From: Nonlabens ulvanivorans
GTDB taxonomy: Bacteria; Bacteroidota; Bacteroidia; Flavobacteriales; Flavobacteriaceae
Length of the DNA stretch: 64,000 bases
Reading direction: 5' to 3'
NCBI RefSeq assembly: GCF_000755285.1
Contig: NZ_BBMK01000001.1
Location: 124,001-188,000 of the forward strand
Shown: positions 1 through 64,000 of the stretch, piece after piece
Position numbering within the stretch: the stretch's first letter is position 1
Layout of the letters: each line of letters opens with the position of its first letter
Notes under the pieces: generated by a model
The model's database searches: none
Told to the model about the DNA's origin: nothing
Seen by the model: the letters and a program-made list of their open reading frames with translations, nothing else
Translations under genes and position numbers: made by a program

Positions 1-2
1 TG

Positions 3-173
3 GTAAAAAAAATAGACTTACCTATAGAAGGAGCACAAATTGAAGCAATCGCATATTATGGAAAGGACACTAATGGTAAAGACATATATTACTTAACTAG
101 CGAGGCAGTTAATGTAAAACTGGGTGATGATGAAGCAAAAATTATTGGAGAACTTTACAAATTAATCTGGTAA
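3..173 (+). CDS. C-terminal end of an unrecognised protein (partial at window start)
   Basis: An open frame runs from the window edge to a TAA at 171-173 (56 residues), ending in GELYKLIW. I do not recognise the family; the residues are mixed charged and hydrophobic with no membrane segment or sorting tail. It lies 104 bases upstream of pyrH on the same strand, but the strong -7 box at 250-258 suggests that pyrH has its own promoter. Confidence 0.5.
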   Translation, partial: VKKIDLPIEGAQIEAIAYYGKDTNGKDIYYLTSEAVNVKLGDDEAKIIGELYKLIW

Positions 174-249
174 GAATAAACTCAATATATTACTTAATAT
201 GAATTGTATTAAGAATATAATCTGCCTATAATTCAAAAAGGAATTCCGT

Positions 250-258
250 TATATTTGC
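250..258 (+). promoter_or_regulatory. Bacteroidota -7 box for pyrH
   Basis: TATATTTGC matches the Bacteroidota -7 consensus TAnnTTTG and sits 20 bases before the pyrH start. I see no convincing -33 TTTG at the usual distance. Confidence 0.55.
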
Positions 259-277
259 ACAACTACAGACACACCTT

Positions 278-985
278 ATGAAATACAATCGCATACTTCT
301 TAAATTAAGCGGAGAAGCATTAATGGGAAACAGACAATATGGTATCGATCCAGAACGTCTTTCCGAATATGCTCAAGAAATTAAAAAAGCTATTGACAAA
401 GGGATAGAAGTAGCTATCGTAATAGGTGGTGGTAATATCTTTAGAGGTGTTGCTGGTGCTAGCGCAGGAATGGATCGCGTACAAGGAGACCATATGGGAA
501 TGCTTGCTACCGTTATTAATGGTCTTGCCCTACAAAGCGCGCTTGAAGATGCTGGCATACCTACAAGACTACAATCTGCGATTAAGATCAACGAGGTTGC
601 AGAACCTTTTATACGTCGCAAAGCGATGAGGCATCTACAAAAAGGTCGCGTTGTTATTTTCGGTGGAGGAACAGGAAACCCGTATTTTACTACAGATAGT
701 GCTGCAGTATTAAGAGCCATAGAAATTGAAGCCGATGTTATTCTTAAAGGTACTCGTGTAGATGGTATTTATACCGCAGACCCAGAAAAAGATAATAATG
801 CTACTAAGTTTGACTTCATCAGCTTTGATGATGTTTTACGTAAAGGGTTAAAAGTAATGGATACCACAGCATTTACTTTAAGCCAAGAAAATGAATTGCC
901 TATCATTGTTTTTGACATGAATAAAAAAGGTAATTTAATGAAAGTTTTAAGTGGTGAAAATATAGGAACAAGAGTACAATTATAA
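278..985 (+). CDS. pyrH: UMP kinase PyrH
   Basis: Phosphorylates UMP to UDP with ATP in the cytoplasm (pyrimidine synthesis). The 235-residue length is that of bacterial UMP kinases of the amino-acid-kinase fold. Visible motifs are the N-terminal [10 protein letters not shown] phosphate loop, the IGGGNIFRG glycine loop near residue 50, [15 protein letters not shown] near 70 and [15 protein letters not shown] near 130. It is followed 44 bases later by frr, the usual bacterial pairing. The frame is intact. The ATG at 278 fits the family N-terminus. Confidence 0.97.
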
Positions 986-995
986 ATAGTGGCAA

Positions 996-1004
996 TATAT
1001 TTGC
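996..1004 (+). promoter_or_regulatory. Bacteroidota -7 box for frr
   Basis: TATATTTGC lies in the pyrH-frr gap, 25 bases before the frr start; a second TAAATTTG lies at 1018-1025. frr may therefore have its own promoter as well as read-through from pyrH. Confidence 0.4.
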
Positions 1005-1029
1005 TAACCGTAAAGTATAAATTTGAGCT

Positions 1030-1584
1030 ATGAACGAAGAATTAGAACTAGTTATAGATGCTTGTAAAGAAGGAATGGATTCTGCCATTGTGCATCTTGA
1101 AAAGCAATTATTAAATATCCGTGCTGGTAAAGCTAGTCCAGCAATGTTAGGTAGTGTATTTGTAGACTATTATGGTAGCCAGACACCTTTAGGACAGGTT
1201 GCTAATGTTGCAACACCAGACGCTAGAACAATTACTGTCACACCATGGGAAAAAGGAATGATAACAGAAATTGAAAAAGGTATCATGTATGCCAATTTAG
1301 GACTTAACCCTATGAACAATGGAGAAAGCGTAATTATAAACGTACCTGCACTAACAGAAGAAAGACGTATAGACCTTGCAAAACAATCAAAAAGTGAAGG
1401 TGAAGACGCTAAAATAGGCGTGCGTAATGATCGTAAGACCGCTATGAACGATTTAAAGAAATTAGAATTATCAGAAGATCTTTTAAAAACCTCTGAAGAA
1501 GAAGTGCAAGAACTTACTAATGCTTATATCGCTAAGATTGAAAAAATCGTAGCTGTGAAAGAAGCTGAAATCATGAAAGTTTAA
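1030..1584 (+). CDS. frr: Ribosome recycling factor
   Basis: Splits post-termination ribosomes together with EF-G. The 184-residue protein has the standard length and motifs: LLNIRAGKASPAML near the N-terminus (the RAGRA/RxGRAxP-type region), the ITVTPWEKGMI segment of domain II, and the C-terminal helical region with VRNDRKTAMNDLKKLELSED. The frame is intact. A hairpin with a T-run follows at 1603-1628. Confidence 0.97.
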   Translation: MNEELELVIDACKEGMDSAIVHLEKQLLNIRAGKASPAMLGSVFVDYYGSQTPLGQVANVATPDARTITVTPWEKGMITEIEKGIMYANLGLNPMNNGESVIINVPALTEERRIDLAKQSKSEGEDAKIGVRNDRKTAMNDLKKLELSEDLLKTSEEEVQELTNAYIAKIEKIVAVKEAEIMKV

Positions 1585-1602
1585 TACGCAACACATCATT
1601 TG

Positions 1603-1628
1603 AACGCCAGCTTAATGCTGCGTTTTTT
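1603..1628 (+). terminator. Rho-independent terminator after frr
   Basis: An inverted repeat (AACGCCAGC / GCTGCGTT, one bulge) closes on a short loop and runs into six T. It lies 19 bases after the frr stop. Confidence 0.7.
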
Positions 1629-1734
1629 GTTACTACATTCTAAATTATTCATAATATTCTTCAATAGAGTATATGCTTCTTATACTTTTATCGTTACTTA
1701 GTTAAGTGGTAAAATTATTACATAAACGTTTTCA

Positions 1735-3914
1735 ATGAGGTACTGGCCTTTCATCTTATTTCTTTTTTTAAGCATCCTTGTTAAAGCGCAAAAAGATGTA
1801 ACACCTGCATTAGAAATAATAAAATCCTGTATTGATTATAGCGCCTTTAACAATCCTTTAGAAGCATTAAATACATTTCAATATAATAGTTATGAAAACC
1901 TTAAGATAGCAGGGAATCCCGAAGCGATAACTGGATCTGGATACAAAAAGACGGAACTGAGAAGAACCTTACTTAAAACTGGCGTCTTTCTATCCGAAAA
2001 GACCTCTGAGATTGTCAACGATCAAATACAAGGCAATAAAGAGCTCATTACAGCCGCATTTATGCCTGGCTTTGAAAAACCAGTATATCCAATCTACAAT
2101 ATAAATTTTCAATCGCGCAATTTATATGAAAACACCTATGTTGTTTTTGACCAACATTATATAAACCCTATTTCCGTTAGCGGCCTTAATAGTTATAATT
2201 ATGAAACTATGGGCGACACTTTAATTGAAAATAGAGAAATCAATATAATTGGCTTTGCCCCTATTGAAACATCTACCTCTACTCTATCCGGTACACTCTA
2301 TATTGATCAAGAAACTAAGGCAATTGCAAAGGCTCATTATAATATATATAAAGACCTGAGAGTTGAAATCAAACACGATTTCACATACGACTCTTTACAT
2401 CATTTATGGTATTGCTCTTATAGCGAGCTTTTCATAAAAAAGACTAATAACGTTAAAGAGATAGAGCTTTTTGGTGGCCGTTTTGAGGTAGGTACACGCA
2501 ACCAAGATGAAATTGATAAAGACACAGATGAGCTTTATCTAATCATGAAAAGGTATCAAAATGATTTTAAAACTAATCGCAAGGTAAACTTTGGCAGAAA
2601 GGTGTCTCTATTGAGATTCCTGAAACTGCTGTTAATAAACCACTAAATTACTGGGACACCTATCGTAATGCAGAACCCTTCACAACTGAAGAACTAGCAA
2701 ATTTCATGCAGCTAGACAGCATAGTGATTGCAGAAAAAGTGACGCGTAAACTGGAAGTGATAGAAAAATTTAAAGTCGGTTATTATCCAGTTGGATTTTT
2801 TGATATAGACCTTAAATATCTAATAAAATTTAATGAATATGAGGCCTTCAGAATAGGTGTAGGAGGCACGACCAACGATAAATTTTCTGAGAAATGGCGA
2901 GTGAGTGGCTACGGCGCCTTCGGGACCAAAGACAAGGTATTTAAACACAATATTACTTTAGGATATAGAATTAGTGAAGAAAACAACACTTGGATTAGCG
3001 CCTATAAAACAGATGATATTAACGAATTTGCAGGAGCTCGATTCTTAACTGATGCGAGAGTATACTCGTTATTTGAGCCTCGATTAATTAACATACCGAC
3101 ATTTTACCTCTATAAAGAATATGGTGTATCCTTACAACAACGCTTGTTTCCTTCTGTAATTAGTGAGTTCTCGCTTTCGCGAAAGCGTATTTCACAAACC
3201 ACAAACTATGTATTTGCACCTGATGGTAATCCTTTTGTGAATTACACATTATCTGAGGCTACTGTTGCAGCTCGCTGGAGCCCTAAAAGCGAATTCATGA
3301 AAACACCAAAGGGATATCAAGAAACAATCAAAGGATATCCAATAATAAGTGGACAAATCACAAAAGGGATACAAGGCCTTTTAGATAGTGACTTTAATTA
3401 TTTAAAAATTTCCGGTAAAGCATCTTATACTATCAATAGAATAAATGGATCTAGAACAGCATTTTCACTTGAAGGTCATTATGCAAGTGGTGACGTACCT
3501 TTAAGTCATCTATTTCATGCATATCCCAACTCACCTACTAAAGATGAAGTACTGCAACGGTTCTCTGTAGCTGGTAGAAATAGTTTTGAAACTATGTACT
3601 TTAATGAGTTTTTCTCTGACCGCATCGCGACATTACAAATGCGTCACAACTTTGCACCTTTTCACATAGCATCATGGCTCAACCCAGAATTAGTTATTAC
3701 ATCTCGATATGCTATTGGAGATTTTAACGATACAGGAGATCATCTTAACATCGATTTTAACAGGCTTAATAAAGGCTATACAGAGTCAGGTTTTGAATTA
3801 AACAAGTTAATTTATGGTTTTGGGATTAGTGCAACTTATAGATATGGAGCTTATCATTTACCTCAATTTTCTGACAACCTAGCGCTTAAATTTACTTTCT
3901 ACCTAGAAATTTAA
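1735..3914 (+). CDS. DUF5686-family outer-membrane protein (frame broken near 2600)
   Basis: Resembles the large Bacteroidota family with an N-terminal periplasmic part and a C-terminal membrane barrel (DUF5686); its exact function is unknown. The N-terminus is a signal peptide ending VKAQ. The protein ends in alternating aromatic strands (LALKFTFYLEI), typical of a barrel. The first frame stops at 2646, but the next frame carries GVSIEIPETAVNKPLNYWD straight on; one missing A in the AAAGG at 2597-2602 would join them. The usual N-terminal carboxypeptidase-like domain is not obvious. One copy of the 16-bp palindrome is inside the gene at 3172. Confidence 0.72.
3172..3187. repeat. 16-bp palindrome, perfect copy, in coding DNA
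   Basis: CGCTTTCGCGAAAGCG inside the DUF5686 gene, read in the frame giving SLSRKR. Confidence 0.9.
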
Positions 3915-3956
3915 AATTCATACTCTCAAAAATCTGTATAAACTATCTTTAAAAGC

Positions 3957-3965
3957 TACCTTTGC
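3957..3965 (+). promoter_or_regulatory. -7 box for the MMPL exporter gene
   Basis: TACCTTTGC matches TAnnTTTG and lies 18 bases before the ATG at 3983. Confidence 0.5.
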
Positions 3966-3982
3966 AGCCCTGTTAAAGGACT

Positions 3983-6379
3983 ATGCAAAAGTTATTTAGT
4001 TTTTCGTTTTGGAATGGCATCGCAAGAATCATTTTGCGTAATCGAGAGATTCTTCTAGGCCTTATTATTCTAGCCACCATCGGTCTTGCTACCCAATGGG
4101 GTAATATGCGATTCACCCATTCTGAAGCAAATCTGTTACCTGACAACCATCCTGTAAATCAAGAATATAGGCAATTTCTAGATAAATTTGGTGAAGAAGG
4201 AAACTTAATCATTTTAGGTATAAAGAATAGTGATCTTCAAACTTATGAAGATTTTAATGCATGGAACACACTTGCAGACTCTATTGAAAAATATGATGAA
4301 GTAGAGCTCGTTCTTTCCACCTCTAACCTACCTGTACTTAAAAAATCTGAAGACGCTTCTAAGTTCATTATCGAGCAATTGTCTAAGGACCCTTTAACGT
4401 CAAAAGAAGAGCTCGCAGCATATAAAACAAAACTATTTGGCGAGTTACCTTTTTATCGCAATCTTATTTTTAGCGAGAAAGACTCAGTTCTTAGAACAGC
4501 TATCTATATTAAAAAAGATATCGTCAATAGCTCTATTAGAAAGGAGTTTGTACTGGAGAAATTTAATCCACTCATTGAGGATTATAAAGAAAATCATGGA
4601 CTTTCAGAATTAAGAGTTTCTGGAATGCCTTATATCAGGACTTTAAACTCACAGAATATAGTTGATGAGATAAGTATGTTTCTACTGGCAGCATTACTTA
4701 TCACATCTGCAATTTTCTTCTTCTTCTTTAGATCATGGAGAGCTACTTTTATATCTATAGTAACCGTAATAATAGGTGTGATGTGGGCTTTCGGATTTCT
4801 AGGGCTTCTTAACTATGAGATAACGGTACTCACAGCTCTCATACCACCTTTAATTATTGTGATAGGAATCCCTAACTGTATTTTTCTTATCAATAAATAC
4901 CAGCAAGAAATTAAAGAACACGGTAATCAGGCAAAATCGCTTCAACGTGTTATTACTAAGGTAGGTAACGCTACCTTAATGACTAATCTTACTACAGCCA
5001 GTGGATTTGCAACATTTATCTTTACCGACAGCACGCTACTCAGTGAATTTGGAATCGTGGCTTCCATATGTATCGTTTCTATTTTTCTTTTAAGTTTAAT
5101 GATTATCCCTATCATTTACAGCTATCTACCAGTTCCTAAAGACAGGCATTTAGAACATTTAAGAAAGCGCTGGATAGGTACATTTGTAGACTGGACAGAG
5201 CGTATGGTAAAGGAAAATCGTATTGCTATATATATTACCAGCCTAATTGTATTAGTCATTTCTATCATAGGAATGTATCAAATAAGAGTTTCGGGCAGCC
5301 TTATAGAAGACATGCCTAAATCAATGCAATTCTATAAAGACATTAAATTCTTTGAAGAAAGTTTTGACGGTATAATGCCATTAGAAATAGTGGTTAATAC
5401 TAAAAGTAAAAAAGGAGTTTCTAAAGCTAAAACGCTTAAAAAACTAGATGAACTCGAAAGCCATATTATTGAAACGCCAGAGCTTTCTAGACCTATGTCT
5501 ATTGTAAGCATTGTTAAATATACAAAGCAGGCATTTTATGGTGGTGACCCAGAATTTTATGATTTACCAACTACCTATGAACGCGTTGGTATCTCTACCT
5601 TACTAGATGATAGCGGCGGTGACGCTATGCTTATGAAAAGCTATGTAGATAGTACAGGCCAATATGCACGCATAACTACGTTTATGAAAGACATGGGAAC
5701 CGATCGTATGGAACGTGTAGAAGAAGATTTACGTGATGAAATCGCCAAGGTTTTCCCAGAAGAGAAATATGAAGTTTTATTAACTGGTAAAGCGCTCGTA
5801 TTTCAGAAAGGGACTAACTATCTCATTAATAACTTAATCATATCACTTACACTTGCCATTATCCTTATTGCTCTATTTATGGCATGGATGTTCAAGTCTG
5901 TGCGCATGATTCTAGTCTCGCTAGTACCTAATATTTTACCATTAATTATAACTGCAGGCTTGATGGGCTACTTAGGTGTCCCTATAAAACCTTCAACGAT
6001 ACTAGTCTTCTCGATAGCCTTTGGTATATCTGTGGATGACACCATTCACTTCTTGGCAAAATATAGACAAGAATTAATAGCTAACAAGTGGCGTGTTAAA
6101 AAGTCAGTTTATGCAGCTTTAAGAGAAACAGGTGTCAGTATGTTTTATACCTCAATCGTATTATTCTTTGGGTTTTCTACATTTACGATTTCTAGTTTTG
6201 GTGGTACGGTAGCATTAGGTGCATTAGTCAGTGCCACATTACTATTTGCAATGCTTTCTAATTTATTATTACTTCCTAGTATGCTTTTATCATTAGAACG
6301 CAGCATCGCAAATGAGCGCACTTTTAAGAAATTACCTATCCCTATCATCCATAAAGATGGTGATGATGAGCAAGAGTAA
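3983..6379 (+). CDS. RND/MMPL-family membrane exporter
   Basis: A 798-residue inner-membrane protein with two matching halves. Each half has one helix (about residues 20-40 and 415-435), a large periplasmic loop, then a block of about five helices (about 230-385 and 615-770) resembling sterol-sensing/MMPL domains. Such proteins use the proton gradient to export lipids, hopanoids or other hydrophobic substrates. The motif GISVDDTIHFLAKYR near residue 680 carries the paired Asp residues expected for proton coupling. No fusion protein or outer-membrane partner lies beside it, so the substrate cannot be guessed. The frame is intact. Confidence 0.85.
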   Translation: MQKLFSFSFWNGIARIILRNREILLGLIILATIGLATQWGNMRFTHSEANLLPDNHPVNQEYRQFLDKFGEEGNLIILGIKNSDLQTYEDFNAWNTLADSIEKYDEVELVLSTSNLPVLKKSEDASKFIIEQLSKDPLTSKEELAAYKTKLFGELPFYRNLIFSEKDSVLRTAIYIKKDIVNSSIRKEFVLEKFNPLIEDYKENHGLSELRVSGMPYIRTLNSQNIVDEISMFLLAALLITSAIFFFFFRSWRATFISIVTVIIGVMWAFGFLGLLNYEITVLTALIPPLIIVIGIPNCIFLINKYQQEIKEHGNQAKSLQRVITKVGNATLMTNLTTASGFATFIFTDSTLLSEFGIVASICIVSIFLLSLMIIPIIYSYLPVPKDRHLEHLRKRWIGTFVDWTERMVKENRIAIYITSLIVLVISIIGMYQIRVSGSLIEDMPKSMQFYKDIKFFEESFDGIMPLEIVVNTKSKKGVSKAKTLKKLDELESHIIETPELSRPMSIVSIVKYTKQAFYGGDPEFYDLPTTYERVGISTLLDDSGGDAMLMKSYVDSTGQYARITTFMKDMGTDRMERVEEDLRDEIAKVFPEEKYEVLLTGKALVFQKGTNYLINNLIISLTLAIILIALFMAWMFKSVRMILVSLVPNILPLIITAGLMGYLGVPIKPSTILVFSIAFGISVDDTIHFLAKYRQELIANKWRVKKSVYAALRETGVSMFYTSIVLFFGFSTFTISSFGGTVALGALVSATLLFAMLSNLLLLPSMLLSLERSIANERTFKKLPIPIIHKDGDDEQE

Positions 6380-6454
6380 ATAATATTTCGCTTTCGCTTA
6401 AGCATTATAACAACAATCCCTTTGATAATCATTGGCATTCCATGTCATAAAAAT

Positions 6455-6463
6455 TATATTTGC
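6455..6463 (+). promoter_or_regulatory. -7 box for asnS; decides the start
   Basis: TATATTTGC lies 20 bases before the ATG at 6483. A possible TTG start at 6432 would put this promoter inside the coding region and add residues absent from the family, so I reject that start. Confidence 0.6.
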
Positions 6464-6482
6464 TGTTCTTAAAAAATCGAGA

Positions 6483-7940
6483 ATGCAACATCAAAGAATT
6501 GCCGCGTTATTGCAAGCAGAACCTAGCATGCAGGAGATTACTGTAAAAGGTTGGGTACGTAGTTTTAGAAACGATCGATTCATCGCCTTAAACGATGGGT
6601 CAACCATTCATAATTTACAGTGTGTTATTGAGCCAGATAATTTTGAACGCGCTCTTCTAGACCAGATTAATGTAGCTGCAGCAGTTGCAGTAACCGGTAC
6701 ACTAGTAGAAAGTGCAGGAAGCGGTCAACGAGTTGAACTACAAGCAAAAAATGTTACAATATTAGGAACGGCAGATCCAGAAGAAGTTGCAAAAACAATT
6801 CTATCTCCTAAACGTCACAAACTTGAAACCTTGCGTGAGCAGGCGCATTTAAGAGTTCGTACAAACACATTTGGCGCAGTGATGAGAGTACGTGCTGCAT
6901 TATCCTTTGCCGTTCACAAGTACTTTCAAGAAAATGGGTTTTATCAAGCTCATACTCCTATAATTACTGGAAGTGATGCAGAAGGTGCCGGAGAAATGTT
7001 CCGATTATCAACGTTAGACCCAAAGAATCCACCACTAGATGAGGAAGGAAACATAGACTACAAAAAAGATTTCTTTGAAAAAGAGTCTAACCTTACCGTT
7101 TCTGGTCAACTAGAAGCTGAGACATATGCAATGGGATTAGGACAGGTATATACCTTTGGACCTACTTTTAGAGCAGAGAATTCGAACACCTCTAGACACC
7201 TTGCAGAATTTTGGATGATTGAACCTGAGGTTGCATTTAACGATCTGGATGCAAACATGGATCTATCAGAAGACTTTATCAAATCAGTTGTGAAATATGC
7301 ACTTGATAACTGTAAAGACGATTTAGATTTCCTAGAAAATAGGTTAATACAAGAAGACAAAAGTAAACCACAAGCTGAACGTAGCCCTATGGAGTTGCGC
7401 AAGAAACTAGAGTTTATTTTAAAAAATAATTTTAAACGAGTTTCTTATACCGAAGCTATTGATATTTTAAAAAGTTCTAAACCCAATAAGAAAAAGAAGT
7501 TTAAATATCTTATTGAAGAATGGGGCGCAGATTTACAAAGTGAACACGAGCGTTATCTGGTTGAAAAGCATTTTGAATGCCCAGTAATTTTATTTGATTA
7601 TCCTGCAGACATCAAAGCATTTTACATGAGATTAAACGATCCAGATAGTGAAGGTCGTGAAACGGTAAGAGCAATGGATATTTTATTCCCAGGTATAGGT
7701 GAAATAATAGGTGGATCACAACGTGAAGAACGTTATGACGTGCTTAAAGATAAAATGGACACCATGGGCATTCCTGAAGAAGAACTATGGTGGTACCTAG
7801 AAACACGCAAATTTGGTAGTGTAACGCACAGTGGTTTTGGCCTTGGATTTGAAAGATTAGTAATGTTTGTTACAGGAATGGGGGGGAACATTAGAGATGT
7901 AATACCTTATCCACGTACACCTGGAAATGCAGAATTTTAA
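6483..7940 (+). CDS. asnS: Asparaginyl-tRNA synthetase
   Basis: Class IIb synthetase charging tRNA-Asn. The N-terminal OB-fold anticodon-binding domain (VKGWVRSFRNDRFIALNDGS) is followed by the class II core with TPIITGSDAEGAGEMF, GPTFRAENSNTSRHLAEFWM (motif 2) and the C-terminal GLGFERLVMFVTGM motif 3. Length is 485 residues. Just after motif 3 a run of seven G at 7880-7886 gives TGMGGNIRDV, one glycine more than the usual TGMxNIRDV spacing (E. coli has TGVQNVRDV). The frame is otherwise intact. Confidence 0.96.
   Translation: MQHQRIAALLQAEPSMQEITVKGWVRSFRNDRFIALNDGSTIHNLQCVIEPDNFERALLDQINVAAAVAVTGTLVESAGSGQRVELQAKNVTILGTADPEEVAKTILSPKRHKLETLREQAHLRVRTNTFGAVMRVRAALSFAVHKYFQENGFYQAHTPIITGSDAEGAGEMFRLSTLDPKNPPLDEEGNIDYKKDFFEKESNLTVSGQLEAETYAMGLGQVYTFGPTFRAENSNTSRHLAEFWMIEPEVAFNDLDANMDLSEDFIKSVVKYALDNCKDDLDFLENRLIQEDKSKPQAERSPMELRKKLEFILKNNFKRVSYTEAIDILKSSKPNKKKKFKYLIEEWGADLQSEHERYLVEKHFECPVILFDYPADIKAFYMRLNDPDSEGRETVRAMDILFPGIGEIIGGSQREERYDVLKDKMDTMGIPEEELWWYLETRKFGSVTHSGFGLGFERLVMFVTGMGGNIRDVIPYPRTPGNAEF
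7880..7886. repeat. G7 tract in asnS
   Basis: Seven G where the family motif predicts four; adds one Gly in frame. Confidence 0.6.
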
Positions 7941-7960
7941 ATAATCAACGCATAATATTT

Positions 7961-8003
7961 ATTAAGTCTCAAAATCATCCATTGGTTTTGGGACTTAATT
8001 TTT
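7961..8003 (+). terminator. Terminator after asnS
   Basis: ATTAAGTCTCAAAA pairs with TTTTGGGACTTAAT (14 bp, one G-T wobble), followed by a short T-run, 20 bases after the asnS stop. Confidence 0.65.
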
Positions 8004-8100
8004 AATTAAGCACCCAACAACAGTATTAGTTTATATTTAATAAACAAACTGCCTTTATAAATAAGGCTTTTGTTATTTTTACTAGGTAATTAATAATCTC

Positions 8101-9558
8101 ATGCTTAGACAGTCGTTAAATTTCAAGCTATCACAAAAGCTTTCTCCTCAACAAATCCAGTTGATGAAGTTGATACAATTGCCTACACAGGCATTTGAAC
8201 AACGTGTTAAACAAGAGCTAGAAGAGAATCCTGCCTTGGACGATAGTAAAGATAGTCTAGATGATGATTATGATGAATTTTCTAATCAAGATGAATATGG
8301 TGATGAGAATGACACTATTGAAGCAGATATCAACGTCGATGAGTACCTGAGCGATGATGACATTCCAGAATACAGAACACAAGCAAATAATTACAGTGCA
8401 GACGATGATGAAAAAAGCATCCCTTATGCTTCTGGCACATCATTTACACAATCCCTTACTGATCAATTAAACACAAGAAGATTAAGCGATCAACATTATG
8501 GAATTGCTCAATTTCTAGTAGGTAGCATAGATAACAGTGGTTACATCCGTAGATCCATGGAGGACATTGCAGACGACCTCGCTTTTACTATGAATATCTA
8601 CACAGATGTAGTAGAAGTTGAACAAGTGCTAAAAGTGGTACAACAATTAGATCCTGCAGGTGTAGGCGCACGTGATTTACAAGAGTGTTTATTGATTCAG
8701 CTTTCGCGAAAGCGCAACAACGATAGCACAGAGCTAGCCATGAAGTTGGTGGGCGAATCCTTTGACGCATTTAGCAAAAAGCATTATAAAAAAATTCTGG
8801 AAAAGTATCATATCGAAGAAGATGAGTTGCGAGATGCGATTGAAGAAATAGAGCACTTAAACCCAAAACCTGGTAGTGCTTATGCTGGTGGTAGTACTAG
8901 AATGGTTGAACAAGTGGTTCCCGACTTTACGATACGTATTAAGGATGGAGAACTCGAACTTACTTTAAATGGTCGTAATGCGCCAGAATTGCATGTCTCT
9001 AGAGATTACTCTAACATGCTTAAGGGCTATAAAGAGGCTAAAGAAAAAAGCAAATCCCAAAAAGATGCTGTGATGTTCATCAAACAAAAGTTAGATGGTG
9101 CAAAGTGGTTTATTGAGGCCATTAAACAACGTCAGGAAACACTTTTTATGACCATGTCCTCGATTATGTATTATCAGAAAGAATATTTTCTAACAGGCGA
9201 TGAACGTAATTTAAGGCCGATGATTCTTAAAGATATTGCAGACGAAATAGGAATGGATGTCTCAACCGTATCACGAGTGGCAAATTCTAAATATGTAGAT
9301 ACACCATATGGTACTAAACTGATTAAAGAATTCTTTTCTGAATCCATGACCAACTCTGACGGTGAAGAAGTATCTACTAGAGAAATCAAAAAAATACTAG
9401 AAACAGTCATCGGTGAAGAAAGTAAAAGAAAGCCATTAACCGATCAAAAACTAGCAGAACTACTTAAAGAAAAAGGATATCCTATTGCTAGACGTACAGT
9501 TGCAAAATACAGAGAACAATTAGACATTCCTGTCGCTCGATTGCGCAAGGAAATTTAA
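8101..9558 (+). CDS. rpoN: RNA polymerase sigma-54 factor
   Basis: Sigma-54 that directs RNA polymerase to -24/-12 promoters and needs an AAA+ activator. Region I is the glutamine-rich LSPQQIQLMKLIQLPTQAF at residues 15-33. An acidic region II follows (about 50-100, rich in D/E). The core-binding and helix-turn-helix regions include IADEIGMDVSTVSRVANSKYV. The RpoN box ARRTVAKYRE closes the protein. It is 485 residues and intact. A palindrome copy lies at 8700. No sigma-54 activator gene is in the window. Confidence 0.96.
   Translation: MLRQSLNFKLSQKLSPQQIQLMKLIQLPTQAFEQRVKQELEENPALDDSKDSLDDDYDEFSNQDEYGDENDTIEADINVDEYLSDDDIPEYRTQANNYSADDDEKSIPYASGTSFTQSLTDQLNTRRLSDQHYGIAQFLVGSIDNSGYIRRSMEDIADDLAFTMNIYTDVVEVEQVLKVVQQLDPAGVGARDLQECLLIQLSRKRNNDSTELAMKLVGESFDAFSKKHYKKILEKYHIEEDELRDAIEEIEHLNPKPGSAYAGGSTRMVEQVVPDFTIRIKDGELELTLNGRNAPELHVSRDYSNMLKGYKEAKEKSKSQKDAVMFIKQKLDGAKWFIEAIKQRQETLFMTMSSIMYYQKEYFLTGDERNLRPMILKDIADEIGMDVSTVSRVANSKYVDTPYGTKLIKEFFSESMTNSDGEEVSTREIKKILETVIGEESKRKPLTDQKLAELLKEKGYPIARRTVAKYREQLDIPVARLRKEI
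8700..8713. repeat. Palindrome, intact 14-bp core, in rpoN
   Basis: GCTTTCGCGAAAGC flanked by A and G, so one outer pair is lost. It is read as QLSRKR in a variable part between sigma-54 regions. Confidence 0.85.
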
Positions 9559-9567
9559 AAGAAAGTC

Positions 9568-10169
9568 ATGAAAGGTTTTTTGAGGTTCTGGAGTTATCTG
9601 GTTAACCCGTTATTTATCCCAGCGATAGTTGCCTTATGGTACTTTTTAAATGTGTCATACACTGACGGTACAATAATAGAATTAAAGATGTACTTAATTC
9701 TAGTATTAACGGGTGTACTTCCCATGCTTATATTTGCCATTTTAAAGCTATTAGGAGTTGTTAAAAGCATTCACCTACCACATATTAAAGAAAGACGCAC
9801 ACCGCTAGCCACATATGCTATATTGTTGCTTATTCTAATTAGAGGTGGTTTTAATGACCTAACGGATTTACCTCTATATTATTTTTTTGTAGGTGTACTT
9901 ATCGCAACCATAGTCGCTTTTGTAATGGCGATAGCGCATTATAAGTTAAGCTTACACATGATGGCAATGGGTGGAGTAATAGGGTTTACAATTATGTTGC
10001 ATTCGAGCATAGAAACACCTTCCGTTTTATCAATTTCCTTTCTATTTATACTTGCAGGATTAACGCAACGTCTAGATTATCAATGAAAGCTCATAAAGGT
10101 CATGAACTGCTCTTTGGATTTTTTACTGGGCTAATTGCGCAAATAATGACAGGTATCTACTATCTATAG
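9568..10169 (+). CDS. Multi-pass membrane protein, PAP2-like (frame broken near 10064)
   Basis: About 200 residues with five or six hydrophobic helices. The C-terminus, rejoined by restoring one base near 10061-10068, reads SRLSMKAHKGHELLFGFFTG, which resembles the final His-containing helix of PAP2-type phosphatases. Without that base the frame stops at 10086. It follows rpoN by nine bases and is probably co-transcribed. The rebuilt stop overlaps the convergent PorT-family gene by six bases. The PAP2 match is by pattern only and the function is uncertain. Confidence 0.55.
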
Positions 10170-10877
10170 AAGATAAAATTCAATACCAAATTTAATAGGC
10201 TGCAAGTTGACTGATTCTCCATTAATCTGAGCAGTATTGTCAAACAGCGTATTTAAATTATATTGAACAAATGCATTGAAACTACCATTTCCTAGTGTCA
10301 GAGTTGCTGAATACCTAAACTTATTAAGTTCCGGAATACTAGTTTGTATAACGGTGTTACTAGCTTGTTCAAATCGCGCTTTATAATAATAAATATAACC
10401 TAATTTGATACCGGTATAAAAACGCCAGAAATTATACTTTGTTGCTGTAGAAGTTCGCCATCTATATTGAATAGGCATTTCAACTAGATTAGTATTAAAC
10501 CTATTTGATTTATAATCAACATCAGAATCTATGATTGAATATATCGAGTTACCAACCTCATCTTCACCTATAAATAGATTTGAATTATAAGTATTAGTGG
10601 ATAGACCTAATCCAATACCTATCGCCTTGTTACGACGTTTATTTATAGGCATATCTCTTATAAACCCTAGGTGTAAACCACCAGAAAAACCATTTTGTGT
10701 AAAATCCGCAGGCTCATTATTAATAAGATTAAATGATAAGCCTATATAAAACTGATCTTCCCTGTAGAGTGAATCAACCACGGTAGGAATGGCATTATCT
10801 CTTTTACCATCTTCACTACTTTGCGCATTGCTAGAAAAGGCTATCAATAGACCTAATAGAATTATGAGTTGTTTCAT
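10164..10877 (-). CDS. PorT-family outer-membrane beta-barrel protein
   Basis: A 237-residue protein with a signal peptide (MKQLIILLGLL...SSNAQ). Alternating beta-strand patterns fill the rest, ending EFYLL with a C-terminal hydrophobic residue, as in an eight-stranded barrel. I chose the ATG at 10877, not the one at 10928, because a terminator hairpin and a -7 box lie between them. It resembles PorT-family proteins, some of which serve type IX secretion, but a role here cannot be shown. It follows the ExbD genes on the same strand behind the terminator. Confidence 0.6.
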   Translation of the reverse strand: MKQLIILLGLLIAFSSNAQSSEDGKRDNAIPTVVDSLYREDQFYIGLSFNLINNEPADFTQNGFSGGLHLGFIRDMPINKRRNKAIGIGLGLSTNTYNSNLFIGEDEVGNSIYSIIDSDVDYKSNRFNTNLVEMPIQYRWRTSTATKYNFWRFYTGIKLGYIYYYKARFEQASNTVIQTSIPELNKFRYSATLTLGNGSFNAFVQYNLNTLFDNTAQINGESVNLQPIKFGIEFYLL

Positions 10878-10880
10878 AAA

Positions 10881-10889
10881 GTAAAGATA
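10881..10889 (-). promoter_or_regulatory. -7 box for the PorT-family gene
   Basis: On the minus strand TATCTTTAC lies four bases before the ATG at 10877. The short distance would give an almost leaderless mRNA, so this is tentative. Confidence 0.35.
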
Positions 10890-10912
10890 TGAATTTGAAA
10901 CGTGGTCAAATA

Positions 10913-10942
10913 AAAAAAGCCGTTTCAATAAGAAACGGCTTC
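10913..10942 (-). terminator. Terminator after the exbB-exbD cluster
   Basis: On the minus strand AGCCGTTTC-TTATT-GAAACGGCT is followed by seven T, just after the stop of the last ExbD gene. Confidence 0.75.
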
Positions 10943-10963
10943 TAGATATAAATAAGAGAATTA

Positions 10964-11452
10964 TTATCTTCTCTTTATGTTATTCATAGGATCACCTTGA
11001 TTAGAAGTGTAAGTAATTTTAAGTGCTTGCGCTTTTCTTAATTCTTGCTTCACATCAGTAAGGACACCTACTTTTGCATTTCTATCAACCTTTAAGGATA
11101 CCATCATCTGGTCTTGTAGATTTTCCGGCATTGCAGATCTCTTAGTGTTAACATAATTATACACGTCTTCAACTCGAGAAATTTTATCTCCTAATTGCAC
11201 TACATCACTAGTACCAAAGGTTTTTTGATAATTAACGCCTGGCTTACCAATATAAATATTTACTAGTTTATTTTTATCTTCTAGCTTTTCTACTTGATTA
11301 GCAGCTGGCAATTGATTTTCTACAAGCATCTCATCATCTCTCATCACAGTTGCAACCATGAAGAAAAATAATAGCATGAATACGATATCCGGCAAAGATG
11401 CTGTCGATACTGGTGGTAAATCACCACTCTTTTTCTTATTAAACTTTGACAT
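10964..11452 (-). CDS. exbD: ExbD/TolR-family biopolymer transporter, second copy
   Basis: A 162-residue protein with one N-terminal membrane helix preceded by TASLPDIVFMLLFFFMVAT; the Asp in this helix is the proton-pathway residue of ExbD/TolR. A periplasmic domain follows. It works with ExbB to energise TonB-dependent outer-membrane transport. It starts two bases after the stop of the first ExbD, so the two are translationally linked. Two unequal ExbD copies in a row are usual in Bacteroidota. Confidence 0.88.
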   Translation of the reverse strand: MSKFNKKKSGDLPPVSTASLPDIVFMLLFFFMVATVMRDDEMLVENQLPAANQVEKLEDKNKLVNIYIGKPGVNYQKTFGTSDVVQLGDKISRVEDVYNYVNTKRSAMPENLQDQMMVSLKVDRNAKVGVLTDVKQELRKAQALKITYTSNQGDPMNNIKRR

Positions 11453-11454
11453 AA

Positions 11455-12081
11455 TTATCCTGCTACTTGTGGTTCTGCCTCAGAAAGATTTCTTGGATAA
11501 AGCTCTCTTATGACGTCTAATCTTTTTTCTAACTCTAAATACTCAGGTGTTTCTTTATCTGACTCTTGTGTATCCTTGTATCTAGCATACATAGATTCAT
11601 AAGTCTCACCATAACGTTGCGTTGCCGCGCGGTTTCTAAGTATCGTATAAGCTCTTACCAACTCATTAGTTACAGATATGTAATAATTATAAGTTGCTTG
11701 TCTATCATTAACTAAAGAAACAATGGCTTTTTTAGGATTATCAGATGAATCAGGACTTCTTTCGCCCTCACAATAAGCACATCCACTTTTACCTTCACCA
11801 CCACCGTTATCTATAAACGCTACTGCGGCTTCAGTTAAATCCTTTAACTCCATTAACTCTTCTTCAACTAATAGTTGATTATCCTTATTCACCAATACTT
11901 GAAAAATATTCTTTTTCTTAACTGGCGGTGGTGGAGTCTTCTCATCAACTTCTGGCGGCAGCTTGCTTACAATCCCACTATCAACTTCAATAGTAGTAGT
12001 TACTAGGAAGAAAATCAAAAGTAGGAAGGCAATATCTGCCATTGATCCTGCATTTACCTCAGGTGCTGCTCTTCTAGCCAT
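11455..12081 (-). CDS. exbD: ExbD/TolR-family biopolymer transporter, first copy (long form)
   Basis: A 208-residue ExbD with the helix motif SMADIAFLLLIFFLVTTT, again with the pathway Asp. It is longer than a typical ExbD (about 140). The periplasmic part contains a glycine-rich insert GGGEGKSGCAYCEGERS with a CxxC pair, then a helical C-terminal region. CxxC suggests a disulphide or redox-sensitive loop, which is inference. It sits between the cluster's membrane protein and the second ExbD. Confidence 0.85.
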   Translation of the reverse strand: MARRAAPEVNAGSMADIAFLLLIFFLVTTTIEVDSGIVSKLPPEVDEKTPPPPVKKKNIFQVLVNKDNQLLVEEELMELKDLTEAAVAFIDNGGGEGKSGCAYCEGERSPDSSDNPKKAIVSLVNDRQATYNYYISVTNELVRAYTILRNRAATQRYGETYESMYARYKDTQESDKETPEYLELEKRLDVIRELYPRNLSEAEPQVAG

Positions 12082-12084
12082 AAT

Positions 12085-12579
12085 TTATCTATTTAATAAT
12101 TTGCTTACTCCAGTCCATAAAATTGAACCTACTGCAAGAACAGCGACGATATAGAAAGTATAGATAGAAGCTCCTACTAATTTAGAAGTGTCTGCCGTAA
12201 GTGGCTCACCTTCATCTAACATCACTAATTGTCCAGTCCCAGGATCAGTTACCGCATCATCTGCAAAACCGAAATATGCTATTAAACAAATAGCAACAAG
12301 TATACCAACTGAAATCAAAGAACGCTTTAATACAGCTGGACTGCTAAAAATTCCTTTTAAAACAAAGAACAATACTAGTCCTACAGTAATAGCCATTACC
12401 GCATATGCTAGATACATCATAGGTGCCAGTGTCGCATTTTGCAACGCACCATCATTTGTCAAATCTGCTGCTTCTGCCTGGATAGCTTCATCTCCTACTG
12501 AAATAGTATAGAGAAAGAAACCAGCTGCGATAACACACAATAAAAGCGCTAGATATTTAAATACTTTATGTAATACCAT
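12085..12579 (-). CDS. Membrane protein of the exbB-exbD cluster, function unknown
   Basis: A 164-residue protein with four hydrophobic segments (about residues 8-26, 52-72, 85-105 and 140-160) and a soluble loop between the third and fourth. It lies between exbB (27 bases upstream) and exbD (three bases downstream). That position is common in Bacteroidota, so it is probably an accessory part of the same proton-driven motor, but I know of no defined role. Confidence 0.7.
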   Translation of the reverse strand: MVLHKVFKYLALLLCVIAAGFFLYTISVGDEAIQAEAADLTNDGALQNATLAPMMYLAYAVMAITVGLVLFFVLKGIFSSPAVLKRSLISVGILVAICLIAYFGFADDAVTDPGTGQLVMLDEGEPLTADTSKLVGASIYTFYIVAVLAVGSILWTGVSKLLNR

Positions 12580-12605
12580 GATTTAAATCTGGTTTAAAGG
12601 GTTAA

Positions 12606-13397
12606 TTACAGCTTTCCATTCTTGTAGTCCACAAGAATGTCTATAAGTGTGATAGAAGCATCTTCCATGTCATTTACAATACTATCGATTTTTGCAACGA
12701 TATAATTATAAAAAATCTGAAGTATAATTGCTACGATAAGACCAAATACAGTTGTCAATAGTGCTACTTTAATACCACCAGCTACAAGTGCAGGCTCCAT
12801 AGCTCCAGCAGACTGGATATTATCAAAAGCATCAATCATACCTAATACTGTACCCATGAAACCAAGCATCGGTGCTAGGGCGATAAATAAAGAAACCCAA
12901 GAAACGTTTTTCTCTAACTGTCCCATTTGCACACCACCATATGCTACAACAGCTTTCTCTGCCGCTTCAACACTTTCATCTGCTCTATCCAGACCTTGGT
13001 AGTAGATAGACGCAACAGGTCCTTTAGTATTTCTACAAACCTCTTTTGCAGCTTCAACACCACCACTCTTAAGAGCGTCTTCTACTTGTGCTGCTAATTT
13101 CTTAGAGTTAGTAGTAGAAAGATTTAAATAAATAATTCTTTCAATAGCGATTGCTAAACCTAAAATAAGACATATCAATACAAATGACATGAATACTGGA
13201 CCACCTTCTATAAAACGCTTTTTAAGCTCCTGGTGGAATGTGATTTCTTCAGTAACATTTGCCGAAGCATCGTCGTCTTGAGAAATAATAGTTGTAATTG
13301 CGCTAGTTGTAGTTGCAGTTGTGCTAGCATTTGCAGTTGTAGATAGACCTAACATCATTACTACAGCCATGAACAAAATTGAAAGTGATCGTTTCAT
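12606..13397 (-). CDS. exbB: ExbB/MotA/TolQ-family proton channel
   Basis: A 263-residue inner-membrane protein. The first about 25 residues look like a signal sequence (ending TTANA), followed by a periplasmic stretch. The MotA/TolQ/ExbB region has a helix at about 55-80 and a helix pair at about 165-225 with LFIALAPMLGFMGTVLGMI and the Ala/Gly-rich VAGGIKVALLTTVFGLIVAI. It forms the stator that powers TonB. First gene of the cluster; a -7 box lies 43 bases upstream. Confidence 0.92.
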   Translation of the reverse strand: MKRSLSILFMAVVMMLGLSTTANASTTATTTSAITTIISQDDDASANVTEEITFHQELKKRFIEGGPVFMSFVLICLILGLAIAIERIIYLNLSTTNSKKLAAQVEDALKSGGVEAAKEVCRNTKGPVASIYYQGLDRADESVEAAEKAVVAYGGVQMGQLEKNVSWVSLFIALAPMLGFMGTVLGMIDAFDNIQSAGAMEPALVAGGIKVALLTTVFGLIVAIILQIFYNYIVAKIDSIVNDMEDASITLIDILVDYKNGKL

Positions 13398-13434
13398 TTT
13401 AAGATTTATTGATTTATTTGAATTTTCGAGTCAA

Positions 13435-13449
13435 GGGGGGGTAAATATA
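13435..13449 (-). promoter_or_regulatory. exbB promoter -7 box running into a C7/G7 tract
   Basis: On the minus strand TATATTTAC (13449-13441) is followed directly by a run of seven C, where transcription would start. The run occupies 13435-13441 on the plus strand as G7. It is the only G7 tract in the window outside a gene. Confidence 0.45.
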
Positions 13450-13636
13450 TAATTTATCTCTTAAAAAACAGAACTTCTATTATTATACCAATGTTAATTA
13501 TTGCTAATTAACAAGTCTACCTTCTGAATAACAGCAAAATAACCGCTTTACAAGTAAGAAAATCTTTCTTAATAAGTATTGAATTAAGGAGAAAAACAAG
13601 CACAAACCGCCTGTTTAAACTAATCTTACCGAGCAT

Positions 13637-13673
13637 AAAAAAACCCTTCAATCATAAAGACAAGAAGGGTTTT
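13637..13673 (-). terminator. Terminator after tRNA-Ser
   Basis: AAACCCTTC / GAAGGGTTT inverted repeat with a T-run on the minus strand, three bases after the tRNA 3' end. Confidence 0.75.
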
Positions 13674-13675
13674 TG

Positions 13676-13760
13676 CAGAGAGGAAGGGATTCGAACCCTC
13701 GAAACGTTGCCGTTTACACGCTTTCCAGGCGTGCGCCTTCGACCACTCGGCCACCTCTCT
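13676..13760 (-). tRNA. tRNA-Ser, anticodon GGA
   Basis: On the minus strand the 85-base gene begins AGAGAGGTGGCCGAGTGG and ends TTCGAATCCCTTCCTCTCTG. The seven-base acceptor stem pairs AGAGAGG with CCTCTCT, discriminator G73 is the serine type, and the loop CTGGAAA gives anticodon GGA. A long variable arm (GTAAACGGCAACGTTTC) is present, as in class II tRNAs. CCA is not encoded. Confidence 0.95.
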
Positions 13761-13806
13761 AATTCACGACAAGATTACAAAAAATTAACCTTATATCAAG
13801 AATATT

Positions 13807-14874
13807 TTACACACTTATCTCACCTCTTAAAGAAGTTTCAAAGTATTTTTTAAAATCACCAGTCTCTGGCATATACGCTAGCAAATACATCATTTTAGCA
13901 AGCGCAGCCTCTGTAGTAATGTCATAACCTGATACCATTCCTAATTTTTTTAAAGCTACACTAGTTTCATATTTACCCATATCTACTGAACCACCACGGC
14001 ATTGAGTTACATTTATAATCCTAACGTTTCTTAATAAGGCATCCTTCAACGCTCCAATAAACCAACTAGAGGTAGGAGCATTACCACTACCATAAGTTTC
14101 TAGAATTATACCGCGCAGACCTTCAATCTGACATATCGCCTTAACAACCTCTTCAGTGATACCAGGAAACAACTTCAGCACCACTACTTTAGAATCCATT
14201 TCTGGTCTATATATCATTATACGCGGACTCAATTCAAGCGATTCCTTTTTGGCAATAGATACACGATCAAAACCGCCTTTCCACAGTAACTGTCTGTCTA
14301 TATTTAAATGAACACCGCTTATTGCTAATGGCGGATAATTAGGAGAACTGAAAGCCTCAAAATGCTCTGCATTCATTTTTGCTGTTCGATTTGCCCTATA
14401 TAATTGATACTCAAAATAAATACAAACTTCTTTAATAATAGGCTCATTATCGTCCCATTCACTAGCTAGCTGAATACTAGTTATAAGATTCTCTTTGGCA
14501 TCTGTTCTTAAATCACCTATAGGTAATTGAGAACCGGTTAAAATTACCGGCTTGGTAAGATTTTCAAACATAAAACTGAGAGCACTTCCTGTGTGAGACA
14601 TCGTATCACTACCATGCAATACTACAAAACCATGATAGTCATCATAATTTGCGTTAATGATATCTCCTAAAACTTTCCAGTGACTTAAGTCCATGTCTGA
14701 AGAATCAATAGGCTCTTTAAAAGAGGTAGTTTCTATCTGACAATCTAACTGCTTTAGCTCTGGTATATGAAATAGAAGTTGCGTAAAGTCAAAAGATCGT
14801 AAAGCACCTGTTTCTGGATCTTTAATCATCCCTATGGTACCACCAGTATATATAAGCAGAATTCTAGGCTTCAT
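13807..14874 (-). CDS. ansA: Type I L-asparaginase
   Basis: Hydrolyses asparagine to aspartate and ammonia. Both catalytic Thr motifs are visible: YTGGTIGM at residues 9-16 and VVLHGSDTMSHTGSALSF near 83-100. There is no signal peptide, which points to the cytoplasmic type I enzyme. Length is 355 residues. Its first codons overlap the end of the acyltransferase gene by 11 bases, so the two are coupled. Confidence 0.93.
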   Translation of the reverse strand: MKPRILLIYTGGTIGMIKDPETGALRSFDFTQLLFHIPELKQLDCQIETTSFKEPIDSSDMDLSHWKVLGDIINANYDDYHGFVVLHGSDTMSHTGSALSFMFENLTKPVILTGSQLPIGDLRTDAKENLITSIQLASEWDDNEPIIKEVCIYFEYQLYRANRTAKMNAEHFEAFSSPNYPPLAISGVHLNIDRQLLWKGGFDRVSIAKKESLELSPRIMIYRPEMDSKVVVLKLFPGITEEVVKAICQIEGLRGIILETYGSGNAPTSSWFIGALKDALLRNVRIINVTQCRGGSVDMGKYETSVALKKLGMVSGYDITTEAALAKMMYLLAYMPETGDFKKYFETSLRGEISV

Positions 14875-15993
14875 CTACGACTGCAAGTTTTTCTTTATTA
14901 AAGACGGGCCTTGCATACATCATTAAGAAACTCTCTACCGCTTTCTCATCTTCAATATTAACTCTGAGACGCAAGCGGCGTTCAAAATAGGCAAGATCCT
15001 GATCAGTATAATACTCGCTATATTTCTTTTTACTTGATACTAAGTCGTAAGCTACATAATTGGTAGGCCATAACTTATAATTAGACTGTATTGTATCATC
15101 CAGCTGACTTACTATTTGCTGTAAAACTTGATTAGTACCAACAGCAGTTTCATTTGAAAACTTTAGCGGTTTACCAGCGGCAATGTGAATATGTTTTTTT
15201 TGACCTAAAGCACCTTTTAAAATACTATTAAAATCTTCATTTTCTGACTTTATATATTCCTCTTCGGCAGCTTTTGCTAACAATTCTGGAACCTTAAGTA
15301 TATCTGTAGGATCATATTCATAAGAAATACTTACCGGCACTATTTTAAGGTTATTAAGATACTCATGTACAGGCATATCGCCAGACGCAAGACCTATCAT
15401 TTTAAGCACGCCTTGTTCTGTTACATCATTACCATCTTTAGTCCTACCTTGTCTTTGAGCAATCCAAACACTTCTATTCTCTTCTTGGAGTAATGTCCTA
15501 ATGTATTCACTTAACTTTTTGCTACTCAACAAAGTTTCTCGAGGACCTACACCTCTTTTCACTATGAAATTACGAGTCAACTTGCTTAAAGCATTAACAA
15601 ACGGTCGTTGTACTAGATTATCCCCTATTGCGCTAGCCGTTCTAATTAAATCATGATCAAACAATTTTACATTGAGTAAACAGGTATCTAATATGATATC
15701 TCGATGATTTGATATATATAGATATGACTGGTCTTTTTCTAAATTCTCAAATCCTGAAGTTGTTAATCCCGCAGAACTTTCTTTTAAAATTCTCATTACA
15801 GACTCTCTAATTACATCTCTTTGAAAATCGTTAATTGATTTACAGTTCAACACAATTTCCTTCACCTTTTCATAAGGCATGTCTGGAAACGTATATTGAA
15901 ATAAAGTTTAATCATGGGATGTCGCACTGCGCTTTGAAGCGCAATATTCACCTCGGCATCATTAAAAAATCTTATGTCATCAAATTGAGCCAA
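14864..15993 (-). CDS. Glycerol-phosphate-type acyltransferase (frame broken near 15905)
   Basis: Transfers an acyl group to a lipid acceptor. The acyltransferase signature SNHRDIILD (HxxxxD) lies about 100 residues from the start, and VWIAQRQGRTKDG later is the usual second motif. The frame from 15880 lacks the family N-terminus. One base restored at 15903-15908 joins it to an upstream part reading FDDIRFFNDAEVNIALQSAV with the HPM that usually precedes the first helix, starting at a TTG at 15993. Downstream it overlaps ansA. Substrate unknown. Confidence 0.72.
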
Positions 15994-16040
15994 TATATTT
16001 CTAATTAAGTTAGGGGCTGTAAATGTAAGTATCTCAACAC

Positions 16041-16808
16041 TTACACTCCGAAGATTTTAGTAGAATTTAAGGTTGTTACCTGCGCAATCTGCTCTATACT
16101 GGTATCGTAAACCTCTGCCAATTTCTGCGCTACAAGCGCTACATAAGCACTTTCATTACGTTTACCTCTATAAGGAACTGGCGCTAGATAAGGAGCATCG
16201 GTTTCTAAAACAATGTGTTTTAAGTCAATTTCACTTAAAAATTTATCAATCTTTCCATTTTTAAAGGTAGCTACACCACCTATACCTAAACTCATATTTA
16301 AATCTACAGCTAGTCGAGCTTGTTCAAGTGAGCCCGTGAAACAGTGAAATATACCATTCAAAGACGTACCTCGATAAGACTCAAGCACCTCAAAAACCTC
16401 ATCAAACGCATCCCTGCAATGAATTGCAATGGGCAACTCACGCTTGATAGACCAGTCAATCTGAGTCTTAAAAGCTTCTATCTGTTGTGATTTGAACTCA
16501 TCACTCCAGTATAGGTCGACACCTATCTCACCTATCGCAACAAAAAGTTCTTTATCCAGCATCTCTTGAACATGCGCTAGTTCTTCTAGATAGTTCTCTT
16601 TAACATGCGTAGGATGTAAACCAGCCATTAAATGAACATGACTAGGATAATCCTTCTTTAATTTCAGCATTGCAGGTGTATAAGTAGAATCAATAGCCGG
16701 AACAAAAAAACGTTCAACACCAGCATCAATTGCTCGTTGCATCATCTCTTTTTGGTCTTCATCAAATGCTTCACTATATAAGTGTGTATGTGTATCTGTT
16801 AAAATCAT
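16041..16808 (-). CDS. tatD: TatD-family metal-dependent hydrolase
   Basis: A 255-residue TIM-barrel enzyme with LTDTHTHLYSEAF at the N-terminus (metal HxH), GEIGVDLYW near residue 95, AIHCRDAF near 130, IFHCFTGS near 155 and LETDAPYLAP near 205, all TatD signatures. Family members act as 3'-5' DNA exonucleases or D-aminoacyl-tRNA deacylases. I chose the ATG at 16808, not 16838: the longer start adds non-family residues and contains a -7-like TATTTTTGC. Confidence 0.93.
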   Translation of the reverse strand: MILTDTHTHLYSEAFDEDQKEMMQRAIDAGVERFFVPAIDSTYTPAMLKLKKDYPSHVHLMAGLHPTHVKENYLEELAHVQEMLDKELFVAIGEIGVDLYWSDEFKSQQIEAFKTQIDWSIKRELPIAIHCRDAFDEVFEVLESYRGTSLNGIFHCFTGSLEQARLAVDLNMSLGIGGVATFKNGKIDKFLSEIDLKHIVLETDAPYLAPVPYRGKRNESAYVALVAQKLAEVYDTSIEQIAQVTTLNSTKIFGV

Positions 16809-16837
16809 TTTGCAAAAATAAAGATTTGTTTGAAGCA

Positions 16838-16853
16838 CGCTTTCGCGAAAGCG
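16838..16853. repeat. 16-bp palindrome, perfect copy, between divergent genes
   Basis: CGCTTTCGCGAAAGCG lies in the 72-base gap between tatD and the retropepsin-like gene, next to both candidate -7 boxes. Confidence 0.9.
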
Positions 16854-16880
16854 TATTTATATTTACGACAAACTCAACTC

Positions 16881-17321
16881 ATGTTTTCACTTAAAAAAAC
16901 ACTAGAAAGTCGCGGATATCAATCGCACACTATCCGGCTATCTGAAAAAAGTGGCCATATTATTACTAAAGCATCAATTAACGGACATACAGGGCGTTTT
17001 ATAATAGATACTGGCGCCAGTGCGACTTGTTTAAATCAAGATTTATCAGAAAAATTTCAACTAAAATCTGAAGAATTGAATCAACAAATAGGCACCGCAA
17101 GTGGATCCTTAATTCCACAAATTGCACATAACAACATGATGCAATTAGGTAAATGGACAGATCACGATTGCAGCCTTTTAACTATGGACATGAGCTTTAT
17201 TAATCAAGCTCTAAAAGCAGAAGGAATGCGAAGTATAAGTGGCTTATTAGGCGCAGACTTCTTGATAAAATCAAAAGCTATTATAGATTATTCTGGTAAA
17301 AAAATATATCTAAAAAATTAA
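16881..17321 (+). CDS. Retropepsin-like aspartic protease, single domain
   Basis: A 146-residue protein with FIIDTGASATCLN, the catalytic DTGA of clan AA proteases. It is followed by the hydrophobic flap region and a C-terminal LGADFLIKSKAIIDY that matches the second conserved motif. A single domain implies a homodimer. No signal peptide is seen. I use the ATG at 16881 because upstream in-frame codons run through the palindrome and a TATATTTAC box. It is divergent from tatD; partners and substrate are unknown. Confidence 0.78.
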   Translation: MFSLKKTLESRGYQSHTIRLSEKSGHIITKASINGHTGRFIIDTGASATCLNQDLSEKFQLKSEELNQQIGTASGSLIPQIAHNNMMQLGKWTDHDCSLLTMDMSFINQALKAEGMRSISGLLGADFLIKSKAIIDYSGKKIYLKN

Positions 17322-17326
17322 CTCCA

Positions 17327-17358
17327 TAAAAAAGCCTCTTAAAACAAGAGGCTTTTTT
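17327..17358. terminator. Bidirectional terminator
   Basis: AAAAGCCTCTT-AAAAC-AAGAGGCTTTT with A-run and T-run on opposite sides, between two convergent genes. Confidence 0.8.
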
Positions 17359-17374
17359 ATTTAAATAGATTTAC

Positions 17375-18202
17375 TTAATAAAATACAGTAAAAACTCCAC
17401 TTGTAATATTAAAATTATTAGGTGGTCCTGTCATAAAAGAGAATGTTCCTGTTACAGAACTAGCGACCGCATCCACAGCTGTAATATCTAGCGTACCAGA
17501 TACTGCTGGTGTAGGTGTACCACCTGAGATATAACTAGCAGTGTACATTCCTGAACTAGCAAACATATATGAACCTACCGTTATGGTCTCTGGAAAGGTT
17601 AATACAATAGAATTAGCCCCATTTGATGCATTCACTACAATTGAGCCACCTGCGTTTATAGGTGAAATAACAGTTGGTGTAAACGCAACTCCATCCACGT
17701 TTGCTGCAAGACTACTAGCAGTAGCACTACTACCTGGTCCTATAGGACTACCGAATGGCACTTGAAAGATAACGCCCTGACGCATGTAAAGTGAGTCTGC
17801 ATTCATAGGTAAATAGCTCACAAAAGAAAAAGTACCTGTTAAAGTTCCAGCAGGTGTGCCAGCAGATAATACAACCTGACCAGTACCAGCTCCTTCATTT
17901 GTAGAGTAAACGTCTGTATTATTAAAAGTATAAACAGCCTCGTTAGGTGATCCAGAACCTAGAGGATATGTACCTGCATTTGCAGATTCTAAATTAAATT
18001 GAAGTTGTTCAATTCTATTCAAACCAGTGATTGTCACTGAGCCATCTGCGTTTGCCACAGCAGTCATTTGAGTAGACTTAAAAAAATCACCGTTGCGCAC
18101 GGCCTGGATTGCTGGGATGTTATCATCCTCTAAATTGTCTTCACAAGCGGTAAAAGCAAATAGCGCAAGCGAATAAATAAAAAGCTGTTTAATCAATCTC
18201 AT
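17375..18202 (-). CDS. Lipoprotein of unknown function
   Basis: A 275-residue protein with a lipoprotein signal (LALFAFTACEDN; lipobox FTAC) starting at the ATG at 18202. The rest is Ser/Thr/Gly-rich and beta-rich with two repeat-like halves, each ending in a GTxxGTFSF pattern (TLTGTFSFVSYLP and SSVTGTFSFMTGPP), as in small immunoglobulin-like or lipocalin-like surface lipoproteins. The earlier ATG at 18283 is rejected because a -7 box sits at 18221-18229. Family not recognised. Confidence 0.7.
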   Translation of the reverse strand: MRLIKQLFIYSLALFAFTACEDNLEDDNIPAIQAVRNGDFFKSTQMTAVANADGSVTITGLNRIEQLQFNLESANAGTYPLGSGSPNEAVYTFNNTDVYSTNEGAGTGQVVLSAGTPAGTLTGTFSFVSYLPMNADSLYMRQGVIFQVPFGSPIGPGSSATASSLAANVDGVAFTPTVISPINAGGSIVVNASNGANSIVLTFPETITVGSYMFASSGMYTASYISGGTPTPAVSGTLDITAVDAVASSVTGTFSFMTGPPNNFNITSGVFTVFY

Positions 18203-18220
18203 TCTTAAAAATGTGTTTGA

Positions 18221-18229
18221 GCAAATGTA
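18221..18229 (-). promoter_or_regulatory. -7 box for the lipoprotein gene
   Basis: TACATTTGC on the minus strand, 18 bases before the ATG at 18202; it decides the start. Confidence 0.55.
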
Positions 18230-18270
18230 AATAAAAATAAAAGATATGCTGCTCATTATTAAAATAAGTA

Positions 18271-18279
18271 TATTTTTGC
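18271..18279 (+). promoter_or_regulatory. -7 box for the rpsP operon
   Basis: TATTTTTGC, 47 bases before rpsP, divergent from the lipoprotein promoter. It lies inside the long N-terminal extension that a start at 18246 would give, so that start is rejected. Confidence 0.55.
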
Positions 18280-18326
18280 ACACTCAAATTAATAACTCGG
18301 GTCGGGCACCCACAAATTTTAATGAT

Positions 18327-18827
18327 ATGCCAGTAAAAATTAGATTACAGAGACACGGAAAGAAAGGTAAACCATTTTATTGGATCGTTGCAGCTGATGC
18401 ACGTTCAAAAAGAGATGGTAAATATCTAGACAAGATAGGTACTTACAATCCTAATACGAACCCAGCAACAATCAACCTTGATGTTGATGGAGCCGTAAAA
18501 TGGTTAGAAAACGGAGCACAACCTACAGATACTGCTCGTGCTATCCTAGGATATAAAGGAGTAATGCTTAAAAAGCACCTTAAAGGTGGTGTTAAAAAAG
18601 GAGCGTTTACTGAAGAGCAAATGGAAGAGAAATTCAACGCTTGGACGTCTGAAAAAGAAGCTAAGATATCTGCAAAAGCAGGTGGACTTCAAAAAGATGC
18701 TGATGCTGCTGCTGCTAAAGCACTTGATGCAGAAAAAGCTATTAATGAAGCTCGTATTGCTGCAAATGCATCAGTTGTAGAAACTGCTGCTGAAGAATCT
18801 GCAGACGCATCTAGCGAAGAAGAATAA
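18327..18827 (+). CDS. rpsP: 30S ribosomal protein S16
   Basis: Small-subunit protein. It begins MPVKIRLQRHGKKGKPFYWI and carries the family GTYNP motif near residue 40. At 166 residues it is about twice the E. coli length: a Lys/Glu/Ala-rich tail of about 80 residues follows, a known feature of Bacteroidota S16. It starts the rpsP-rimM-trmN6 run. Confidence 0.95.
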   Translation: MPVKIRLQRHGKKGKPFYWIVAADARSKRDGKYLDKIGTYNPNTNPATINLDVDGAVKWLENGAQPTDTARAILGYKGVMLKKHLKGGVKKGAFTEEQMEEKFNAWTSEKEAKISAKAGGLQKDADAAAAKALDAEKAINEARIAANASVVETAAEESADASSEEE

Positions 18828-18836
18828 ATTACTGTC

Positions 18837-19367
18837 ATGCGTAAGAAAGATTGTTTTTACGTAGGTACGATAGTAAATAAATTTAGTTTTAAAGGTGAGT
18901 TATTAGTCAAGTTAGACACAGACGAGCCAGAGCTATTTACAGAAATGGAATCAGTTTTTATCGAAATCGGTAAAAATTTGGTTCCATTTTTTATTGAATC
19001 TAGTCAATTACACAAATCTCTTCTATTAAGAGTGAGGTTTGAAGATATCGATGATGAAGCTGCTGCAGACGCATTGATGAAACACGACTTGTACCTGCCA
19101 CTGACTGCTTTACCAGCTTTAAAAGGAAATAAATTCTATTTTCATGAGATTATCGATTACAAAATGATTGATGTTAATTATGGAGAGGTTGGAATTATTA
19201 CTGGTGTAAATGATACCACATCTCAAGCCTTATTTGAGGTAGATCAAAATGGGACCGAAATATTAATCCCTATGAACGATGACTTTATAAAAGAAGTAAA
19301 TCGTGAGACTAAAACCATCACCGTTGAAACGCCTGATGGTCTTATAGAAATGTATCTTTCCGAATAA
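18837..19367 (+). CDS. rimM: 16S rRNA processing protein RimM
   Basis: Assists maturation of the 30S head and binds S19. The N-terminal beta-barrel has VGTIVNKFSFKGELLVKLDTDEPELF and the C-terminal PRC-barrel has YFHEIIDYKMIDVNYGEVGII. Length is 176 residues, nine bases after rpsP; the rpsP-rimM order is conserved across bacteria. Confidence 0.95.
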   Translation: MRKKDCFYVGTIVNKFSFKGELLVKLDTDEPELFTEMESVFIEIGKNLVPFFIESSQLHKSLLLRVRFEDIDDEAAADALMKHDLYLPLTALPALKGNKFYFHEIIDYKMIDVNYGEVGIITGVNDTTSQALFEVDQNGTEILIPMNDDFIKEVNRETKTITVETPDGLIEMYLSE

Positions 19368-19373
19368 AATTTT

Positions 19374-20099
19374 ATGAGCGTTTTTAAATTCAAAGAATTT
19401 GAAGTGACTCAAGATCGTTGTGCTCAAAAAGTAGGCACTGACGGTGTGCTCCTAGGCGCTTGGGCTTGTAAAAACAAAACTCCATACAACATACTAGACA
19501 TAGGAGCTGGTACAGGCGTTATTTCATTAATGCTTGCACAACGGTTTCATGGCGCACAGATAGAAGCTGTAGAACTGGATGAAGATGCATTTGAGCAAGC
19601 TGCTACTAACTTTGAAGAAAGTCCATGGGGGGGTAATCGCTTATTTTGTTTTCATGCCTCATTTCAAGAGTATTTTGAAGAAATAGATGAGACTTACGAA
19701 CTGATTATTAGTAATCCACCTTTTTTTGATTCTAGCAGTGTTAAAATAGATTCAGATATTAAAAAAAGCAGAGAGCAAGCACGTTTTGATGATGCATTAC
19801 CTTTTGAGGAATTAATCTACGGAGTCTATAAGTTACTAGATGACGATGGCATTTTTGCCTGTGTAATACCAAGTGACCGAGAGGACCATTTTTTGAGAAT
19901 TGCGGCTCATTATAAACTTCTTCCAGCACGCATTACACATGTAAAAGGAACTGAGGCTAGCTCTGTTAAGAGAAGCTTGTTAGAGTTACGTTTTCGCAAA
20001 AGCGAGATAGAAAGAGACCTACTTACTATCGAATTAAGTAGACATGAGTATACTAAAGATTATACTTGCCTTGTTAAAGATTTCTATTTAAAAATGTAA
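19374..20099 (+). CDS. trmN6: tRNA1(Val) adenine-37 N6-methyltransferase
   Basis: SAM-dependent methyltransferase of the YfiC/TrmN6 type. SAM motif I is LDIGAGTGVISLMLAQ near residue 40 and the N6-adenine catalytic motif is SNPPFF near 115. The start RCAQKVGTDGVLLGAWA is typical. A run of seven G at 19627-19633 gives SPWGGNR, one residue longer than SPWxxR in the family. A loose palindrome variant is at 19989. It follows rimM by six bases. Confidence 0.9.
   Translation: MSVFKFKEFEVTQDRCAQKVGTDGVLLGAWACKNKTPYNILDIGAGTGVISLMLAQRFHGAQIEAVELDEDAFEQAATNFEESPWGGNRLFCFHASFQEYFEEIDETYELIISNPPFFDSSSVKIDSDIKKSREQARFDDALPFEELIYGVYKLLDDDGIFACVIPSDREDHFLRIAAHYKLLPARITHVKGTEASSVKRSLLELRFRKSEIERDLLTIELSRHEYTKDYTCLVKDFYLKM
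19627..19633. repeat. G7 tract in trmN6
   Basis: Seven G; one extra in-frame Gly compared with the family motif. Confidence 0.55.
19989..20004. repeat. Palindrome variant (two changes), in trmN6
   Basis: CGTTTTCGCAAAAGCG: still largely self-complementary, since the two changes are symmetric partners apart from the outer pair. Confidence 0.5.
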
Positions 20100-20155
20100 G
20101 CAACACTTTGAGCATCTGACTTAAGAAAAGTATATTTACGAAAACGATTGAAACG

Positions 20156-21334
20156 ATGAAACCAGATTTATTTGAAGCACCAGATTATTATAACCTGGAC
20201 GACCTTTTAACTGAGGAACATATAATGATACGTGATGCTGCCCGTGCATGGGTTAAGCGTGACGTTTCTCCTATAATTGAAAAAGCAGCACAAGATGCAA
20301 AGTTCCCTAAAAGTATTATACCTGGACTTGCTTCTATTGGTGCTTTTGGACCATATATACCAGAGGAGTACGGAGGAGCTGGACTGGATCAAATTTCATA
20401 TGGTTTAATAATGCAGGAAATAGAACGTGGTGATAGTGGAGTGCGCTCTACAGCATCTGTTCAATCTTCTTTAGTAATGTATCCTATATGGAAATATGGT
20501 ACTGAAGAACAAAAACAAAAATTCTTACCTAAACTAGCGAGTGGCGAGTTTATGGGATCCTTTGGTTTAACTGAGCCAGATCATGGATCTAATCCTAGTG
20601 GAATGGTTACTCGTTTTAAAGATGCTGGTGATCATGTCATACTCAACGGTGCAAAACTATGGATATCTAACAGCCCATTTTGCGATGTTGCTGTAGTATG
20701 GGCAAAGGATGAAAATGATCGTATTCACGGTCTTTTAGTAGAACGTGGAATGGAAGGATTTACAACACCAGAAACGCACAACAAGTGGTCCTTAAGAGCT
20801 AGTGCGACTGGAGAATTAATTTTTCAAGATGTAAAAATTCCTAAATCAAATATATTACCAGGACGCAGTGGACTGGGCGCGCCTTTAAGTTGTTTAGATA
20901 GTGCCCGCTTTGGGATTGCATGGGGCGCTATAGGTGCTGCTATGGATTGTTATGATACAGCATTAAGATATTCAAAAGAACGTATACAATTCGGTAAACC
21001 AATTGCTGGCTTTCAATTACAACAAAAAAAGCTGGCTGAAATGATTACTGAGATTACTAAAGCTCAATTACTAGCATGGCGATTAGGTGTACTACGTGAA
21101 CAAGGAAAAGCCACTAGTGCACAAATCTCTATGGCTAAACGTAATAACGTAGAAATAGCCATCAACATAGCTAGAGAAGCAAGACAAATGTTAGGTGGTA
21201 TGGGAATCACTGGCGAGTACAGCATTATGCGTCACTCAATGAACCTAGAAAGTGTTATTACATATGAAGGTACACACGACATTCATTTATTAATAACGGG
21301 TTTAGATATTACTGGAGAAAACGCCTTTTCTTAA
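20156..21334 (+). CDS. Acyl-CoA dehydrogenase, glutaryl-CoA dehydrogenase type
   Basis: FAD enzyme of 392 residues. Three-part acyl-CoA dehydrogenase fold: an N-terminal helical part, the middle FAD motif GSFGLTEPDHGSNPSGM with WISNSPFCDVAVVWAK, and a C-terminal helical part with RIQFGKPIAGFQLQQ and YEGTHDIH, whose Glu is the catalytic base. The set matches glutaryl-CoA dehydrogenase, which oxidises and decarboxylates glutaryl-CoA in lysine and tryptophan breakdown. It is a single gene with its own terminator. Substrate is inferred from family pattern. Confidence 0.86.
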   Translation: MKPDLFEAPDYYNLDDLLTEEHIMIRDAARAWVKRDVSPIIEKAAQDAKFPKSIIPGLASIGAFGPYIPEEYGGAGLDQISYGLIMQEIERGDSGVRSTASVQSSLVMYPIWKYGTEEQKQKFLPKLASGEFMGSFGLTEPDHGSNPSGMVTRFKDAGDHVILNGAKLWISNSPFCDVAVVWAKDENDRIHGLLVERGMEGFTTPETHNKWSLRASATGELIFQDVKIPKSNILPGRSGLGAPLSCLDSARFGIAWGAIGAAMDCYDTALRYSKERIQFGKPIAGFQLQQKKLAEMITEITKAQLLAWRLGVLREQGKATSAQISMAKRNNVEIAINIAREARQMLGGMGITGEYSIMRHSMNLESVITYEGTHDIHLLITGLDITGENAFS

Positions 21335-21357
21335 TTACTAATAGACAAATTATATCA

Positions 21358-21389
21358 TAAAAAAACCGATTCTCACGAATCGGTTTTTT
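21358..21389. terminator. Bidirectional terminator
   Basis: AAAAACCGATTC-TCAC-GAATCGGTTTTT between the convergent dehydrogenase and nfu genes. Confidence 0.85.
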
Positions 21390-21403
21390 ATGCTTGTTAG
21401 AGT

Positions 21404-21688
21404 TTATAACTCTATGTTATCGCGATATTCTTCTTTTAAATCCTGACCAGAAATGTCTATAACACTTTCTATTTGAGGAGCATATTTTTTAACGGTGAGT
21501 TCAACACCAGACTTTAAAGTCATCTGATTTACATGACAACCTACACAAGTCCCCCCCAACAAGCGTACTGTGACGTATTTATCTTCTTTGATATCTACGA
21601 GCTCGATATCACCAGCATCCCGTTGTAAAAAAGGTCTGATTTCTTCTAGTCCAGCTTCAACAGCGGCTTTAAGTTCGGTTCCTGTCAT
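21404..21688 (-). CDS. NifU-like Fe-S scaffold/carrier (Nfu domain)
   Basis: A 94-residue protein that is a single Nfu domain. It carries the CVGC motif (CxxC) that holds a bridging Fe-S cluster, followed by MTLKSGVELTVKKYAP. A run of seven C at 21551-21557 (G7 on the coding strand) gives LLGGTCVGC, one Gly more than the usual LLGTCVGC. It follows mrp by four bases, so the two Fe-S factors form an operon. Confidence 0.9.
   Translation of the reverse strand: MTGTELKAAVEAGLEEIRPFLQRDAGDIELVDIKEDKYVTVRLLGGTCVGCHVNQMTLKSGVELTVKKYAPQIESVIDISGQDLKEEYRDNIEL
21551..21557. repeat. C7 tract (G7 on coding strand) in nfu
   Basis: Adds one Gly just before the CxxC cluster motif. Confidence 0.55.
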
Positions 21689-21692
21689 AATT

Positions 21693-22832
21693 TTATTTGT
21701 TTACTGCGCTACAACCTGCCATCGTTGTTATTTCTATTGCTCTAGTAGGAGGCAACGCACTGTTGCGTCGCACAGTTTGCTCTACAACATTCTTAGTAAT
21801 CTCTGTAAAAGCTGATTCGATTTCTGTTCCTTCTTGCAGTGCCGCTGGACGACCTATGTCACCTGCTTCTCTAATGCTTTGTAATAAAGGTAACTCTCCT
21901 AAGAATGGCACTTTAAGATCATCGGCTAGATGCTTTGCTCCATCCTTACCAAAAATATGGTATTTATTGTCTGGTAATTCTGGTGGAGTGAAATAAGCCA
22001 TATTCTCAATAATACCTAATACAGGTACATTTATACTTTCTTGCTGGAACATTGCGACACCTTTGCGAGCATCTGCTAGAGCAACAGTTTGAGGAGTACT
22101 AACTACAACAGCACCAGTTAGTGGTAATGATTGCATGATAGATAAGTGAATATCTCCAGTACCTGGTGGTAAATCAACTACAAGAAAATCTAAATTACCC
22201 CCATGCAGCATCAAAAATCATTTGATTTAAAGCCTTTGCAGCCATAGGACCACGCCATACGACAGCTTGATCTGGCTGTGTAAAGAACCCTATAGAAAGA
22301 ATCTTTACTCCATAACTCTCTACAGGTTTCATTTTAGACTTTCCGTCTACATTAACAGATAGTGGTTTTTCATTTACAACATCAAACATTATGGTAGCAC
22401 TAGGCCCATAAATATCTGCATCTAAAAGACCTACTTTAAAACCCATTTTTGCGAGTGAAACCGCAAGGTTTGCAGTTACGGTAGATTTACCTACACCACC
22501 TTTTCCAGATGCTACAGCGATAATATTATCTATACCAGGAATGGCTTTCCCTTTAATTTCTGGAGCCTTGTTTTCAGTAACAGGTGCTTCTACTTTAAGA
22601 TTTACTTTAATCTGTGCTTTCTCATAAACTTCTTTATGAATGGCTTGCAGAATAGAAACCTCTGTCTTTTTTTTTGCCTGTAGGTGGGATTATCAATAGT
22701 GACATCTACCACTACCTCATCTCCAAAAACGAGTACGTTTTTAATGGCACCACTTTCTACCATATTTTGCCCATGACCAGGAACCGATATGGTTTCTAGC
22801 GCCTTCATTACTTGTTGTTTTTCTATTTTCAT
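21693..22832 (-). CDS. mrp: Mrp/ApbC Fe-S cluster carrier ATPase (two frame breaks)
   Basis: P-loop ATPase that delivers Fe-S clusters. The N-terminal MIP18-like domain (VMKALETISVPGHGQNMVESG) is followed by the deviant Walker A ASGKGGVGKST, LLDADIYGPS, the VVWRGPM motif and the DLPPGTGDIHLS switch. Two breaks interrupt it: one base missing near 22682-22685, and one base too many in C5 at 22198-22202, where four would read AAWGNLDFLVVDLPPG. With both repaired the protein is about 379 residues, the family length. Confidence 0.85.
22198..22202. repeat. C5 tract with a +1 shift, in mrp
   Basis: Five C where four keep the mrp frame. Confidence 0.6.
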
Positions 22833-22922
22833 AGCTTCTTTAGAATACTACAAAGATAAGCAGCAAGACACTTAATTAAAAGCAATCTAAATAAGAAACT
22901 GATAATCTGTTGTTAAGAATTA

Positions 22923-22938
22923 CGCTTTCGCGAAAGCG
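22923..22938. repeat. 16-bp palindrome, perfect copy, intergenic
   Basis: CGCTTTCGCGAAAGCG, 20 bases after the stop of the alkyltransferase-like gene and upstream of mrp, on the downstream side of a minus-strand gene. Confidence 0.9.
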
Positions 22939-22957
22939 AAAGTCAAAATAACCTCTG

Positions 22958-23302
22958 TTAATCTTTAAAATCAGGTAACTCTAGATTAGGATCCCAATAG
23001 ATTTCTTTAAAATTTTGAATTTGGTCCTCAATCACAGTGATTCCTTCACTTTCTAAAAGTTGTTGCATAAGATTAGTTCCCTGAAAATGATGCTTCCCCG
23101 TTAATAAGCCATTGCGATTTACAACGCGTTGCGCTGGTATACCCGGCACGTTGTGACTAGCATTCATAGCATACCCTACCGTCCTACTACTGCGCGGCGC
23201 TCCAATGAATCTAGCTATGGCGCCATAACTAGTGACACGACCATAAGGAATTTGTCTTACTACTTTAAAAACGCGCTCATAAAAATCATTAGAAGACTTC
23301 AT
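22958..23302 (-). CDS. Alkyltransferase-like (ATL) DNA-repair protein
   Basis: A 114-residue protein with the DNA-binding fold of O6-alkylguanine-DNA alkyltransferases (YGRVTSYGAIARFIGAPRSSRTVGYAM). The active-site motif, normally PCHRV, reads IPAQRVVNRNG: the acceptor Cys is Ala. It therefore cannot transfer the alkyl group and should act like ATL proteins, which mark alkylated guanine for nucleotide excision repair. It overlaps the end of the LysE gene by 14 bases. Confidence 0.88.
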   Translation of the reverse strand: MKSSNDFYERVFKVVRQIPYGRVTSYGAIARFIGAPRSSRTVGYAMNASHNVPGIPAQRVVNRNGLLTGKHHFQGTNLMQQLLESEGITVIEDQIQNFKEIYWDPNLELPDFKD

Positions 23303-23917
23303 ATATACGTATTAAAGTGAATAAGGCAATCACCATGGTTAATACCGAAAGAATATAATTGATTTTACGAGCAAATGTATGACTGTCAAAACCAAATTTC
23401 TTGACATATTTTATATACGCAAACAGCATCATAAAAGTCCCTATAGAGCTCCAAGTATAAATAAATGAGCCATGGGATATTCAAAGGTAAATAGACCGCG
23501 ACCTGCTAGGAAAGAGCTAAAACCAATGTAAAAAGGAATTGGGAAAATATTTAATGCTGACAAAATAATACCTTGACTAAAAAGCTTCACATCTGATTTA
23601 TCTACTGGTTGTATTTCTGGAGAATTATCCAATCTAGCTTTTATAAAAAAGAAAATAGATAAGGCTATAAAGACAGCTATCGCAAATTTTTCAAGAGTAA
23701 TTAAAATATCTGGATTATCATTAAGCAACTTAGAAAAAAACACTCCTACATAAACCTGTGCAATTACAACAACGGCAGCTCCTAAAGCAAAAACAATAGC
23801 GGCTCGTCTACTTTGTTTTACACTTATCTTGGCTGCTGTTAAATTCAATAATCCTGGAGGAATAACTCCCACAAAACCGACACAAAAACCAAAAATAAAA
23901 TGTAATAATGTAATCAT
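23289..23917 (-). CDS. LysE-family amino-acid exporter (frame broken near 23450)
   Basis: A membrane protein of about 209 residues with six hydrophobic helices. The N-terminus FGFCVGFVGVIPPGLLNLTA matches the first helix of LysE/RhtB exporters, which carries the PPG-type signature. The frame stops early near 23441, but one base restored at 23446-23452 gives a sixth helix (YILSVLTMVIALFTLI) and a stop at 23289. It begins right after trmB ends. Exported substrate unknown. Confidence 0.72.
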
Positions 23918-24589
23918 TTATCGCAATCTGAATTTAAGGTAAGTTATGGCCTTACCTTGCTCAAGATACTGCTTTTCATAAAAAGTCTGTGTTCTTACTA
24001 CTTCTTCAGGCGCTTCAGTATGTGTATAGATGTCATGATGCGCAAATACAATATCCTCACCTAGTCCTTGCAATAACCCCCCCAATGTATAACCATGCAT
24101 AAACTCAGAATCTGTTTTGAGATTTATAAATCCACCTTCTACAAGTATATTTTTATACTTCGATAAAAATTCTGGATTAGTCATGCGGTGCTTAGTACGT
24201 TTATACTTTATCTGTGGATCTGGAAAAGTAATCCATATTTCATCTATTTCATGCTTGCCAAAAGCATACTCAACGAGTTCTATTTGAGTCCGCAGAAAAG
24301 CGACGTTAGTCAATCCTTCCTCAATGGCTGTTTTTGCACCACGCCAGAAACGAGCTCCTTTAATATCTACACCTATAAAATTACGGTTGGGATATTTGCG
24401 CGCTAGATCAATGGTATATTCTCCTTTACCACAACCTAATTCTAAAGTTATAGGATTATCATTTTTAAAAAACGCAGCCCATTTACCTTTCCACTCAAAT
24501 GCTGTAGTCATCTCTTCCCTAGTAGGTTGGATAACGTTATCAAATGTTTCGTTTTCGTTAAATCGCTTTAATTTATTCTTAGATCCCAA
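23918..24589 (-). CDS. trmB: tRNA (guanine-N7-)-methyltransferase
   Basis: Methylates G46 of tRNA. The 223-residue protein has LELGCGKGEYTIDLA (SAM loop) near residue 50, NFIGVDIKGARFWRG, and the family motif ITFPDPQIKYKRTKHRMTNPEFL. A run of seven C at 24077-24083 encodes YTLGGLLQG, one Gly more than the usual YTLGLLQG. First gene of the trmB-lysE-ATL run on the minus strand. Confidence 0.93.
   Translation of the reverse strand: MGSKNKLKRFNENETFDNVIQPTREEMTTAFEWKGKWAAFFKNDNPITLELGCGKGEYTIDLARKYPNRNFIGVDIKGARFWRGAKTAIEEGLTNVAFLRTQIELVEYAFGKHEIDEIWITFPDPQIKYKRTKHRMTNPEFLSKYKNILVEGGFINLKTDSEFMHGYTLGGLLQGLGEDIVFAHHDIYTHTEAPEEVVRTQTFYEKQYLEQGKAITYLKFRLR
24077..24083. repeat. C7 tract (G7 on coding strand) in trmB
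   Basis: Adds one in-frame Gly. Confidence 0.55.
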
Positions 24590-24657
24590 TACAATTATTT
24601 AATAGATGGATAATTAATCCTTAAAGCCATGCGGCTTAAAGACGCTTATATTTGAAT

Positions 24658-25766
24658 ATGCAAATATCTAAAAACATTCTGGTTGCACCACTAAATTGGG
24701 GACTAGGTCATGCAACTCGTTGTATTCCTATCATTAATGCTATTATCTCAAATGGCGACAACCCTATCATAGCAAGCGATGGAATGGCTTTAGAGCTATT
24801 AAAAAAAGAATTTCCGAAGCTGAAATTTATTGAATTACCTAGTTATGAAATTTCGTATCCAGAAAAAGGACAGTTTTTAAAGCTTAAATTACTTAAAGAT
24901 TCTCCTAAAATCTGGAACGCCATAAGAAAAGAACACCTGATGCTAGGTGAAATTATTGCACATCATCAATTAGACGGCGTCATTTCTGATAATAGATTAG
25001 GTCTATACAGTAAGGTAATCCCTAGTGTGATTATCACACATCAATTACAAGTATTATCGGGCTCAACGACTTGGTTAAGCACTCAACTTCATTTACATTA
25101 TATAAAGAAGTTTGATTATTGCTGGATACCTGATGTAGATGGTGTTCAGAATTTATCTGGATTACTATCTCAACATAATGATGATGATATTTTTAAAGTT
25201 TACTTAGGCCCTTTGAGCAGGTTTGAACATAATCCTAAATCACAAATAAAATATGATTTAATGGTTTTACTTTCTGGACCAGAGCCTCAACGCAGCATAT
25301 TAGAACGCAAATTATTAAATGAAGTAAAGCGCTTTAATGGCGAGGTCCTTTTTATTGCAGGTAATGTCCGTGGTAAACAGCAAATGGAAAAGAAAGGTGA
25401 TGTAACCTATTACAATTACTTATCTACTGAAGGGCTACAAAAAGCACTGGATCGCAGTGATATCATCTTAAGTCGCAGTGGTTATACCACAATCATGGAC
25501 CTACATAAACTAGAAAAAAGCTTTTTATCCCAACACCTGGACAGTTTGAACAGGAGTATCTCGCTCAATCATTAGATGATCAAGGCATTGTACCTTTTAT
25601 AAATCAAGAAGAATTTAAAATTGAAATGTTAGAAAGAGTTGAAAGATATAAAGGCCTACAATCCGTCTATTCTTCAACGACTACTTCAATATCGGCTATA
25701 TTATCAGAGACCTTCTCAAGGGTAAATGAAAACTCTGACCCTATACCAGGTTCACTATCCACATAG
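24658..25766 (+). CDS. MurG-like glycosyltransferase (frame broken near 25524; 3' end uncertain)
   Basis: GT-B-fold protein: the N-terminal NILVAPLNWGLGHATRCIPII (glycine-rich loop), the central VLLSGPEPQRSILERKLL, and RSDIILSRSGYTTIMDL near the donor-binding site. A T missing from TTTTT at 25522-25526 ends the frame at 25575; restoring it gives PTPGQFEQEYLAQSLDDQGI, the usual C-terminal donor motif. Read on, the frame would stop at 25766, overlapping the kinase gene by 100 bases, so a second error near the end is likely. A TTG six bases upstream is the alternative start. Confidence 0.68.
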
Positions 25767-26760
25767 ATGCTCTCATTATGAGCTTCTACAATGTGTTTTA
25801 CGATAGCTAGACCTAAACCAGATCCACCTTCACGACGAGAGCCACTTTGATCTACCCTAAAGAATCTTTCAAATAATCGTGGTATAAACTCTTTTTTAAT
25901 TCCCTCGCCATTGTCTGTAACTCTAACGATGACTTTATTATTTATAAGGTCTTCAATAGCAATCTCTGTTGTCCCATTCTGCTTACCATATTTAATGGAG
26001 TTCACCACTAGGTTTGCGATGACTTGTTGAATCCTTTCTTGATCTGCAAAACTATAATAGGATCGTTATAATCCATATCAAACGTTAAGGAGATATTCTT
26101 TTTTGCAGCCTTCATCTCAAACTGATCAAATACCTGTTGTACTAATTCTACAACATCAAACTCTATCACCTCTAGAGACATATCACCTACTTCTAGTTTT
26201 GTGATCATGTCCATATCTTTTACAATATAGGTCAGTCGTTCCACTCCTTTTTGTGCTCTTTGTAAATACTTTTTACGAATAACTTTATCCTTATGAGCAC
26301 CGTCAATAAGAGTATCTATATAACCTTGTACTGTAAAAAGTGGTGTTTTAAGCTCGTGTGAGATATTACCTAAAAATTCTTTCCTATAGGTCTCTCTAAC
26401 TTTAAGTGTTTCTATTTCTATTTTTTTATCCTTTGCAAAACGTTCCACTTGCTCAGTCAACGTGCGCATATCTGTAGCAATCTCTCGATCTGTAAAATTA
26501 CTGGTCTCTAATAGGCTTACGTCCTCATAGATTTTTTTAATACGACGATATATAAATCGCTGTACACGATATTGTATTATGAAAAAGGAACTACAAAAAA
26601 GCAGTAGTACCATGATTAATTCATGCCACCATTTTTTAAACTCAAGGTCAAAGATTAGATGGAACAATAGCAATAATAGACCAAAAACTATTGTAATAAA
26701 TAGAGATGATCTAACTGCAAATCGATAGCTGCGTTTAGTATTAGAAGAGTTATTTGACAT
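25667..26760 (-). CDS. PhoR-type sensor histidine kinase (frame broken near 26050)
   Basis: About 364 residues with two N-terminal membrane helices (about 17-34 and 43-62) and almost no periplasmic loop. The HisKA domain carries the phospho-accepting His in FLGNISHELKTPLFTVQGY. The ATPase domain has N box VVNSIKYG, DNGEGIKKE and GSGLGLAIVKHIV. A T missing near 26047-26051 splits it between the N-terminal half and the N box; restoring it reads IVFADQERIQQVIANLV. Its start overlaps the end of the response-regulator gene by 11 bases. The signal is unknown. Confidence 0.87.
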
Positions 26761-27439
26761 ATTTATAGCCTACACCTTTTACGGTTTTAAAGCTATCGTC
26801 ACCTAGTTTTTCTCTTAGTTTTCTGATATGAACATCAATAGTTCTACCACCTACAATAACTTCATTTCCCCCCCAGACCACATCGAGAATTTCTTCTCGT
26901 TTAAAAACTTTACCTGGTTTTGAGGTAAGTAATGAAAGTAGTTCAAATTCTTTGCGCGGCAAAATAATTTCTTCTTTCTTGAAGACTATTTTATATTGAT
27001 CTTTATCGATAATTAGATCACCTATCTTTATAATATTACCTTCATCACCTTTAGGCATCGCATTGCGACGCAATAGGGATTTTACCTTAGAAACTAATAC
27101 ACGCGGCTTAATTGGTTTTGCAATATAATCGTCTGCACCAGCATCAAAACCTGCAATCATTGAATAATCCTCACCACGAGCAGTTAAGAAGGTGATAATG
27201 GTATGATCTAATTCTGGAATTTTACGGATTTGCTCGCAAGCCTCAATACCGTCCATAACAGGCATCATCACGTCTAGAATGATCAAATCTGGCTTTTTCT
27301 TCTTTGCTTTTTGTACACCTTCTTTTCCATTCTCGGCTGTAAAAACTTGATAACCTTCGTTTTTCAAATTATAGCTTACAATTTCTAGAATATCCGGCTC
27401 ATCATCTACCAATAAAATCTTTGCAATAGCGTCTTTCAT
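26750..27439 (-). CDS. OmpR/PhoB-family response regulator
   Basis: A 229-residue transcription factor: receiver domain with acidic pocket DDEPD, phospho-acceptor in LILDVMMPVMDG and Lys in KPIKP, then a winged-helix domain with RKEFELLSLL and RTIDVHIRKLREKLG. It is the partner of the overlapping kinase. A run of seven C at 26868-26874 encodes VWGGNEVIVGGRT; the family spacing (for example PhoB VWGTNVYVEDRT) predicts one residue fewer. Its 5' region holds a palindrome copy at 27547. Confidence 0.93.
   Translation of the reverse strand: MKDAIAKILLVDDEPDILEIVSYNLKNEGYQVFTAENGKEGVQKAKKKKPDLIILDVMMPVMDGIEACEQIRKIPELDHTIITFLTARGEDYSMIAGFDAGADDYIAKPIKPRVLVSKVKSLLRRNAMPKGDEGNIIKIGDLIIDKDQYKIVFKKEEIILPRKEFELLSLLTSKPGKVFKREEILDVVWGGNEVIVGGRTIDVHIRKLREKLGDDSFKTVKGVGYKYVK
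26868..26874. repeat. C7 tract (G7 on coding strand) in the response regulator
   Basis: Adds one Gly in the DNA-binding domain loop. Confidence 0.55.
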
Positions 27440-27546
27440 CTTAGTGTCAAGTAAGGTGCTAAGTTAATAAGTTTATCAGCAAATAAAATTAATTGATTGT
27501 TAGCTTTAAGTTAAGCGATATTAAATCTAAGTTCTTTCTTGAAAAC

Positions 27547-27562
27547 CGCTTTCGCGAAAGCG
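27547..27562. repeat. 16-bp palindrome, perfect copy, intergenic
   Basis: Lies in the 222-base divergent gap between the response regulator and the M36 peptidase. Nothing else is recognisable in this gap. Confidence 0.9.
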
Positions 27563-27661
27563 AAATTTAAAAAATAGACACATGAACAAAGTCTTGTGAT
27601 AGAATTATGAGATTCAAGATGTATATTGGAGCTTTATTACCACTCAGATTATCAATTACAT

Positions 27662-30264
27662 ATGAGAATTTTATTATCCCTATTAGTATTACTTACTTGC
27701 TTACAAGCCAATTCACAAGACTTTACCAGTACTGCAAAAGAGTTTTTAAAACAAAACAAAAGCCAGTATCAAATTGATATTCAAGATATTAATGAACTAC
27801 AAGTTACCACAAGCTCTTTTTCAAAAAGTTTAAATGCACAGACTGTTTACATTTCTCAATTTTATCAAGGGATTGAAATAGCGAGCAGTTCTTCAATGTT
27901 CTTAATTAGAGATAATGTAGTCATAAGCGCAACTATCTCTTTTGAAAAAATATTTCTAATAAGATTAATTCGACCAATAACGTCATTGAGCCCATAGCTG
28001 CAATTCATAAAGCAGCTACTTCTAAGGGATTAAACTTTGATACCAATACTATTGTAATCAATCAAAATCAAAACAACTTATTACAGTTTACAAATGGCTC
28101 AATTTCTTCAAAAGAAATCACCCTAAAACCTGTTTACATAAAGATTGAAAATATATTAAGGCTTACCTGGCAAGTTTATATCGAGACGAATGATAACCAA
28201 CATATGTACCTGTTATATATTGATGGTATAACAGGTAAATTGATAAAGGAAATAGACCTAGTTATCAGTTGTAATTTTAGTCATGAAGATGGTGATCAAC
28301 ATCAACCACGTGGCGCTAGTCATTTTACACCAGCATTCAACTCGGTGCAAACAGCTGCAACTTTTATGGACAACTCTCAATATAATGTTTATGCACTACC
28401 ATTGGAAAGTCCTAATCACGGAAGTGAATCTATAGTGAATAGTCCTGCAGATCCTGTTGCATCACCTTTTGGATGGCATGATACAAACGCTTTTATAGGA
28501 CCCGATTTTACCATCACTAGAGGAAATAATGTATTTGCACAAGATGATTTTGATGGCGATGGATCTACTGTTGGCGCATCACCAGATGGTGGAATTACAC
28601 TAGACTTTAGTTTCCCACAGCAACTGGACGTTCCTGCTAGAGATAATATTGATGGATCAACTGTTAACTTATTCTATATGAATAATATGATGCATGATAT
28701 CTGGTATCAATACGGTTTTGATGAAGCCAGTGGAAATTTCCAATCTAATAACTATGGTAATGGTGGTCTAGAAGGAGACTTTGTCGTTGCAGATGCTCAG
28801 GATGGTAGCGGATTTAACAACGCAACATTTGGTACTCCTGGAGATGGTGGTAATCCTAGAATGAATATGTTTTTATGGAACGCGCCTACCACTGGTGGTG
28901 TAAACCCTTTAACGATAAACAACAGTAACCTCGCTGGCAGTTATGATGGTGAGCCAGCTGCTTTTGGTAGTACCTTACCTAGTCCTAATAGTCCTTTGAT
29001 AGCAGATCTAGCTTTAGTTATAGACGATAATTCTGGCGGCGTCTCTACAGACACCAGTGATGGCTGTGATGTCATCACAAACGGAGCTCTATTAACTGGT
29101 AAAATTGTAGTAATGCGTCGTGGTAACTGTCAGTTTGGGACAAAAGTTCTTGCTGCGCAAAATCAAGGAGCTATTGCTGTAATAGTAGTGAACAATGCCG
29201 CGACTGCGCCTATCGCGATGGCACCGGGTAATGATGGGAATCTAGTCACTATACCATCAATAATGATAAGCCAAGCAAATGGTAATGCCTTAATTGCAGC
29301 GCTACAAAGTGGCACTAACATCAATGCTAGTTTAAATAATACTGGACTTTTTAGAAAAGATGGAAGTTTAGATAATGGTATTGTAGCACATGAATATGGC
29401 CATGGTATTTCTACACGATTGACAGGTGGTCCTGCAAACCCAAGTTGCTTAAGTAATAATGAACAAATGGGTGAAGGCTGGAGCGACTGGTTTAGCCTTA
29501 TTATAACCATAGAACCTGGTGATCAAGGTGCAGATTTACGAGGTATTGGGACTTATGCAACAAATCAATCTATTAACGGATCAGGAATTAGAAATTTTCC
29601 TTACAGCACTGATTTTAATATCAATCCAGTAACATTTGGCGACACTAACAATGCAAACTTCTCCGCTCCACATGGGATTGGCTCTATATGGGCTAGTATG
29701 TTATGGGATTTATCTTGGAGGTTTATCGATGACTATGGTTATGATCCTGATCTATTTAATGGAACTGGCGGAAACAATATTGCAATGCAACTAATTATGG
29801 ACGGCATGAAACTACAGCCTTGTAATCCTGGCTTTGTAGATGGTAGAGACGCCATTCTACAGGCAGACATGATTGCAAATGGCGGTGTTAACAGTGATAG
29901 AATATGGGAAGTTTTTGCAGCCAGAGGTTTAGGTTTTAGTGCTACACAAGGAGACAGCAACAACCGATTTGATCAAATTGAAGCATTTGACACACCAGCA
30001 CCTCTAAGCAATGATAGTGAGTCTATTAACTCTTTCAATATCTTCCCTAATCCTACTAACGGACTAGTCTCTATTGCTTCATTGAATCAAGTCAACAATG
30101 GTGTTCTAACCATATATGACTTCAATGGTAGAGTTGTTTTAAATAAAAAATCAAATTTTAATGAAATAGAAAAAGTTGATTTAAGCGCACTAAAAGCAGG
30201 AATATACTTAATCTCGATTACTGGAGAAGACACGAATCATGTAGAAAAGATTATAGTAAAATAG
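27662..30264 (+). CDS. Secreted M36 (fungalysin) metallopeptidase, T9SS cargo (frame broken near 27948)
   Basis: Signal peptide (LLSLLVLLTCLQANSQ), then a fungalysin propeptide, interrupted where AAAAAA at 27945-27950 needs a seventh A. The catalytic part follows with the zinc motif HEYGHGIS and the downstream Glu in NEQMGEGWSDWF. A PA insert (GKIVVMRRGNCQFGTKVLAAQNQGA) lies before the zinc motif. The C-terminal 75 residues (FNIFPNPTNG...GIYLISITG) are a type IX sorting domain. It should degrade proteins outside the cell after export through the SprA translocon. I chose the ATG at 27662 because it starts the signal peptide. Confidence 0.9.
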
Positions 30265-30363
30265 ATTAAAATCAATATTTTAAATGGTTGATTAATTTAT
30301 TACATCTGATGTTATGTTAACATTAAATCCCTTAAAGTCAAGACTGCAGGATTATGAATAATG

Positions 30364-30372
30364 TATATTTGC
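30364..30372 (+). promoter_or_regulatory. -7 box for the lamin-tail protein; decides the start
   Basis: TATATTTGC overlaps the first codons of a possible ATG at 30361, so the ATG at 30388 is the real start. Confidence 0.6.
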
Positions 30373-30387
30373 AAAAAACAATCAGAG

Positions 30388-32304
30388 ATGAAACAAATTT
30401 ACTTTACGGTTGCAATGTTCTTCGTTGCAGCAATTTCTTTCGCACAACAACCTATAATCACTTCTATAGCTGATGGTACTTGTACAGGTGGAACACCAAA
30501 ACTTATCGAAATTTATGCAAATGGAACTGTAGATTTCACACAGTTTACATTAGAGAAATCTGCAAATGGTGGTGCTTTTGGTACTCCATTTGATTTAACG
30601 CCTTTTGGAACTCGAACAAATTCTTTCGTTTATGTATACTCAGGAACTGAAGCTTTATTAAATAGCGAATTCCCTGGTATTGTTGCCGCAGACTATCAAG
30701 CAGCTGGAACAGCTAACAACAATGGAGATGATGCTGTTCGTATTATTGAAAGCGCTACAATGACTGTTATTGATACTTACGGAACTCAAGTAGACGGAAC
30801 AGGAGAAACTTGGGAATATTTAGATTCTTACGCAAAAAGAGTAGACGGAACAGGTCCTGACGCTACTTTCAATCAAGCTAATTGGGCAACAAGCGCTCCT
30901 AATACTTTAGATGGTCAGTGTGGCACAACTACGTTTGAATCAATAATTGGAACTGGATCTTATTCTTCTACTCCTAATACCAACCCTACTGTAACCATTA
31001 CCGCTCCTGGAAATGGTAGTAGCCTACAAGGAGGAACAACTAGTGTAGATGTTACATGGACAGCGCTTAACTTACCTGCAGGTGGAACTTTTACGGTAAC
31101 TGTAAATGGAACGGCAACTGCGAATGCTACATCGCCTTTTGCAGTAGCAGTAAGTGATGGTATGGCTTATGCTGTAACAGTTGACATGTTAGATGGCGCA
31201 ACCGTACTTGCTACAGACGCTACTAGCTTTGACGTTTCTTTCCCATGTGATTTACAATTAGCGACTATAACTGAAACTTGTCAGACTTCAACATCTGGTG
31301 TAGATTTATATGATGTAACTATCGATTATACCGGCGGTGGTACTTCTACTTATACAATAGATACGGCAGGAAATGGAACTATTGCTGGAGACAATCCATC
31401 AACGGTTGCAGCTGGTCAAATTATGATTACTGGTGTTACTGAAGGTGTTGACTTTACAGTTATAGTAACAGGTGACCCAGCAAACAGCGCTTGTAATTTA
31501 TCTCGTAATATTTCAAGCCCAGCTTGTTTAGCAAACGTTACATGTGCAAATCCTGGTGATATTATTCTAACAGAGATCATGCAAAACCCAAATGCTTCTC
31601 AGGATAATGAAGGTGAGTATTTTGAGGTTTACAATACAACAAGCGCACCTATCGATATGTTAGGTTATGAAATAGTTGATCTTACTAATTCTGGAGAAAA
31701 CTTTACGATTGTTACATCTGTTGTAGTTCCTGCAAATGGATATGCTGTTTTTGTAGCGAATGCAAACACAACATTAAATGGTGGGATTACACCTGATTAT
31801 GTTTATGATGGTACTTCAACATTCTTAGGAAATAGTTCAGATGAGATCTCAATCCAATGTGGTGGAACAGTAATTGATGAAGTCTCTTGGGATAATGGTG
31901 CAACTTTCCCTGATGGAACTGGTGTAAGTATGGAACTTGCAGCATCTAAGTATAATGCAACTGATAACGACCTAGGTGTTAACTGGGGACTTGCAACGAG
32001 TGCTTATGGTTCTGGTGACTTAGGTACACCAGGCGCTGTAAACGACTTTACATTATCAAATGAGCAGTTTACTAAAAACAGCTTTAAATTATTCCCTAAT
32101 CCAGTTTCTGGTAATGAAATCAATATCTCTGTGGAGAATGGTAATCCTGTAGATGTCATTATTTACTCTGCTTTAGGACAGCAAGTTATTTCTCAAAAAG
32201 CAGTAACTAACTCTATCAATGTATCTTCATTAAATGCTGGTCTTTACATTGTAAAGGTTTCTCAAAATGGAAATTCACAAACTAGAAAGTTAGTCGTTCA
32301 ATAA
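30388..32304 (+). CDS. Secreted lamin-tail-domain protein, T9SS cargo
   Basis: A 638-residue extracellular protein with signal peptide ending ISFAQ. A first lamin-tail-like domain (about 20-160), a beta-sandwich middle (about 200-390) rich in Thr/Gly, and a clear second lamin-tail domain beginning PGDIILTEIMQNP (about 395-540) follow. The last 75 residues (FKLFPNPVSGNEI...GLYIVKVSQNG) are a type IX sorting domain. Cys pairs in the middle suggest disulphides. Lamin-tail domains often sit on secreted nucleases or adhesins, but no nuclease motif is visible. Confidence 0.85.
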   Translation: MKQIYFTVAMFFVAAISFAQQPIITSIADGTCTGGTPKLIEIYANGTVDFTQFTLEKSANGGAFGTPFDLTPFGTRTNSFVYVYSGTEALLNSEFPGIVAADYQAAGTANNNGDDAVRIIESATMTVIDTYGTQVDGTGETWEYLDSYAKRVDGTGPDATFNQANWATSAPNTLDGQCGTTTFESIIGTGSYSSTPNTNPTVTITAPGNGSSLQGGTTSVDVTWTALNLPAGGTFTVTVNGTATANATSPFAVAVSDGMAYAVTVDMLDGATVLATDATSFDVSFPCDLQLATITETCQTSTSGVDLYDVTIDYTGGGTSTYTIDTAGNGTIAGDNPSTVAAGQIMITGVTEGVDFTVIVTGDPANSACNLSRNISSPACLANVTCANPGDIILTEIMQNPNASQDNEGEYFEVYNTTSAPIDMLGYEIVDLTNSGENFTIVTSVVVPANGYAVFVANANTTLNGGITPDYVYDGTSTFLGNSSDEISIQCGGTVIDEVSWDNGATFPDGTGVSMELAASKYNATDNDLGVNWGLATSAYGSGDLGTPGAVNDFTLSNEQFTKNSFKLFPNPVSGNEINISVENGNPVDVIIYSALGQQVISQKAVTNSINVSSLNAGLYIVKVSQNGNSQTRKLVVQ

Positions 32305-32328
32305 GAATTACAAAACTTTTATAAATCA

Positions 32329-32358
32329 AGCGCCGCAGTAACACTGCGGCGCTTTTTT
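32329..32358 (+). terminator. Terminator after the lamin-tail gene
   Basis: AGCGCCGCAGT-AAC-ACTGCGGCGCT followed by six T; very strong. Confidence 0.9.
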
Positions 32359-32389
32359 ATTTACTTTTGAAATCAATAAACGCAACGTA

Positions 32390-33362
32390 TTGTTTCAGTC
32401 AGTTTTTAATATCACCTCATCATCTAATTTTGAAGAAATGGCACTAGCCATCTTTAAACATCAATTAGATCACAACGCTGTGTATCATAAATACTGTCAT
32501 TTAATAGGAAGAACAATGCCAAAATCGGTAGACGAAATTCCATATCTTCCTATTTCATTTTTTAAAAGCCACCATATTGTTAGTAATACTAACAAGTCAC
32601 AAATTACTTTTACCAGTAGTGGCACCACAGGCACGACCACGTCTAAACATCATGTCTCTGATACTGGTGTATATGATTTAAGCTTGGATAAAAGCTTTGA
32701 AATCACTTATGGTAATCATCAAGAGTATGCTGTACTCGCATTATTACCACATTATTTAGAACGCAGTGGATCTTCTTTAGTCTATATGGCACAACGCTGG
32801 ATAGAAAAGAGTAAACATCCATCTAGCGGTTTCTATCTTAACAATATAGATGAACTTGCACAGGTACTTAAAGCTTTACAACAAGAGAATCAAAAAGTCA
32901 TTCTTATAGGAGTCACATTTGCCCTACTTCAACTAGCAGAAAAGTTCCCTCAAGAATTACCCCCAAACCATCATCATTGAGACTGGTGGAATGAAAGGCA
33001 TGCGCAAAGAAATCATCAAACAAGAGCTGCATGATATTTTAAAATCCGCTTTCGCGAAAGCGAGTATACAAAGTGAATACGGGATGACAGAGCTGTTATC
33101 ACAAGCATATGCTAGCGATGGTATCAACTTTACCACGCCGCCGTGGATGAAAGTGAGTACCCGAGATACTAATGATCCACTAAGCTTATTAAAATCCTCA
33201 AAAACTGGTGGACTTAACATAATAGATCTAGCTAACTATAATTCCTGTTCCTTTATTGCTACACAAGATCTAGGTAAAGTATTACCCGATGGCACTTTTC
33301 AAGTTCTAGGAAGGTTTGATCAGTCTGATATAAGAGGCTGCAATTTGATGGCTGTGGAATAA
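32390..33362 (+). CDS. LuxE/PaaK-like acyl-protein synthetase (frame broken at 32960)
   Basis: An adenylate-forming enzyme of about 323 residues related to LuxE, which activates a fatty acid and passes it to a protein Cys. Visible are TFTSSGTTGTTTSKH (nucleotide loop), ALLPHYLERSGSSLVYMAQ, ETGGMKGMRKEI and EYGMTELLSQAY. C5 at 32960-32964 has one C too many; four give ELPQTIIIETGG. No LuxCD/AB genes are nearby, so this is not a luminescence locus. In flavobacteria such genes may serve O-antigen or lipid synthesis; the substrate is unknown. The start is a TTG. Confidence 0.74.
32960..32964. repeat. C5 tract with a +1 shift, in the LuxE-like gene
   Basis: Five C where four restore the frame. 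Confidence 0.6.
33047..33062. repeat. 16-bp palindrome, perfect copy, in the LuxE-like gene
   Basis: Read as SAFAKAS in a helical surface region. Confidence 0.9.
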
Positions 33363-33365
33363 CTT

Positions 33366-34664
33366 TTACTTCACTAACACTAAAAAGTAATTGCGCTTAC
33401 CACGTTGTAACAACAACATGTTTTCTGCAATTAAATCACTTGATGTAATTACTGTATCTTCAGAAATCTTGTTCTTGTTTATGGACAAACTATTCTCTTT
33501 AAGAGCACGTCTTACTTCACTATTAGACGGTAAAAAGCTCGTTAAATCTGCCATAAGCGTTACAGGATCTACTCCATCCTTTAAGGCGTCTTTAGAAATC
33601 TCAGCTTGTGGAACACCTTCAAAGATATCCAATAAAGTTTCTTGATTGAACTCACTCCATTGCTCTGGCGTTACCGTTTTACTGAATAATATTTGAGAAG
33701 CTTTGAGCGCTGTATCATAAGCCTCACGTCCATGCACCATTACAGTCACCTCTTCTGCAAGACGTTTTTGCAACACTCTATAGCCTGGATCTTTTGCATG
33801 TTCTTCAATTAAAGACTCACAAGTTTCCTTATCTAAGAATGTAAAAATTTTAATCCAGTTTATCGCATCTTCATCAGTAGCATTGATCCAAAATTGAAAG
33901 AATTTATAAACCGATGTTTTATCTGTATCTAACCAAATGTTCCCAGACTCTGTTTTACCAAATTTAGTTCCGTCTGCCTTAGTGACTAATGGTGTCGTCA
34001 AGGCATATGCTTTACCGCCTAATTTACGACGCACTAATTCTGTACCTGTTGTTATATTTCCCCATTGATCACTACCACCTATTTGTAGCTTACAACCCAT
34101 ATTTTCATACAGATGAACATAGTCATAACCTTGAAAAAGCTGGTATGTAAACTCTGTAAAGCTCATTCCTTCGCCTTCACCTTGAACACGTTTCTTTACA
34201 GAATCTTTTGCCATCATATAGTTAACAGTAATATGTTTCCCTACATCCCTAGCAAAATCTATAAGACTAAAATTCTTCATCCAGTCATAGTTATTCACTA
34301 AAACTGCTCTGGTAGCATCATCTCCTTTTTCAAAATCAATGAATCTAGATAATACAGACTGTACACCAGCAATATTTTTATCCAGTATATCTTGAGTTAA
34401 TAAATTGCGCTCATCACTTTTACCAGATGGATCACCTATCATACCTGTGGCGCCACCTACTAGAGCAATAGGTCTATGACCTGCACGCTGTAAATGCATT
34501 AATAAAATGATTTGCACCATACTACCTATATGTAAAGAATCTGCAGTAGGATCAAAACCTATATATCCTGTAACAACTTCTTTTTCAAGTAATTCTTCAG
34601 TTCCTGGCATGATATCATGTATCATACCTCTCCATCTTAGTTCTTCTGCAAAATTGTAAGCCAT
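33366..34664 (-). CDS. tyrS: Tyrosyl-tRNA synthetase
   Basis: Class I synthetase of 432 residues. The Rossmann core has [15 protein letters not shown] (HIGH motif), [23 protein letters not shown] and [14 protein letters not shown] (KMSKS-type KFGKT). The C-terminal S4-like domain ends the protein. I chose the ATG at 34664 over 34685 because the -7 box at 34682-34690 overlaps the earlier codon. Convergent with the LuxE-like gene. Confidence 0.96.
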
Positions 34665-34681
34665 CTCAAAATATTTAAGCT

Positions 34682-34690
34682 GCAAATATA
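34682..34690 (-). promoter_or_regulatory. -7 box for tyrS
   Basis: TATATTTGC on the minus strand, 17 bases before the ATG at 34664. Confidence 0.6.
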
Positions 34691-34746
34691 TAGGCTTTAC
34701 CGCACTTTTAAGAGTATTTAAAGCGCGGTTTATGTACTTTTACCAT

Positions 34747-35747
34747 ATGATTTTAGTAACTGGCGGCACTGGACTAGTAGGTGGACATTTGTTATACCGC
34801 TTTTGCGAAAGCGGAACTCCAACAAGAGCGATATATCGAGATCTTAAGAGTATCGATAAGACACGTGATATATTTAATTCTTATGGTGCTAACAAAGACC
34901 AGTTAGTCGACGATATAGAATGGGTACAAGGCGATATTCTAGAAATCCCAAGCTTGAAGAAGCCATGGATGGCATTACACAAGTTTATCACTGCGCAGCC
35001 ATTGTAGATGGCGCTCCTTTTTGGCAAATGAAAAAGGTCAACGTAACGGGCACATCTAATGTTATCAATACCGCACAAGCTCATCAAATAGATAAACTAT
35101 GTTATGTCAGTAGTATAGCAACACTGGGCGATCCAGTTGGACAACGAGCTATAAATGAAGAAGACTTTTTTAATCTAGACGCAAAAAACAGTAACTATGC
35201 CATTTCAAAATACGGTGGCGAGATGGAAGTATGGCGTGCAACTCAAGAAGGGATGAATGTTGTTATAGTTAATCCTGGTGTTATTATAGGTGAAGGAAAC
35301 TGGGAAAGTGGATCTGGAAAATTATTCTCTCAGACGTATAGAAAACAACCTTTTTATACGGATGGATCTAGTGGTTTTGTAGATGTAAGAGATGTCACAA
35401 ATGCGATGATACAACTTATGAATTCTGATATAGTAAATGAACGTTTTATTATCGTTCATTCATCGATTCATTATAAAGAGATTTTAAATAAGATAAGTCA
35501 TAGCTTAAAAAAGAAAGCACCTAAGATCATGGTCCCTAAATGGATGCTATATCTCATATCTGCAACGATGAAGGTAGGCCACTGGATAGGTTTTAATAGA
35601 GGCCTAGAACGTGCTACCGTTCAATCATTAACCTCTCACAGTAAGTATGACGGTTTAAAGATTAAAGAGCATGTAGATTTTAACTATACACCTATCGACA
35701 AAAGCATCCAGCGAGTAAGCGATTACTACTTAAAAAATTTAAAATAA
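34747..35747 (+). CDS. NAD-dependent epimerase/dehydratase family protein (frame broken near 34950)
   Basis: Extended short-chain dehydrogenase with the Rossmann motif LVTGGTGLVGGHLLYRF at the start, the CYVSSIATLG region and YAISKYGGE (catalytic YxxxK) near 160. The first frame runs off at 35007; one base restored at 34947-34952 gives ILEIPKLEEAMDGITQVYHCAAIVDG and continues to 35747. About 333 residues. Such proteins act on nucleotide sugars or dihydroflavonol-like substrates; the substrate here is unknown. Palindrome variant at 34798. Confidence 0.8.
34798..34813. repeat. Palindrome, one change, in the epimerase gene
   Basis: CGCTTTTGCGAAAGCG: C to T at position 7; read as YRFCESG. Confidence 0.7.
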
Positions 35748-35755
35748 GAAGAAGC

Positions 35756-36174
35756 TTATTTTACGGACTCTAGTACTTTATCAATCTTATTTTTTGAAAT
35801 AGAGTCTAATTGTGGAACATCCTTATTGACATTATTTTGTCTTGCTGTAACGCTATCTTTAATAACTAATAATTTTACATCAACTAAGTCTAAAACTTCA
35901 ATGAAGTCCTCAACTCTATCTGCATAATAATTAAAATTTTTCTTATATGAGATGCTGTCAATACCATGTTTTTGATAAACATATTGATCTGGTATAATTC
36001 CTAAATCGACAAAAGATTTACGATTAGAAGTCATAGATCCTTCTATTAAATAGACATCTGTCATTATAGAAGCCATTTTTTCAGTATCAAAAAAGGATCT
36101 GGCTTAGGTGATTTTTGAATACCCGAGCAAGCTCCTATTATCAATAAACTTAAAATGACTAATAGCTTTCTCAT
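35756..36174 (-). CDS. DUF4296 lipoprotein (frame broken near 36091)
   Basis: About 139 residues. The N-terminus is a lipoprotein signal (VILSLLIIGACSG) in one frame; a missing A in AAAAAA at 36089-36094 shifts it, and restoring the base gives PFFDTEKMASIMTDVYLIEGSM, the DUF4296 start. The rest is helical, as in this Bacteroidota family of unknown function. Its ATG overlaps the pyrC stop by four bases. Confidence 0.72.
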
Positions 36175-37511
36175 CGTTGAAAAGTAAGTGCTTGAGCATT
36201 TTTTACCTTATTGACCTTGAAGTTTTGGTAAGCAAGGTGACCATTAACAAAAGTATGAGTGATACGACTATTAAAGGTGACACCTTCAAAAGGTGACCAT
36301 CCACATTTTGCAAGTATATTATCTTTAGTTACCGTCCATGGATTATTAGGGTCAACCAGTACTAGATCTGCCTTATAACCTTCTCTGATAAAACCACGAT
36401 CTGCAATATCAAATAACAATGCTGGATTGTGACACATTTTCTCTACTACTTTTTCAATAGATATTTTCTCTTTTGCAACAAATTGCATCATTGCTGGTAA
36501 TGCATGTTGCACTAGAGGTCCACCACTAGGACATTTTAAATAAGAATTAGATTTCTCATCAATAGTATGTGGTGCATGATCTGTTGCGATTACATCGATG
36601 CGATCGTCAAGTAAAGCTTCCCAAATCTCTTCACGATCCTTAGCTGTCTTTACAGCTGGATTCCATTTAATTAATGAACCCTTTGAAGCATAATCTTCAT
36701 CACTAAACCATAGATGATGTATACACACTTCTGATGTGATTTGTTTATCCTTTATAGACTTCTTGTTATTGAATAACGTTGTTTCTTTACCTGTTGAAAG
36801 ATGGAATACATGAATTCTACCACCTGTTTCTTTTGCTAATTCTACTGCTCCAGAACTACTTATATAACAAGCTTCCTCATTTCTTATAATAGGATGTTGC
36901 TCCATCGGGATATCCTCTCCATAGGTATCAATAGCTTTTTGCAAATTAGCCTTGATTGTTGCCTCATCTTCACAATGTAGTGCGATTCTTAATTTTACAT
37001 TAGAGAATATTTTTTTGAGCACTTCTTTATCATCAACTAGCATGTTACCGGTAGACGAACCTAAAAACAACTTTATAGCAGGTACTTTAGTAATATCTAC
37101 TTTGAGTATCTCTTCTAAGTTATCGTTTGTACCACCAAACATAAAAGCATAGTTTGCATAACTATCCTTGGCAGCAATAGCCATTTTATTCTCCCATTCT
37201 TTTATGGTTGTAGTCTGTGGTGCGGTATTAGGCATCTCCATATAAGTAGTAATTCCTCCAGCCACTGCAGCTGCACTTTCAGATTCTATATTACCTTTAT
37301 GAGTCAGTCCTGGTTCTCTAAAATGAACCTGATCATCTATAACACCAGGTAATAAGTATTTGCCTTCTGCGTCGATGATGATTGTATTACCATCTTTTGC
37401 ACTTATGCTTTCAGAGATCTCTTTTATAATGTCACCTTCAATAAGAAGATCACCATTTCTAGTGATTCCATCAGTAACAATTTTGGCATTTTTAATTAAC
37501 GTCTTTCTCAT
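36171..37511 (-). CDS. pyrC: Dihydroorotase (Bacteroidota class I type)
   Basis: Amidohydrolase of 446 residues for pyrimidine synthesis. The metal motif, usually DxHxHxREPG, reads DDQVHFREPGLTHKG: the first His is Gln. Later metal ligands remain in IALHCEDEA, HVFHLSTGKE and VIATDHAPHT. I recall this QxH variant as common among Bacteroidota homologues, so activity is likely but should not be assumed. It overlaps the GT2 gene upstream and the DUF4296 gene downstream by four bases each, forming one operon. Confidence 0.88.
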   Translation of the reverse strand: MRKTLIKNAKIVTDGITRNGDLLIEGDIIKEISESISAKDGNTIIIDAEGKYLLPGVIDDQVHFREPGLTHKGNIESESAAAVAGGITTYMEMPNTAPQTTTIKEWENKMAIAAKDSYANYAFMFGGTNDNLEEILKVDITKVPAIKLFLGSSTGNMLVDDKEVLKKIFSNVKLRIALHCEDEATIKANLQKAIDTYGEDIPMEQHPIIRNEEACYISSSGAVELAKETGGRIHVFHLSTGKETTLFNNKKSIKDKQITSEVCIHHLWFSDEDYASKGSLIKWNPAVKTAKDREEIWEALLDDRIDVIATDHAPHTIDEKSNSYLKCPSGGPLVQHALPAMMQFVAKEKISIEKVVEKMCHNPALLFDIADRGFIREGYKADLVLVDPNNPWTVTKDNILAKCGWSPFEGVTFNSRITHTFVNGHLAYQNFKVNKVKNAQALTFQR

Positions 37512-38236
37512 ATATCTAGTTTCCCTAATAAACTACTTATCTTCATTTTTAAAACCCCAAAAACGGCTTCACTTATTATGCCACCGCTCATCTTTGAATT
37601 ACCTCTAGAACGATCTGTAAAAATTACTGGCACCTCAACAATTTGTGCTTTAAGTAACCAAGCTTTGAACTTCATTTCTATTTGAAATGCGTAGCCTACA
37701 AATTTAATCTTATTCAAATTAAATCTTCTTAATAAACTAGCTTTATAGCACACAAATCCTGCTGTAGTGTCATGTATTTGCATTCTAGTAATCCATCTAA
37801 CATATTTTGAAGCTCCATAAGACAACAAAATACGTGACATAGGCCAGTTGACTACATTAACACCTTTTACATATCTACTTCCTATGGCAAGATCTGCTCC
37901 ACGTTCACAAGCAACATAAAGTTTAAACAGATCGGCAGGATTATGTGAAAAATCTGCATCCATTTCAAATATGTAATCATAATCTCTAGCAAGAGCCCAT
38001 TTAAAACCATGTATATAAGCAGTACCTAAACCTTGTTTACCAGTTCTTTTTTCTAAAAAAAGTCTATTAGAAAAACGTAGCTGATAATCCTCTACAATGG
38101 ATGATGTGCCATCTGGTGAATTATCGTCTACAATTAATACATGCACTTCTTGATAAAGAGAGAAAACAGACTCAATTATCAAGGATATATTTTCCTTTTC
38201 GTTATATGTAGGAATTATTACAATTGATTTCTTCAT
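37508..38236 (-). CDS. Polyprenol-phosphate mannosyltransferase-like GT2
   Basis: A 242-residue GT-A glycosyltransferase with IVIIPTYNEKENISLIIESV at the start, VDDNSPDGTS, and EMDADFSHNP (DxD). No C-terminal membrane domain is present, which fits Dpm1-type dolichol/polyprenol-phosphate mannose synthases that make a lipid-linked sugar at the inner membrane. First gene of the GT2-pyrC-DUF4296 operon. Confidence 0.88.
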   Translation of the reverse strand: MKKSIVIIPTYNEKENISLIIESVFSLYQEVHVLIVDDNSPDGTSSIVEDYQLRFSNRLFLEKRTGKQGLGTAYIHGFKWALARDYDYIFEMDADFSHNPADLFKLYVACERGADLAIGSRYVKGVNVVNWPMSRILLSYGASKYVRWITRMQIHDTTAGFVCYKASLLRRFNLNKIKFVGYAFQIEMKFKAWLLKAQIVEVPVIFTDRSRGNSKMSGGIISEAVFGVLKMKISSLLGKLDI

Positions 38237-38310
38237 AGAGTTGGTAAAAATAACGAAATAAATAGCCCAGCTGTACTAACGAAAAACAAAAGAACTTATT
38301 TTTACGCCGC

Positions 38311-38964
38311 ATGGAACTGAGAGAATCATATTATAATAATTGGGCAACCATTGTGATAGCATTTTGCTTGCTACTACTTGTAATTGCAAAATGGATTTAT
38401 AAGAATGAATTTCATCACTTATTAAGTGCTGCAGTAAGTGATCGATATATTAAAGTTTCCCGCAACGAGAATCCGCATCACAGTTTAAGGATACTAACAG
38501 TAACAGTATATACTATTGGCCTCGCATTATGGATTACAAAACTATCTTATACAGAAGGTAGAACATCATTAGATTTTAAAACGTTCACACTAATCCTTAC
38601 TGGGTTAACTATATTTTTTCTAGCAAAAAGATATTTTTCTATGATGATTGCCTCATTAATGAAATTTGATGAGATATTAGAATTAATTGAATACCATCGC
38701 AATACTTACAGAGCTGTCTTAGGAATATTATTACTTATCATAAATCTATTAATATATTATACATTCCGTGATTCTATAGTAGTGGTGCGCTCTTTAAGCA
38801 TTGTAAGTATTTTCATATTCGCCGTTTACCATTTAATAATTCTTAATACCTATTCAAAGGCACTACTTCAACACTCTTTTTATTTTATTTTGTATCTTTG
38901 CGCGCTTGAAACAGCACCCTATCTACTTTTATATAAGTATATTATGCTGTCTAGAGCCTACTAA
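38311..38964 (+). CDS. DUF4271 membrane protein
   Basis: A 217-residue protein with about six hydrophobic helices and little soluble sequence, matching the Bacteroidota DUF4271 family. It lies directly before hemD, a conserved order in this phylum, but I know of no assigned function. The hemD promoter lies inside its 3' end at 38893-38901. Confidence 0.8.
   Translation: MELRESYYNNWATIVIAFCLLLLVIAKWIYKNEFHHLLSAAVSDRYIKVSRNENPHHSLRILTVTVYTIGLALWITKLSYTEGRTSLDFKTFTLILTGLTIFFLAKRYFSMMIASLMKFDEILELIEYHRNTYRAVLGILLLIINLLIYYTFRDSIVVVRSLSIVSIFIFAVYHLIILNTYSKALLQHSFYFILYLCALETAPYLLLYKYIMLSRAY
38893..38901 (+). promoter_or_regulatory. Internal -7 box for hemD
   Basis: TATCTTTGC inside the DUF4271 gene, 75 bases before hemD. 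Confidence 0.5.
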
Positions 38965-38975
38965 TAAAGAAAAGA

Positions 38976-39722
38976 ATGCCTATGAAAGTGAAGACAATTT
39001 TAGTTTCCCAACCTGAACCTAAAATGGAAAATTCACCCTATCAGACTTTAGTAGACCGTACTAAGGTTAAGATAGATTTCCGTTCGTTTATACATGTAGA
39101 AGGTGTTCCTTCAAAAGAAGTACGCGAGCAAAAAATAGACATCAGTAAGTTCACTGCCATTGTTTTAACCAGTCGTAATAGCGTCGATCATTTTTTCAGA
39201 GTCGCTGAAGAAATGAGATATAAAATTCCAGACTCGTTAAAATACTTTTGTCAAAGTGAAGCTGTTGCTTATTATTTGCAAAAATATGTAGTGTACCGCA
39301 AGCGTAAAATTTATGTTGGTAAACGTACCTTCAAAGAACTAGTTCCTCTTATTAAAAAGCATAAAAACGAAAAGTTTTTAATCCCTAGTTCTGACAAGCT
39401 TCAAGACGAAGTTCCGGAACAAATGGATGCTTTAGGAGTAGTGTGGACCTCAGGAACTTTTTTCCGTACCGTAATAAGTGACCTTTCTGATCTAGCAGAT
39501 GTGAAATACGATATTTTAGTATTCTTCAGTCCTAGTGGAATAGAATCATTGTTTAAGAATTTCCCTGAATTCACTCAGGATAAAACGCGCATTGCTGTTT
39601 TTGGTAATACTACAATGAAAACTGCCGAGGACATGGGATTGCGTATCGACATACAAGCACCTACACCTGAGTCACCTTCTATGACTATGGCTATTGAAAA
39701 TTATATCAAAGAAGATAAATAA
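38976..39722 (+). CDS. hemD: Uroporphyrinogen-III synthase
   Basis: Closes and inverts hydroxymethylbilane to uroporphyrinogen III in haem synthesis. The 248-residue protein has the two-lobed pattern: ILVSQPEP near the start, IVLTSRNSVDHFF near 55, VKYDILVFFSPSGIESLF near 175 and IAVFGNTTMKTAEDMG near 205. Sequence conservation in HemD is low, so the call rests on this pattern plus the DUF4271 neighbour. ATG at 38976 or six bases later. Confidence 0.9.
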   Translation: MPMKVKTILVSQPEPKMENSPYQTLVDRTKVKIDFRSFIHVEGVPSKEVREQKIDISKFTAIVLTSRNSVDHFFRVAEEMRYKIPDSLKYFCQSEAVAYYLQKYVVYRKRKIYVGKRTFKELVPLIKKHKNEKFLIPSSDKLQDEVPEQMDALGVVWTSGTFFRTVISDLSDLADVKYDILVFFSPSGIESLFKNFPEFTQDKTRIAVFGNTTMKTAEDMGLRIDIQAPTPESPSMTMAIENYIKEDK

Positions 39723-39726
39723 TATT

Positions 39727-39740
39727 ACGTTCGCGAAAGC
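39727..39740. repeat. Degenerate palindrome after hemD
   Basis: ACGTTCGCGAAAGC keeps the right half exactly (TTCGCGAAAGC) and has lost the left. Weak. Confidence 0.35.
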
Positions 39741-39754
39741 ATCATTTATAAACA

Positions 39755-39788
39755 CAAAAAAGTCCCTTTAAAAAGGGACTTTTTTTTT
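39755..39788. terminator. Bidirectional terminator between hemD and pckA
   Basis: AAAAAGTCCCTTT-AAAAAGGGACTTTTT with long A- and T-runs. Confidence 0.85.
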
Positions 39789-39807
39789 ATATACTATCCT
39801 AACGTAA

Positions 39808-41423
39808 TTAATATTTTAAAGGAGCCCCTGCCATTATTTCTGAAGAAGCATATTCTTCAAATTGCTTAAAGTTATCTCTAAATGCATTAGTCAACTTTGA
39901 AGCGGTAGCATAATACCCTTCATCATTTTTCCATGTTGCTCTAGGACTTAAAACGTCAGTAGGCACATTTGGACAAGTACGTGGTTGCGCTACTCCAAAC
40001 ACAGAGTGTAGATGATAGTTATCTTTATTTGCCGCTTCTAGACTTCCATCCATAGCTGCTGTAATCATCGCTCGAGTATATTTCAACTTCATTCGCGAAC
40101 CTACACCATATGGTCCACCGGTCCATCCTGTATTTACTAACCATACATTAACACCTGTTTCTTTCATTTTTGCACTCAACATCTCAGCATACTTAGTTGG
40201 GTGAAGAGGCATAAATGGCGCTCCAAAACAAGCAGAGAAACTAGGCACTGGCTCTGTAATACCAGCTTCTGTTCCAGCAACTTTTGCAGTATAACCACTA
40301 ATGAAATGATATGCCGCTTGACCAGGAGTTAATTTTGATATAGGAGGCAACACACCAAAAGCATCTGCCGTTAAGAAGAAAATGTTCTTAGGGTTGTCTC
40401 CTACAGAAGGTTTTTTGATATTATCTATATGAAAAATAGGGTAACTAACTCTCGTATTTTGAGTGATGGTTGTGTCTTTAAAATCTACTGTTTTATCAGC
40501 ATTTAAAATGACATTTTCTAAAATTGCACCAGGCTTGATAGCATTGTAAATTTCTGGTTCACCTTCTGCATCTAGATTAATCACTTTTGCATAACAACCA
40601 CCTTCAAAATTGAAAACATCATTGTTTGAAGTCCAGCCATGCTCATCATCACCAATTAGTGCGCGATCTGGATCTGTAGAAAGAGTTGTTTTACCTGTAC
40701 CACTTAAACCAAAAAAGATGGCTGTACTTCCATCTTTACCTACGTTTGCACTACAGTGCATAGGTAATGTATCTTTATATACCGGTAAGATAAAATTAAG
40801 AGCACTAAAAATTCCTTTTTTGATCTCACCAGTATAACCAGTTCCACCTATTAAAGCAATCTTTCTAGAAAAATTAAGTATGGCAAAGTTATGTTGTCGT
40901 GTACCATCTTGATCAGGGACAGCCATAAATCCAGGTGCATTAATCACAGTCCACTCTGGTGAGAAATTATCTAACTCACTGTTTTCCGGTCTTAAGAACA
41001 TATTATAAGCAAACATGTTAGACCATGGATACTCATTAATAACTCTGATATTGAGACGATAGTCTTGGTGAGCACATGCATATGCATCTCTCACATAAAT
41101 ATCTTTACCATCTAGATAAGAAGTAACTTTATGAAGTAAAGCGTCAAATTTATCAGCTTCAAAAGGGATGTTTATATTTCCCCCCCACCAGACCTTGTCC
41201 TCAGTAACTTCATCTCTTACGATAAATCGGTCCATTGGTGACCTACCCGTAAATTCTCCGGTATTGACTGCGAGTGTGCCGTTTGCGGTTTCCTTACCAT
41301 CATATCTCGCAACACTAATCTTTTGCAGCTCTGCTGGTGGTAGTTGATAATTAATTTTGGAATTTTTAATTCCCCCCCATTCTTCTAACGAAATCGTTTC
41401 GTAACTAAGGTATTTGAACCCAT
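39808..41423 (-). CDS. pckA: Phosphoenolpyruvate carboxykinase (ATP)
   Basis: Converts oxaloacetate to phosphoenolpyruvate in gluconeogenesis. Visible: TGEFTGRSPMDRFI, the P-loop FFGLSGTGKTTLS, IGDDEHGW (metal and nucleotide) and RMKLKYTRAMI. About 540 residues, the family length. Upstream of the Met at 41235 the frame continues through NTGEFTGRSP and ISLEEWGG, so the true start is further up. The best candidate is the ATG at 41423, one base out of frame, implying one lost base near 41417-41421. Two G7 tracts each add a Gly (EEWGG at 41372-41378; VWWGG at 41180-41186). Confidence 0.92.
41180..41186. repeat. C7 tract (G7 on coding strand) in pckA
   Basis: WWGGNIN where the family has WWGxIN. 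Confidence 0.55.
41372..41378. repeat. C7 tract (G7 on coding strand) near the pckA N-terminus
   Basis: Encodes EEWGGIK; four G would give EEWGIK. Confidence 0.5.
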
Positions 41424-41455
41424 GATTATCCTTTTGTTTAGCTAAGGTTTAGGTT

Positions 41456-41464
41456 GCAAAAATA
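41456..41464 (-). promoter_or_regulatory. -7 box for pckA
   Basis: TATTTTTGC on the minus strand, 32 bases before the ATG at 41423; supports that start. Confidence 0.5.
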
Positions 41465-41484
41465 GAAATCAAATACCTCTCTCC

Positions 41485-41886
41485 CTATCTATTAACAGAA
41501 TTATTTGAAATAATTTTCCACAAAAGCACAATCCAACCGCAGATAAGAAGCAATCCACCTATGGGTGTAACAGGCCCGAGGAAAGAAAAATTGAAACTCC
41601 ACAAACTTGCAGTTGTTAACAGATATATGCTTAAAGAGAATAAGATAACACCGATGGAAAAAAAGTAAAGTACCATTTTTTTAGTCTTATTGGTGATTCC
41701 TGGTATGGATGCCACTAGTATTAAAGCAAGTGCGTGATACATTTGATAACGCACACCTGTTTCAAAACTCTTCAACTGATCAATCGTTAGATGTTTTTCT
41801 AATGCGTGAGCTCCTAAAGCTCCTAAAACAACTGCAGTAACCGCATATATAATTCCTACTATCAATAACTTTTTAACCATTTGCAT
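41485..41886 (-). CDS. DUF423 small membrane protein
   Basis: A 133-residue protein with four hydrophobic helices, beginning VVLGALGAHALEKHLTIDQLKSFETGVRYQMYHALALI, cut here in two conserved motifs: ALGAHALEKHL and ETGVRYQMYHALAL. These identify the DUF423/YgdD family, of unknown function. It lies upstream of pckA on the same strand, about 60 bases from its start. Confidence 0.85.
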   Translation of the reverse strand: MQMVKKLLIVGIIYAVTAVVLGALGAHALEKHLTIDQLKSFETGVRYQMYHALALILVASIPGITNKTKKMVLYFFSIGVILFSLSIYLLTTASLWSFNFSFLGPVTPIGGLLLICGWIVLLWKIISNNSVNR

Positions 41887-41933
41887 ATCTATTTGTAAGA
41901 AGTCTTTTAAATTGCTTCAAAATTACAACAGAT

Positions 41934-43296
41934 ATGCGTGATATACTGATTATAGGTGCAGGTAAATCAACTGGAGTACTAGTCGATTATCTTTTAAAAA
42001 AATCAGAACAAGAGAACTTAAAGCTCTTAATAGCAGATAAAAACATAAATCAAGCAAAGTTACTAGGACAAAATCATAAAAATGTGGAAGCTGTTGAGCT
42101 GGACATTTTTAATGAAGAGCAACGCAAATCTTATATAGAAAAAGCATCAATTGTGATATCAATGCTGCCAGCAAGATTCCACATTGAAGTAGCAAGAGAT
42201 TGTGTTACTTATGGAAAATCAATGGTTACCGCCAGTTATGTAAGTCCAGAAATGCAGGCCTTAAATGAAAGCGCAATAGAAAAGAATCTTGTTTTCATGA
42301 ATGAGATAGGTGTTGATCCCGGTATTGACCATATGAGCGCCATGCAAGTACTAGATAGGATAAGATCACAAGGTGGCAAAATATTATTATTTGAGTCCTT
42401 CACCGGTGGTTTAGTTGCTCCTGAAAATGATGATAATTTATGGAATTATAAATTCACTTGGAATCCTCGTAATGTCGTTACCGCAGGTCAAGGTGGTGCA
42501 GCAAAGTTTATTCAAGAAGGACAATATAAATATATACCGTATCACAAATTATTTAGAAGAACTGAATTTCTAGATGTAGATGGCTATGGCCGATTTGAAG
42601 CGTATGCTAATCGAAATAGTTTAAAATACCGTTCGGTATATGATCTCGATGACATTCTTACTTTATATCGAGGTACAATGCGTCGTGTGGGGTTTAGCAA
42701 AGCTGGAATATGTTTGTTCAACTAGGAATGACTGATGACACTTATATCATTGAAGATTCTGAAAACATGAGTTACAGAGATTTTGTGAATAGCTTTTTAC
42801 CATATTCACCTACAGACTCTGCAGAACTAAAAATGCGTCACGTTCTTAAAATCGATCAAGATGATATCATGTGGGATAAATTGGTAGAATTGGACTTATT
42901 CAACGCTACTAAGATGGTAGAATTAAAAGAAGCTACACCTGCACAAATCTTGCAAAAAATTCTTGAAGATTCATGGACCTACAAGATGGAGAAAAGGATA
43001 TGATCGTCATGTATCATAAATTTGGTTATGAACTTGATGGTGAGAAAAAACAAATAGATAGCACAATGGTCTGTTTAGGTGATGGCAAAATGCAAACCGC
43101 AATGGCAAAGACAGTTGGCCTACCTGTTGCGATTGCAGCTCTTAAAATTTTAAATGGTGAGATAACCACACCTGGAGTGCAAATACCTATTACAGCTCCT
43201 ATTTACGAGCCCATTTTAAAAGAGTTAGAAGATTACGGGATTCGCTTTCACGAAAGCGAGATGGAGTATCTAGGATATAACCCAATAAGCTTATAG
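41934..43296 (+). CDS. Saccharopine dehydrogenase family protein (two frame breaks)
   Basis: NAD(P)-dependent oxidoreductase with Rossmann motif ILIIGAGKSTGVLVDYLL, then MNEIGVDPGIDHMSAMQVLD and FESFTGGL typical of saccharopine reductase/dehydrogenase. Two single T losses, near 42703-42705 and 42978-42981, cut the frame into three. Restoring them gives about 455 residues ending LGYNPISL, the family length. With glutaryl-CoA dehydrogenase elsewhere in the window, lysine breakdown is a plausible role, though the genes are 20 kb apart. A palindrome variant lies at 43243. Confidence 0.83.
43243..43258. repeat. Palindrome, one change, in the saccharopine dehydrogenase gene
   Basis: CGCTTTCACGAAAGCG: G to A at position 9; read as IRFHESE. 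Confidence 0.75.
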
Positions 43297-43322
43297 AATA
43301 ATCTGCTTACAGTTATAATATA

Positions 43323-43356
43323 GAGGATGATTTGAACAATCATCCTCATTGTTTTT
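43323..43356 (+). terminator. Terminator after the saccharopine dehydrogenase gene
   Basis: GAGGATGATT-TGAAC-AATCATCCTC, then ATTG and five T. Confidence 0.7.
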
Positions 43357-43370
43357 ATAATAAACTTCCT

Positions 43371-44066
43371 TTATCGTCTCTTTAGAAAAATAGAGATAAA
43401 ATATAATAAGGTTGCTAGAGAACCTATTGCTGCCACTAGATAAGTACGAGCGGCCCATTTTAGTGCATCTTTTGCACCAGCATGCTCTTCTTGAGTCAAC
43501 ATGTTTTCATTCTCTAACCAGGCTAGTGCTCTATTACTAGCGTCATACTCTACTGGCAAGGTTACAAAGGCAAATAATGTTCCCACTGCATACATAATGA
43601 TACCTACTAACAATACTGTATTACCAAAGGCCGATGCTGCGGCAAGGGCTAGCCCACCCATAATTACAAATTGAGAATACTTTGATGCAATACTCACTAC
43701 AGGAACCAGCTTAGACCTCATACCAATCCAACTATACGCTGTTGCATGTTGTATAGCATGACCAACCTCATGCGCTGCAACTGCTGCTGCTGCTGCATTA
43801 CGTTCAGAATATACTACTTCACTTAAATTTACAGTTCTATTTGAGGGATTGTAGTGATCCGTTAATTGACCTTTTACAGATATGACTTTTACATCTGTGA
43901 TTCCATTATCATCAAGCATTTTTTGAGCGATTTCTGCACCACTCATACCGTTTTTTAAATGAATTTGAGAATATTTTTTAAACTTACTTTTAAGCTTGTT
44001 ACTAACAAACATACTCAGTAAAAAAACTGCTCCACCAATTATATAGTAACCCATCATTCCTCCCAT
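43371..44066 (-). CDS. YugP-type membrane zinc metallopeptidase
   Basis: A 231-residue protein with an N-terminal helix, the zinc motif AAHEVGHAIQHA (HExxH) near residue 95, then two hydrophobic hairpins and LPVEYDASNRALAWLE, the signature of the YugP/neutral zinc metallopeptidase family. Probably an inner-membrane protease; substrate unknown. A single gene, divergent from the globin. Confidence 0.88.
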   Translation of the reverse strand: MGGMMGYYIIGGAVFLLSMFVSNKLKSKFKKYSQIHLKNGMSGAEIAQKMLDDNGITDVKVISVKGQLTDHYNPSNRTVNLSEVVYSERNAAAAAVAAHEVGHAIQHATAYSWIGMRSKLVPVVSIASKYSQFVIMGGLALAAASAFGNTVLLVGIIMYAVGTLFAFVTLPVEYDASNRALAWLENENMLTQEEHAGAKDALKWAARTYLVAAIGSLATLLYFISIFLKRR

Positions 44067-44194
44067 GATAATTTTATTTTTTTAATTAATACTTAAAAAT
44101 AGCTCTAATAAATGACTATTTTAAAAAAGCGAAACCATTTTATTAAAGTTACATTTGAAAGTGATTATTCACCTTTTTAATCGACCACCGTACT

Positions 44195-44612
44195 ATGATA
44201 TCTACATCACTTCTTAACTCTAGAGAACAAATCGCATTACTAGTCGATGAATTTTATAAAAAGGTCCGTATCAACAAGCAACTAGGTCCTATATTCAATA
44301 CGGTTATTATAGATTGGCCTGCACACCTTAATCATTTAACAAATTTCTGGGATACTAGCTTATTAAGAGCAAAGAGCTACCACGGTAATCCTATTGAAAA
44401 ACATCAAGAGGTTGATGATGCAGTGAATCATTCAATTGAAATGGAACACTTTGGAATCTGGCTCCAATTGTGGTTTGAAACCATCGATGCTAATTTCCAT
44501 GGGGGAAACTGCTCAACTAGCTAAAAACCGAGCACGCAACATGTCTACATTTATATTTTTAAAAATATTTGAGGCTAGAAAATCATCTAGCGATCAAAAG
44601 ACCAATTCATAA
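44195..44612 (+). CDS. Group III truncated haemoglobin (frame broken at 44501)
   Basis: About 138 residues. The pattern YKKVRINKQLGPIFNTVI, HLNHLTNFW and HQEVDDAVNHSIEMEHFGIW, with a proximal His, fits group III truncated globins, which bind O2 or NO. G5 at 44501-44505 ends the frame early (GGNCSTS); four G give FHGETAQLAKNRARNMST and a TAA at 44610-44612. The rebuilt 3' end overlaps the convergent RemB-like gene by 26 bases. Function by family only. Confidence 0.8.
44501..44505. repeat. G5 tract with a +1 shift, in the globin gene
   Basis: Five G where four restore the frame. Confidence 0.6.
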
Positions 44613-46701
44613 TATCTGTACGCAGACCTATATTTAACCATGTCGTACTTTGTTCCTGTACATTTCCAATCTCAAAATGAGGATCAAAATCTCTATAAAT
44701 GATCTGGCCATAGATTCTCAATTGACTTGCTGGATTAATTAAATAACCAGCTTCTAATTGCGCATACATAAAGGTCACTCTGTTACCTTGACCTAACTCG
44801 TTACCATTATCAGCAATACGATCATCTTCACTACGGTATATATCGCCACCATAAAAAGCGTTATCAATCCCATCGTTAATGTCTAGTCCTCTTTCACCTA
44901 GAGTGAATTGGGCATTACCATACCATCTATCTTTAGTGTACCTTCCTATAAAAGTAGTTTCATAAAAGTTTGCGCCCCCATGGATGTGCTAGTGCTTGAT
45001 TACTATTAGCATAATTAAGCACAACAGTATTGTGACTATAGGTATATGGTCGCACTCTATTATACTCTGCCTGTAGCATTAAATCTTTTATTTTGAATGC
45101 ATTTTGCCATTTAAGGCCTAATTGAAATGCACTTTTGTTTTGATAACTACCATCACCATTCACTACAGATGCTCCAGAAAATTCGTCTAATACTAACTGT
45201 GCATAACCTGTGATTCTATCTGTAAATTTATACTTTGCTGTAGCTCCTATTAAAGCATTTCCACCTCGAGAGCCTGTTTGTAACTCAATAGCTTGATAAA
45301 ATATAATAGGATTTAAGTAATTAAAATCAAAGCCGCGTTGATTATCATCCTGCCACAACACACTTTCAAAAAGTCCTATGTTAAGCTTTTCCGTTGCATT
45401 CCAACTTAGGTAATGATGAACCATAAATTTTGTGCGGAAAGAATCATCTGCTGTTACCTCAGACCTTACATCTCTTAAAGATGTGTATAAAACAGTATAG
45501 TCTAATTTCCAAAACTTAGCATTTACTTTTGCATATGGAAATGGTTGTGAATTATCACTAAGAACTAATGATCTATAACCATCGCCTATAAAATGTTGTC
45601 CATGACCTAATTGAAGATCAAAGTACTTACTAGGTTTATAATTAATATAACCTGTTGCTACAGGATAATCGTAAATAGTTTCTCCGCCATCTTCTGCAAT
45701 GCCACGTCCCGGTACAACACCAGGATTTCCACCATCTGGTGCACGACTTTCAATTTCTCTATTGAAATAACCAGCAAAACGTCCTTGACTTTCTTGTATA
45801 CTAGCACCAAATGTTATTTGCTTACCTATTCCTCCACTAACGTTAACAAGCCTTGTGTTGTTAAAGGTGTTAATATCATCACCACTATCCTTACCTATTT
45901 GTAAATCTACTCCTGGATCAACTACAAACCAGTAATCATCGCCTGCTAATTCAAAAAAGTGTTCGTTCCACCATTTTTTACCTAGCCACGTAGACTCGTC
46001 CTTCATTAAAGATACTCTCTCCGCCTCAAGGTCAAAGTACTGATCCACATATGAAAATGTATATGGTTTCACGGCAGTATGAGCATTATTCCCTACTCTA
46101 TTCATAGCCGCTTCATATCTATGATATCTTTGGTTTGATAAAGCTATTAACCCATTAGACTTTAATTGTTGTCCTTTATATTGATTTGAGATTATTTGTG
46201 GGTATTCTTTATTCGCTTTCGCGAAGCGATACTATCTAAAGCATTTGAACTTACTGCAGCTGCACTTTTTTCTTGTTCTTTACCGTTGAAAACCTGGAAA
46301 GAACCATCAGGTGTCATGGGAACTGGCACTCTTAATACAAATTGCATGTATGTAGGGTTACCATTATAAGTAGGTGCTGCAATTATTGGTAATTTTTCAA
46401 AAGAATTCTTCACTGCTGTGGTAAGCTCTGCATATACTGCGTCAAAACGAATTGGAATAAATTTACCTTCGCGATTTACTTCAAATCGCAATGTCACTTT
46501 CTCACCATCGTTTAAGGGAAGTTGTTCCGGATGCTCATAATTTTTATAAAGAGCTGCATATAAATTGTTGTAAAAACAATCTTCTAATTGATTAACAGGC
46601 AATTCTTTACACACTTCAAAATATGGAAATTTTTCAACCGGATTTTGAGCCATTGATATCCCTATACTAAACAAACTTATAATCAGAAATAAATTCTTCA
46701 T
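44587..46701 (-). CDS. remB: RemB-like gliding-motility protein (TonB-C-like N-terminus plus outer-membrane barrel; two frame breaks)
   Basis: Rebuilt, this is one protein of about 705 residues. After a signal peptide comes a TonB-C-like module (FPYFEVCKELPVNQLEDCFYNN...LRVPVP), then a long barrel with NNAHTAVKPYTF, GRFAGYFNR, GHGQHFIGDGYRSLVL and a strand-rich C-terminus. This resembles RemB of flavobacterial gliding. Break one is in the palindrome at 46214: putting back its missing base joins ALDSIAFAKANKEYPQ in frame. Break two is C5 at 44975-44979; four give HPWGANFYETT. It sits just downstream of two TonB genes. Confidence 0.68.
44975..44979. repeat. C5 tract with a +1 shift, in the RemB-like gene
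   Basis: Five C where four restore the frame. Confidence 0.6.
46214..46228. repeat. Palindrome lacking one base, in the RemB-like gene
   Basis: CGCTTTCGCGAAGCG: 15 bases. Restoring the perfect 16-mer restores the reading frame, which implies the gene holds a full copy. Confidence 0.8.
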
Positions 46702-46757
46702 TGTAATCACTGCATTAAGCGGCTAAGATACTTGTTTTATAGGAGTCTTTAAATAGA

Positions 46758-46786
46758 AAAGGGTCACAGCTAGCTGTGACCCTTTC
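46758..46786 (-). terminator. Terminator after the first TonB-like gene
   Basis: AAAGGGTCACAGCT / AGCTGTGACCCTTT, a long perfect hairpin followed by T-rich DNA on the minus strand. Confidence 0.8.
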
Positions 46787-46808
46787 ATAAATAAATTATT
46801 ATTTATTA

Positions 46809-47624
46809 TCAATTCATCCTAAATCTTATCGGTAAGTGAAAATATACACTTACTGGATCTCCATCTATTTTCCCTGGTGTAATCTTAGGTAATTTGCCTA
46901 TAAGTCTGTAGGCTTCTTTTTCTAGTATTGCGTGTGGTGCCTTTACTTTTACATCAACTGGCATTCCTTGCTCGTTAATCGTGAAAAGAATATCAATTTT
47001 AACCACTTCACCGCTATCAAGGTTTAATTCACCTGCAAGGCTCTTATTAAACTTGCGTTGTACAAATCGCTGCATCTTGTCGTTAAAACATTTTCTACGC
47101 TCTGTATTATTATCTAATGATTCACAACCTGGATATAAAGGCATTGAATGCAATCCATCCATAGTGGTTGTTATCGATTTTTTGACAACTGGTTTCACTG
47201 GCATATCGACCTTAGCATCAGCTGGTGTAGCGTCAACTGGAACAGTATCGCTTGGTGTTTCAACAGGTTCTACCAGTTTATCGTCTGGAATAGGATCAGG
47301 ATCAGGTGTATCATCAGGAACAACCACTGGAGGCAATTCTTTATTAGGCCTTACAACAACCTCTGGCTTTGGGTTATTAGGCACCATCCTAAAAGTAGGA
47401 TTAGTCCAGTCTGGATCGTCAATCTCAGTGTTTGATACAACAATTCTTTCTGGCTCGATAGTTTGTGTAGTTAGCTCGATGACTACAAAGGCTAACAATA
47501 GCGCTGCTATCAAACCTATCTGGAAATTAATAACTGGATTAACTTTAACGTTGACTTTCTTTTTGTCAAAACGATCTTTCTTAGAAGGTGTTGCAGCACC
47601 TTCTTTAAATAAATTAGTTTTCAT
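46809..47624 (-). CDS. TonB-family energy transducer
   Basis: A 271-residue protein. One membrane helix (about 34-53) anchors it; a Pro/Val/Asp-rich spacer (about 80-150) crosses the periplasm; the last about 100 residues are a TonB C-terminal domain ending VYFHLPIRF. Before it comes LYPGCESLDNNTERRKCFNDKMQRFV, shared with the next gene. It passes ExbB/ExbD energy to outer-membrane receptors. A hairpin separates it from the second TonB gene upstream. Confidence 0.88.
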   Translation of the reverse strand: MKTNLFKEGAATPSKKDRFDKKKVNVKVNPVINFQIGLIAALLLAFVVIELTTQTIEPERIVVSNTEIDDPDWTNPTFRMVPNNPKPEVVVRPNKELPPVVVPDDTPDPDPIPDDKLVEPVETPSDTVPVDATPADAKVDMPVKPVVKKSITTTMDGLHSMPLYPGCESLDNNTERRKCFNDKMQRFVQRKFNKSLAGELNLDSGEVVKIDILFTINEQGMPVDVKVKAPHAILEKEAYRLIGKLPKITPGKIDGDPVSVYFHLPIRFRMN

Positions 47625-47672
47625 AATTAATGGTTTATATTATTATGAAAACACTTCAAGAAACATACCATA

Positions 47673-47706
47673 AAAAAGCCAAGCATTAAATGCTCGGCTT
47701 TTTTAT
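47673..47706 (-). terminator. Terminator after the second TonB-like gene
   Basis: AAGCCGAGCATT / AATGCTTGGCTT hairpin on the minus strand (one mismatch) with T-run. Confidence 0.65.
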
Positions 47707-47720
47707 AATAGATTTGTTTA

Positions 47721-48449
47721 TTAATCCTGTACTTGGAAAATAATAGGTAATGCATAAACTACTGTTACCGCTTTTCCACGTTGCATTCCTGGAGTCATTT
47801 TAGGAAGACTATTAATTACATCAGCGGCTTCTTGCTTCAATCTAGGGTGAGGTGCACGTGATTGTACTCCTACAACATTACCCTTAGAATCAATTTTAAA
47901 CTGTACCGTTATCTTCTGACGTCCTTCTAGACCTAATTCATTTGCAAGACCAGTATCAAAATTGCTATCTACAAATCTCTTGATCTTCTCATTCATACAT
48001 TTTTTACGGTCTTCATTTGTTTTCATCTTCTCACATCCAGGATAAACTGGTACTGATTCAATAATCGCAAATGGAACTTCAGCAATTTCTTCAACAACAC
48101 CTACTTCTTCAGCTACCTCTTCAACCTCAACGATTTCTTCTTCTTCAGTCGTTTCAGTATTCTCGATAATTACCTCCTCAATTTCCACTTCGTCCTCAAC
48201 TACCTGTAGAACTTCAGGTGCTGGTGGCGGTGGCGGTGGCGGTGGTGGCGTGTTCAACATCATAGTAATAGGAACTTCTTCCTCATCGACAAAGGCCTCT
48301 GGCTCTACATACTCCTCAATTTCGGTTACTTCTTTAGTCTCATACTCAAGACCTTGCCATGATAATAAAAGCATAAAGGCAAGACCCATTAACACGTACA
48401 ATTTAATGTTAGTACGTAAATCTGATGATTCTGATTTCTTGATTTCCAT
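47721..48449 (-). CDS. TonB-family energy transducer with poly-proline spacer
   Basis: A 242-residue protein. The single membrane helix is at about 17-36. A run of nine Pro (residues about 69-77) and a long Glu/Val-rich acidic stretch form the spacer. Then VYPGCEKMKTNEDRKKCMNEKIKRFV and the TonB C-terminal domain, nearly the same layout as the gene after it. The two are tandem paralogues, each with its own terminator, so they are probably separately expressed. Confidence 0.9.
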   Translation of the reverse strand: MEIKKSESSDLRTNIKLYVLMGLAFMLLLSWQGLEYETKEVTEIEEYVEPEAFVDEEEVPITMMLNTPPPPPPPPPAPEVLQVVEDEVEIEEVIIENTETTEEEEIVEVEEVAEEVGVVEEIAEVPFAIIESVPVYPGCEKMKTNEDRKKCMNEKIKRFVDSNFDTGLANELGLEGRQKITVQFKIDSKGNVVGVQSRAPHPRLKQEAADVINSLPKMTPGMQRGKAVTVVYALPIIFQVQD

Positions 48450-48510
48450 AGTAGGATAAAATTTGAAGGCTAAAAATAAATAAAAAACCTAAACATGTGA
48501 ACAGGTTTCT

Positions 48511-48928
48511 TCATGAATATGTGTTAAATCTTTTAGATAACAACCATATGAAGGTAATCGCAAGAATAATGCCAATAGTATTTGCTACAGCGTCCATAAT
48601 ATCCATAGTTCTATTGGCTGCAATATACTCTTGTGCAATCTCTATCAACACTCCTATCAAAAAGGAAAATATTGCTGCCGCTATTGCTATAGTTCTAGAC
48701 CAAGCTGCAACCATATCCTTCCATGTGAACTTAAAGTGAGATTGTTGCGTTAAGAACCTGCTATAAAAGAAAAAATACCATAATAGCCCCCATTATAAAA
48801 TAGGCGCCACAATGGTATAATTTATCTATGTTACTTATATCAACTGGAGGAGCTGGACTATCACTGATTGAAAAATAAATAATCAATGCAGTATAAACTG
48901 GCGCTATCCAGTAAAATAATTTAGCCAC
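48511..48928 (-). CDS. VanZ-like membrane protein (frame broken at 48787)
   Basis: About 138 residues with four hydrophobic helices. Read from a GTG overlapping the gcvH stop, the N-terminal half has [11 protein letters not shown] and [14 protein letters not shown]5 at 48787-48791 breaks the frame, and four C join it to [31 protein letters not shown], the VanZ-like motif set. Function outside glycopeptide resistance is unknown for these proteins; a gcvH-vanZ pair is common in Bacteroidota. Confidence 0.72.
48787..48791. repeat. C5 tract with a +1 shift, in the VanZ-like gene
   Basis: Five C where four restore the frame. Confidence 0.6.
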
Positions 48929-49301
48929 CTATCAACTCTTTATAAGCATCTGCAGTTAAAAGACCTTCTACTTGTGAGGCATCAGAAAAAGACATTTTAA
49001 TCATCCATCCTTCTCCATAAGGATCAGAATTCACAAGTTCTGGCTCATCTTCTAACTTCTCATTAAAAGCAGTAATTTCTCCAGATAGTGGTAAAAATAG
49101 ATCCGAGACTGTTTTAACAGCTTCTACTGTTCCAAAAACTTCTTCTACATCTAGCGTTTCATCAACGGTTTCAACTTCTACATAAACGATATCTCCTAAT
49201 TCGCTTTGAGCAAAGTCAGTAATACCTACTATTGCAGTATCGCCTTCAATACGAATCCATTCGTGATCTTTAGTATATTTTAATTCTGCTGGGATATTCA
49301 T
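48921..49301 (-). CDS. gcvH: Glycine cleavage system H protein
   Basis: A 126-residue lipoyl carrier of the glycine cleavage complex. The motif [33 protein letters not shown] holds the lipoylated Lys in the [10 protein letters not shown] segment. It starts 63 bases downstream of the sprA stop on the same strand and overlaps the VanZ-like gene by eight bases. The other complex members (gcvP, gcvT) are not in the window. Confidence 0.95.
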
Positions 49302-49363
49302 AATTTTATTTTAATGGTGGTAAATTTAAGATATCTCTCAAAGATATAAGCAATGATTTTTTA

Positions 49364-52300
49364 CTAATTACCAAAGGTATATCGCAATGTAATCCCGCTT
49401 CTAACTGTCGTCTGTGGAAAAGCAGTAGAAATCGCAAATTCTGAGAATGTATGATCATAATAAAATATAGCTGTAAATGCCTGACTCAAGTTATAATCTG
49501 CAGTAAATTTAAGTCCATAAATAGTCTGACCAGCTGTAGCCTGACTAGCATCTGTAAAGATCCCATTCTGTAAATTCTCTTCAGTTCCTAAGTCTAGATA
49601 TCTAATGATAGTTACATTATCTCTTATAGAACCATCTAATCGCATATTTAAATCACTTTTAATAATCTGACTACGACCACCAACATTAGTTTTAAACTTG
49701 AGGTCTTTTATACGATAACCTAATCCCAGAATGAATTCGTTTCCATTAATCTCAGTCAATAAATTATTATCAAAACTTAAAGAAACTACTCTATCCTTTC
49801 TTACTTCCGCAGCTATAGATACAGAGTTTTTCATCTCAAAGTCCAATTTAATTAATGGACTGAACTGCTCTGATAAATTGATATTAAAAAACAAATTACG
49901 AGACTTAAAGTCACCTGTCTGGTTTAAGGCGTCAGGGCTTTGGTCACTATACGTTAAATTTCTGTTTCCAGCAGAGTAGTCTAGATTCGTTTGAAATTGA
50001 TTAACGGTATAACTAGACCTATATCCATGATTTATAGAGAATCTACGGAATCTTTTTCTGAACCATTTAAGATTCATTAATCCTGTGTATTTAATAGTCC
50101 AGTTAGGTAAAGGTATATCTTTAAACGCACTAGTCTTCTGATCTTTTGCATCACGACCTTCATATGCCGCTAGGAAAGCCGGCAATAACACATCCTGACT
50201 GTTCCTACTAAATCCTTCCGGATAACCGTCTGCGTCACGAGAGTAAGTCGTGTTACCATAAAACTGTTCTGCCAGTCGTTCTGCAATTACAAGTCTATTA
50301 TTTCTAAAATTATCAAAGTTTTTAGATCCATCTATCGTGCTTTTATTAAAAGCCGTACCAATCATGTTTGTAGTAATACTATAATTACCAAAAGTGTTAG
50401 GTGTTAATGATTGATAGGTTAAGTTCTCTGGATCTACTCTATAATTCTCTGTATAGGTTTCTTGATAAGCTCTATTTCCTACTAGGTCAATTTTTAAATC
50501 CTTTAATAAATCAACATTGACATTGACATCTAATTGACGGCTTTCTACCTCGCTATATTGTTGATTAAAATCTTGAAATAAAGTCAACCAACCTTTTCTA
50601 GCAGCAACATCTCTAATCTCTGCCTGAGAACCAAAAGTAAATCCTGTGGTAGGTTTTAACGTTCCTATAAATCCTATTGACGGCGTATAACCTGGTAAAA
50701 AGATACCGTTATTTTCCTGATAATTAATTTGCGCTCTCTTTACAGAGGTTGCAATACCTATTAATGTGTTATAGGCTTTATTACCAAAATTCTTTTTAGG
50801 TGTTTTATCTTTTTCTTCTTGGGTATTTGCGGCACCTGGTGTTGATGGTCTAGCATTTCTAGACCTTGTATTATTGCGGCTACGAGCTCTACTTGTTGCT
50901 GGACCGAATTTAACCTTCTCAAGCCCTACATATTTATACAACTTATCTAAGTCTAATGTGGTATTTAATCGATGTGTATTAGCATTTTGCACAGTGTTCC
51001 CTAAATCAGGAATACCATCCAATTGTGCAAATTGTTGTGAGTTACGTTGCCAGTTAAAGTCTGCTGTGTAGGTGTAGCTCGCTTTCGCGAAAGCAAGAAA
51101 TGGAAACTTATCAAACGGTAATTTATAAGTCATTTGCAATTGCTGCGAGTGCGAGTTAGGAATACCTTCATCTAGAAAATCCGTCCATATTCCATAACTC
51201 TCGTCAATAGAATCATCATCATTAATATAACTGCGCACAACACGGTCATTATTTGCAGATAGATTAAATTGTAATGATTTTGTAATATCCCAGTTAATAG
51301 CATATTGATGATTCATTGTGTAATTGCGGTTAGACAATGGATCTATAGTAATATTTTGAGCATCAGGAATACCATCACCATTAGTATCTACAGGATTAGT
51401 ATCCAATTGAAGGTCTCTAAACTTCTGTGTGTTGTATTGTCTTAAAATATTACCGCTGGCCGCAAAACTATTAGGTAATAAATTCACATTAAAGTCTTTT
51501 AAAAACTTCATGTATTTGTTTTCACCAATCAAATTTTTAAATGGCTCCACCTCAGCTTTAGGAAAAGCATAGTTATATGTGGTTCCCACATTAACCGATT
51601 GATCTTGAAATTTCTCAATTTCAAAATTGCGTTGATCTGTTTGATTATAAGAACCTGAAAAAGTGAAATTCTCAATATCATAAGGCATAGGTTTTGCATC
51701 ACCGGTGCGCTCTTTGCGCACGCCGATAAGGTTTACACTTTGACGCATGGTATAATCTTCAGATTGCTCTCTAATAATTTCACGCTCTGCATCACTAGTA
51801 GCGTTATCTAATCTGGTTTCTAATTCTATATCTTCAAATTGAGGATCAAATTGTGGCGTGACAGTTTCTTCTCCTATACTATAAGAGAATGGCAATTTAA
51901 CGCCCCCATTTTTCTGGAAGTAACTGACCTAAATTAAGATTAGTAGTTACATCATATTGAGTTACATTTTCACGATCTCTTTCATTAGGACCTTGTTCTA
52001 TCGCTCCAAAACCAATGGTACTTCTTCTTCCTGTAGCACTTACACTTGCAAAATCTGCAATGTTTGCATCCATATTCATCACTGCTGCATATCCACCTTG
52101 GTTCTTTAAACCTGATAGACGCATTTCATTAAACCACACTTCTCCACAAATATCATTTGTACTGGCATTGCGCACACCAATCATCATCGCTCTTACATCT
52201 CCAAAATTAGGATTCCCTTTTATACCATATATGTGTTGATTAGGGCTTCCTGCAGTCGCATCAGTAAGTGTGGACTCATCAAAGAAATTTACTTGAGAAA

Positions 52301-55300
52301 TATTCAATGAAGGATTGCTTAAAACACGCGCTTTAATTTCTTGAAGTAATGAAAGGTCTATATTAAATTCATTTGCTTCTGGCCATATTTCTTCTCTTAC
52401 CGCTGTGCCGAAGGCCGTAGGTTTTAATGGCAATCTTATTTCGTAATAATTATCTGTGTAATCAATTCCTATTCTCACAAAGGCCTCTAATTCATCATCA
52501 CCTATAGCAACTTCATTCACCAAAGATTCTGCATGAACAAACATGCGCAGGTTTTCATACTGACGCATATCTATTCTTATATTCTTAAATACAGAACGTC
52601 CATCTTCTGGTTCTAGACCACAAACTCTTAAAGCAAGTGATTGCTCGTTCTGTCTTATATTTTGATTTTGAGTTCTTAATTCCTCGCGCTCTACTCCAGG
52701 TGGCAATCTATATGGAATCGGTTGACGTGATTCATTATTCTCAATATTAACTCCTTCTACTTCAAACACAGTTCCATCATCACTAGGATCATCTAAATCC
52801 TCTTCTAATGTCGCAGTGTAACGACGATAATCGCCACGAACAAGATCCATAGAACCAAAACGAAGTAACGTTTCTTGATTAAAATCTGTCAAATACATTC
52901 TCATGAAACGTATGGCTCTGAAATCATTGATGCCACCTATAACTTCTCGGTTAGGATCACTTAATGGAACTCTAAATTGAACCCAACGTGTATCAATAGT
53001 ATTTCCATTAGGTAAAGTAGTTTGAACCTCTTTGGTATCAAATATATACTCGTTAGTAGCGACAGTCATTCTAGTTGGGTCAACCGGTATATCATATTCA
53101 AAATAACTATCTATGGTATTCATAGTGTTATCTCTGTTAATATCCTCTACATCTGGTAAAGTCGTTGCTCCACGGTCGTCTTGAGTTACTGCTGTAGGTG
53201 AGTTACCTTGTGTATTATTATATCTTCTGTATCGAGTAACAATATCTCCACTGGTCGCTAAGAAGTATTCATAGTTATCACGTGCAGGATCGTCAGGTCC
53301 AAATGCCCCAAACTGTGTATTCTCTTCTATATCACTCAATCCATCTAGACCGATATCTTGATTGGTACGTTGCGCTCCATCTGTGTCAAAAGCATAAACT
53401 AACGATTGATTAACTGGCACTTTACCGTAATCTGTTGCATTAGTTAACGTAGTACTACCGTCATCAGGTAGCCCATTTTCATATTGCTTGCGATTATCTT
53501 TTAAGATATCTTCACTTATACTACCTAAGTTAATTGAAATAGTTCCACCTGTATTAGTAGGATCATAAACAAATGGATCCATTACCCAAAATTGAATGTA
53601 CTCGACATTAGTCTGTTCAAAATCTGTACTAGAGAACTGTCGCATAATACCTGCCCAGTTGTCTTCTGGATTAGGTAATATATTACTGCCTGCCGCTGCA
53701 GGATTATAATTATAAGGACCACGTTGAGATGGTAGATAATTTAAATCTAGCGTATTTATAACTTGCTGTTGCCCTTGCTGTAAATCAACATTAGGAAATA
53801 GTTCTTCTATAAAAACTCGTCTTGTTCTAGGATCAGAGATATCATCATCTGTAATGTCTGCTGGACGTTGTGTTCCATAAAAAATAGGATCAATCGTATA
53901 CCAAGATAATTGTGCTCTAGAAAAGTTATAAGCTAGTGCATTAGAAGTAGAACCTAAACCTTCAAACGCCTGAGGAACACTAGCCAAAGACCATGCAAAT
54001 GGCGATAAAATATCTATTGAAGTCTGCGAACCTTCAAAATCATCTACATAGGCTGATGCTTGTCCTTCAAAATCATCACCTGCTGGTGATCCCGGAAAAA
54101 GATAAGCGAGTTCTCCTCGTAGTGAAACGCTAGACTCTACATCAGTATCAATATTAGGCAACTTATTAACCATTCTAGTTAAAAATGGCACTTGTGTATT
54201 GTAAATAAAATTAGCTCCTACAATTGTATTATTAATAGGCTCAAAACCATAAGTAGATTTTTGAGTAATAGGTCGCTCTTTTAAATTTAAAAAAGTTCCT
54301 CCTAAAATAAAGTCATCACTAAACCTGTGTTCTACGTTTATACCAGTGAAACGCTTTGTCTGTTGGTTAAATACAGAATTATTTTCTGTAGATACTTGTA
54401 TAGGCGTATTTGAATTTAATAACGCTTGGTCTAGTATAATAACGCGACCACCTTGATAATCGACGGAGTAATCAATTCCTTCTTGCAATGTTCTACCACC
54501 AGCAGTTACTGTTACTGATCCTCGTGGGACATTAAATGCACCGATAGGAATTCCTTCTCTACCAGTAGCTTTATATTGACCTTTTATCAGATACTTATTT
54601 TTATCTGCGGTTTGCAAGGCCTGTGCTTTAGTCGTTACGTACATATCACGATAGACGTACTTTGCCTGGTTTGCATTATATGATGTAGGTTGATCATAAT
54701 CTTCTGAACCAGTCCCAGGAGTATTATCTAATTTATCAAACAGATAATTACCAAATGGCTCTACTGTTGTAAATATGATACGCCCATTTTCTTGATCTAT
54801 GGTTAGCCCAGGAATAAAGTCAAAAAAGCCATCACCATCTGGCTGTGGATCACCTTGCTGGTTTAATCGATCTAAATTAAATACTTTGATTAATGTGGTT
54901 TGATCAACATCTACTGGCAACGGTTCAGCAACTGGATTTGCAAGAGTAGGCGCTGCAGGTGTTATATAGTTTAATTCTGGAGGAAATTGATAAAAGATAT
55001 TCATTCTGAAATCTTCCTGAGATAATTGAGAACCACCTAAATTATAGATATTCTTCATCATTAAATCCCAGATAGGCTCACTGACATTCGTTAAATTACT
55101 CTTCAATAATTTAACAACTAGGTTTTGATTATTAACTGCTATTTGAGCGGGATCAGTAGAGTCTATAACGTCTGTTGCAACGACACCATCATTTGCAAAT
55201 TCACCTACTTGATAAACCTTTCCTCCTGCTGTATATTGAAATGCTACCGCTAGAACTTCATCATTATTTAAACGCTGACGTAATGAAATGTAACCTAGTT

Positions 55301-56630
55301 GAGTATTTAAAGTAAACTCATTATCAGTAAGTTTTCTTGCATTCTCTAATGTTACATAATCAAATCCTTCATTTACTTGAGCACCTCCAAAACCAGATTG
55401 CACCGTAGAGATATCTCTAATTGCATCTGTTAATATAGATTGTGCTGCTCCATTTATTCCTCGAGGATTAAAGTCGTTATTTTCATTGGATGGAAAACTA
55501 CCAGCTGGCGCATTTAGAAAACCACCAGGCACAGTTCCCAATCCTATATTATCAGGATCAGATTCTCCTATATCTTGAACTGCTACTAGATTTCTGACAT
55601 CTTGTGTTCTATTACCGCGGTTTGTAATCCAAACTTCAGCTCTAGTGATTTGAATGTTTGTATTGATAAATGGGTAATTAGCTAACGTTTTATCATAATT
55701 ATCGCGGAAATAATGTGACAGAAAATAATGTCTATTCTCATCATAATCTAATGAGAAAAAATCAAAATCATTAACAGACGCTCCACCAGCAGCTTGTACC
55801 GTTCTAGATTCGGACTGCTGTTCTGAGAATACACCTGTGATTCTCGTTTTACCAAATTGCAATTCTGCCTTAACACCAAAAAGACTCTGAGCACCACGTA
55901 TTAATGTAGAATTCAAAGGCATACTAATATTACCTACCTCTATACTTTGTAAGATGTCGTCTTCTGTAGGAGTATAATCTAATTTGATTTGATTTTGAAA
56001 GTTGAAGGTACTTTGCGTGTCATAATTTGCATTTACATTTAAACGCGTTCCTACTTTCCCTACTAAACTTAGATTGATACGTTGATTAAAATCAAAAGTA
56101 GCATTAGATCTGTTACGTGGTGAAAAACTAGGATTGTCTGATTTATTAAACAACATTCCTAAGTCAACTTCTACAGAACCTTGTGGCACCACTGATATCT
56201 CAGTACCGCCAAAAATACTTTCAAATAAATCTGAATCGACGTAAAAATTAGGTAATAAGTTCTTTTGCTTTTCTTTGTCGGCTTCTGTTTTACCAGCAAT
56301 AGCGGCCGCTTTATCCTTAAAATACTGAGTCATGCGTTCTTTCATCACACGATCCAGATATTGCTCACGCGTTAACATGAAAGGGTATCCAATTTGAAAA
56401 CCATTGAATTCACTCTTATAGATATATCGATCTAAGTCCGGATCATAAGTGTAAAGAGTAACAATACTCGGTGGATCTGGCAACTTTATATCACCTATTA
56501 TAACACCAGTTTTAGTACTGTCTTGTGCCGTTGTAGGTGGTGGTTGTTGCGCTTTCGCGAAAGCGAATATCAAAAAACATCCAAAGAATGCTACATACCT
56601 ATTGAAAAGTTGAAGAGAACTATATTTCAA
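49364..56630 (-). CDS. sprA: SprA, outer-membrane translocon of the type IX secretion system (frame broken at 51903)
   Basis: A giant outer-membrane barrel of about 2,420 residues that forms the T9SS pore. The first frame (1,577 residues from a TTG at 56630) ends LLPEKWGR; the next carries on PFSYSIGEETVTPQFDP to 49364. C5 at 51903-51907 with one C removed joins them as EKWGVKLPFSYS, the usual SprA join. The signal peptide contains a palindrome copy at 56550 read as FAFAKA; a second copy is at 51080. It follows ruvA by three bases. It would export the M36 and lamin-tail proteins upstream. Confidence 0.95.
51080..51095. repeat. Palindrome, one change, in sprA
   Basis: CGCTTTCGCGAAAGCA: intact 14-bp core, last base changed; read as LAFAKAS on the coding strand. 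Confidence 0.85.
51903..51907. repeat. C5 tract with a +1 shift, in sprA
   Basis: Five C where four join the two sprA frames. Confidence 0.65.
56550..56565. repeat. 16-bp palindrome, perfect copy, in the sprA signal peptide
   Basis: Read on the minus strand as IFAFAKAQQ, at the end of the signal peptide. Confidence 0.9.
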
Positions 56631-56633
56631 ATC

Positions 56634-57214
56634 TTACAGCTGTTTTAAAGCGCCTTTTATTAATTTTTCTACCGTGGCGTCTGGCTCGCTAGCAATATTT
56701 TATCCACCACTTTTTGCGCTTGCTTACGTAAATAACCTAGCGTTTCTAGTGCAGATAACGCTTCATCGCGTCCAGTATTGCTCGAATGAAGAGAAATATC
56801 TTCTCCTTCTAATACTTGTAATATTTTATCTTTTAAATCTAGAATGACACGCTGCGCTCCTTTTGCACCTATTCCCTTAACACTCTGTATAGTACGCACA
56901 TCACCAGAAGCGATGGCTTGCGCAATCTGTCGCGGTTCTAGACTAGAAAGCATTGTACGTGCTGTACTTGCACCTATACCAGATACCGAAAGTAAAAGCT
57001 TGAAAACCTCACGCTCTGACTTTTCCATAAAGCCAAAAAGACGTTGAGAATCTTCTCTCACTTGCATAAAAGTGAATAATTTAATTAATTCACCATCTGG
57101 AATTAATGAATATGTATGAAGCGATATCTCAACAAAGTACCCTACACCACCGCAGTCTATGACTACATCTGTAAGATTTTTTTCCACCAGCTTTCCTTGC
57201 AACTGCGCTATCAT
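56634..57214 (-). CDS. ruvA: Holliday junction helicase subunit RuvA (C-terminal frame break)
   Basis: Binds four-way DNA junctions and loads RuvB. The N-terminal OB domain (IAQLQGKLVEKNLTDVVIDC) and the helix-hairpin-helix pair (LLSVSGIGASTARTML and IQSVKGIGAKGAQRVILDLKDKI) are clear. The frame ends LLASQTPR, about 12 residues short. One T restored near 56694-56697 gives the normal tail DKILASEPDATVEKLIK...KQL and a stop at 56634, three bases before sprA, the order conserved in Bacteroidota. Confidence 0.92.
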
Positions 57215-57260
57215 TCCTTAATTTTAAGTTAAAGCATCAAATGTAATAAAATTAAGGGTA

Positions 57261-59585
57261 CTAAAACACACCTTGATTTGTGCTATTTCTAGTGATTTGT
57301 TCTCTCTTTTGTTCGTGCTTTTCCTTTTGCTGTGCATCAATCACAGCTACTGCTGCCATATTTACAATTTCATCAACACTTGCATTAAGCTGTAGGATAT
57401 GAACTGGCTTTTGCATACCCATCATAATGGGTCCTATGGAATCTGTATTGTAAAGCTCTTTAATCAACTTATAAGTCGAGTTTGCACTTTCTAGATTAGG
57501 GAAAACAAGTGTATTTACTTTTTTGCCAGCCAGCTTAGAAAACGGAAACTTCTTTTTAAGCAGCTCTGGATTCAAAGCAAAATCTGCCTGAATCTCTCCA
57601 TCCACCGTTATATCTGGATAATATCGATGAAGATAATTTACCGCTTCAGTCACTTTACGAGCATGAGGATGATCTGAAGAACCAAAGTTTGCATAGCTTA
57701 TCATAGCTACCGCAGGATCTATTCCAAACATACGCGCTGTACGAGCTGTCATTTGAGCAATTTTTGCAAGCTCTGTAGCATCTGGATTGATATTTATAGA
57801 AGTGTCTGAGATAAACATAGGTCCACGTTCTGTAATCATCAAGTTAGTTGTAGCAACTTTTTGAACACCAGGAGATTTTCCTATAATTTCCATCATAGGT
57901 TTTACAGATATAGGAAACGATTGTGCAACACCAGTAATTACAGCATCTGCATCACCTAATTTTACCATCATCGCGGCAAAATAGTTGCGCTGTCTCATCA
58001 ACTTGCCAGCATCAAATTCTGTGACACCTTTGCGAGAGCGCATTTGCCATAATTCATTTGCATATCGATCCTTACGTGGCTTTTCTTCATCAGATTTAGG
58101 ATCTATAATCAGAATATTATCATCCCAATCGATTTCTGTCATTAACTCTTCAATCACATCACGTCTACCTAGCAATATCGGAATTGCTATTCCATCTTCA
58201 TGTACTATTTGAGCCGCTTTTATAACGTCTAGATTATCCGCCTCGGCAAAAACGATACGTTTAGGATTAGTACGTGCACGATTTAATATCAAACGGATGA
58301 GCTTATTATCTGATCCCATTCTCGATAATAACTGATCTTCATACTTTTCCCAGTCTTGTATAGGTTCCATAGCTACACCACTTTCCATAGCTGCTCTGGC
58401 AACTGCTGGTGGAATAGTAGAAATCAATCGTGGATCAAAAGGCTTAGGAATAATATATTCTCTCCCAAAGTTGAGCTTCGTCTCTCCGTAAGCAATATTA
58501 ACTTGCTCTGGAACTGGTTCTTTTGCAAGTTGGGCAATAGCATGACAAGCAGCCAGTTTCATTTCTTCATTAATCTTAGACGCGCGCACATCTAGCGCAC
58601 CTCTAAAAATAAATGGAAAACCTAAAACGTTATTTACCTGATTAGGATGATCGCTACGACCAGTTGCCATTATTAAATCTTCACGAGTTGCTACCGCTGT
58701 ATCGTATTCAATTTCTGGATTAGGATTTGCCATAGCAAACACTATGGGATTTTCATTCATATCCATTAACATGGCAGGCGATACAATATTACCTACTGAA
58801 AGTCCCAGAAAAACATCAGCGCCTTTAAAAGCCTGTTTTAAGGTTATAGGTTCCATGTCACGTGCAAATTCCATTTGCTCAGGACCTAAATCTGTACGTG
58901 ACGTAGTAATCAATCCGTCCACATCAAACATGAGGATATTCTCCTTACGAGCACCTAATTTTGCATACAAATTAGTACAAGAAATTGCTGCACTACCAGC
59001 ACCACTGATGACAATCTTTACATCTTCTATCTTCTTCTCAGCAATTTCTAGTGCATTTAATAATGCGGCACTAGATATTATCGCGGTACCATGCTGGTCA
59101 TCGTGCATAACTGGAATATCCAGTTCTGCCTTTAATCTTTTTTCTATCTCAAAAGCCTCTGGTGCCTTTATGTCTTCAAGATTAATACCTCCAAAAGTAG
59201 GCGAGATATTCTTTACCGTTTGAATAAACTCTTCTACGTTCTTAGTATCAATTTCAATATCAAAACAATCTATGTCTGCAAAAATCTTGAAAAGCAATCC
59301 TTTACCTTCCATAACTGGTTTAGAAGCCTCTGGACCTATATCGCCTAAGCCTAATACTGCAGTACCGTTAGTAATCACGGCAACTAGATTTCCTTTAGTT
59401 GTATATTTATATACATTTGCTTTGTCTTTGGCTATTTCCAGGCAAGGCTCTGCCACTCCAGGACTGTAGGCCAGTGAAAGATCTCGCTGACTGCTGTATT
59501 TCTTAGTAGGAACTACTTTTATTTTACCTGGTGTAGGCTTTGCGTGATACACAAGTGCCTCACGTCGTTTGCTATCTTTACTCAT
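57261..59585 (-). CDS. maeB: NADP-dependent malic enzyme fused to phosphotransacetylase-like domain
   Basis: A 774-residue cytoplasmic enzyme. The first about 430 residues are malic enzyme (malate to pyruvate and CO2, making NADPH) with YSPGVAEPCLEI, MHDDQHGTAIISSAALLNAL and the NADP loop VISGAGSAAISC. The last about 340 residues are phosphotransacetylase-like (IVFAEADNLDVIKAAQI, VITGVAQSFPISVKPMMEI), usually regulatory in this fusion. Length fits MaeB. The frame is intact. Upstream on the same strand of ruvA-sprA. Confidence 0.95.
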   Translation of the reverse strand: MSKDSKRREALVYHAKPTPGKIKVVPTKKYSSQRDLSLAYSPGVAEPCLEIAKDKANVYKYTTKGNLVAVITNGTAVLGLGDIGPEASKPVMEGKGLLFKIFADIDCFDIEIDTKNVEEFIQTVKNISPTFGGINLEDIKAPEAFEIEKRLKAELDIPVMHDDQHGTAIISSAALLNALEIAEKKIEDVKIVISGAGSAAISCTNLYAKLGARKENILMFDVDGLITTSRTDLGPEQMEFARDMEPITLKQAFKGADVFLGLSVGNIVSPAMLMDMNENPIVFAMANPNPEIEYDTAVATREDLIMATGRSDHPNQVNNVLGFPFIFRGALDVRASKINEEMKLAACHAIAQLAKEPVPEQVNIAYGETKLNFGREYIIPKPFDPRLISTIPPAVARAAMESGVAMEPIQDWEKYEDQLLSRMGSDNKLIRLILNRARTNPKRIVFAEADNLDVIKAAQIVHEDGIAIPILLGRRDVIEELMTEIDWDDNILIIDPKSDEEKPRKDRYANELWQMRSRKGVTEFDAGKLMRQRNYFAAMMVKLGDADAVITGVAQSFPISVKPMMEIIGKSPGVQKVATTNLMITERGPMFISDTSININPDATELAKIAQMTARTARMFGIDPAVAMISYANFGSSDHPHARKVTEAVNYLHRYYPDITVDGEIQADFALNPELLKKKFPFSKLAGKKVNTLVFPNLESANSTYKLIKELYNTDSIGPIMMGMQKPVHILQLNASVDEIVNMAAVAVIDAQQKEKHEQKREQITRNSTNQGVF

Positions 59586-59673
59586 AAATAACTGGGTTAT
59601 TTTTAGTCCAAAAACAAAAGTAAGTTATAATGTTCACATGGGTTTTTTGTACTCGTGAAAATTGTGTGAATTG

Positions 59674-59689
59674 TGCTTTCGCAAAAGCG
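59674..59689. repeat. Palindrome, two changes, intergenic
   Basis: TGCTTTCGCAAAAGCG between maeB and the fructokinase terminator. Confidence 0.55.
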
Positions 59690-59710
59690 TGAACTTAAAG
59701 AAATAATCAA

Positions 59711-59746
59711 AAAAAAGAGCTATAAAATGAATTACAGCTCTTTCTA
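59711..59746 (-). terminator. Terminator after the sucrose-type operon
   Basis: AAAGAGCTGTAA / TTATAGCTCTTT hairpin on the minus strand followed by seven T. Confidence 0.7.
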
Positions 59747-59761
59747 ACAAAACTAAGCTAA

Positions 59762-60696
59762 CTAAACAATATCATTAATAATATTTTTAAGACCTACCAT
59801 ATCGGGTAGACGACCAACGTTCTGTAATTTTATAGTAGCGAGTTTTTGCGCAATAGTTATAGACTCTTTTAGGGACTTTTCCTGAATTTGAGCATATAAA
59901 AATCCTGCCCAGAAGGCATCACCAGCGCCGGTTACATCTTTAATATCATCAATTTTTATAGCGTCTTGATGTATAAGCCCTTTATCAAGATCAGAAATGG
60001 TAACACCATCTTTACCTCTTGTAAGGCAAATAGTTGAAACTCCTAAAGCATGGAAATAATCAAAAATTTCTTGATCTGATTTATGACCGTCAAAGTACCT
60101 ATAACAATCATCTATACTTAACTTAAGCAATGGATTATAAGATAAATACTCTCTGATCACCTCTTTAGCTTCATCACGATTAGGCCATATTTTTTGTGAA
60201 TAATTAAGGTCTATACTTAACTGTAACCCTAACTTACTTGCCTCTTTTGCTCCTTTTAAAATTGAGGTTCTCGCAGGTTTTTGCTTAAAGCGAAACAGGT
60301 GGTGTGATAAATTTTTGAGGATTTTAGTAATTCAGAGGTAATTAAGGTTTCAGGGATAATACAATCAGCCTCTCTGTAGGCTGTAAAATCAGGTGTTTCC
60401 ATAGATTTAGAAACTAATATGATAGAAGTAGGTAATCCCGATGTTCTATTAATTAGTGATGTATCTACGTTGTCATCTTGTAATTTTTTTACAATAAAAT
60501 CACCTAAACCATCATTTCCACAAGAAGCCACTATAGCCGACCTTAATCCTAATCTTGCTGCATTTACTGCCACGTTTGTAGGTGACCCACCTAAGAAACG
60601 ATGGTAATCTTTGGTTTCTGAGATAGTAGCATTTTTCTCATGACCTATAAAGTCAATAAGAACTTCTCCTGTACATAATATATCAATGGTCTTCAC
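59762..60696 (-). CDS. PfkB-family sugar kinase, probable fructokinase (frame broken near 60280)
   Basis: About 311 residues of the ribokinase/PfkB fold. The start DILCTGEVLIDFIGHE and FLGGSPTNVAVNAARLG are the N-terminal PfkB motif; DVTGAGDAFWAGFLYAQ near the end is the second, with the catalytic Asp. A missing base in TTTTT at 60278-60282 splits it; restoring it reads FALSKKPARTSILKGAKEA. Its substrate is inferred as fructose because it follows an invertase-like gene. It overlaps that gene by one base. Confidence 0.83.
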
Positions 60697-61874
60697 TAGT
60701 TGACTAATATTTTAAATTTATTATTTAAAGTTTGATGCAGGATTACAGCTCCTGCGGCACTCCACGCGCATTTCGGCACACCTATAGGCTCGCCTGTCTT
60801 GGTATGAAAATTTTCATAAAAAGAAAATTCTTTCTGCTCATTTAAACGATTTACATTTTTCAATAATTCTTGAGCAATATTATCATGTCCCATATGAGCC
60901 AAGGCTAAACCATAAAAACCATTTACCATCGGCCAGCTGCCAGCATTATGAAATTCATATGGAAAATTCCTAAATTCATATTTGCAGTTATCCTTCAACA
61001 AATTCCACTCTTCATCTTCCTCCATAACTGGTGGCCAAAAAGCAGGTAATACTTTAAGTATAGTTTTAGATAATAAATTCTGACTATATGAGATGATGTT
61101 TTCTCTCAATTCTTGAGTCCCTAAATCTAGCATCACAAACAAGCTATTTGCAAAAGCATCGTATTGCGTTTTATAACCAGATGGTGAAAATGACGCTGGT
61201 AGATAACTTTTCTTATCCATGGCTTCATAAGCTCTAGGATGAAATTTATCGGAGTCTGAATCACCTATAAAATTTATATACAACTGCTCTTCAATAGCTA
61301 TAATCTTATTGCTAACATCTTTGTTGTTCTCAAAATGATTATAGCTTTTTAATGCCCATAATCTTAAAAGCTGATCGTATAAAACATATCCGTCAGTGAT
61401 GTATTCATCTGCCCAGTTACCAGATAATGGGACGTACATTAAATGCTTATTATTAAATTCCCATGCATTTAACAACGCCAGACATTTATCGATATGTGAT
61501 TTATAAGTCTCTACAATTTGATGATCTTGCTTATAATGTGCTAGCTGGCAAACTCCTATAATAAACCAAGTTACCGCATCTACTCTACCTGCTAGACCAC
61601 CATAACTAACTTCTACTTTCTTGCCTTTAAAAGCAACATTTGATGGAATAGTGCCTATTTCATGCTGATGGGCAGCCAGTGTATGAATTGTTTTTTCAAA
61701 AGTTTTGATCAGTTCATCATCACCAGAAGCTAGTGCTGCTAGCCCACAAATTACTCCATCTCTAGACCAGACCCTTTTATAATTTGAGATATCTAGAGCA
61801 CTTGCGAGAAAACCATTGGTAGATGACGCTTTACGAAGTAACTCAATAGATTTTATGTAATGATTGCTATTCAT
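60696..61874 (-). CDS. GH100-like glycosidase, probable neutral/alkaline invertase
   Basis: A 392-residue all-helical enzyme without signal peptide, hence cytoplasmic. Motifs resemble GH100 plant and cyanobacterial invertases: YKRVWSRDGVICGLAAL near residue 32 (catalytic Asp in VWxRD), GRVDAVTWFIIGVC, and EFHNAGSWPMVNGFYGLAL near the end. I infer splitting of sucrose to glucose and fructose. The family match is by motif, not search; another helical-barrel glycosidase is possible. It overlaps the sugar transporter by eight bases. Confidence 0.65.
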   Translation of the reverse strand: MNSNHYIKSIELLRKASSTNGFLASALDISNYKRVWSRDGVICGLAALASGDDELIKTFEKTIHTLAAHQHEIGTIPSNVAFKGKKVEVSYGGLAGRVDAVTWFIIGVCQLAHYKQDHQIVETYKSHIDKCLALLNAWEFNNKHLMYVPLSGNWADEYITDGYVLYDQLLRLWALKSYNHFENNKDVSNKIIAIEEQLYINFIGDSDSDKFHPRAYEAMDKKSYLPASFSPSGYKTQYDAFANSLFVMLDLGTQELRENIISYSQNLLSKTILKVLPAFWPPVMEEDEEWNLLKDNCKYEFRNFPYEFHNAGSWPMVNGFYGLALAHMGHDNIAQELLKNVNRLNEQKEFSFYENFHTKTGEPIGVPKCAWSAAGAVILHQTLNNKFKILVN

Positions 61875-63175
61875 TTACAATAGATTTTTTAGTTTGAATA
61901 AACATCGTCGCTACGGTAGCAAGAATTAATAATACACCGGCAAATGTGATTGCATTGCGAGGATCATTTCCTAAAAAGTTTTTTAATACGTAACCAAAGG
62001 TTAAAGTTTGAAAAATCATAGGAATTACAATCATCATATTTATGATACCCATGTAAACGCCATAACGCTCTTTAGGAATATTAGAAATCACCATGAGATA
62101 AGGAATACCCATCATACTTGCCCATCCTATACCAAATCCAGTTATAGCAAATAGCAACAAGTTTTTATCTGCTATATGAGGAAATGCTAGAAATCCAGCC
62201 GCAGCAAGTAGCAAACAGACTGAATGAACTAATTTAGGACTGTACTTTTTTGCAAAGCCTACAAGTGCAAAGGCTACTAAAAATGTTACAACATTATACC
62301 AGCCATTTACTAAAGCTGTCCAACTCACCGCTTCTTCATAAGCTGCTTCATTACTTGCTGGTGTAGCATTCCACACAGATAGCGCAACACTTTTTGATGA
62401 ATTTTGCCAGTAACAGAATAATGCATACCATTGGAAAAGGTAAACTAAAGCTAGTTGCCACATAACCTTAGGCATATCCTTTATTGCAGAGGCTATTTCT
62501 ACAAATGGACCTAATACTGATCGTTTTTCACTGCGCATTAAAGCTAGTTCTTCATCTGTAGGCGGAATCTCTTTAGTCTTGCTGATGCTCCATAAAATTG
62601 TAGCTATGGAGCAAAATGCACCTAGAAAAAAAGAAGAAGCATAAACCCATGTAGCAAAGAGCCTGTTTTACCGACTATGAAAATCGGAAAAATGAAAATG
62701 GAAAGATTTGCAAGCACCTGTCCTAAACCAGTGAAAAAACTTTGCATTTGAAAGCCAGTCGGTTGTTGTTCAGGTATCAACTTATCAGCAATTAAAGCTC
62801 TGTAAGGTTCCATAGCTGTATTATTTCCCGCATCAAGAATCCATAATAATCCAGCTGCCATCCATAAAGAACTGCTAAAGGGAAAAAGTAATAAACTCAC
62901 ACTACATAATAAGGCACCTATCAAAAAATAAGGTTTACGCCTCCCAAATTTAGGTGACCATGTTTTATCACTCATCGCACCTATAATGGGCTGGACTAGT
63001 AATCCAGTTACAGGTCCTGCAAGATGTAAAATAGGAATTTGATCCGGTGCCGCTCCCAAAAAATCATAGATTGGAGTGACCGCACTTTGTTGTAATCCAA
63101 AACTGTATTGAATCCCAAAAAACCGACATTCATATTCAAAATTTGCCAGAAGTTTAATTTTACTTTCCCTAACAT
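61867..63175 (-). CDS. Sucrose/maltoside-type sugar symporter, GPH/MFS family (two frame breaks)
   Basis: A 12-helix inner-membrane transporter of about 436 residues. The loop IGAMSDKTWSPKFGRRKPYFLIGAL closely follows the plant sucrose-transporter loop (SDR...RFGRRRPF). Two single T losses, near 63117-63122 and 62656-62658, break the frame; restoring them gives GFFGIQYSFGLQQSAVTPIYDF at the first helix and GSLFATWVYASSFFLGAF at mid-protein. I start at the ATG at 63175. With the invertase- and kinase-like genes it forms an operon for uptake and breakdown of a sugar, most simply sucrose. Confidence 0.75.
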
Positions 63176-63357
63176 ATGGTTTTTCAGTTTTAAAAATTTA
63201 TGGATGTTTTACACCAAGAGATTAAAGCAACATTTACTTACACCATTAAATAATAGAGTTAGTATCAAATAAATAACACTAACTCCATTACACTATTGAA
63301 AACAAAAAACTAACTGATTCTTATCTGTCGTTAAGAGTATATGATTTGTTGAATATG

Positions 63358-63373
63358 CGCTTTCGCGAAAGCG
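63358..63373. repeat. 16-bp palindrome, perfect copy, intergenic
   Basis: In the 238-base gap between the transporter gene and the receptor gene. Apart from it I see no clear element in this gap. Confidence 0.9.
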
Positions 63374-63413
63374 AAATATACAATTTCTCTTACCCTACCG
63401 AACAGGTGAATTC

Positions 63414-64000
63414 TTAAAAATTATATTGTAATCCTAAAGAGATAGATCTTCCAGGAAGTGCTCTTGCTCTCAAGAAATTAGTTTGCCCTTCTACAATTGA
63501 ACCTTCCTCAGATTCAGTAATACCCAAAGTATCAAAAAGGTTGTTTGCAGATAGGTTTGCGTTTAAATCTTTAGTAATTCCTACATTAACAAATCCGTTA
63601 ACAATTACAAAACCAGGCATGATCAACTCATTTGTATCCTGAGCATAAGCTTTAGTTTGCCCTATAAAACTAAGGCCCAAAGAGTTTTGCTTATCTGCTC
63701 CAAAATTATAGGATGGGATTAAGTTATAGATAAAATCTGGTTGTCTTCTAGGAGCGTTACCTTCATTATCTCCGGATTCTAGAGTTGCATTTGTATAGGT
63801 AACAGCTCCTCTTACACTTAAATCGTTTATTCTATAAGATCCTTCTACTTCCACACCAAATGACTGATAATCATTATCAATAATTAAATCTGGGTTAGTT
63901 GCTTCAAAACCTGCTTGCTCAGTAGTTTTTGAATAGAAACCTGTTACATATATTGCTCCGTTATCAAAACCTTGCTTATATCCTATCTCAGCTTGATTTA
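63414..64000 (-). CDS. TonB-dependent outer-membrane receptor, C-terminal part (runs off the window end)
   Basis: The last about 195 residues of a TonB receptor barrel: repeated strand pattern with IYVTGFYSKTTEQAGFE, YRINDLSVRGAVTYTNATLE, PDFIYNLIPSYNF, a NLFDT-type turn (SANNLFDTLGI), and the final GRSISLGLQYNF ending in Phe. The 5' end lies beyond 64000. Lying upstream of the sugar operon on the same strand, it may bring that sugar across the outer membrane, powered by the ExbB/ExbD/TonB genes seen earlier. Substrate inferred only. Confidence 0.82.
   Translation of the reverse strand, partial: NQAEIGYKQGFDNGAIYVTGFYSKTTEQAGFEATNPDLIIDNDYQSFGVEVEGSYRINDLSVRGAVTYTNATLESGDNEGNAPRRQPDFIYNLIPSYNFGADKQNSLGLSFIGQTKAYAQDTNELIMPGFVIVNGFVNVGITKDLNANLSANNLFDTLGITESEEGSIVEGQTNFLRARALPGRSISLGLQYNF

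What the first reader, a model, noticed from the sequence alone, without database searches (positions are those of the whole stretch)
3172..63373. A 16-bp perfect palindrome scattered through the chromosome
CGCTTTCGCGAAAGCG occurs perfectly at 3172, 16838, 22923, 27547, 33047, 56550 and 63358. Its 14-bp core also occurs at 8700 and 51080, and near copies lie at 34798, 43243, 46214, 59674, 19989 and 39727. A given 14-mer is expected about 0.0002 times in 64 kb. Copies lie both in genes and between them, and near copies often keep dyad symmetry. This resembles the highly iterated palindrome of cyanobacteria (HIP1) rather than a mobile REP element, since flanks differ and no transposase is near. 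Roles such as nucleoid-protein binding, a methylation site or a DNA-uptake tag are inference.
Basis: partly seen in the sequence, partly recalled or inferred. Interest (0 to 1): 0.72.

Follow-up and report, generated by a model that had tools for sequence, protein, structure and literature searches.

The report
Evenly spaced palindromic chromosome tag
Marine bacteria of the genus Nonlabens, and some relatives such as Dokdonia, carry hundreds of copies of one 16-letter mirror-image DNA word, spaced unusually evenly and preserved over evolution, perhaps a tag by which cells recognise the DNA of their own kind.

Summary
CGCTTTCGCGAAAGCG occurs 7 times exactly in the window (0.000002 expected) and 372 times in the genome. 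All 23 genomes of the genus (Nonlabens) have 180-737 copies; a looser form is abundant in a Dokdonia MAG and two other genomes. Elsewhere in the family and phylum samples it is absent or a stray; 16 of 20 stray stretches read were metal-efflux or conjugation genes.

The 16-mer is the core of a two-sided motif of about 46 bp (T-tracts outside the core). Copies are more even than random, are the best-conserved 16-base windows of sprA across 19 genomes, change mostly by point mutation, are enriched between genes, and occur in some phage contigs at roughly host density.

The HIP1 analogy is only partly right: two tag-rich genomes have no match to any of three methyltransferase families. The pattern fits uptake sequences of Haemophilus and Neisseria better, in an order where Riemerella is competent and one species prefers its own DNA. 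But uptake was not tested, no reader protein was found, no recombination footprint was seen, and known uptake sequences are not palindromes. A chromosome-organising protein is the main rival.

The parts
3172..3187 (.). exact tag, in a gene, read as LSRKR
16838..16853. exact tag, between genes by the ATG-based ORF caller (one search lists GTG- and TTG-start ORFs that would touch it)
22923..22938 (.). exact tag, between genes
27547..27562 (.). exact tag, between genes
33047..33062 (.). exact tag, in a gene, read as AFAKA
56550..56565 (.). exact tag near the start of SprA (51897-56630, minus strand), where it reads AFAKA in a signal-peptide-like stretch; exact in 17 of 19 Nonlabens genomes
   Evidence: the crude ORF caller put it in a short opposite-strand ORF
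63358..63373 (.). exact tag, between genes
8699..8714 (.). tag with 1 mismatch (14-mer core intact)
34798..34813 (.). tag with 1 mismatch
43243..43258 (.). tag with 1 mismatch; G003 has the exact tag at the aligned place
51080..51095 (.). tag with 1 mismatch, inside the C-terminal part of SprA (49364-51895); exact in 16 of 19 Nonlabens genomes
19989..20004 (.). tag with 2 mismatches
59674..59689 (.). tag with 2 mismatches, upstream of the malic enzyme gene; G008 has an exact tag there with the same left flank
6389..6404 (.). weak site, 3 mismatches, possibly a decayed tag
46214..46228 (.). decayed tag with a one-base deletion; G003 has the intact tag here
39726..39741 (.). probably a decayed tag, 4 mismatches

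Best explanation
The palindrome is a self-DNA tag of the uptake-sequence kind. A receptor of the natural-transformation machinery, probably acting as a symmetric dimer, binds the motif on free DNA (CGCTTTCGCGAAAGCG, with on each side a short AT stretch, a T/A tract and GG/CC) and favours its uptake. When tagged fragments recombine into recipients the tagged allele wins, so tags build up by point mutation plus biased recombination, at places where their translation (AFAKA, RFRES or LSRKR) or an intergenic position does little harm. A second tag close to an existing one adds little uptake, so tags end up evenly spaced at about the length of the fragments exchanged. Shown here: abundance, restriction to a few genera, T-rich flanks on both sides, even spacing, DNA-level conservation of the core, change mostly by small mutation, one tag-poor defence island, presence of comEC and of a DUF5689 protein. 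Inferred: that uptake is the process, that a dimer reads the tag, and that spacing reflects fragment length. No reader protein was identified.
For: Peaked on the perfect word: 53 exact, 24, 11 and 4 with 1, 2 and 3 mismatches in 364 kb of G000; of 8 shuffled palindromes two give a single 3-mismatch hit and six give none. Flanks C-poor and T-rich, in coding and intergenic sites alike, and on both sides of single sites: of 11 flank positions the weaker side matches 4.55 on average, against 2.23 for the weaker of two background pieces. Gap CV 0.65 and 0.61 in G000 and G003 against 0.99 and 0.97 at random, 0 of 2000 simulations as low. In G001 0.55 against 0.92 without the stretches round a tag-poor island; 0.83 against 0.99, 71 of 2000 as low, with them. 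Treangen et al. (PMC2397512; abstract and passages) report that Neisseria DUS spacing matches conversion-fragment length. 37 of 49 aligned G000 tags are exact in G003 (38 if one misplaced alignment gap is allowed for) against 23.4% of 20,193 non-overlapping 16-mers. In sprA codon alignments of 19 genomes the tag and its shifts are the only windows conserved in 14 or more (C-terminal part, 2358 windows) or 11 or more (N-terminal part, 4356 windows) genomes. 84 of 247 tags are intergenic though 9-11% of the DNA is (crude ORF caller). The largest gap among the exact tags listed for the first 500 kb of G001 (34.5 kb) holds Wadjet JetA, JetC and JetD genes. ComEC in 22 of 22 and DUF5689 in 20 of 20 genomes searched; Riemerella anatipestifer needs a ComEC and a DUF5689 protein for transformation (PMC8459023, passages), and R. 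columbina prefers its own DNA (PMC7965970, passages).
Against: Known uptake sequences are not palindromes (PMC1939737, passage). ComEC and DUF5689 occur equally in tag-poor or tag-free relatives, so nothing found in the machinery tracks the tag. The DUF5689 protein of G000 is no closer to that of tag-bearing G227 (40%) and G211 (39%) than to that of tag-poor Leeuwenhoekiella (42%) (orthology to the Riemerella protein not tested). Divergence between G000 and G003 shows no trend with distance from tags (identity 0.88-0.89 from 100 to 3000 bp), so no recombination footprint; and the bases 9-30 from the centre are no better conserved (0.84-0.91) than DNA further off, which is weak support for a read flank. 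Some phage contigs carry tags at roughly host density, which uptake alone does not require. No paper on competence of Nonlabens or Dokdonia came up.
Confidence: 0.5

Rival explanations
1. The tag is the binding site of an intracellular dimeric protein that organises the chromosome: evenly spaced anchors, every 4-7 kb in the genomes read, for compaction, segregation or domain borders.
For: Long two-sided motif suits a dimer with flank contacts. Even spacing in G000 and G003, and 3-6 tags in each of 20 evenly drawn 20-kb samples of G001. DNA-level conservation over the genus. Phages carry it.
Against: No visible regional trend in those 20 samples, unlike matS or Noc sites (recalled). Sites are unusually exact for a binding site: 53 of the 92 within 3 mismatches are perfect. 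Copy number varies widely: 255 to 737 among genus genomes at least 90% complete; the lowest of all, 180, is from one 78% complete.
Confidence: 0.27
2. A self-mark read by a defence or repair nuclease: DNA with the tag is spared (a role like Chi), so chromosome and resident phages keep it.
For: 11 of 30 virus contigs with the tag hold two or more exact copies (several share the same tag contexts, so they are not independent); one 37.4-kb tailed-phage contig has 6, one of them in its terminase gene. Spaced copies would protect fragments of any origin.
Against: Chi-like sites are oriented and not palindromic (recalled). Some of these contigs may be prophages that share in host DNA exchange; one encodes an integrase. 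A stretch of 34.5 kb without an exact tag persists in G001 (it has near-tags).
Confidence: 0.1
3. A HIP1-like product of a methyltransferase and mismatch repair: methylation inside the palindrome biases repair so that the full word accumulates.
For: GC-rich palindrome; 12 of 24 single-mismatch copies in G000 differ at one of the two outermost bases, a bias like that described for HIP1 (PMC4390886, abstract).
Against: PF00145 in 6 of 12, PF01555 in 8 of 12 and PF02086 in 3 of 12 of the well-complete tag-bearing genomes searched; G009 and G010 have none of the three. The flanks reach about 17 bp beyond the core, long for a methylation site.
Confidence: 0.07
4. A dispersed mobile palindrome (REP or MITE type) that inserts as a unit.
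For: Many identical short palindromes in one genome.
Against: Among aligned places where only one of G000 and G003 has the exact tag, the other mostly shows a near-tag with point changes or small indels, not an empty site. Most copies lie inside genes.
Confidence: 0.02

Closest known systems
USS of Haemophilus influenzae / DUS of Neisseria
   Same: Many nearly identical copies; change by point mutation (reported for USS); scarce in newly acquired DNA; enriched outside genes; spacing linked to exchanged fragment length (PMC7811141 and PMC2397512, passages). AT-rich flanks of USS: recalled.
   Different: Here the motif is a perfect palindrome with flanks on both sides, about 4-7 kb apart in the genomes read rather than about 1 kb; the phylum is Bacteroidota; no uptake data, no receptor known, no recombination footprint seen.
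HIP1 of cyanobacteria (GCGATCGC) and alternate HIPs
   Same: Short GC-rich palindrome, iterated through the genome, variants mostly at the ends.
   Different: No methyltransferase of the three families searched tracks it; core 16 bp not 8; flanks; density 0.14-0.22 per kb in the Nonlabens stretches.
Noc and ParB sites (NBS, parS), matS
   Same: Palindromes of similar length on a chromosome, read by dimers (recalled).
   Different: Those sites are far fewer, regionally biased and more degenerate (recalled); here hundreds, without visible regional trend, and exact. No such reader was looked for.
REP/BIME elements
   Same: Palindromic, many copies (recalled).
   Different: REPs are extragenic (recalled); here about two thirds are inside genes and sites change mostly by point mutation.

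Membership tests
DNA uptake sequence (DUS/USS) | Genome-wide over-representation, peaked on the exact word | tested here: met
DNA uptake sequence (DUS/USS) | Evolves by point mutation, not insertion | tested here: met
   of 12 non-exact G000 tags 10 are 1-2 mismatches in G003; of 10 non-exact G003 tags 6 are; the rest are gaps, one of them an alignment artefact and one a 45-bp insert. (For Neisseria DUS, PMC2397512 argues that many arise by recombination.)
DNA uptake sequence (DUS/USS) | Scarce in newly acquired segments | tested here: inconclusive
   One case, the Wadjet-bearing stretch of G001 with no exact tag and 2 within 2 mismatches in 20 kb; that it is newly acquired is inferred; not tested genome-wide
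DNA uptake sequence (DUS/USS) | Recombination footprint near sites | tested here: not met
   flat divergence between G000 and G003; only one species pair (87.5% identical), so within-species exchange was not examined
DNA uptake sequence (DUS/USS) | Host has competence machinery | tested here: met
   ComEC 22 of 22, DUF5689 20 of 20; but also in tag-poor and tag-free genomes. Other components not searched
DNA uptake sequence (DUS/USS) | Promotes uptake or transformation | not testable with these tools
   needs an assay
DNA uptake sequence (DUS/USS) | Non-palindromic word (true of known ones, not of necessity) | tested here: not met
   The word is a perfect palindrome
HIP (HIP1 and alternate HIPs) | Highly iterated palindrome | tested here: met
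HIP (HIP1 and alternate HIPs) | Cognate DNA methyltransferase in the genome | tested here: not met
   no match to PF00145, PF01555 or PF02086 in G009 and G010; other methyltransferase families not searched
HIP (HIP1 and alternate HIPs) | Methylated in vivo | not testable with these tools
   no methylome
REP/MITE | Inserts as a unit, empty sites in relatives | tested here: not met
   for one pair of genomes
Chromosome-organising site (parS, NBS, matS type) | Bound by a known nucleoid protein | not tested
   no candidate reader was found or searched for
Chromosome-organising site (parS, NBS, matS type) | Regional bias (ori or ter) | tested here: not met
   3-6 per 20 kb in 20 samples of G001 from 420 kb to 3.1 Mb; ori and ter were not located

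The most novel reading that the evidence does not exclude
The tag is an evenly set chromosome-wide ruler: every few kb a dimer of an unknown protein sits on a symmetric motif of about 46 bp and divides the nucleoid into near-equal segments, and phages of these hosts have evolved the same marks so that their DNA is handled as chromosome.
Probability: 0.2. Interest if true: 0.92.

Novelty: new variant of a known kind. Interest (0 to 1): 0.75.

Why it matters
If it is an uptake tag, it would be, as far as I recall, the first such system in Bacteroidota and the first palindromic one. It would give a handle on how Flavobacteria choose DNA, a question left open by the Riemerella work (its k-mer search stopped at 10 bp; PMC7965970, passage). 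The even spacing would make the debate about drive and selection of uptake sequences measurable, since spacing should follow exchanged fragment length. Tags in metal-efflux and conjugation genes of other genera would mark gene flow out of tag-bearing bacteria. If it is a chromosome-organising site instead, the spacing would be a rare sequence-encoded ruler.

Tried and rejected
Mobile repeat: rejected because the relative mostly shows near-tags, not empty sites. Transcription terminator: intergenic tags roughly follow the share of tandem, convergent and divergent spacers, most tags are inside genes, and the flanks are T-tract left and A-tract right, the reverse of a bidirectional terminator. 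Methyltransferase link. A tag-specific gene at the comEC locus: 11 genomes read, the locus is largely syntenic in tag-bearing and most tag-poor ones, and I saw nothing tag-specific (only 10 proteins of one genome were profiled). Recombination footprint: none. Other genera with other tags: 80 named loci (79 not Nonlabens, some short) scanned for repeated 10- and 12-mers; the Dokdonia MAG has a looser form of this tag, and a few other loci have repeats that were not followed. BLAST of the extended motif against phage and plasmid records: only chance-level matches (best E 0.6 and 2). Dropped before a count: three stretches of G001 round the island (L074-L076) in the spacing test; put back, where the evenness of G001 becomes weak (71 of 2000). 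Literature: no report of this word, or of an uptake word in Flavobacteriaceae, (open-licence PMC only; 77 lists 7 papers seen as titles and abstract starts; 78 listed 12 of 2,527, none with Dokdonia; some returned none). R. columbina's own k-mer table is seen in a passage.
Full report
OBSERVATION. CGCTTTCGCGAAAGCG is in the window at the seven places named, with seven more sites within three mismatches; shuffled sequence gives 0.05. Expectation is about 2e-6 per 64 kb and 1e-4 per genome. The two listed near copies that exceed three mismatches (46214, 39727) look like decayed tags; at 46214 the relative G003 has the intact word.

EXTENT. The genome (G000, 3.09 Mb, 25 contigs, 86.9% complete) has 372 exact copies, the reversed control none. 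All 23 genomes of the genus have 180-737. In 249 family genomes 32 have a match: three of this genus, G211 (153), G227 (630), and 27 with 1-12 copies. In 395 phylum genomes 11 have a match, and all but G000 have 1-2. With the looser GCTTTYGCRAAAGC, 133 of 299 family genomes match, but only G000 (519), G017 (630), G022 (677), G211 (410) and G227 (899) exceed 22; the Dokdonia MAG behind L138 has 423, and 14 other genomes behind named loci have 0-9.

NAMES. Contig C1 of G016 has 1,027,445 bases, as has the contig of uncultured Nonlabens sp. 105-3Z behind L104, and the malic enzyme rows are identical, so I take the genus to be Nonlabens. On a quick tree of 101 malic enzyme proteins G227 pairs with the Dokdonia MAG (SH-aLRT 100) and G211 with Leeuwenhoekiella (99), itself tag-poor; the tag label needs three changes, at least two of them forced by well-supported branches. 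One origin with losses and several origins both remain open; it is a one-gene tree.

ANATOMY. In 364 kb of G000, stretch by stretch: 53 exact, 24, 11 and 4 with 1, 2 and 3 mismatches, then background (a 54th exact copy spans a join and is counted). Of the 24 single changes 12 are at the two outermost bases. Counted over both strands, the left flank is C-poor to about -17, T-rich at -12 to -8, T or G at -6 and -5, A at -4, T at -3 and -2 (86% T at -2 in intergenic sites), G-enriched at -15 and -14; the right flank mirrors it by construction of that count. The flanks appear in 162 coding and 83 intergenic Nonlabens sites, in 20 G227 sites, and weakly in 18 G211 sites. Scored separately over 247 Nonlabens sites, left and right flank match the 11 positions 5.33 and 5.47 times on average against 3.12 in background; the two sides are uncorrelated (0.045), and the weaker side (4.55) is well above the weaker of two background pieces (2.23), so the motif is two-sided (the positions were chosen from the same sites, so the size of the effect is inflated).

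PLACE. 163 of 247 tags (G000, G003, G001; the G000 and G003 stretches are mostly orthologous, so not independent) are coding though 89-91% of the DNA is, by a crude ORF caller. Reading frames: AFAKA 93, RFRE 46, LSRK 24. AFAKA sits in the signal-peptide-like start of SprA.

SPACING. Gap CV is 0.65 and 0.61 in G000 and G003 against 0.99 and 0.97 at random, 0 of 2000 simulations as low; no gap is under 1.5 kb, where 19-20% are expected. With one mismatch allowed CV falls to 0.46 and 0.43. For G001, 0.55 against 0.92 (0 of 2000) was computed without the three stretches at 280-340 kb that I had fetched because of the gap there; with them CV is 0.83 against 0.99, 71 of 2000 as low, owing to one gap of 34.5 kb. 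Twenty 20-kb samples 140 kb apart on G001 from 420 kb on hold 3-6 tags each, variance/mean 0.15, 1 of 20000 simulations as low; all 33 G001 pieces together give 0.51, and contiguous stretches of G003, G000 and G001 0.51, 0.36 and 0.62. So spacing is clearly under-dispersed outside the island, and 0.15 is partly luck. Mean gaps are 6.7, 7.0 and 4.0 kb; genome averages in the genus range from about 4.4 kb to about 11 kb among genomes at least 90% complete (from the counts and rounded sizes), so the figure of 4-7 kb is for the genomes read.

CONSERVATION. Between G000 and G003 (329 kb aligned, 87.5% identical) 37 of 49 G000 tags and 37 of 47 G003 tags are exact in the other, one more in each if a misplaced gap is allowed for, against 23.4% of 20,193 control 16-mers. 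Divergence shows no trend with distance from tags, and the bases next to the core are no better conserved than the rest. In 19 Nonlabens genomes the tag in the SprA C-terminal part is exact in 16 and that near the start in 17; the tag and its shifts are the best conserved of 2358 and 4356 16-base windows (windows ungapped in at least 18 genomes). Upstream of the malic enzyme gene many genomes have a tag while its surroundings differ; positional homology there was not proven.

STRAYS. Of the 27 stray family genomes I read 20 stretches from 16. In 11 the tag lies in RND, OEP, metal-ATPase or FUR-type ORFs (L041-L045, L047-L050, L052, L054), in L051 in a CusB-like gene, in four in TraN-like genes (L046, L055, L056, L060); L053, L057 (DUF3570), L058 and L059 were not placed. 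Representatives were checked with profiles: CusA/CzcA, OEP, copper P-type ATPase, FUR, CusB-type, and TraN below its curated cut-off; the others were assigned by likeness of the printed context. Gene flow from tag-bearing donors is an inference.

VIRUSES. 30 virus contigs (41 stretches) hold the exact tag, 11 of them two or more. Seven stretches have GC above 0.5 and may be chance. Contig 3300040781_000495 (6 tags in 37.4 kb) encodes terminase, portal, head and sheath proteins, with tags inside the terminase and portal-like genes; L283 has portal, head and tape-measure genes; L258 a tape-measure-like protein and an integrase; L256 a portal. The stretches held are cut round matches, so contig length is the fair base: 0.10-0.17 per kb in the four richest by count (6, 4, 3, 3). 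Hosts and lifestyles were mostly not determined.

MECHANISM. A methylation origin is disfavoured: three methyltransferase families are patchy and G009 and G010 lack all three. The uptake reading rests on analogy: exactness, point-mutational change, intergenic enrichment, spacing and one tag-poor stretch with Wadjet genes are traits reported for USS or DUS (PMC7811141, PMC2397512, passages). Machinery is present but not specific. Relatives in the order show competence and, in R. columbina, preference for own DNA (PMC7965970, PMC8459023, passages). Palindromy, phage carriage, the flat divergence and the unremarkable flank identity are not predicted. I give uptake 0.5, a chromosome-organising protein 0.27, a nuclease self-mark 0.1, methylation 0.07, a mobile repeat 0.02.

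Noticed in passing
window 49364-56630 (minus strand): SprA is split into two ORFs (1577 and 843 aa) that match consecutive parts of one profile. In most relatives the two tblastn parts lie 6 bases apart against 4 in the window, which suggests an indel or assembly error in this draft genome.
   Followed up: partly
G003 at the place of G000:C25:63805 (L029:3805): A 45-bp insert of an ACTTCGACTGCGCTCAGTG-type repeat splits a tag in G003; a similar repeat follows the tag at L040:3512.
   Followed up: no
L273, L290, L283, L258 (IMG/VR contigs): Tailed-phage contigs carry the tag at roughly host density, one copy inside a terminase large subunit gene.
   Followed up: partly
L041-L045, L047-L050, L052, L054; L046, L055, L056, L060: Copies in tag-poor genera sit in metal-efflux genes and in TraN-like genes; three genomes share a spacing of 933 bp between two copies: a likely trace of horizontal transfer.
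   Followed up: partly
L075 (G001:C4:300001-320000): Wadjet defence genes (JetA, JetC, JetD by PADLOC models) in a stretch without an exact tag, with 2 sites within 2 mismatches.
   Followed up: partly
window 18288-18323: S16-Flavobacteria ribosomal protein leader just above the Rfam cut-off (35.9 against 35.7 bits, E 2).
   Followed up: no
L122, L131, L145, L171 (Flavobacterium loci), L176 (Lutibacter MAG): Other 10-12-mers repeated three or four times within 22 kb, possibly local repeats or other tags.
   Followed up: no
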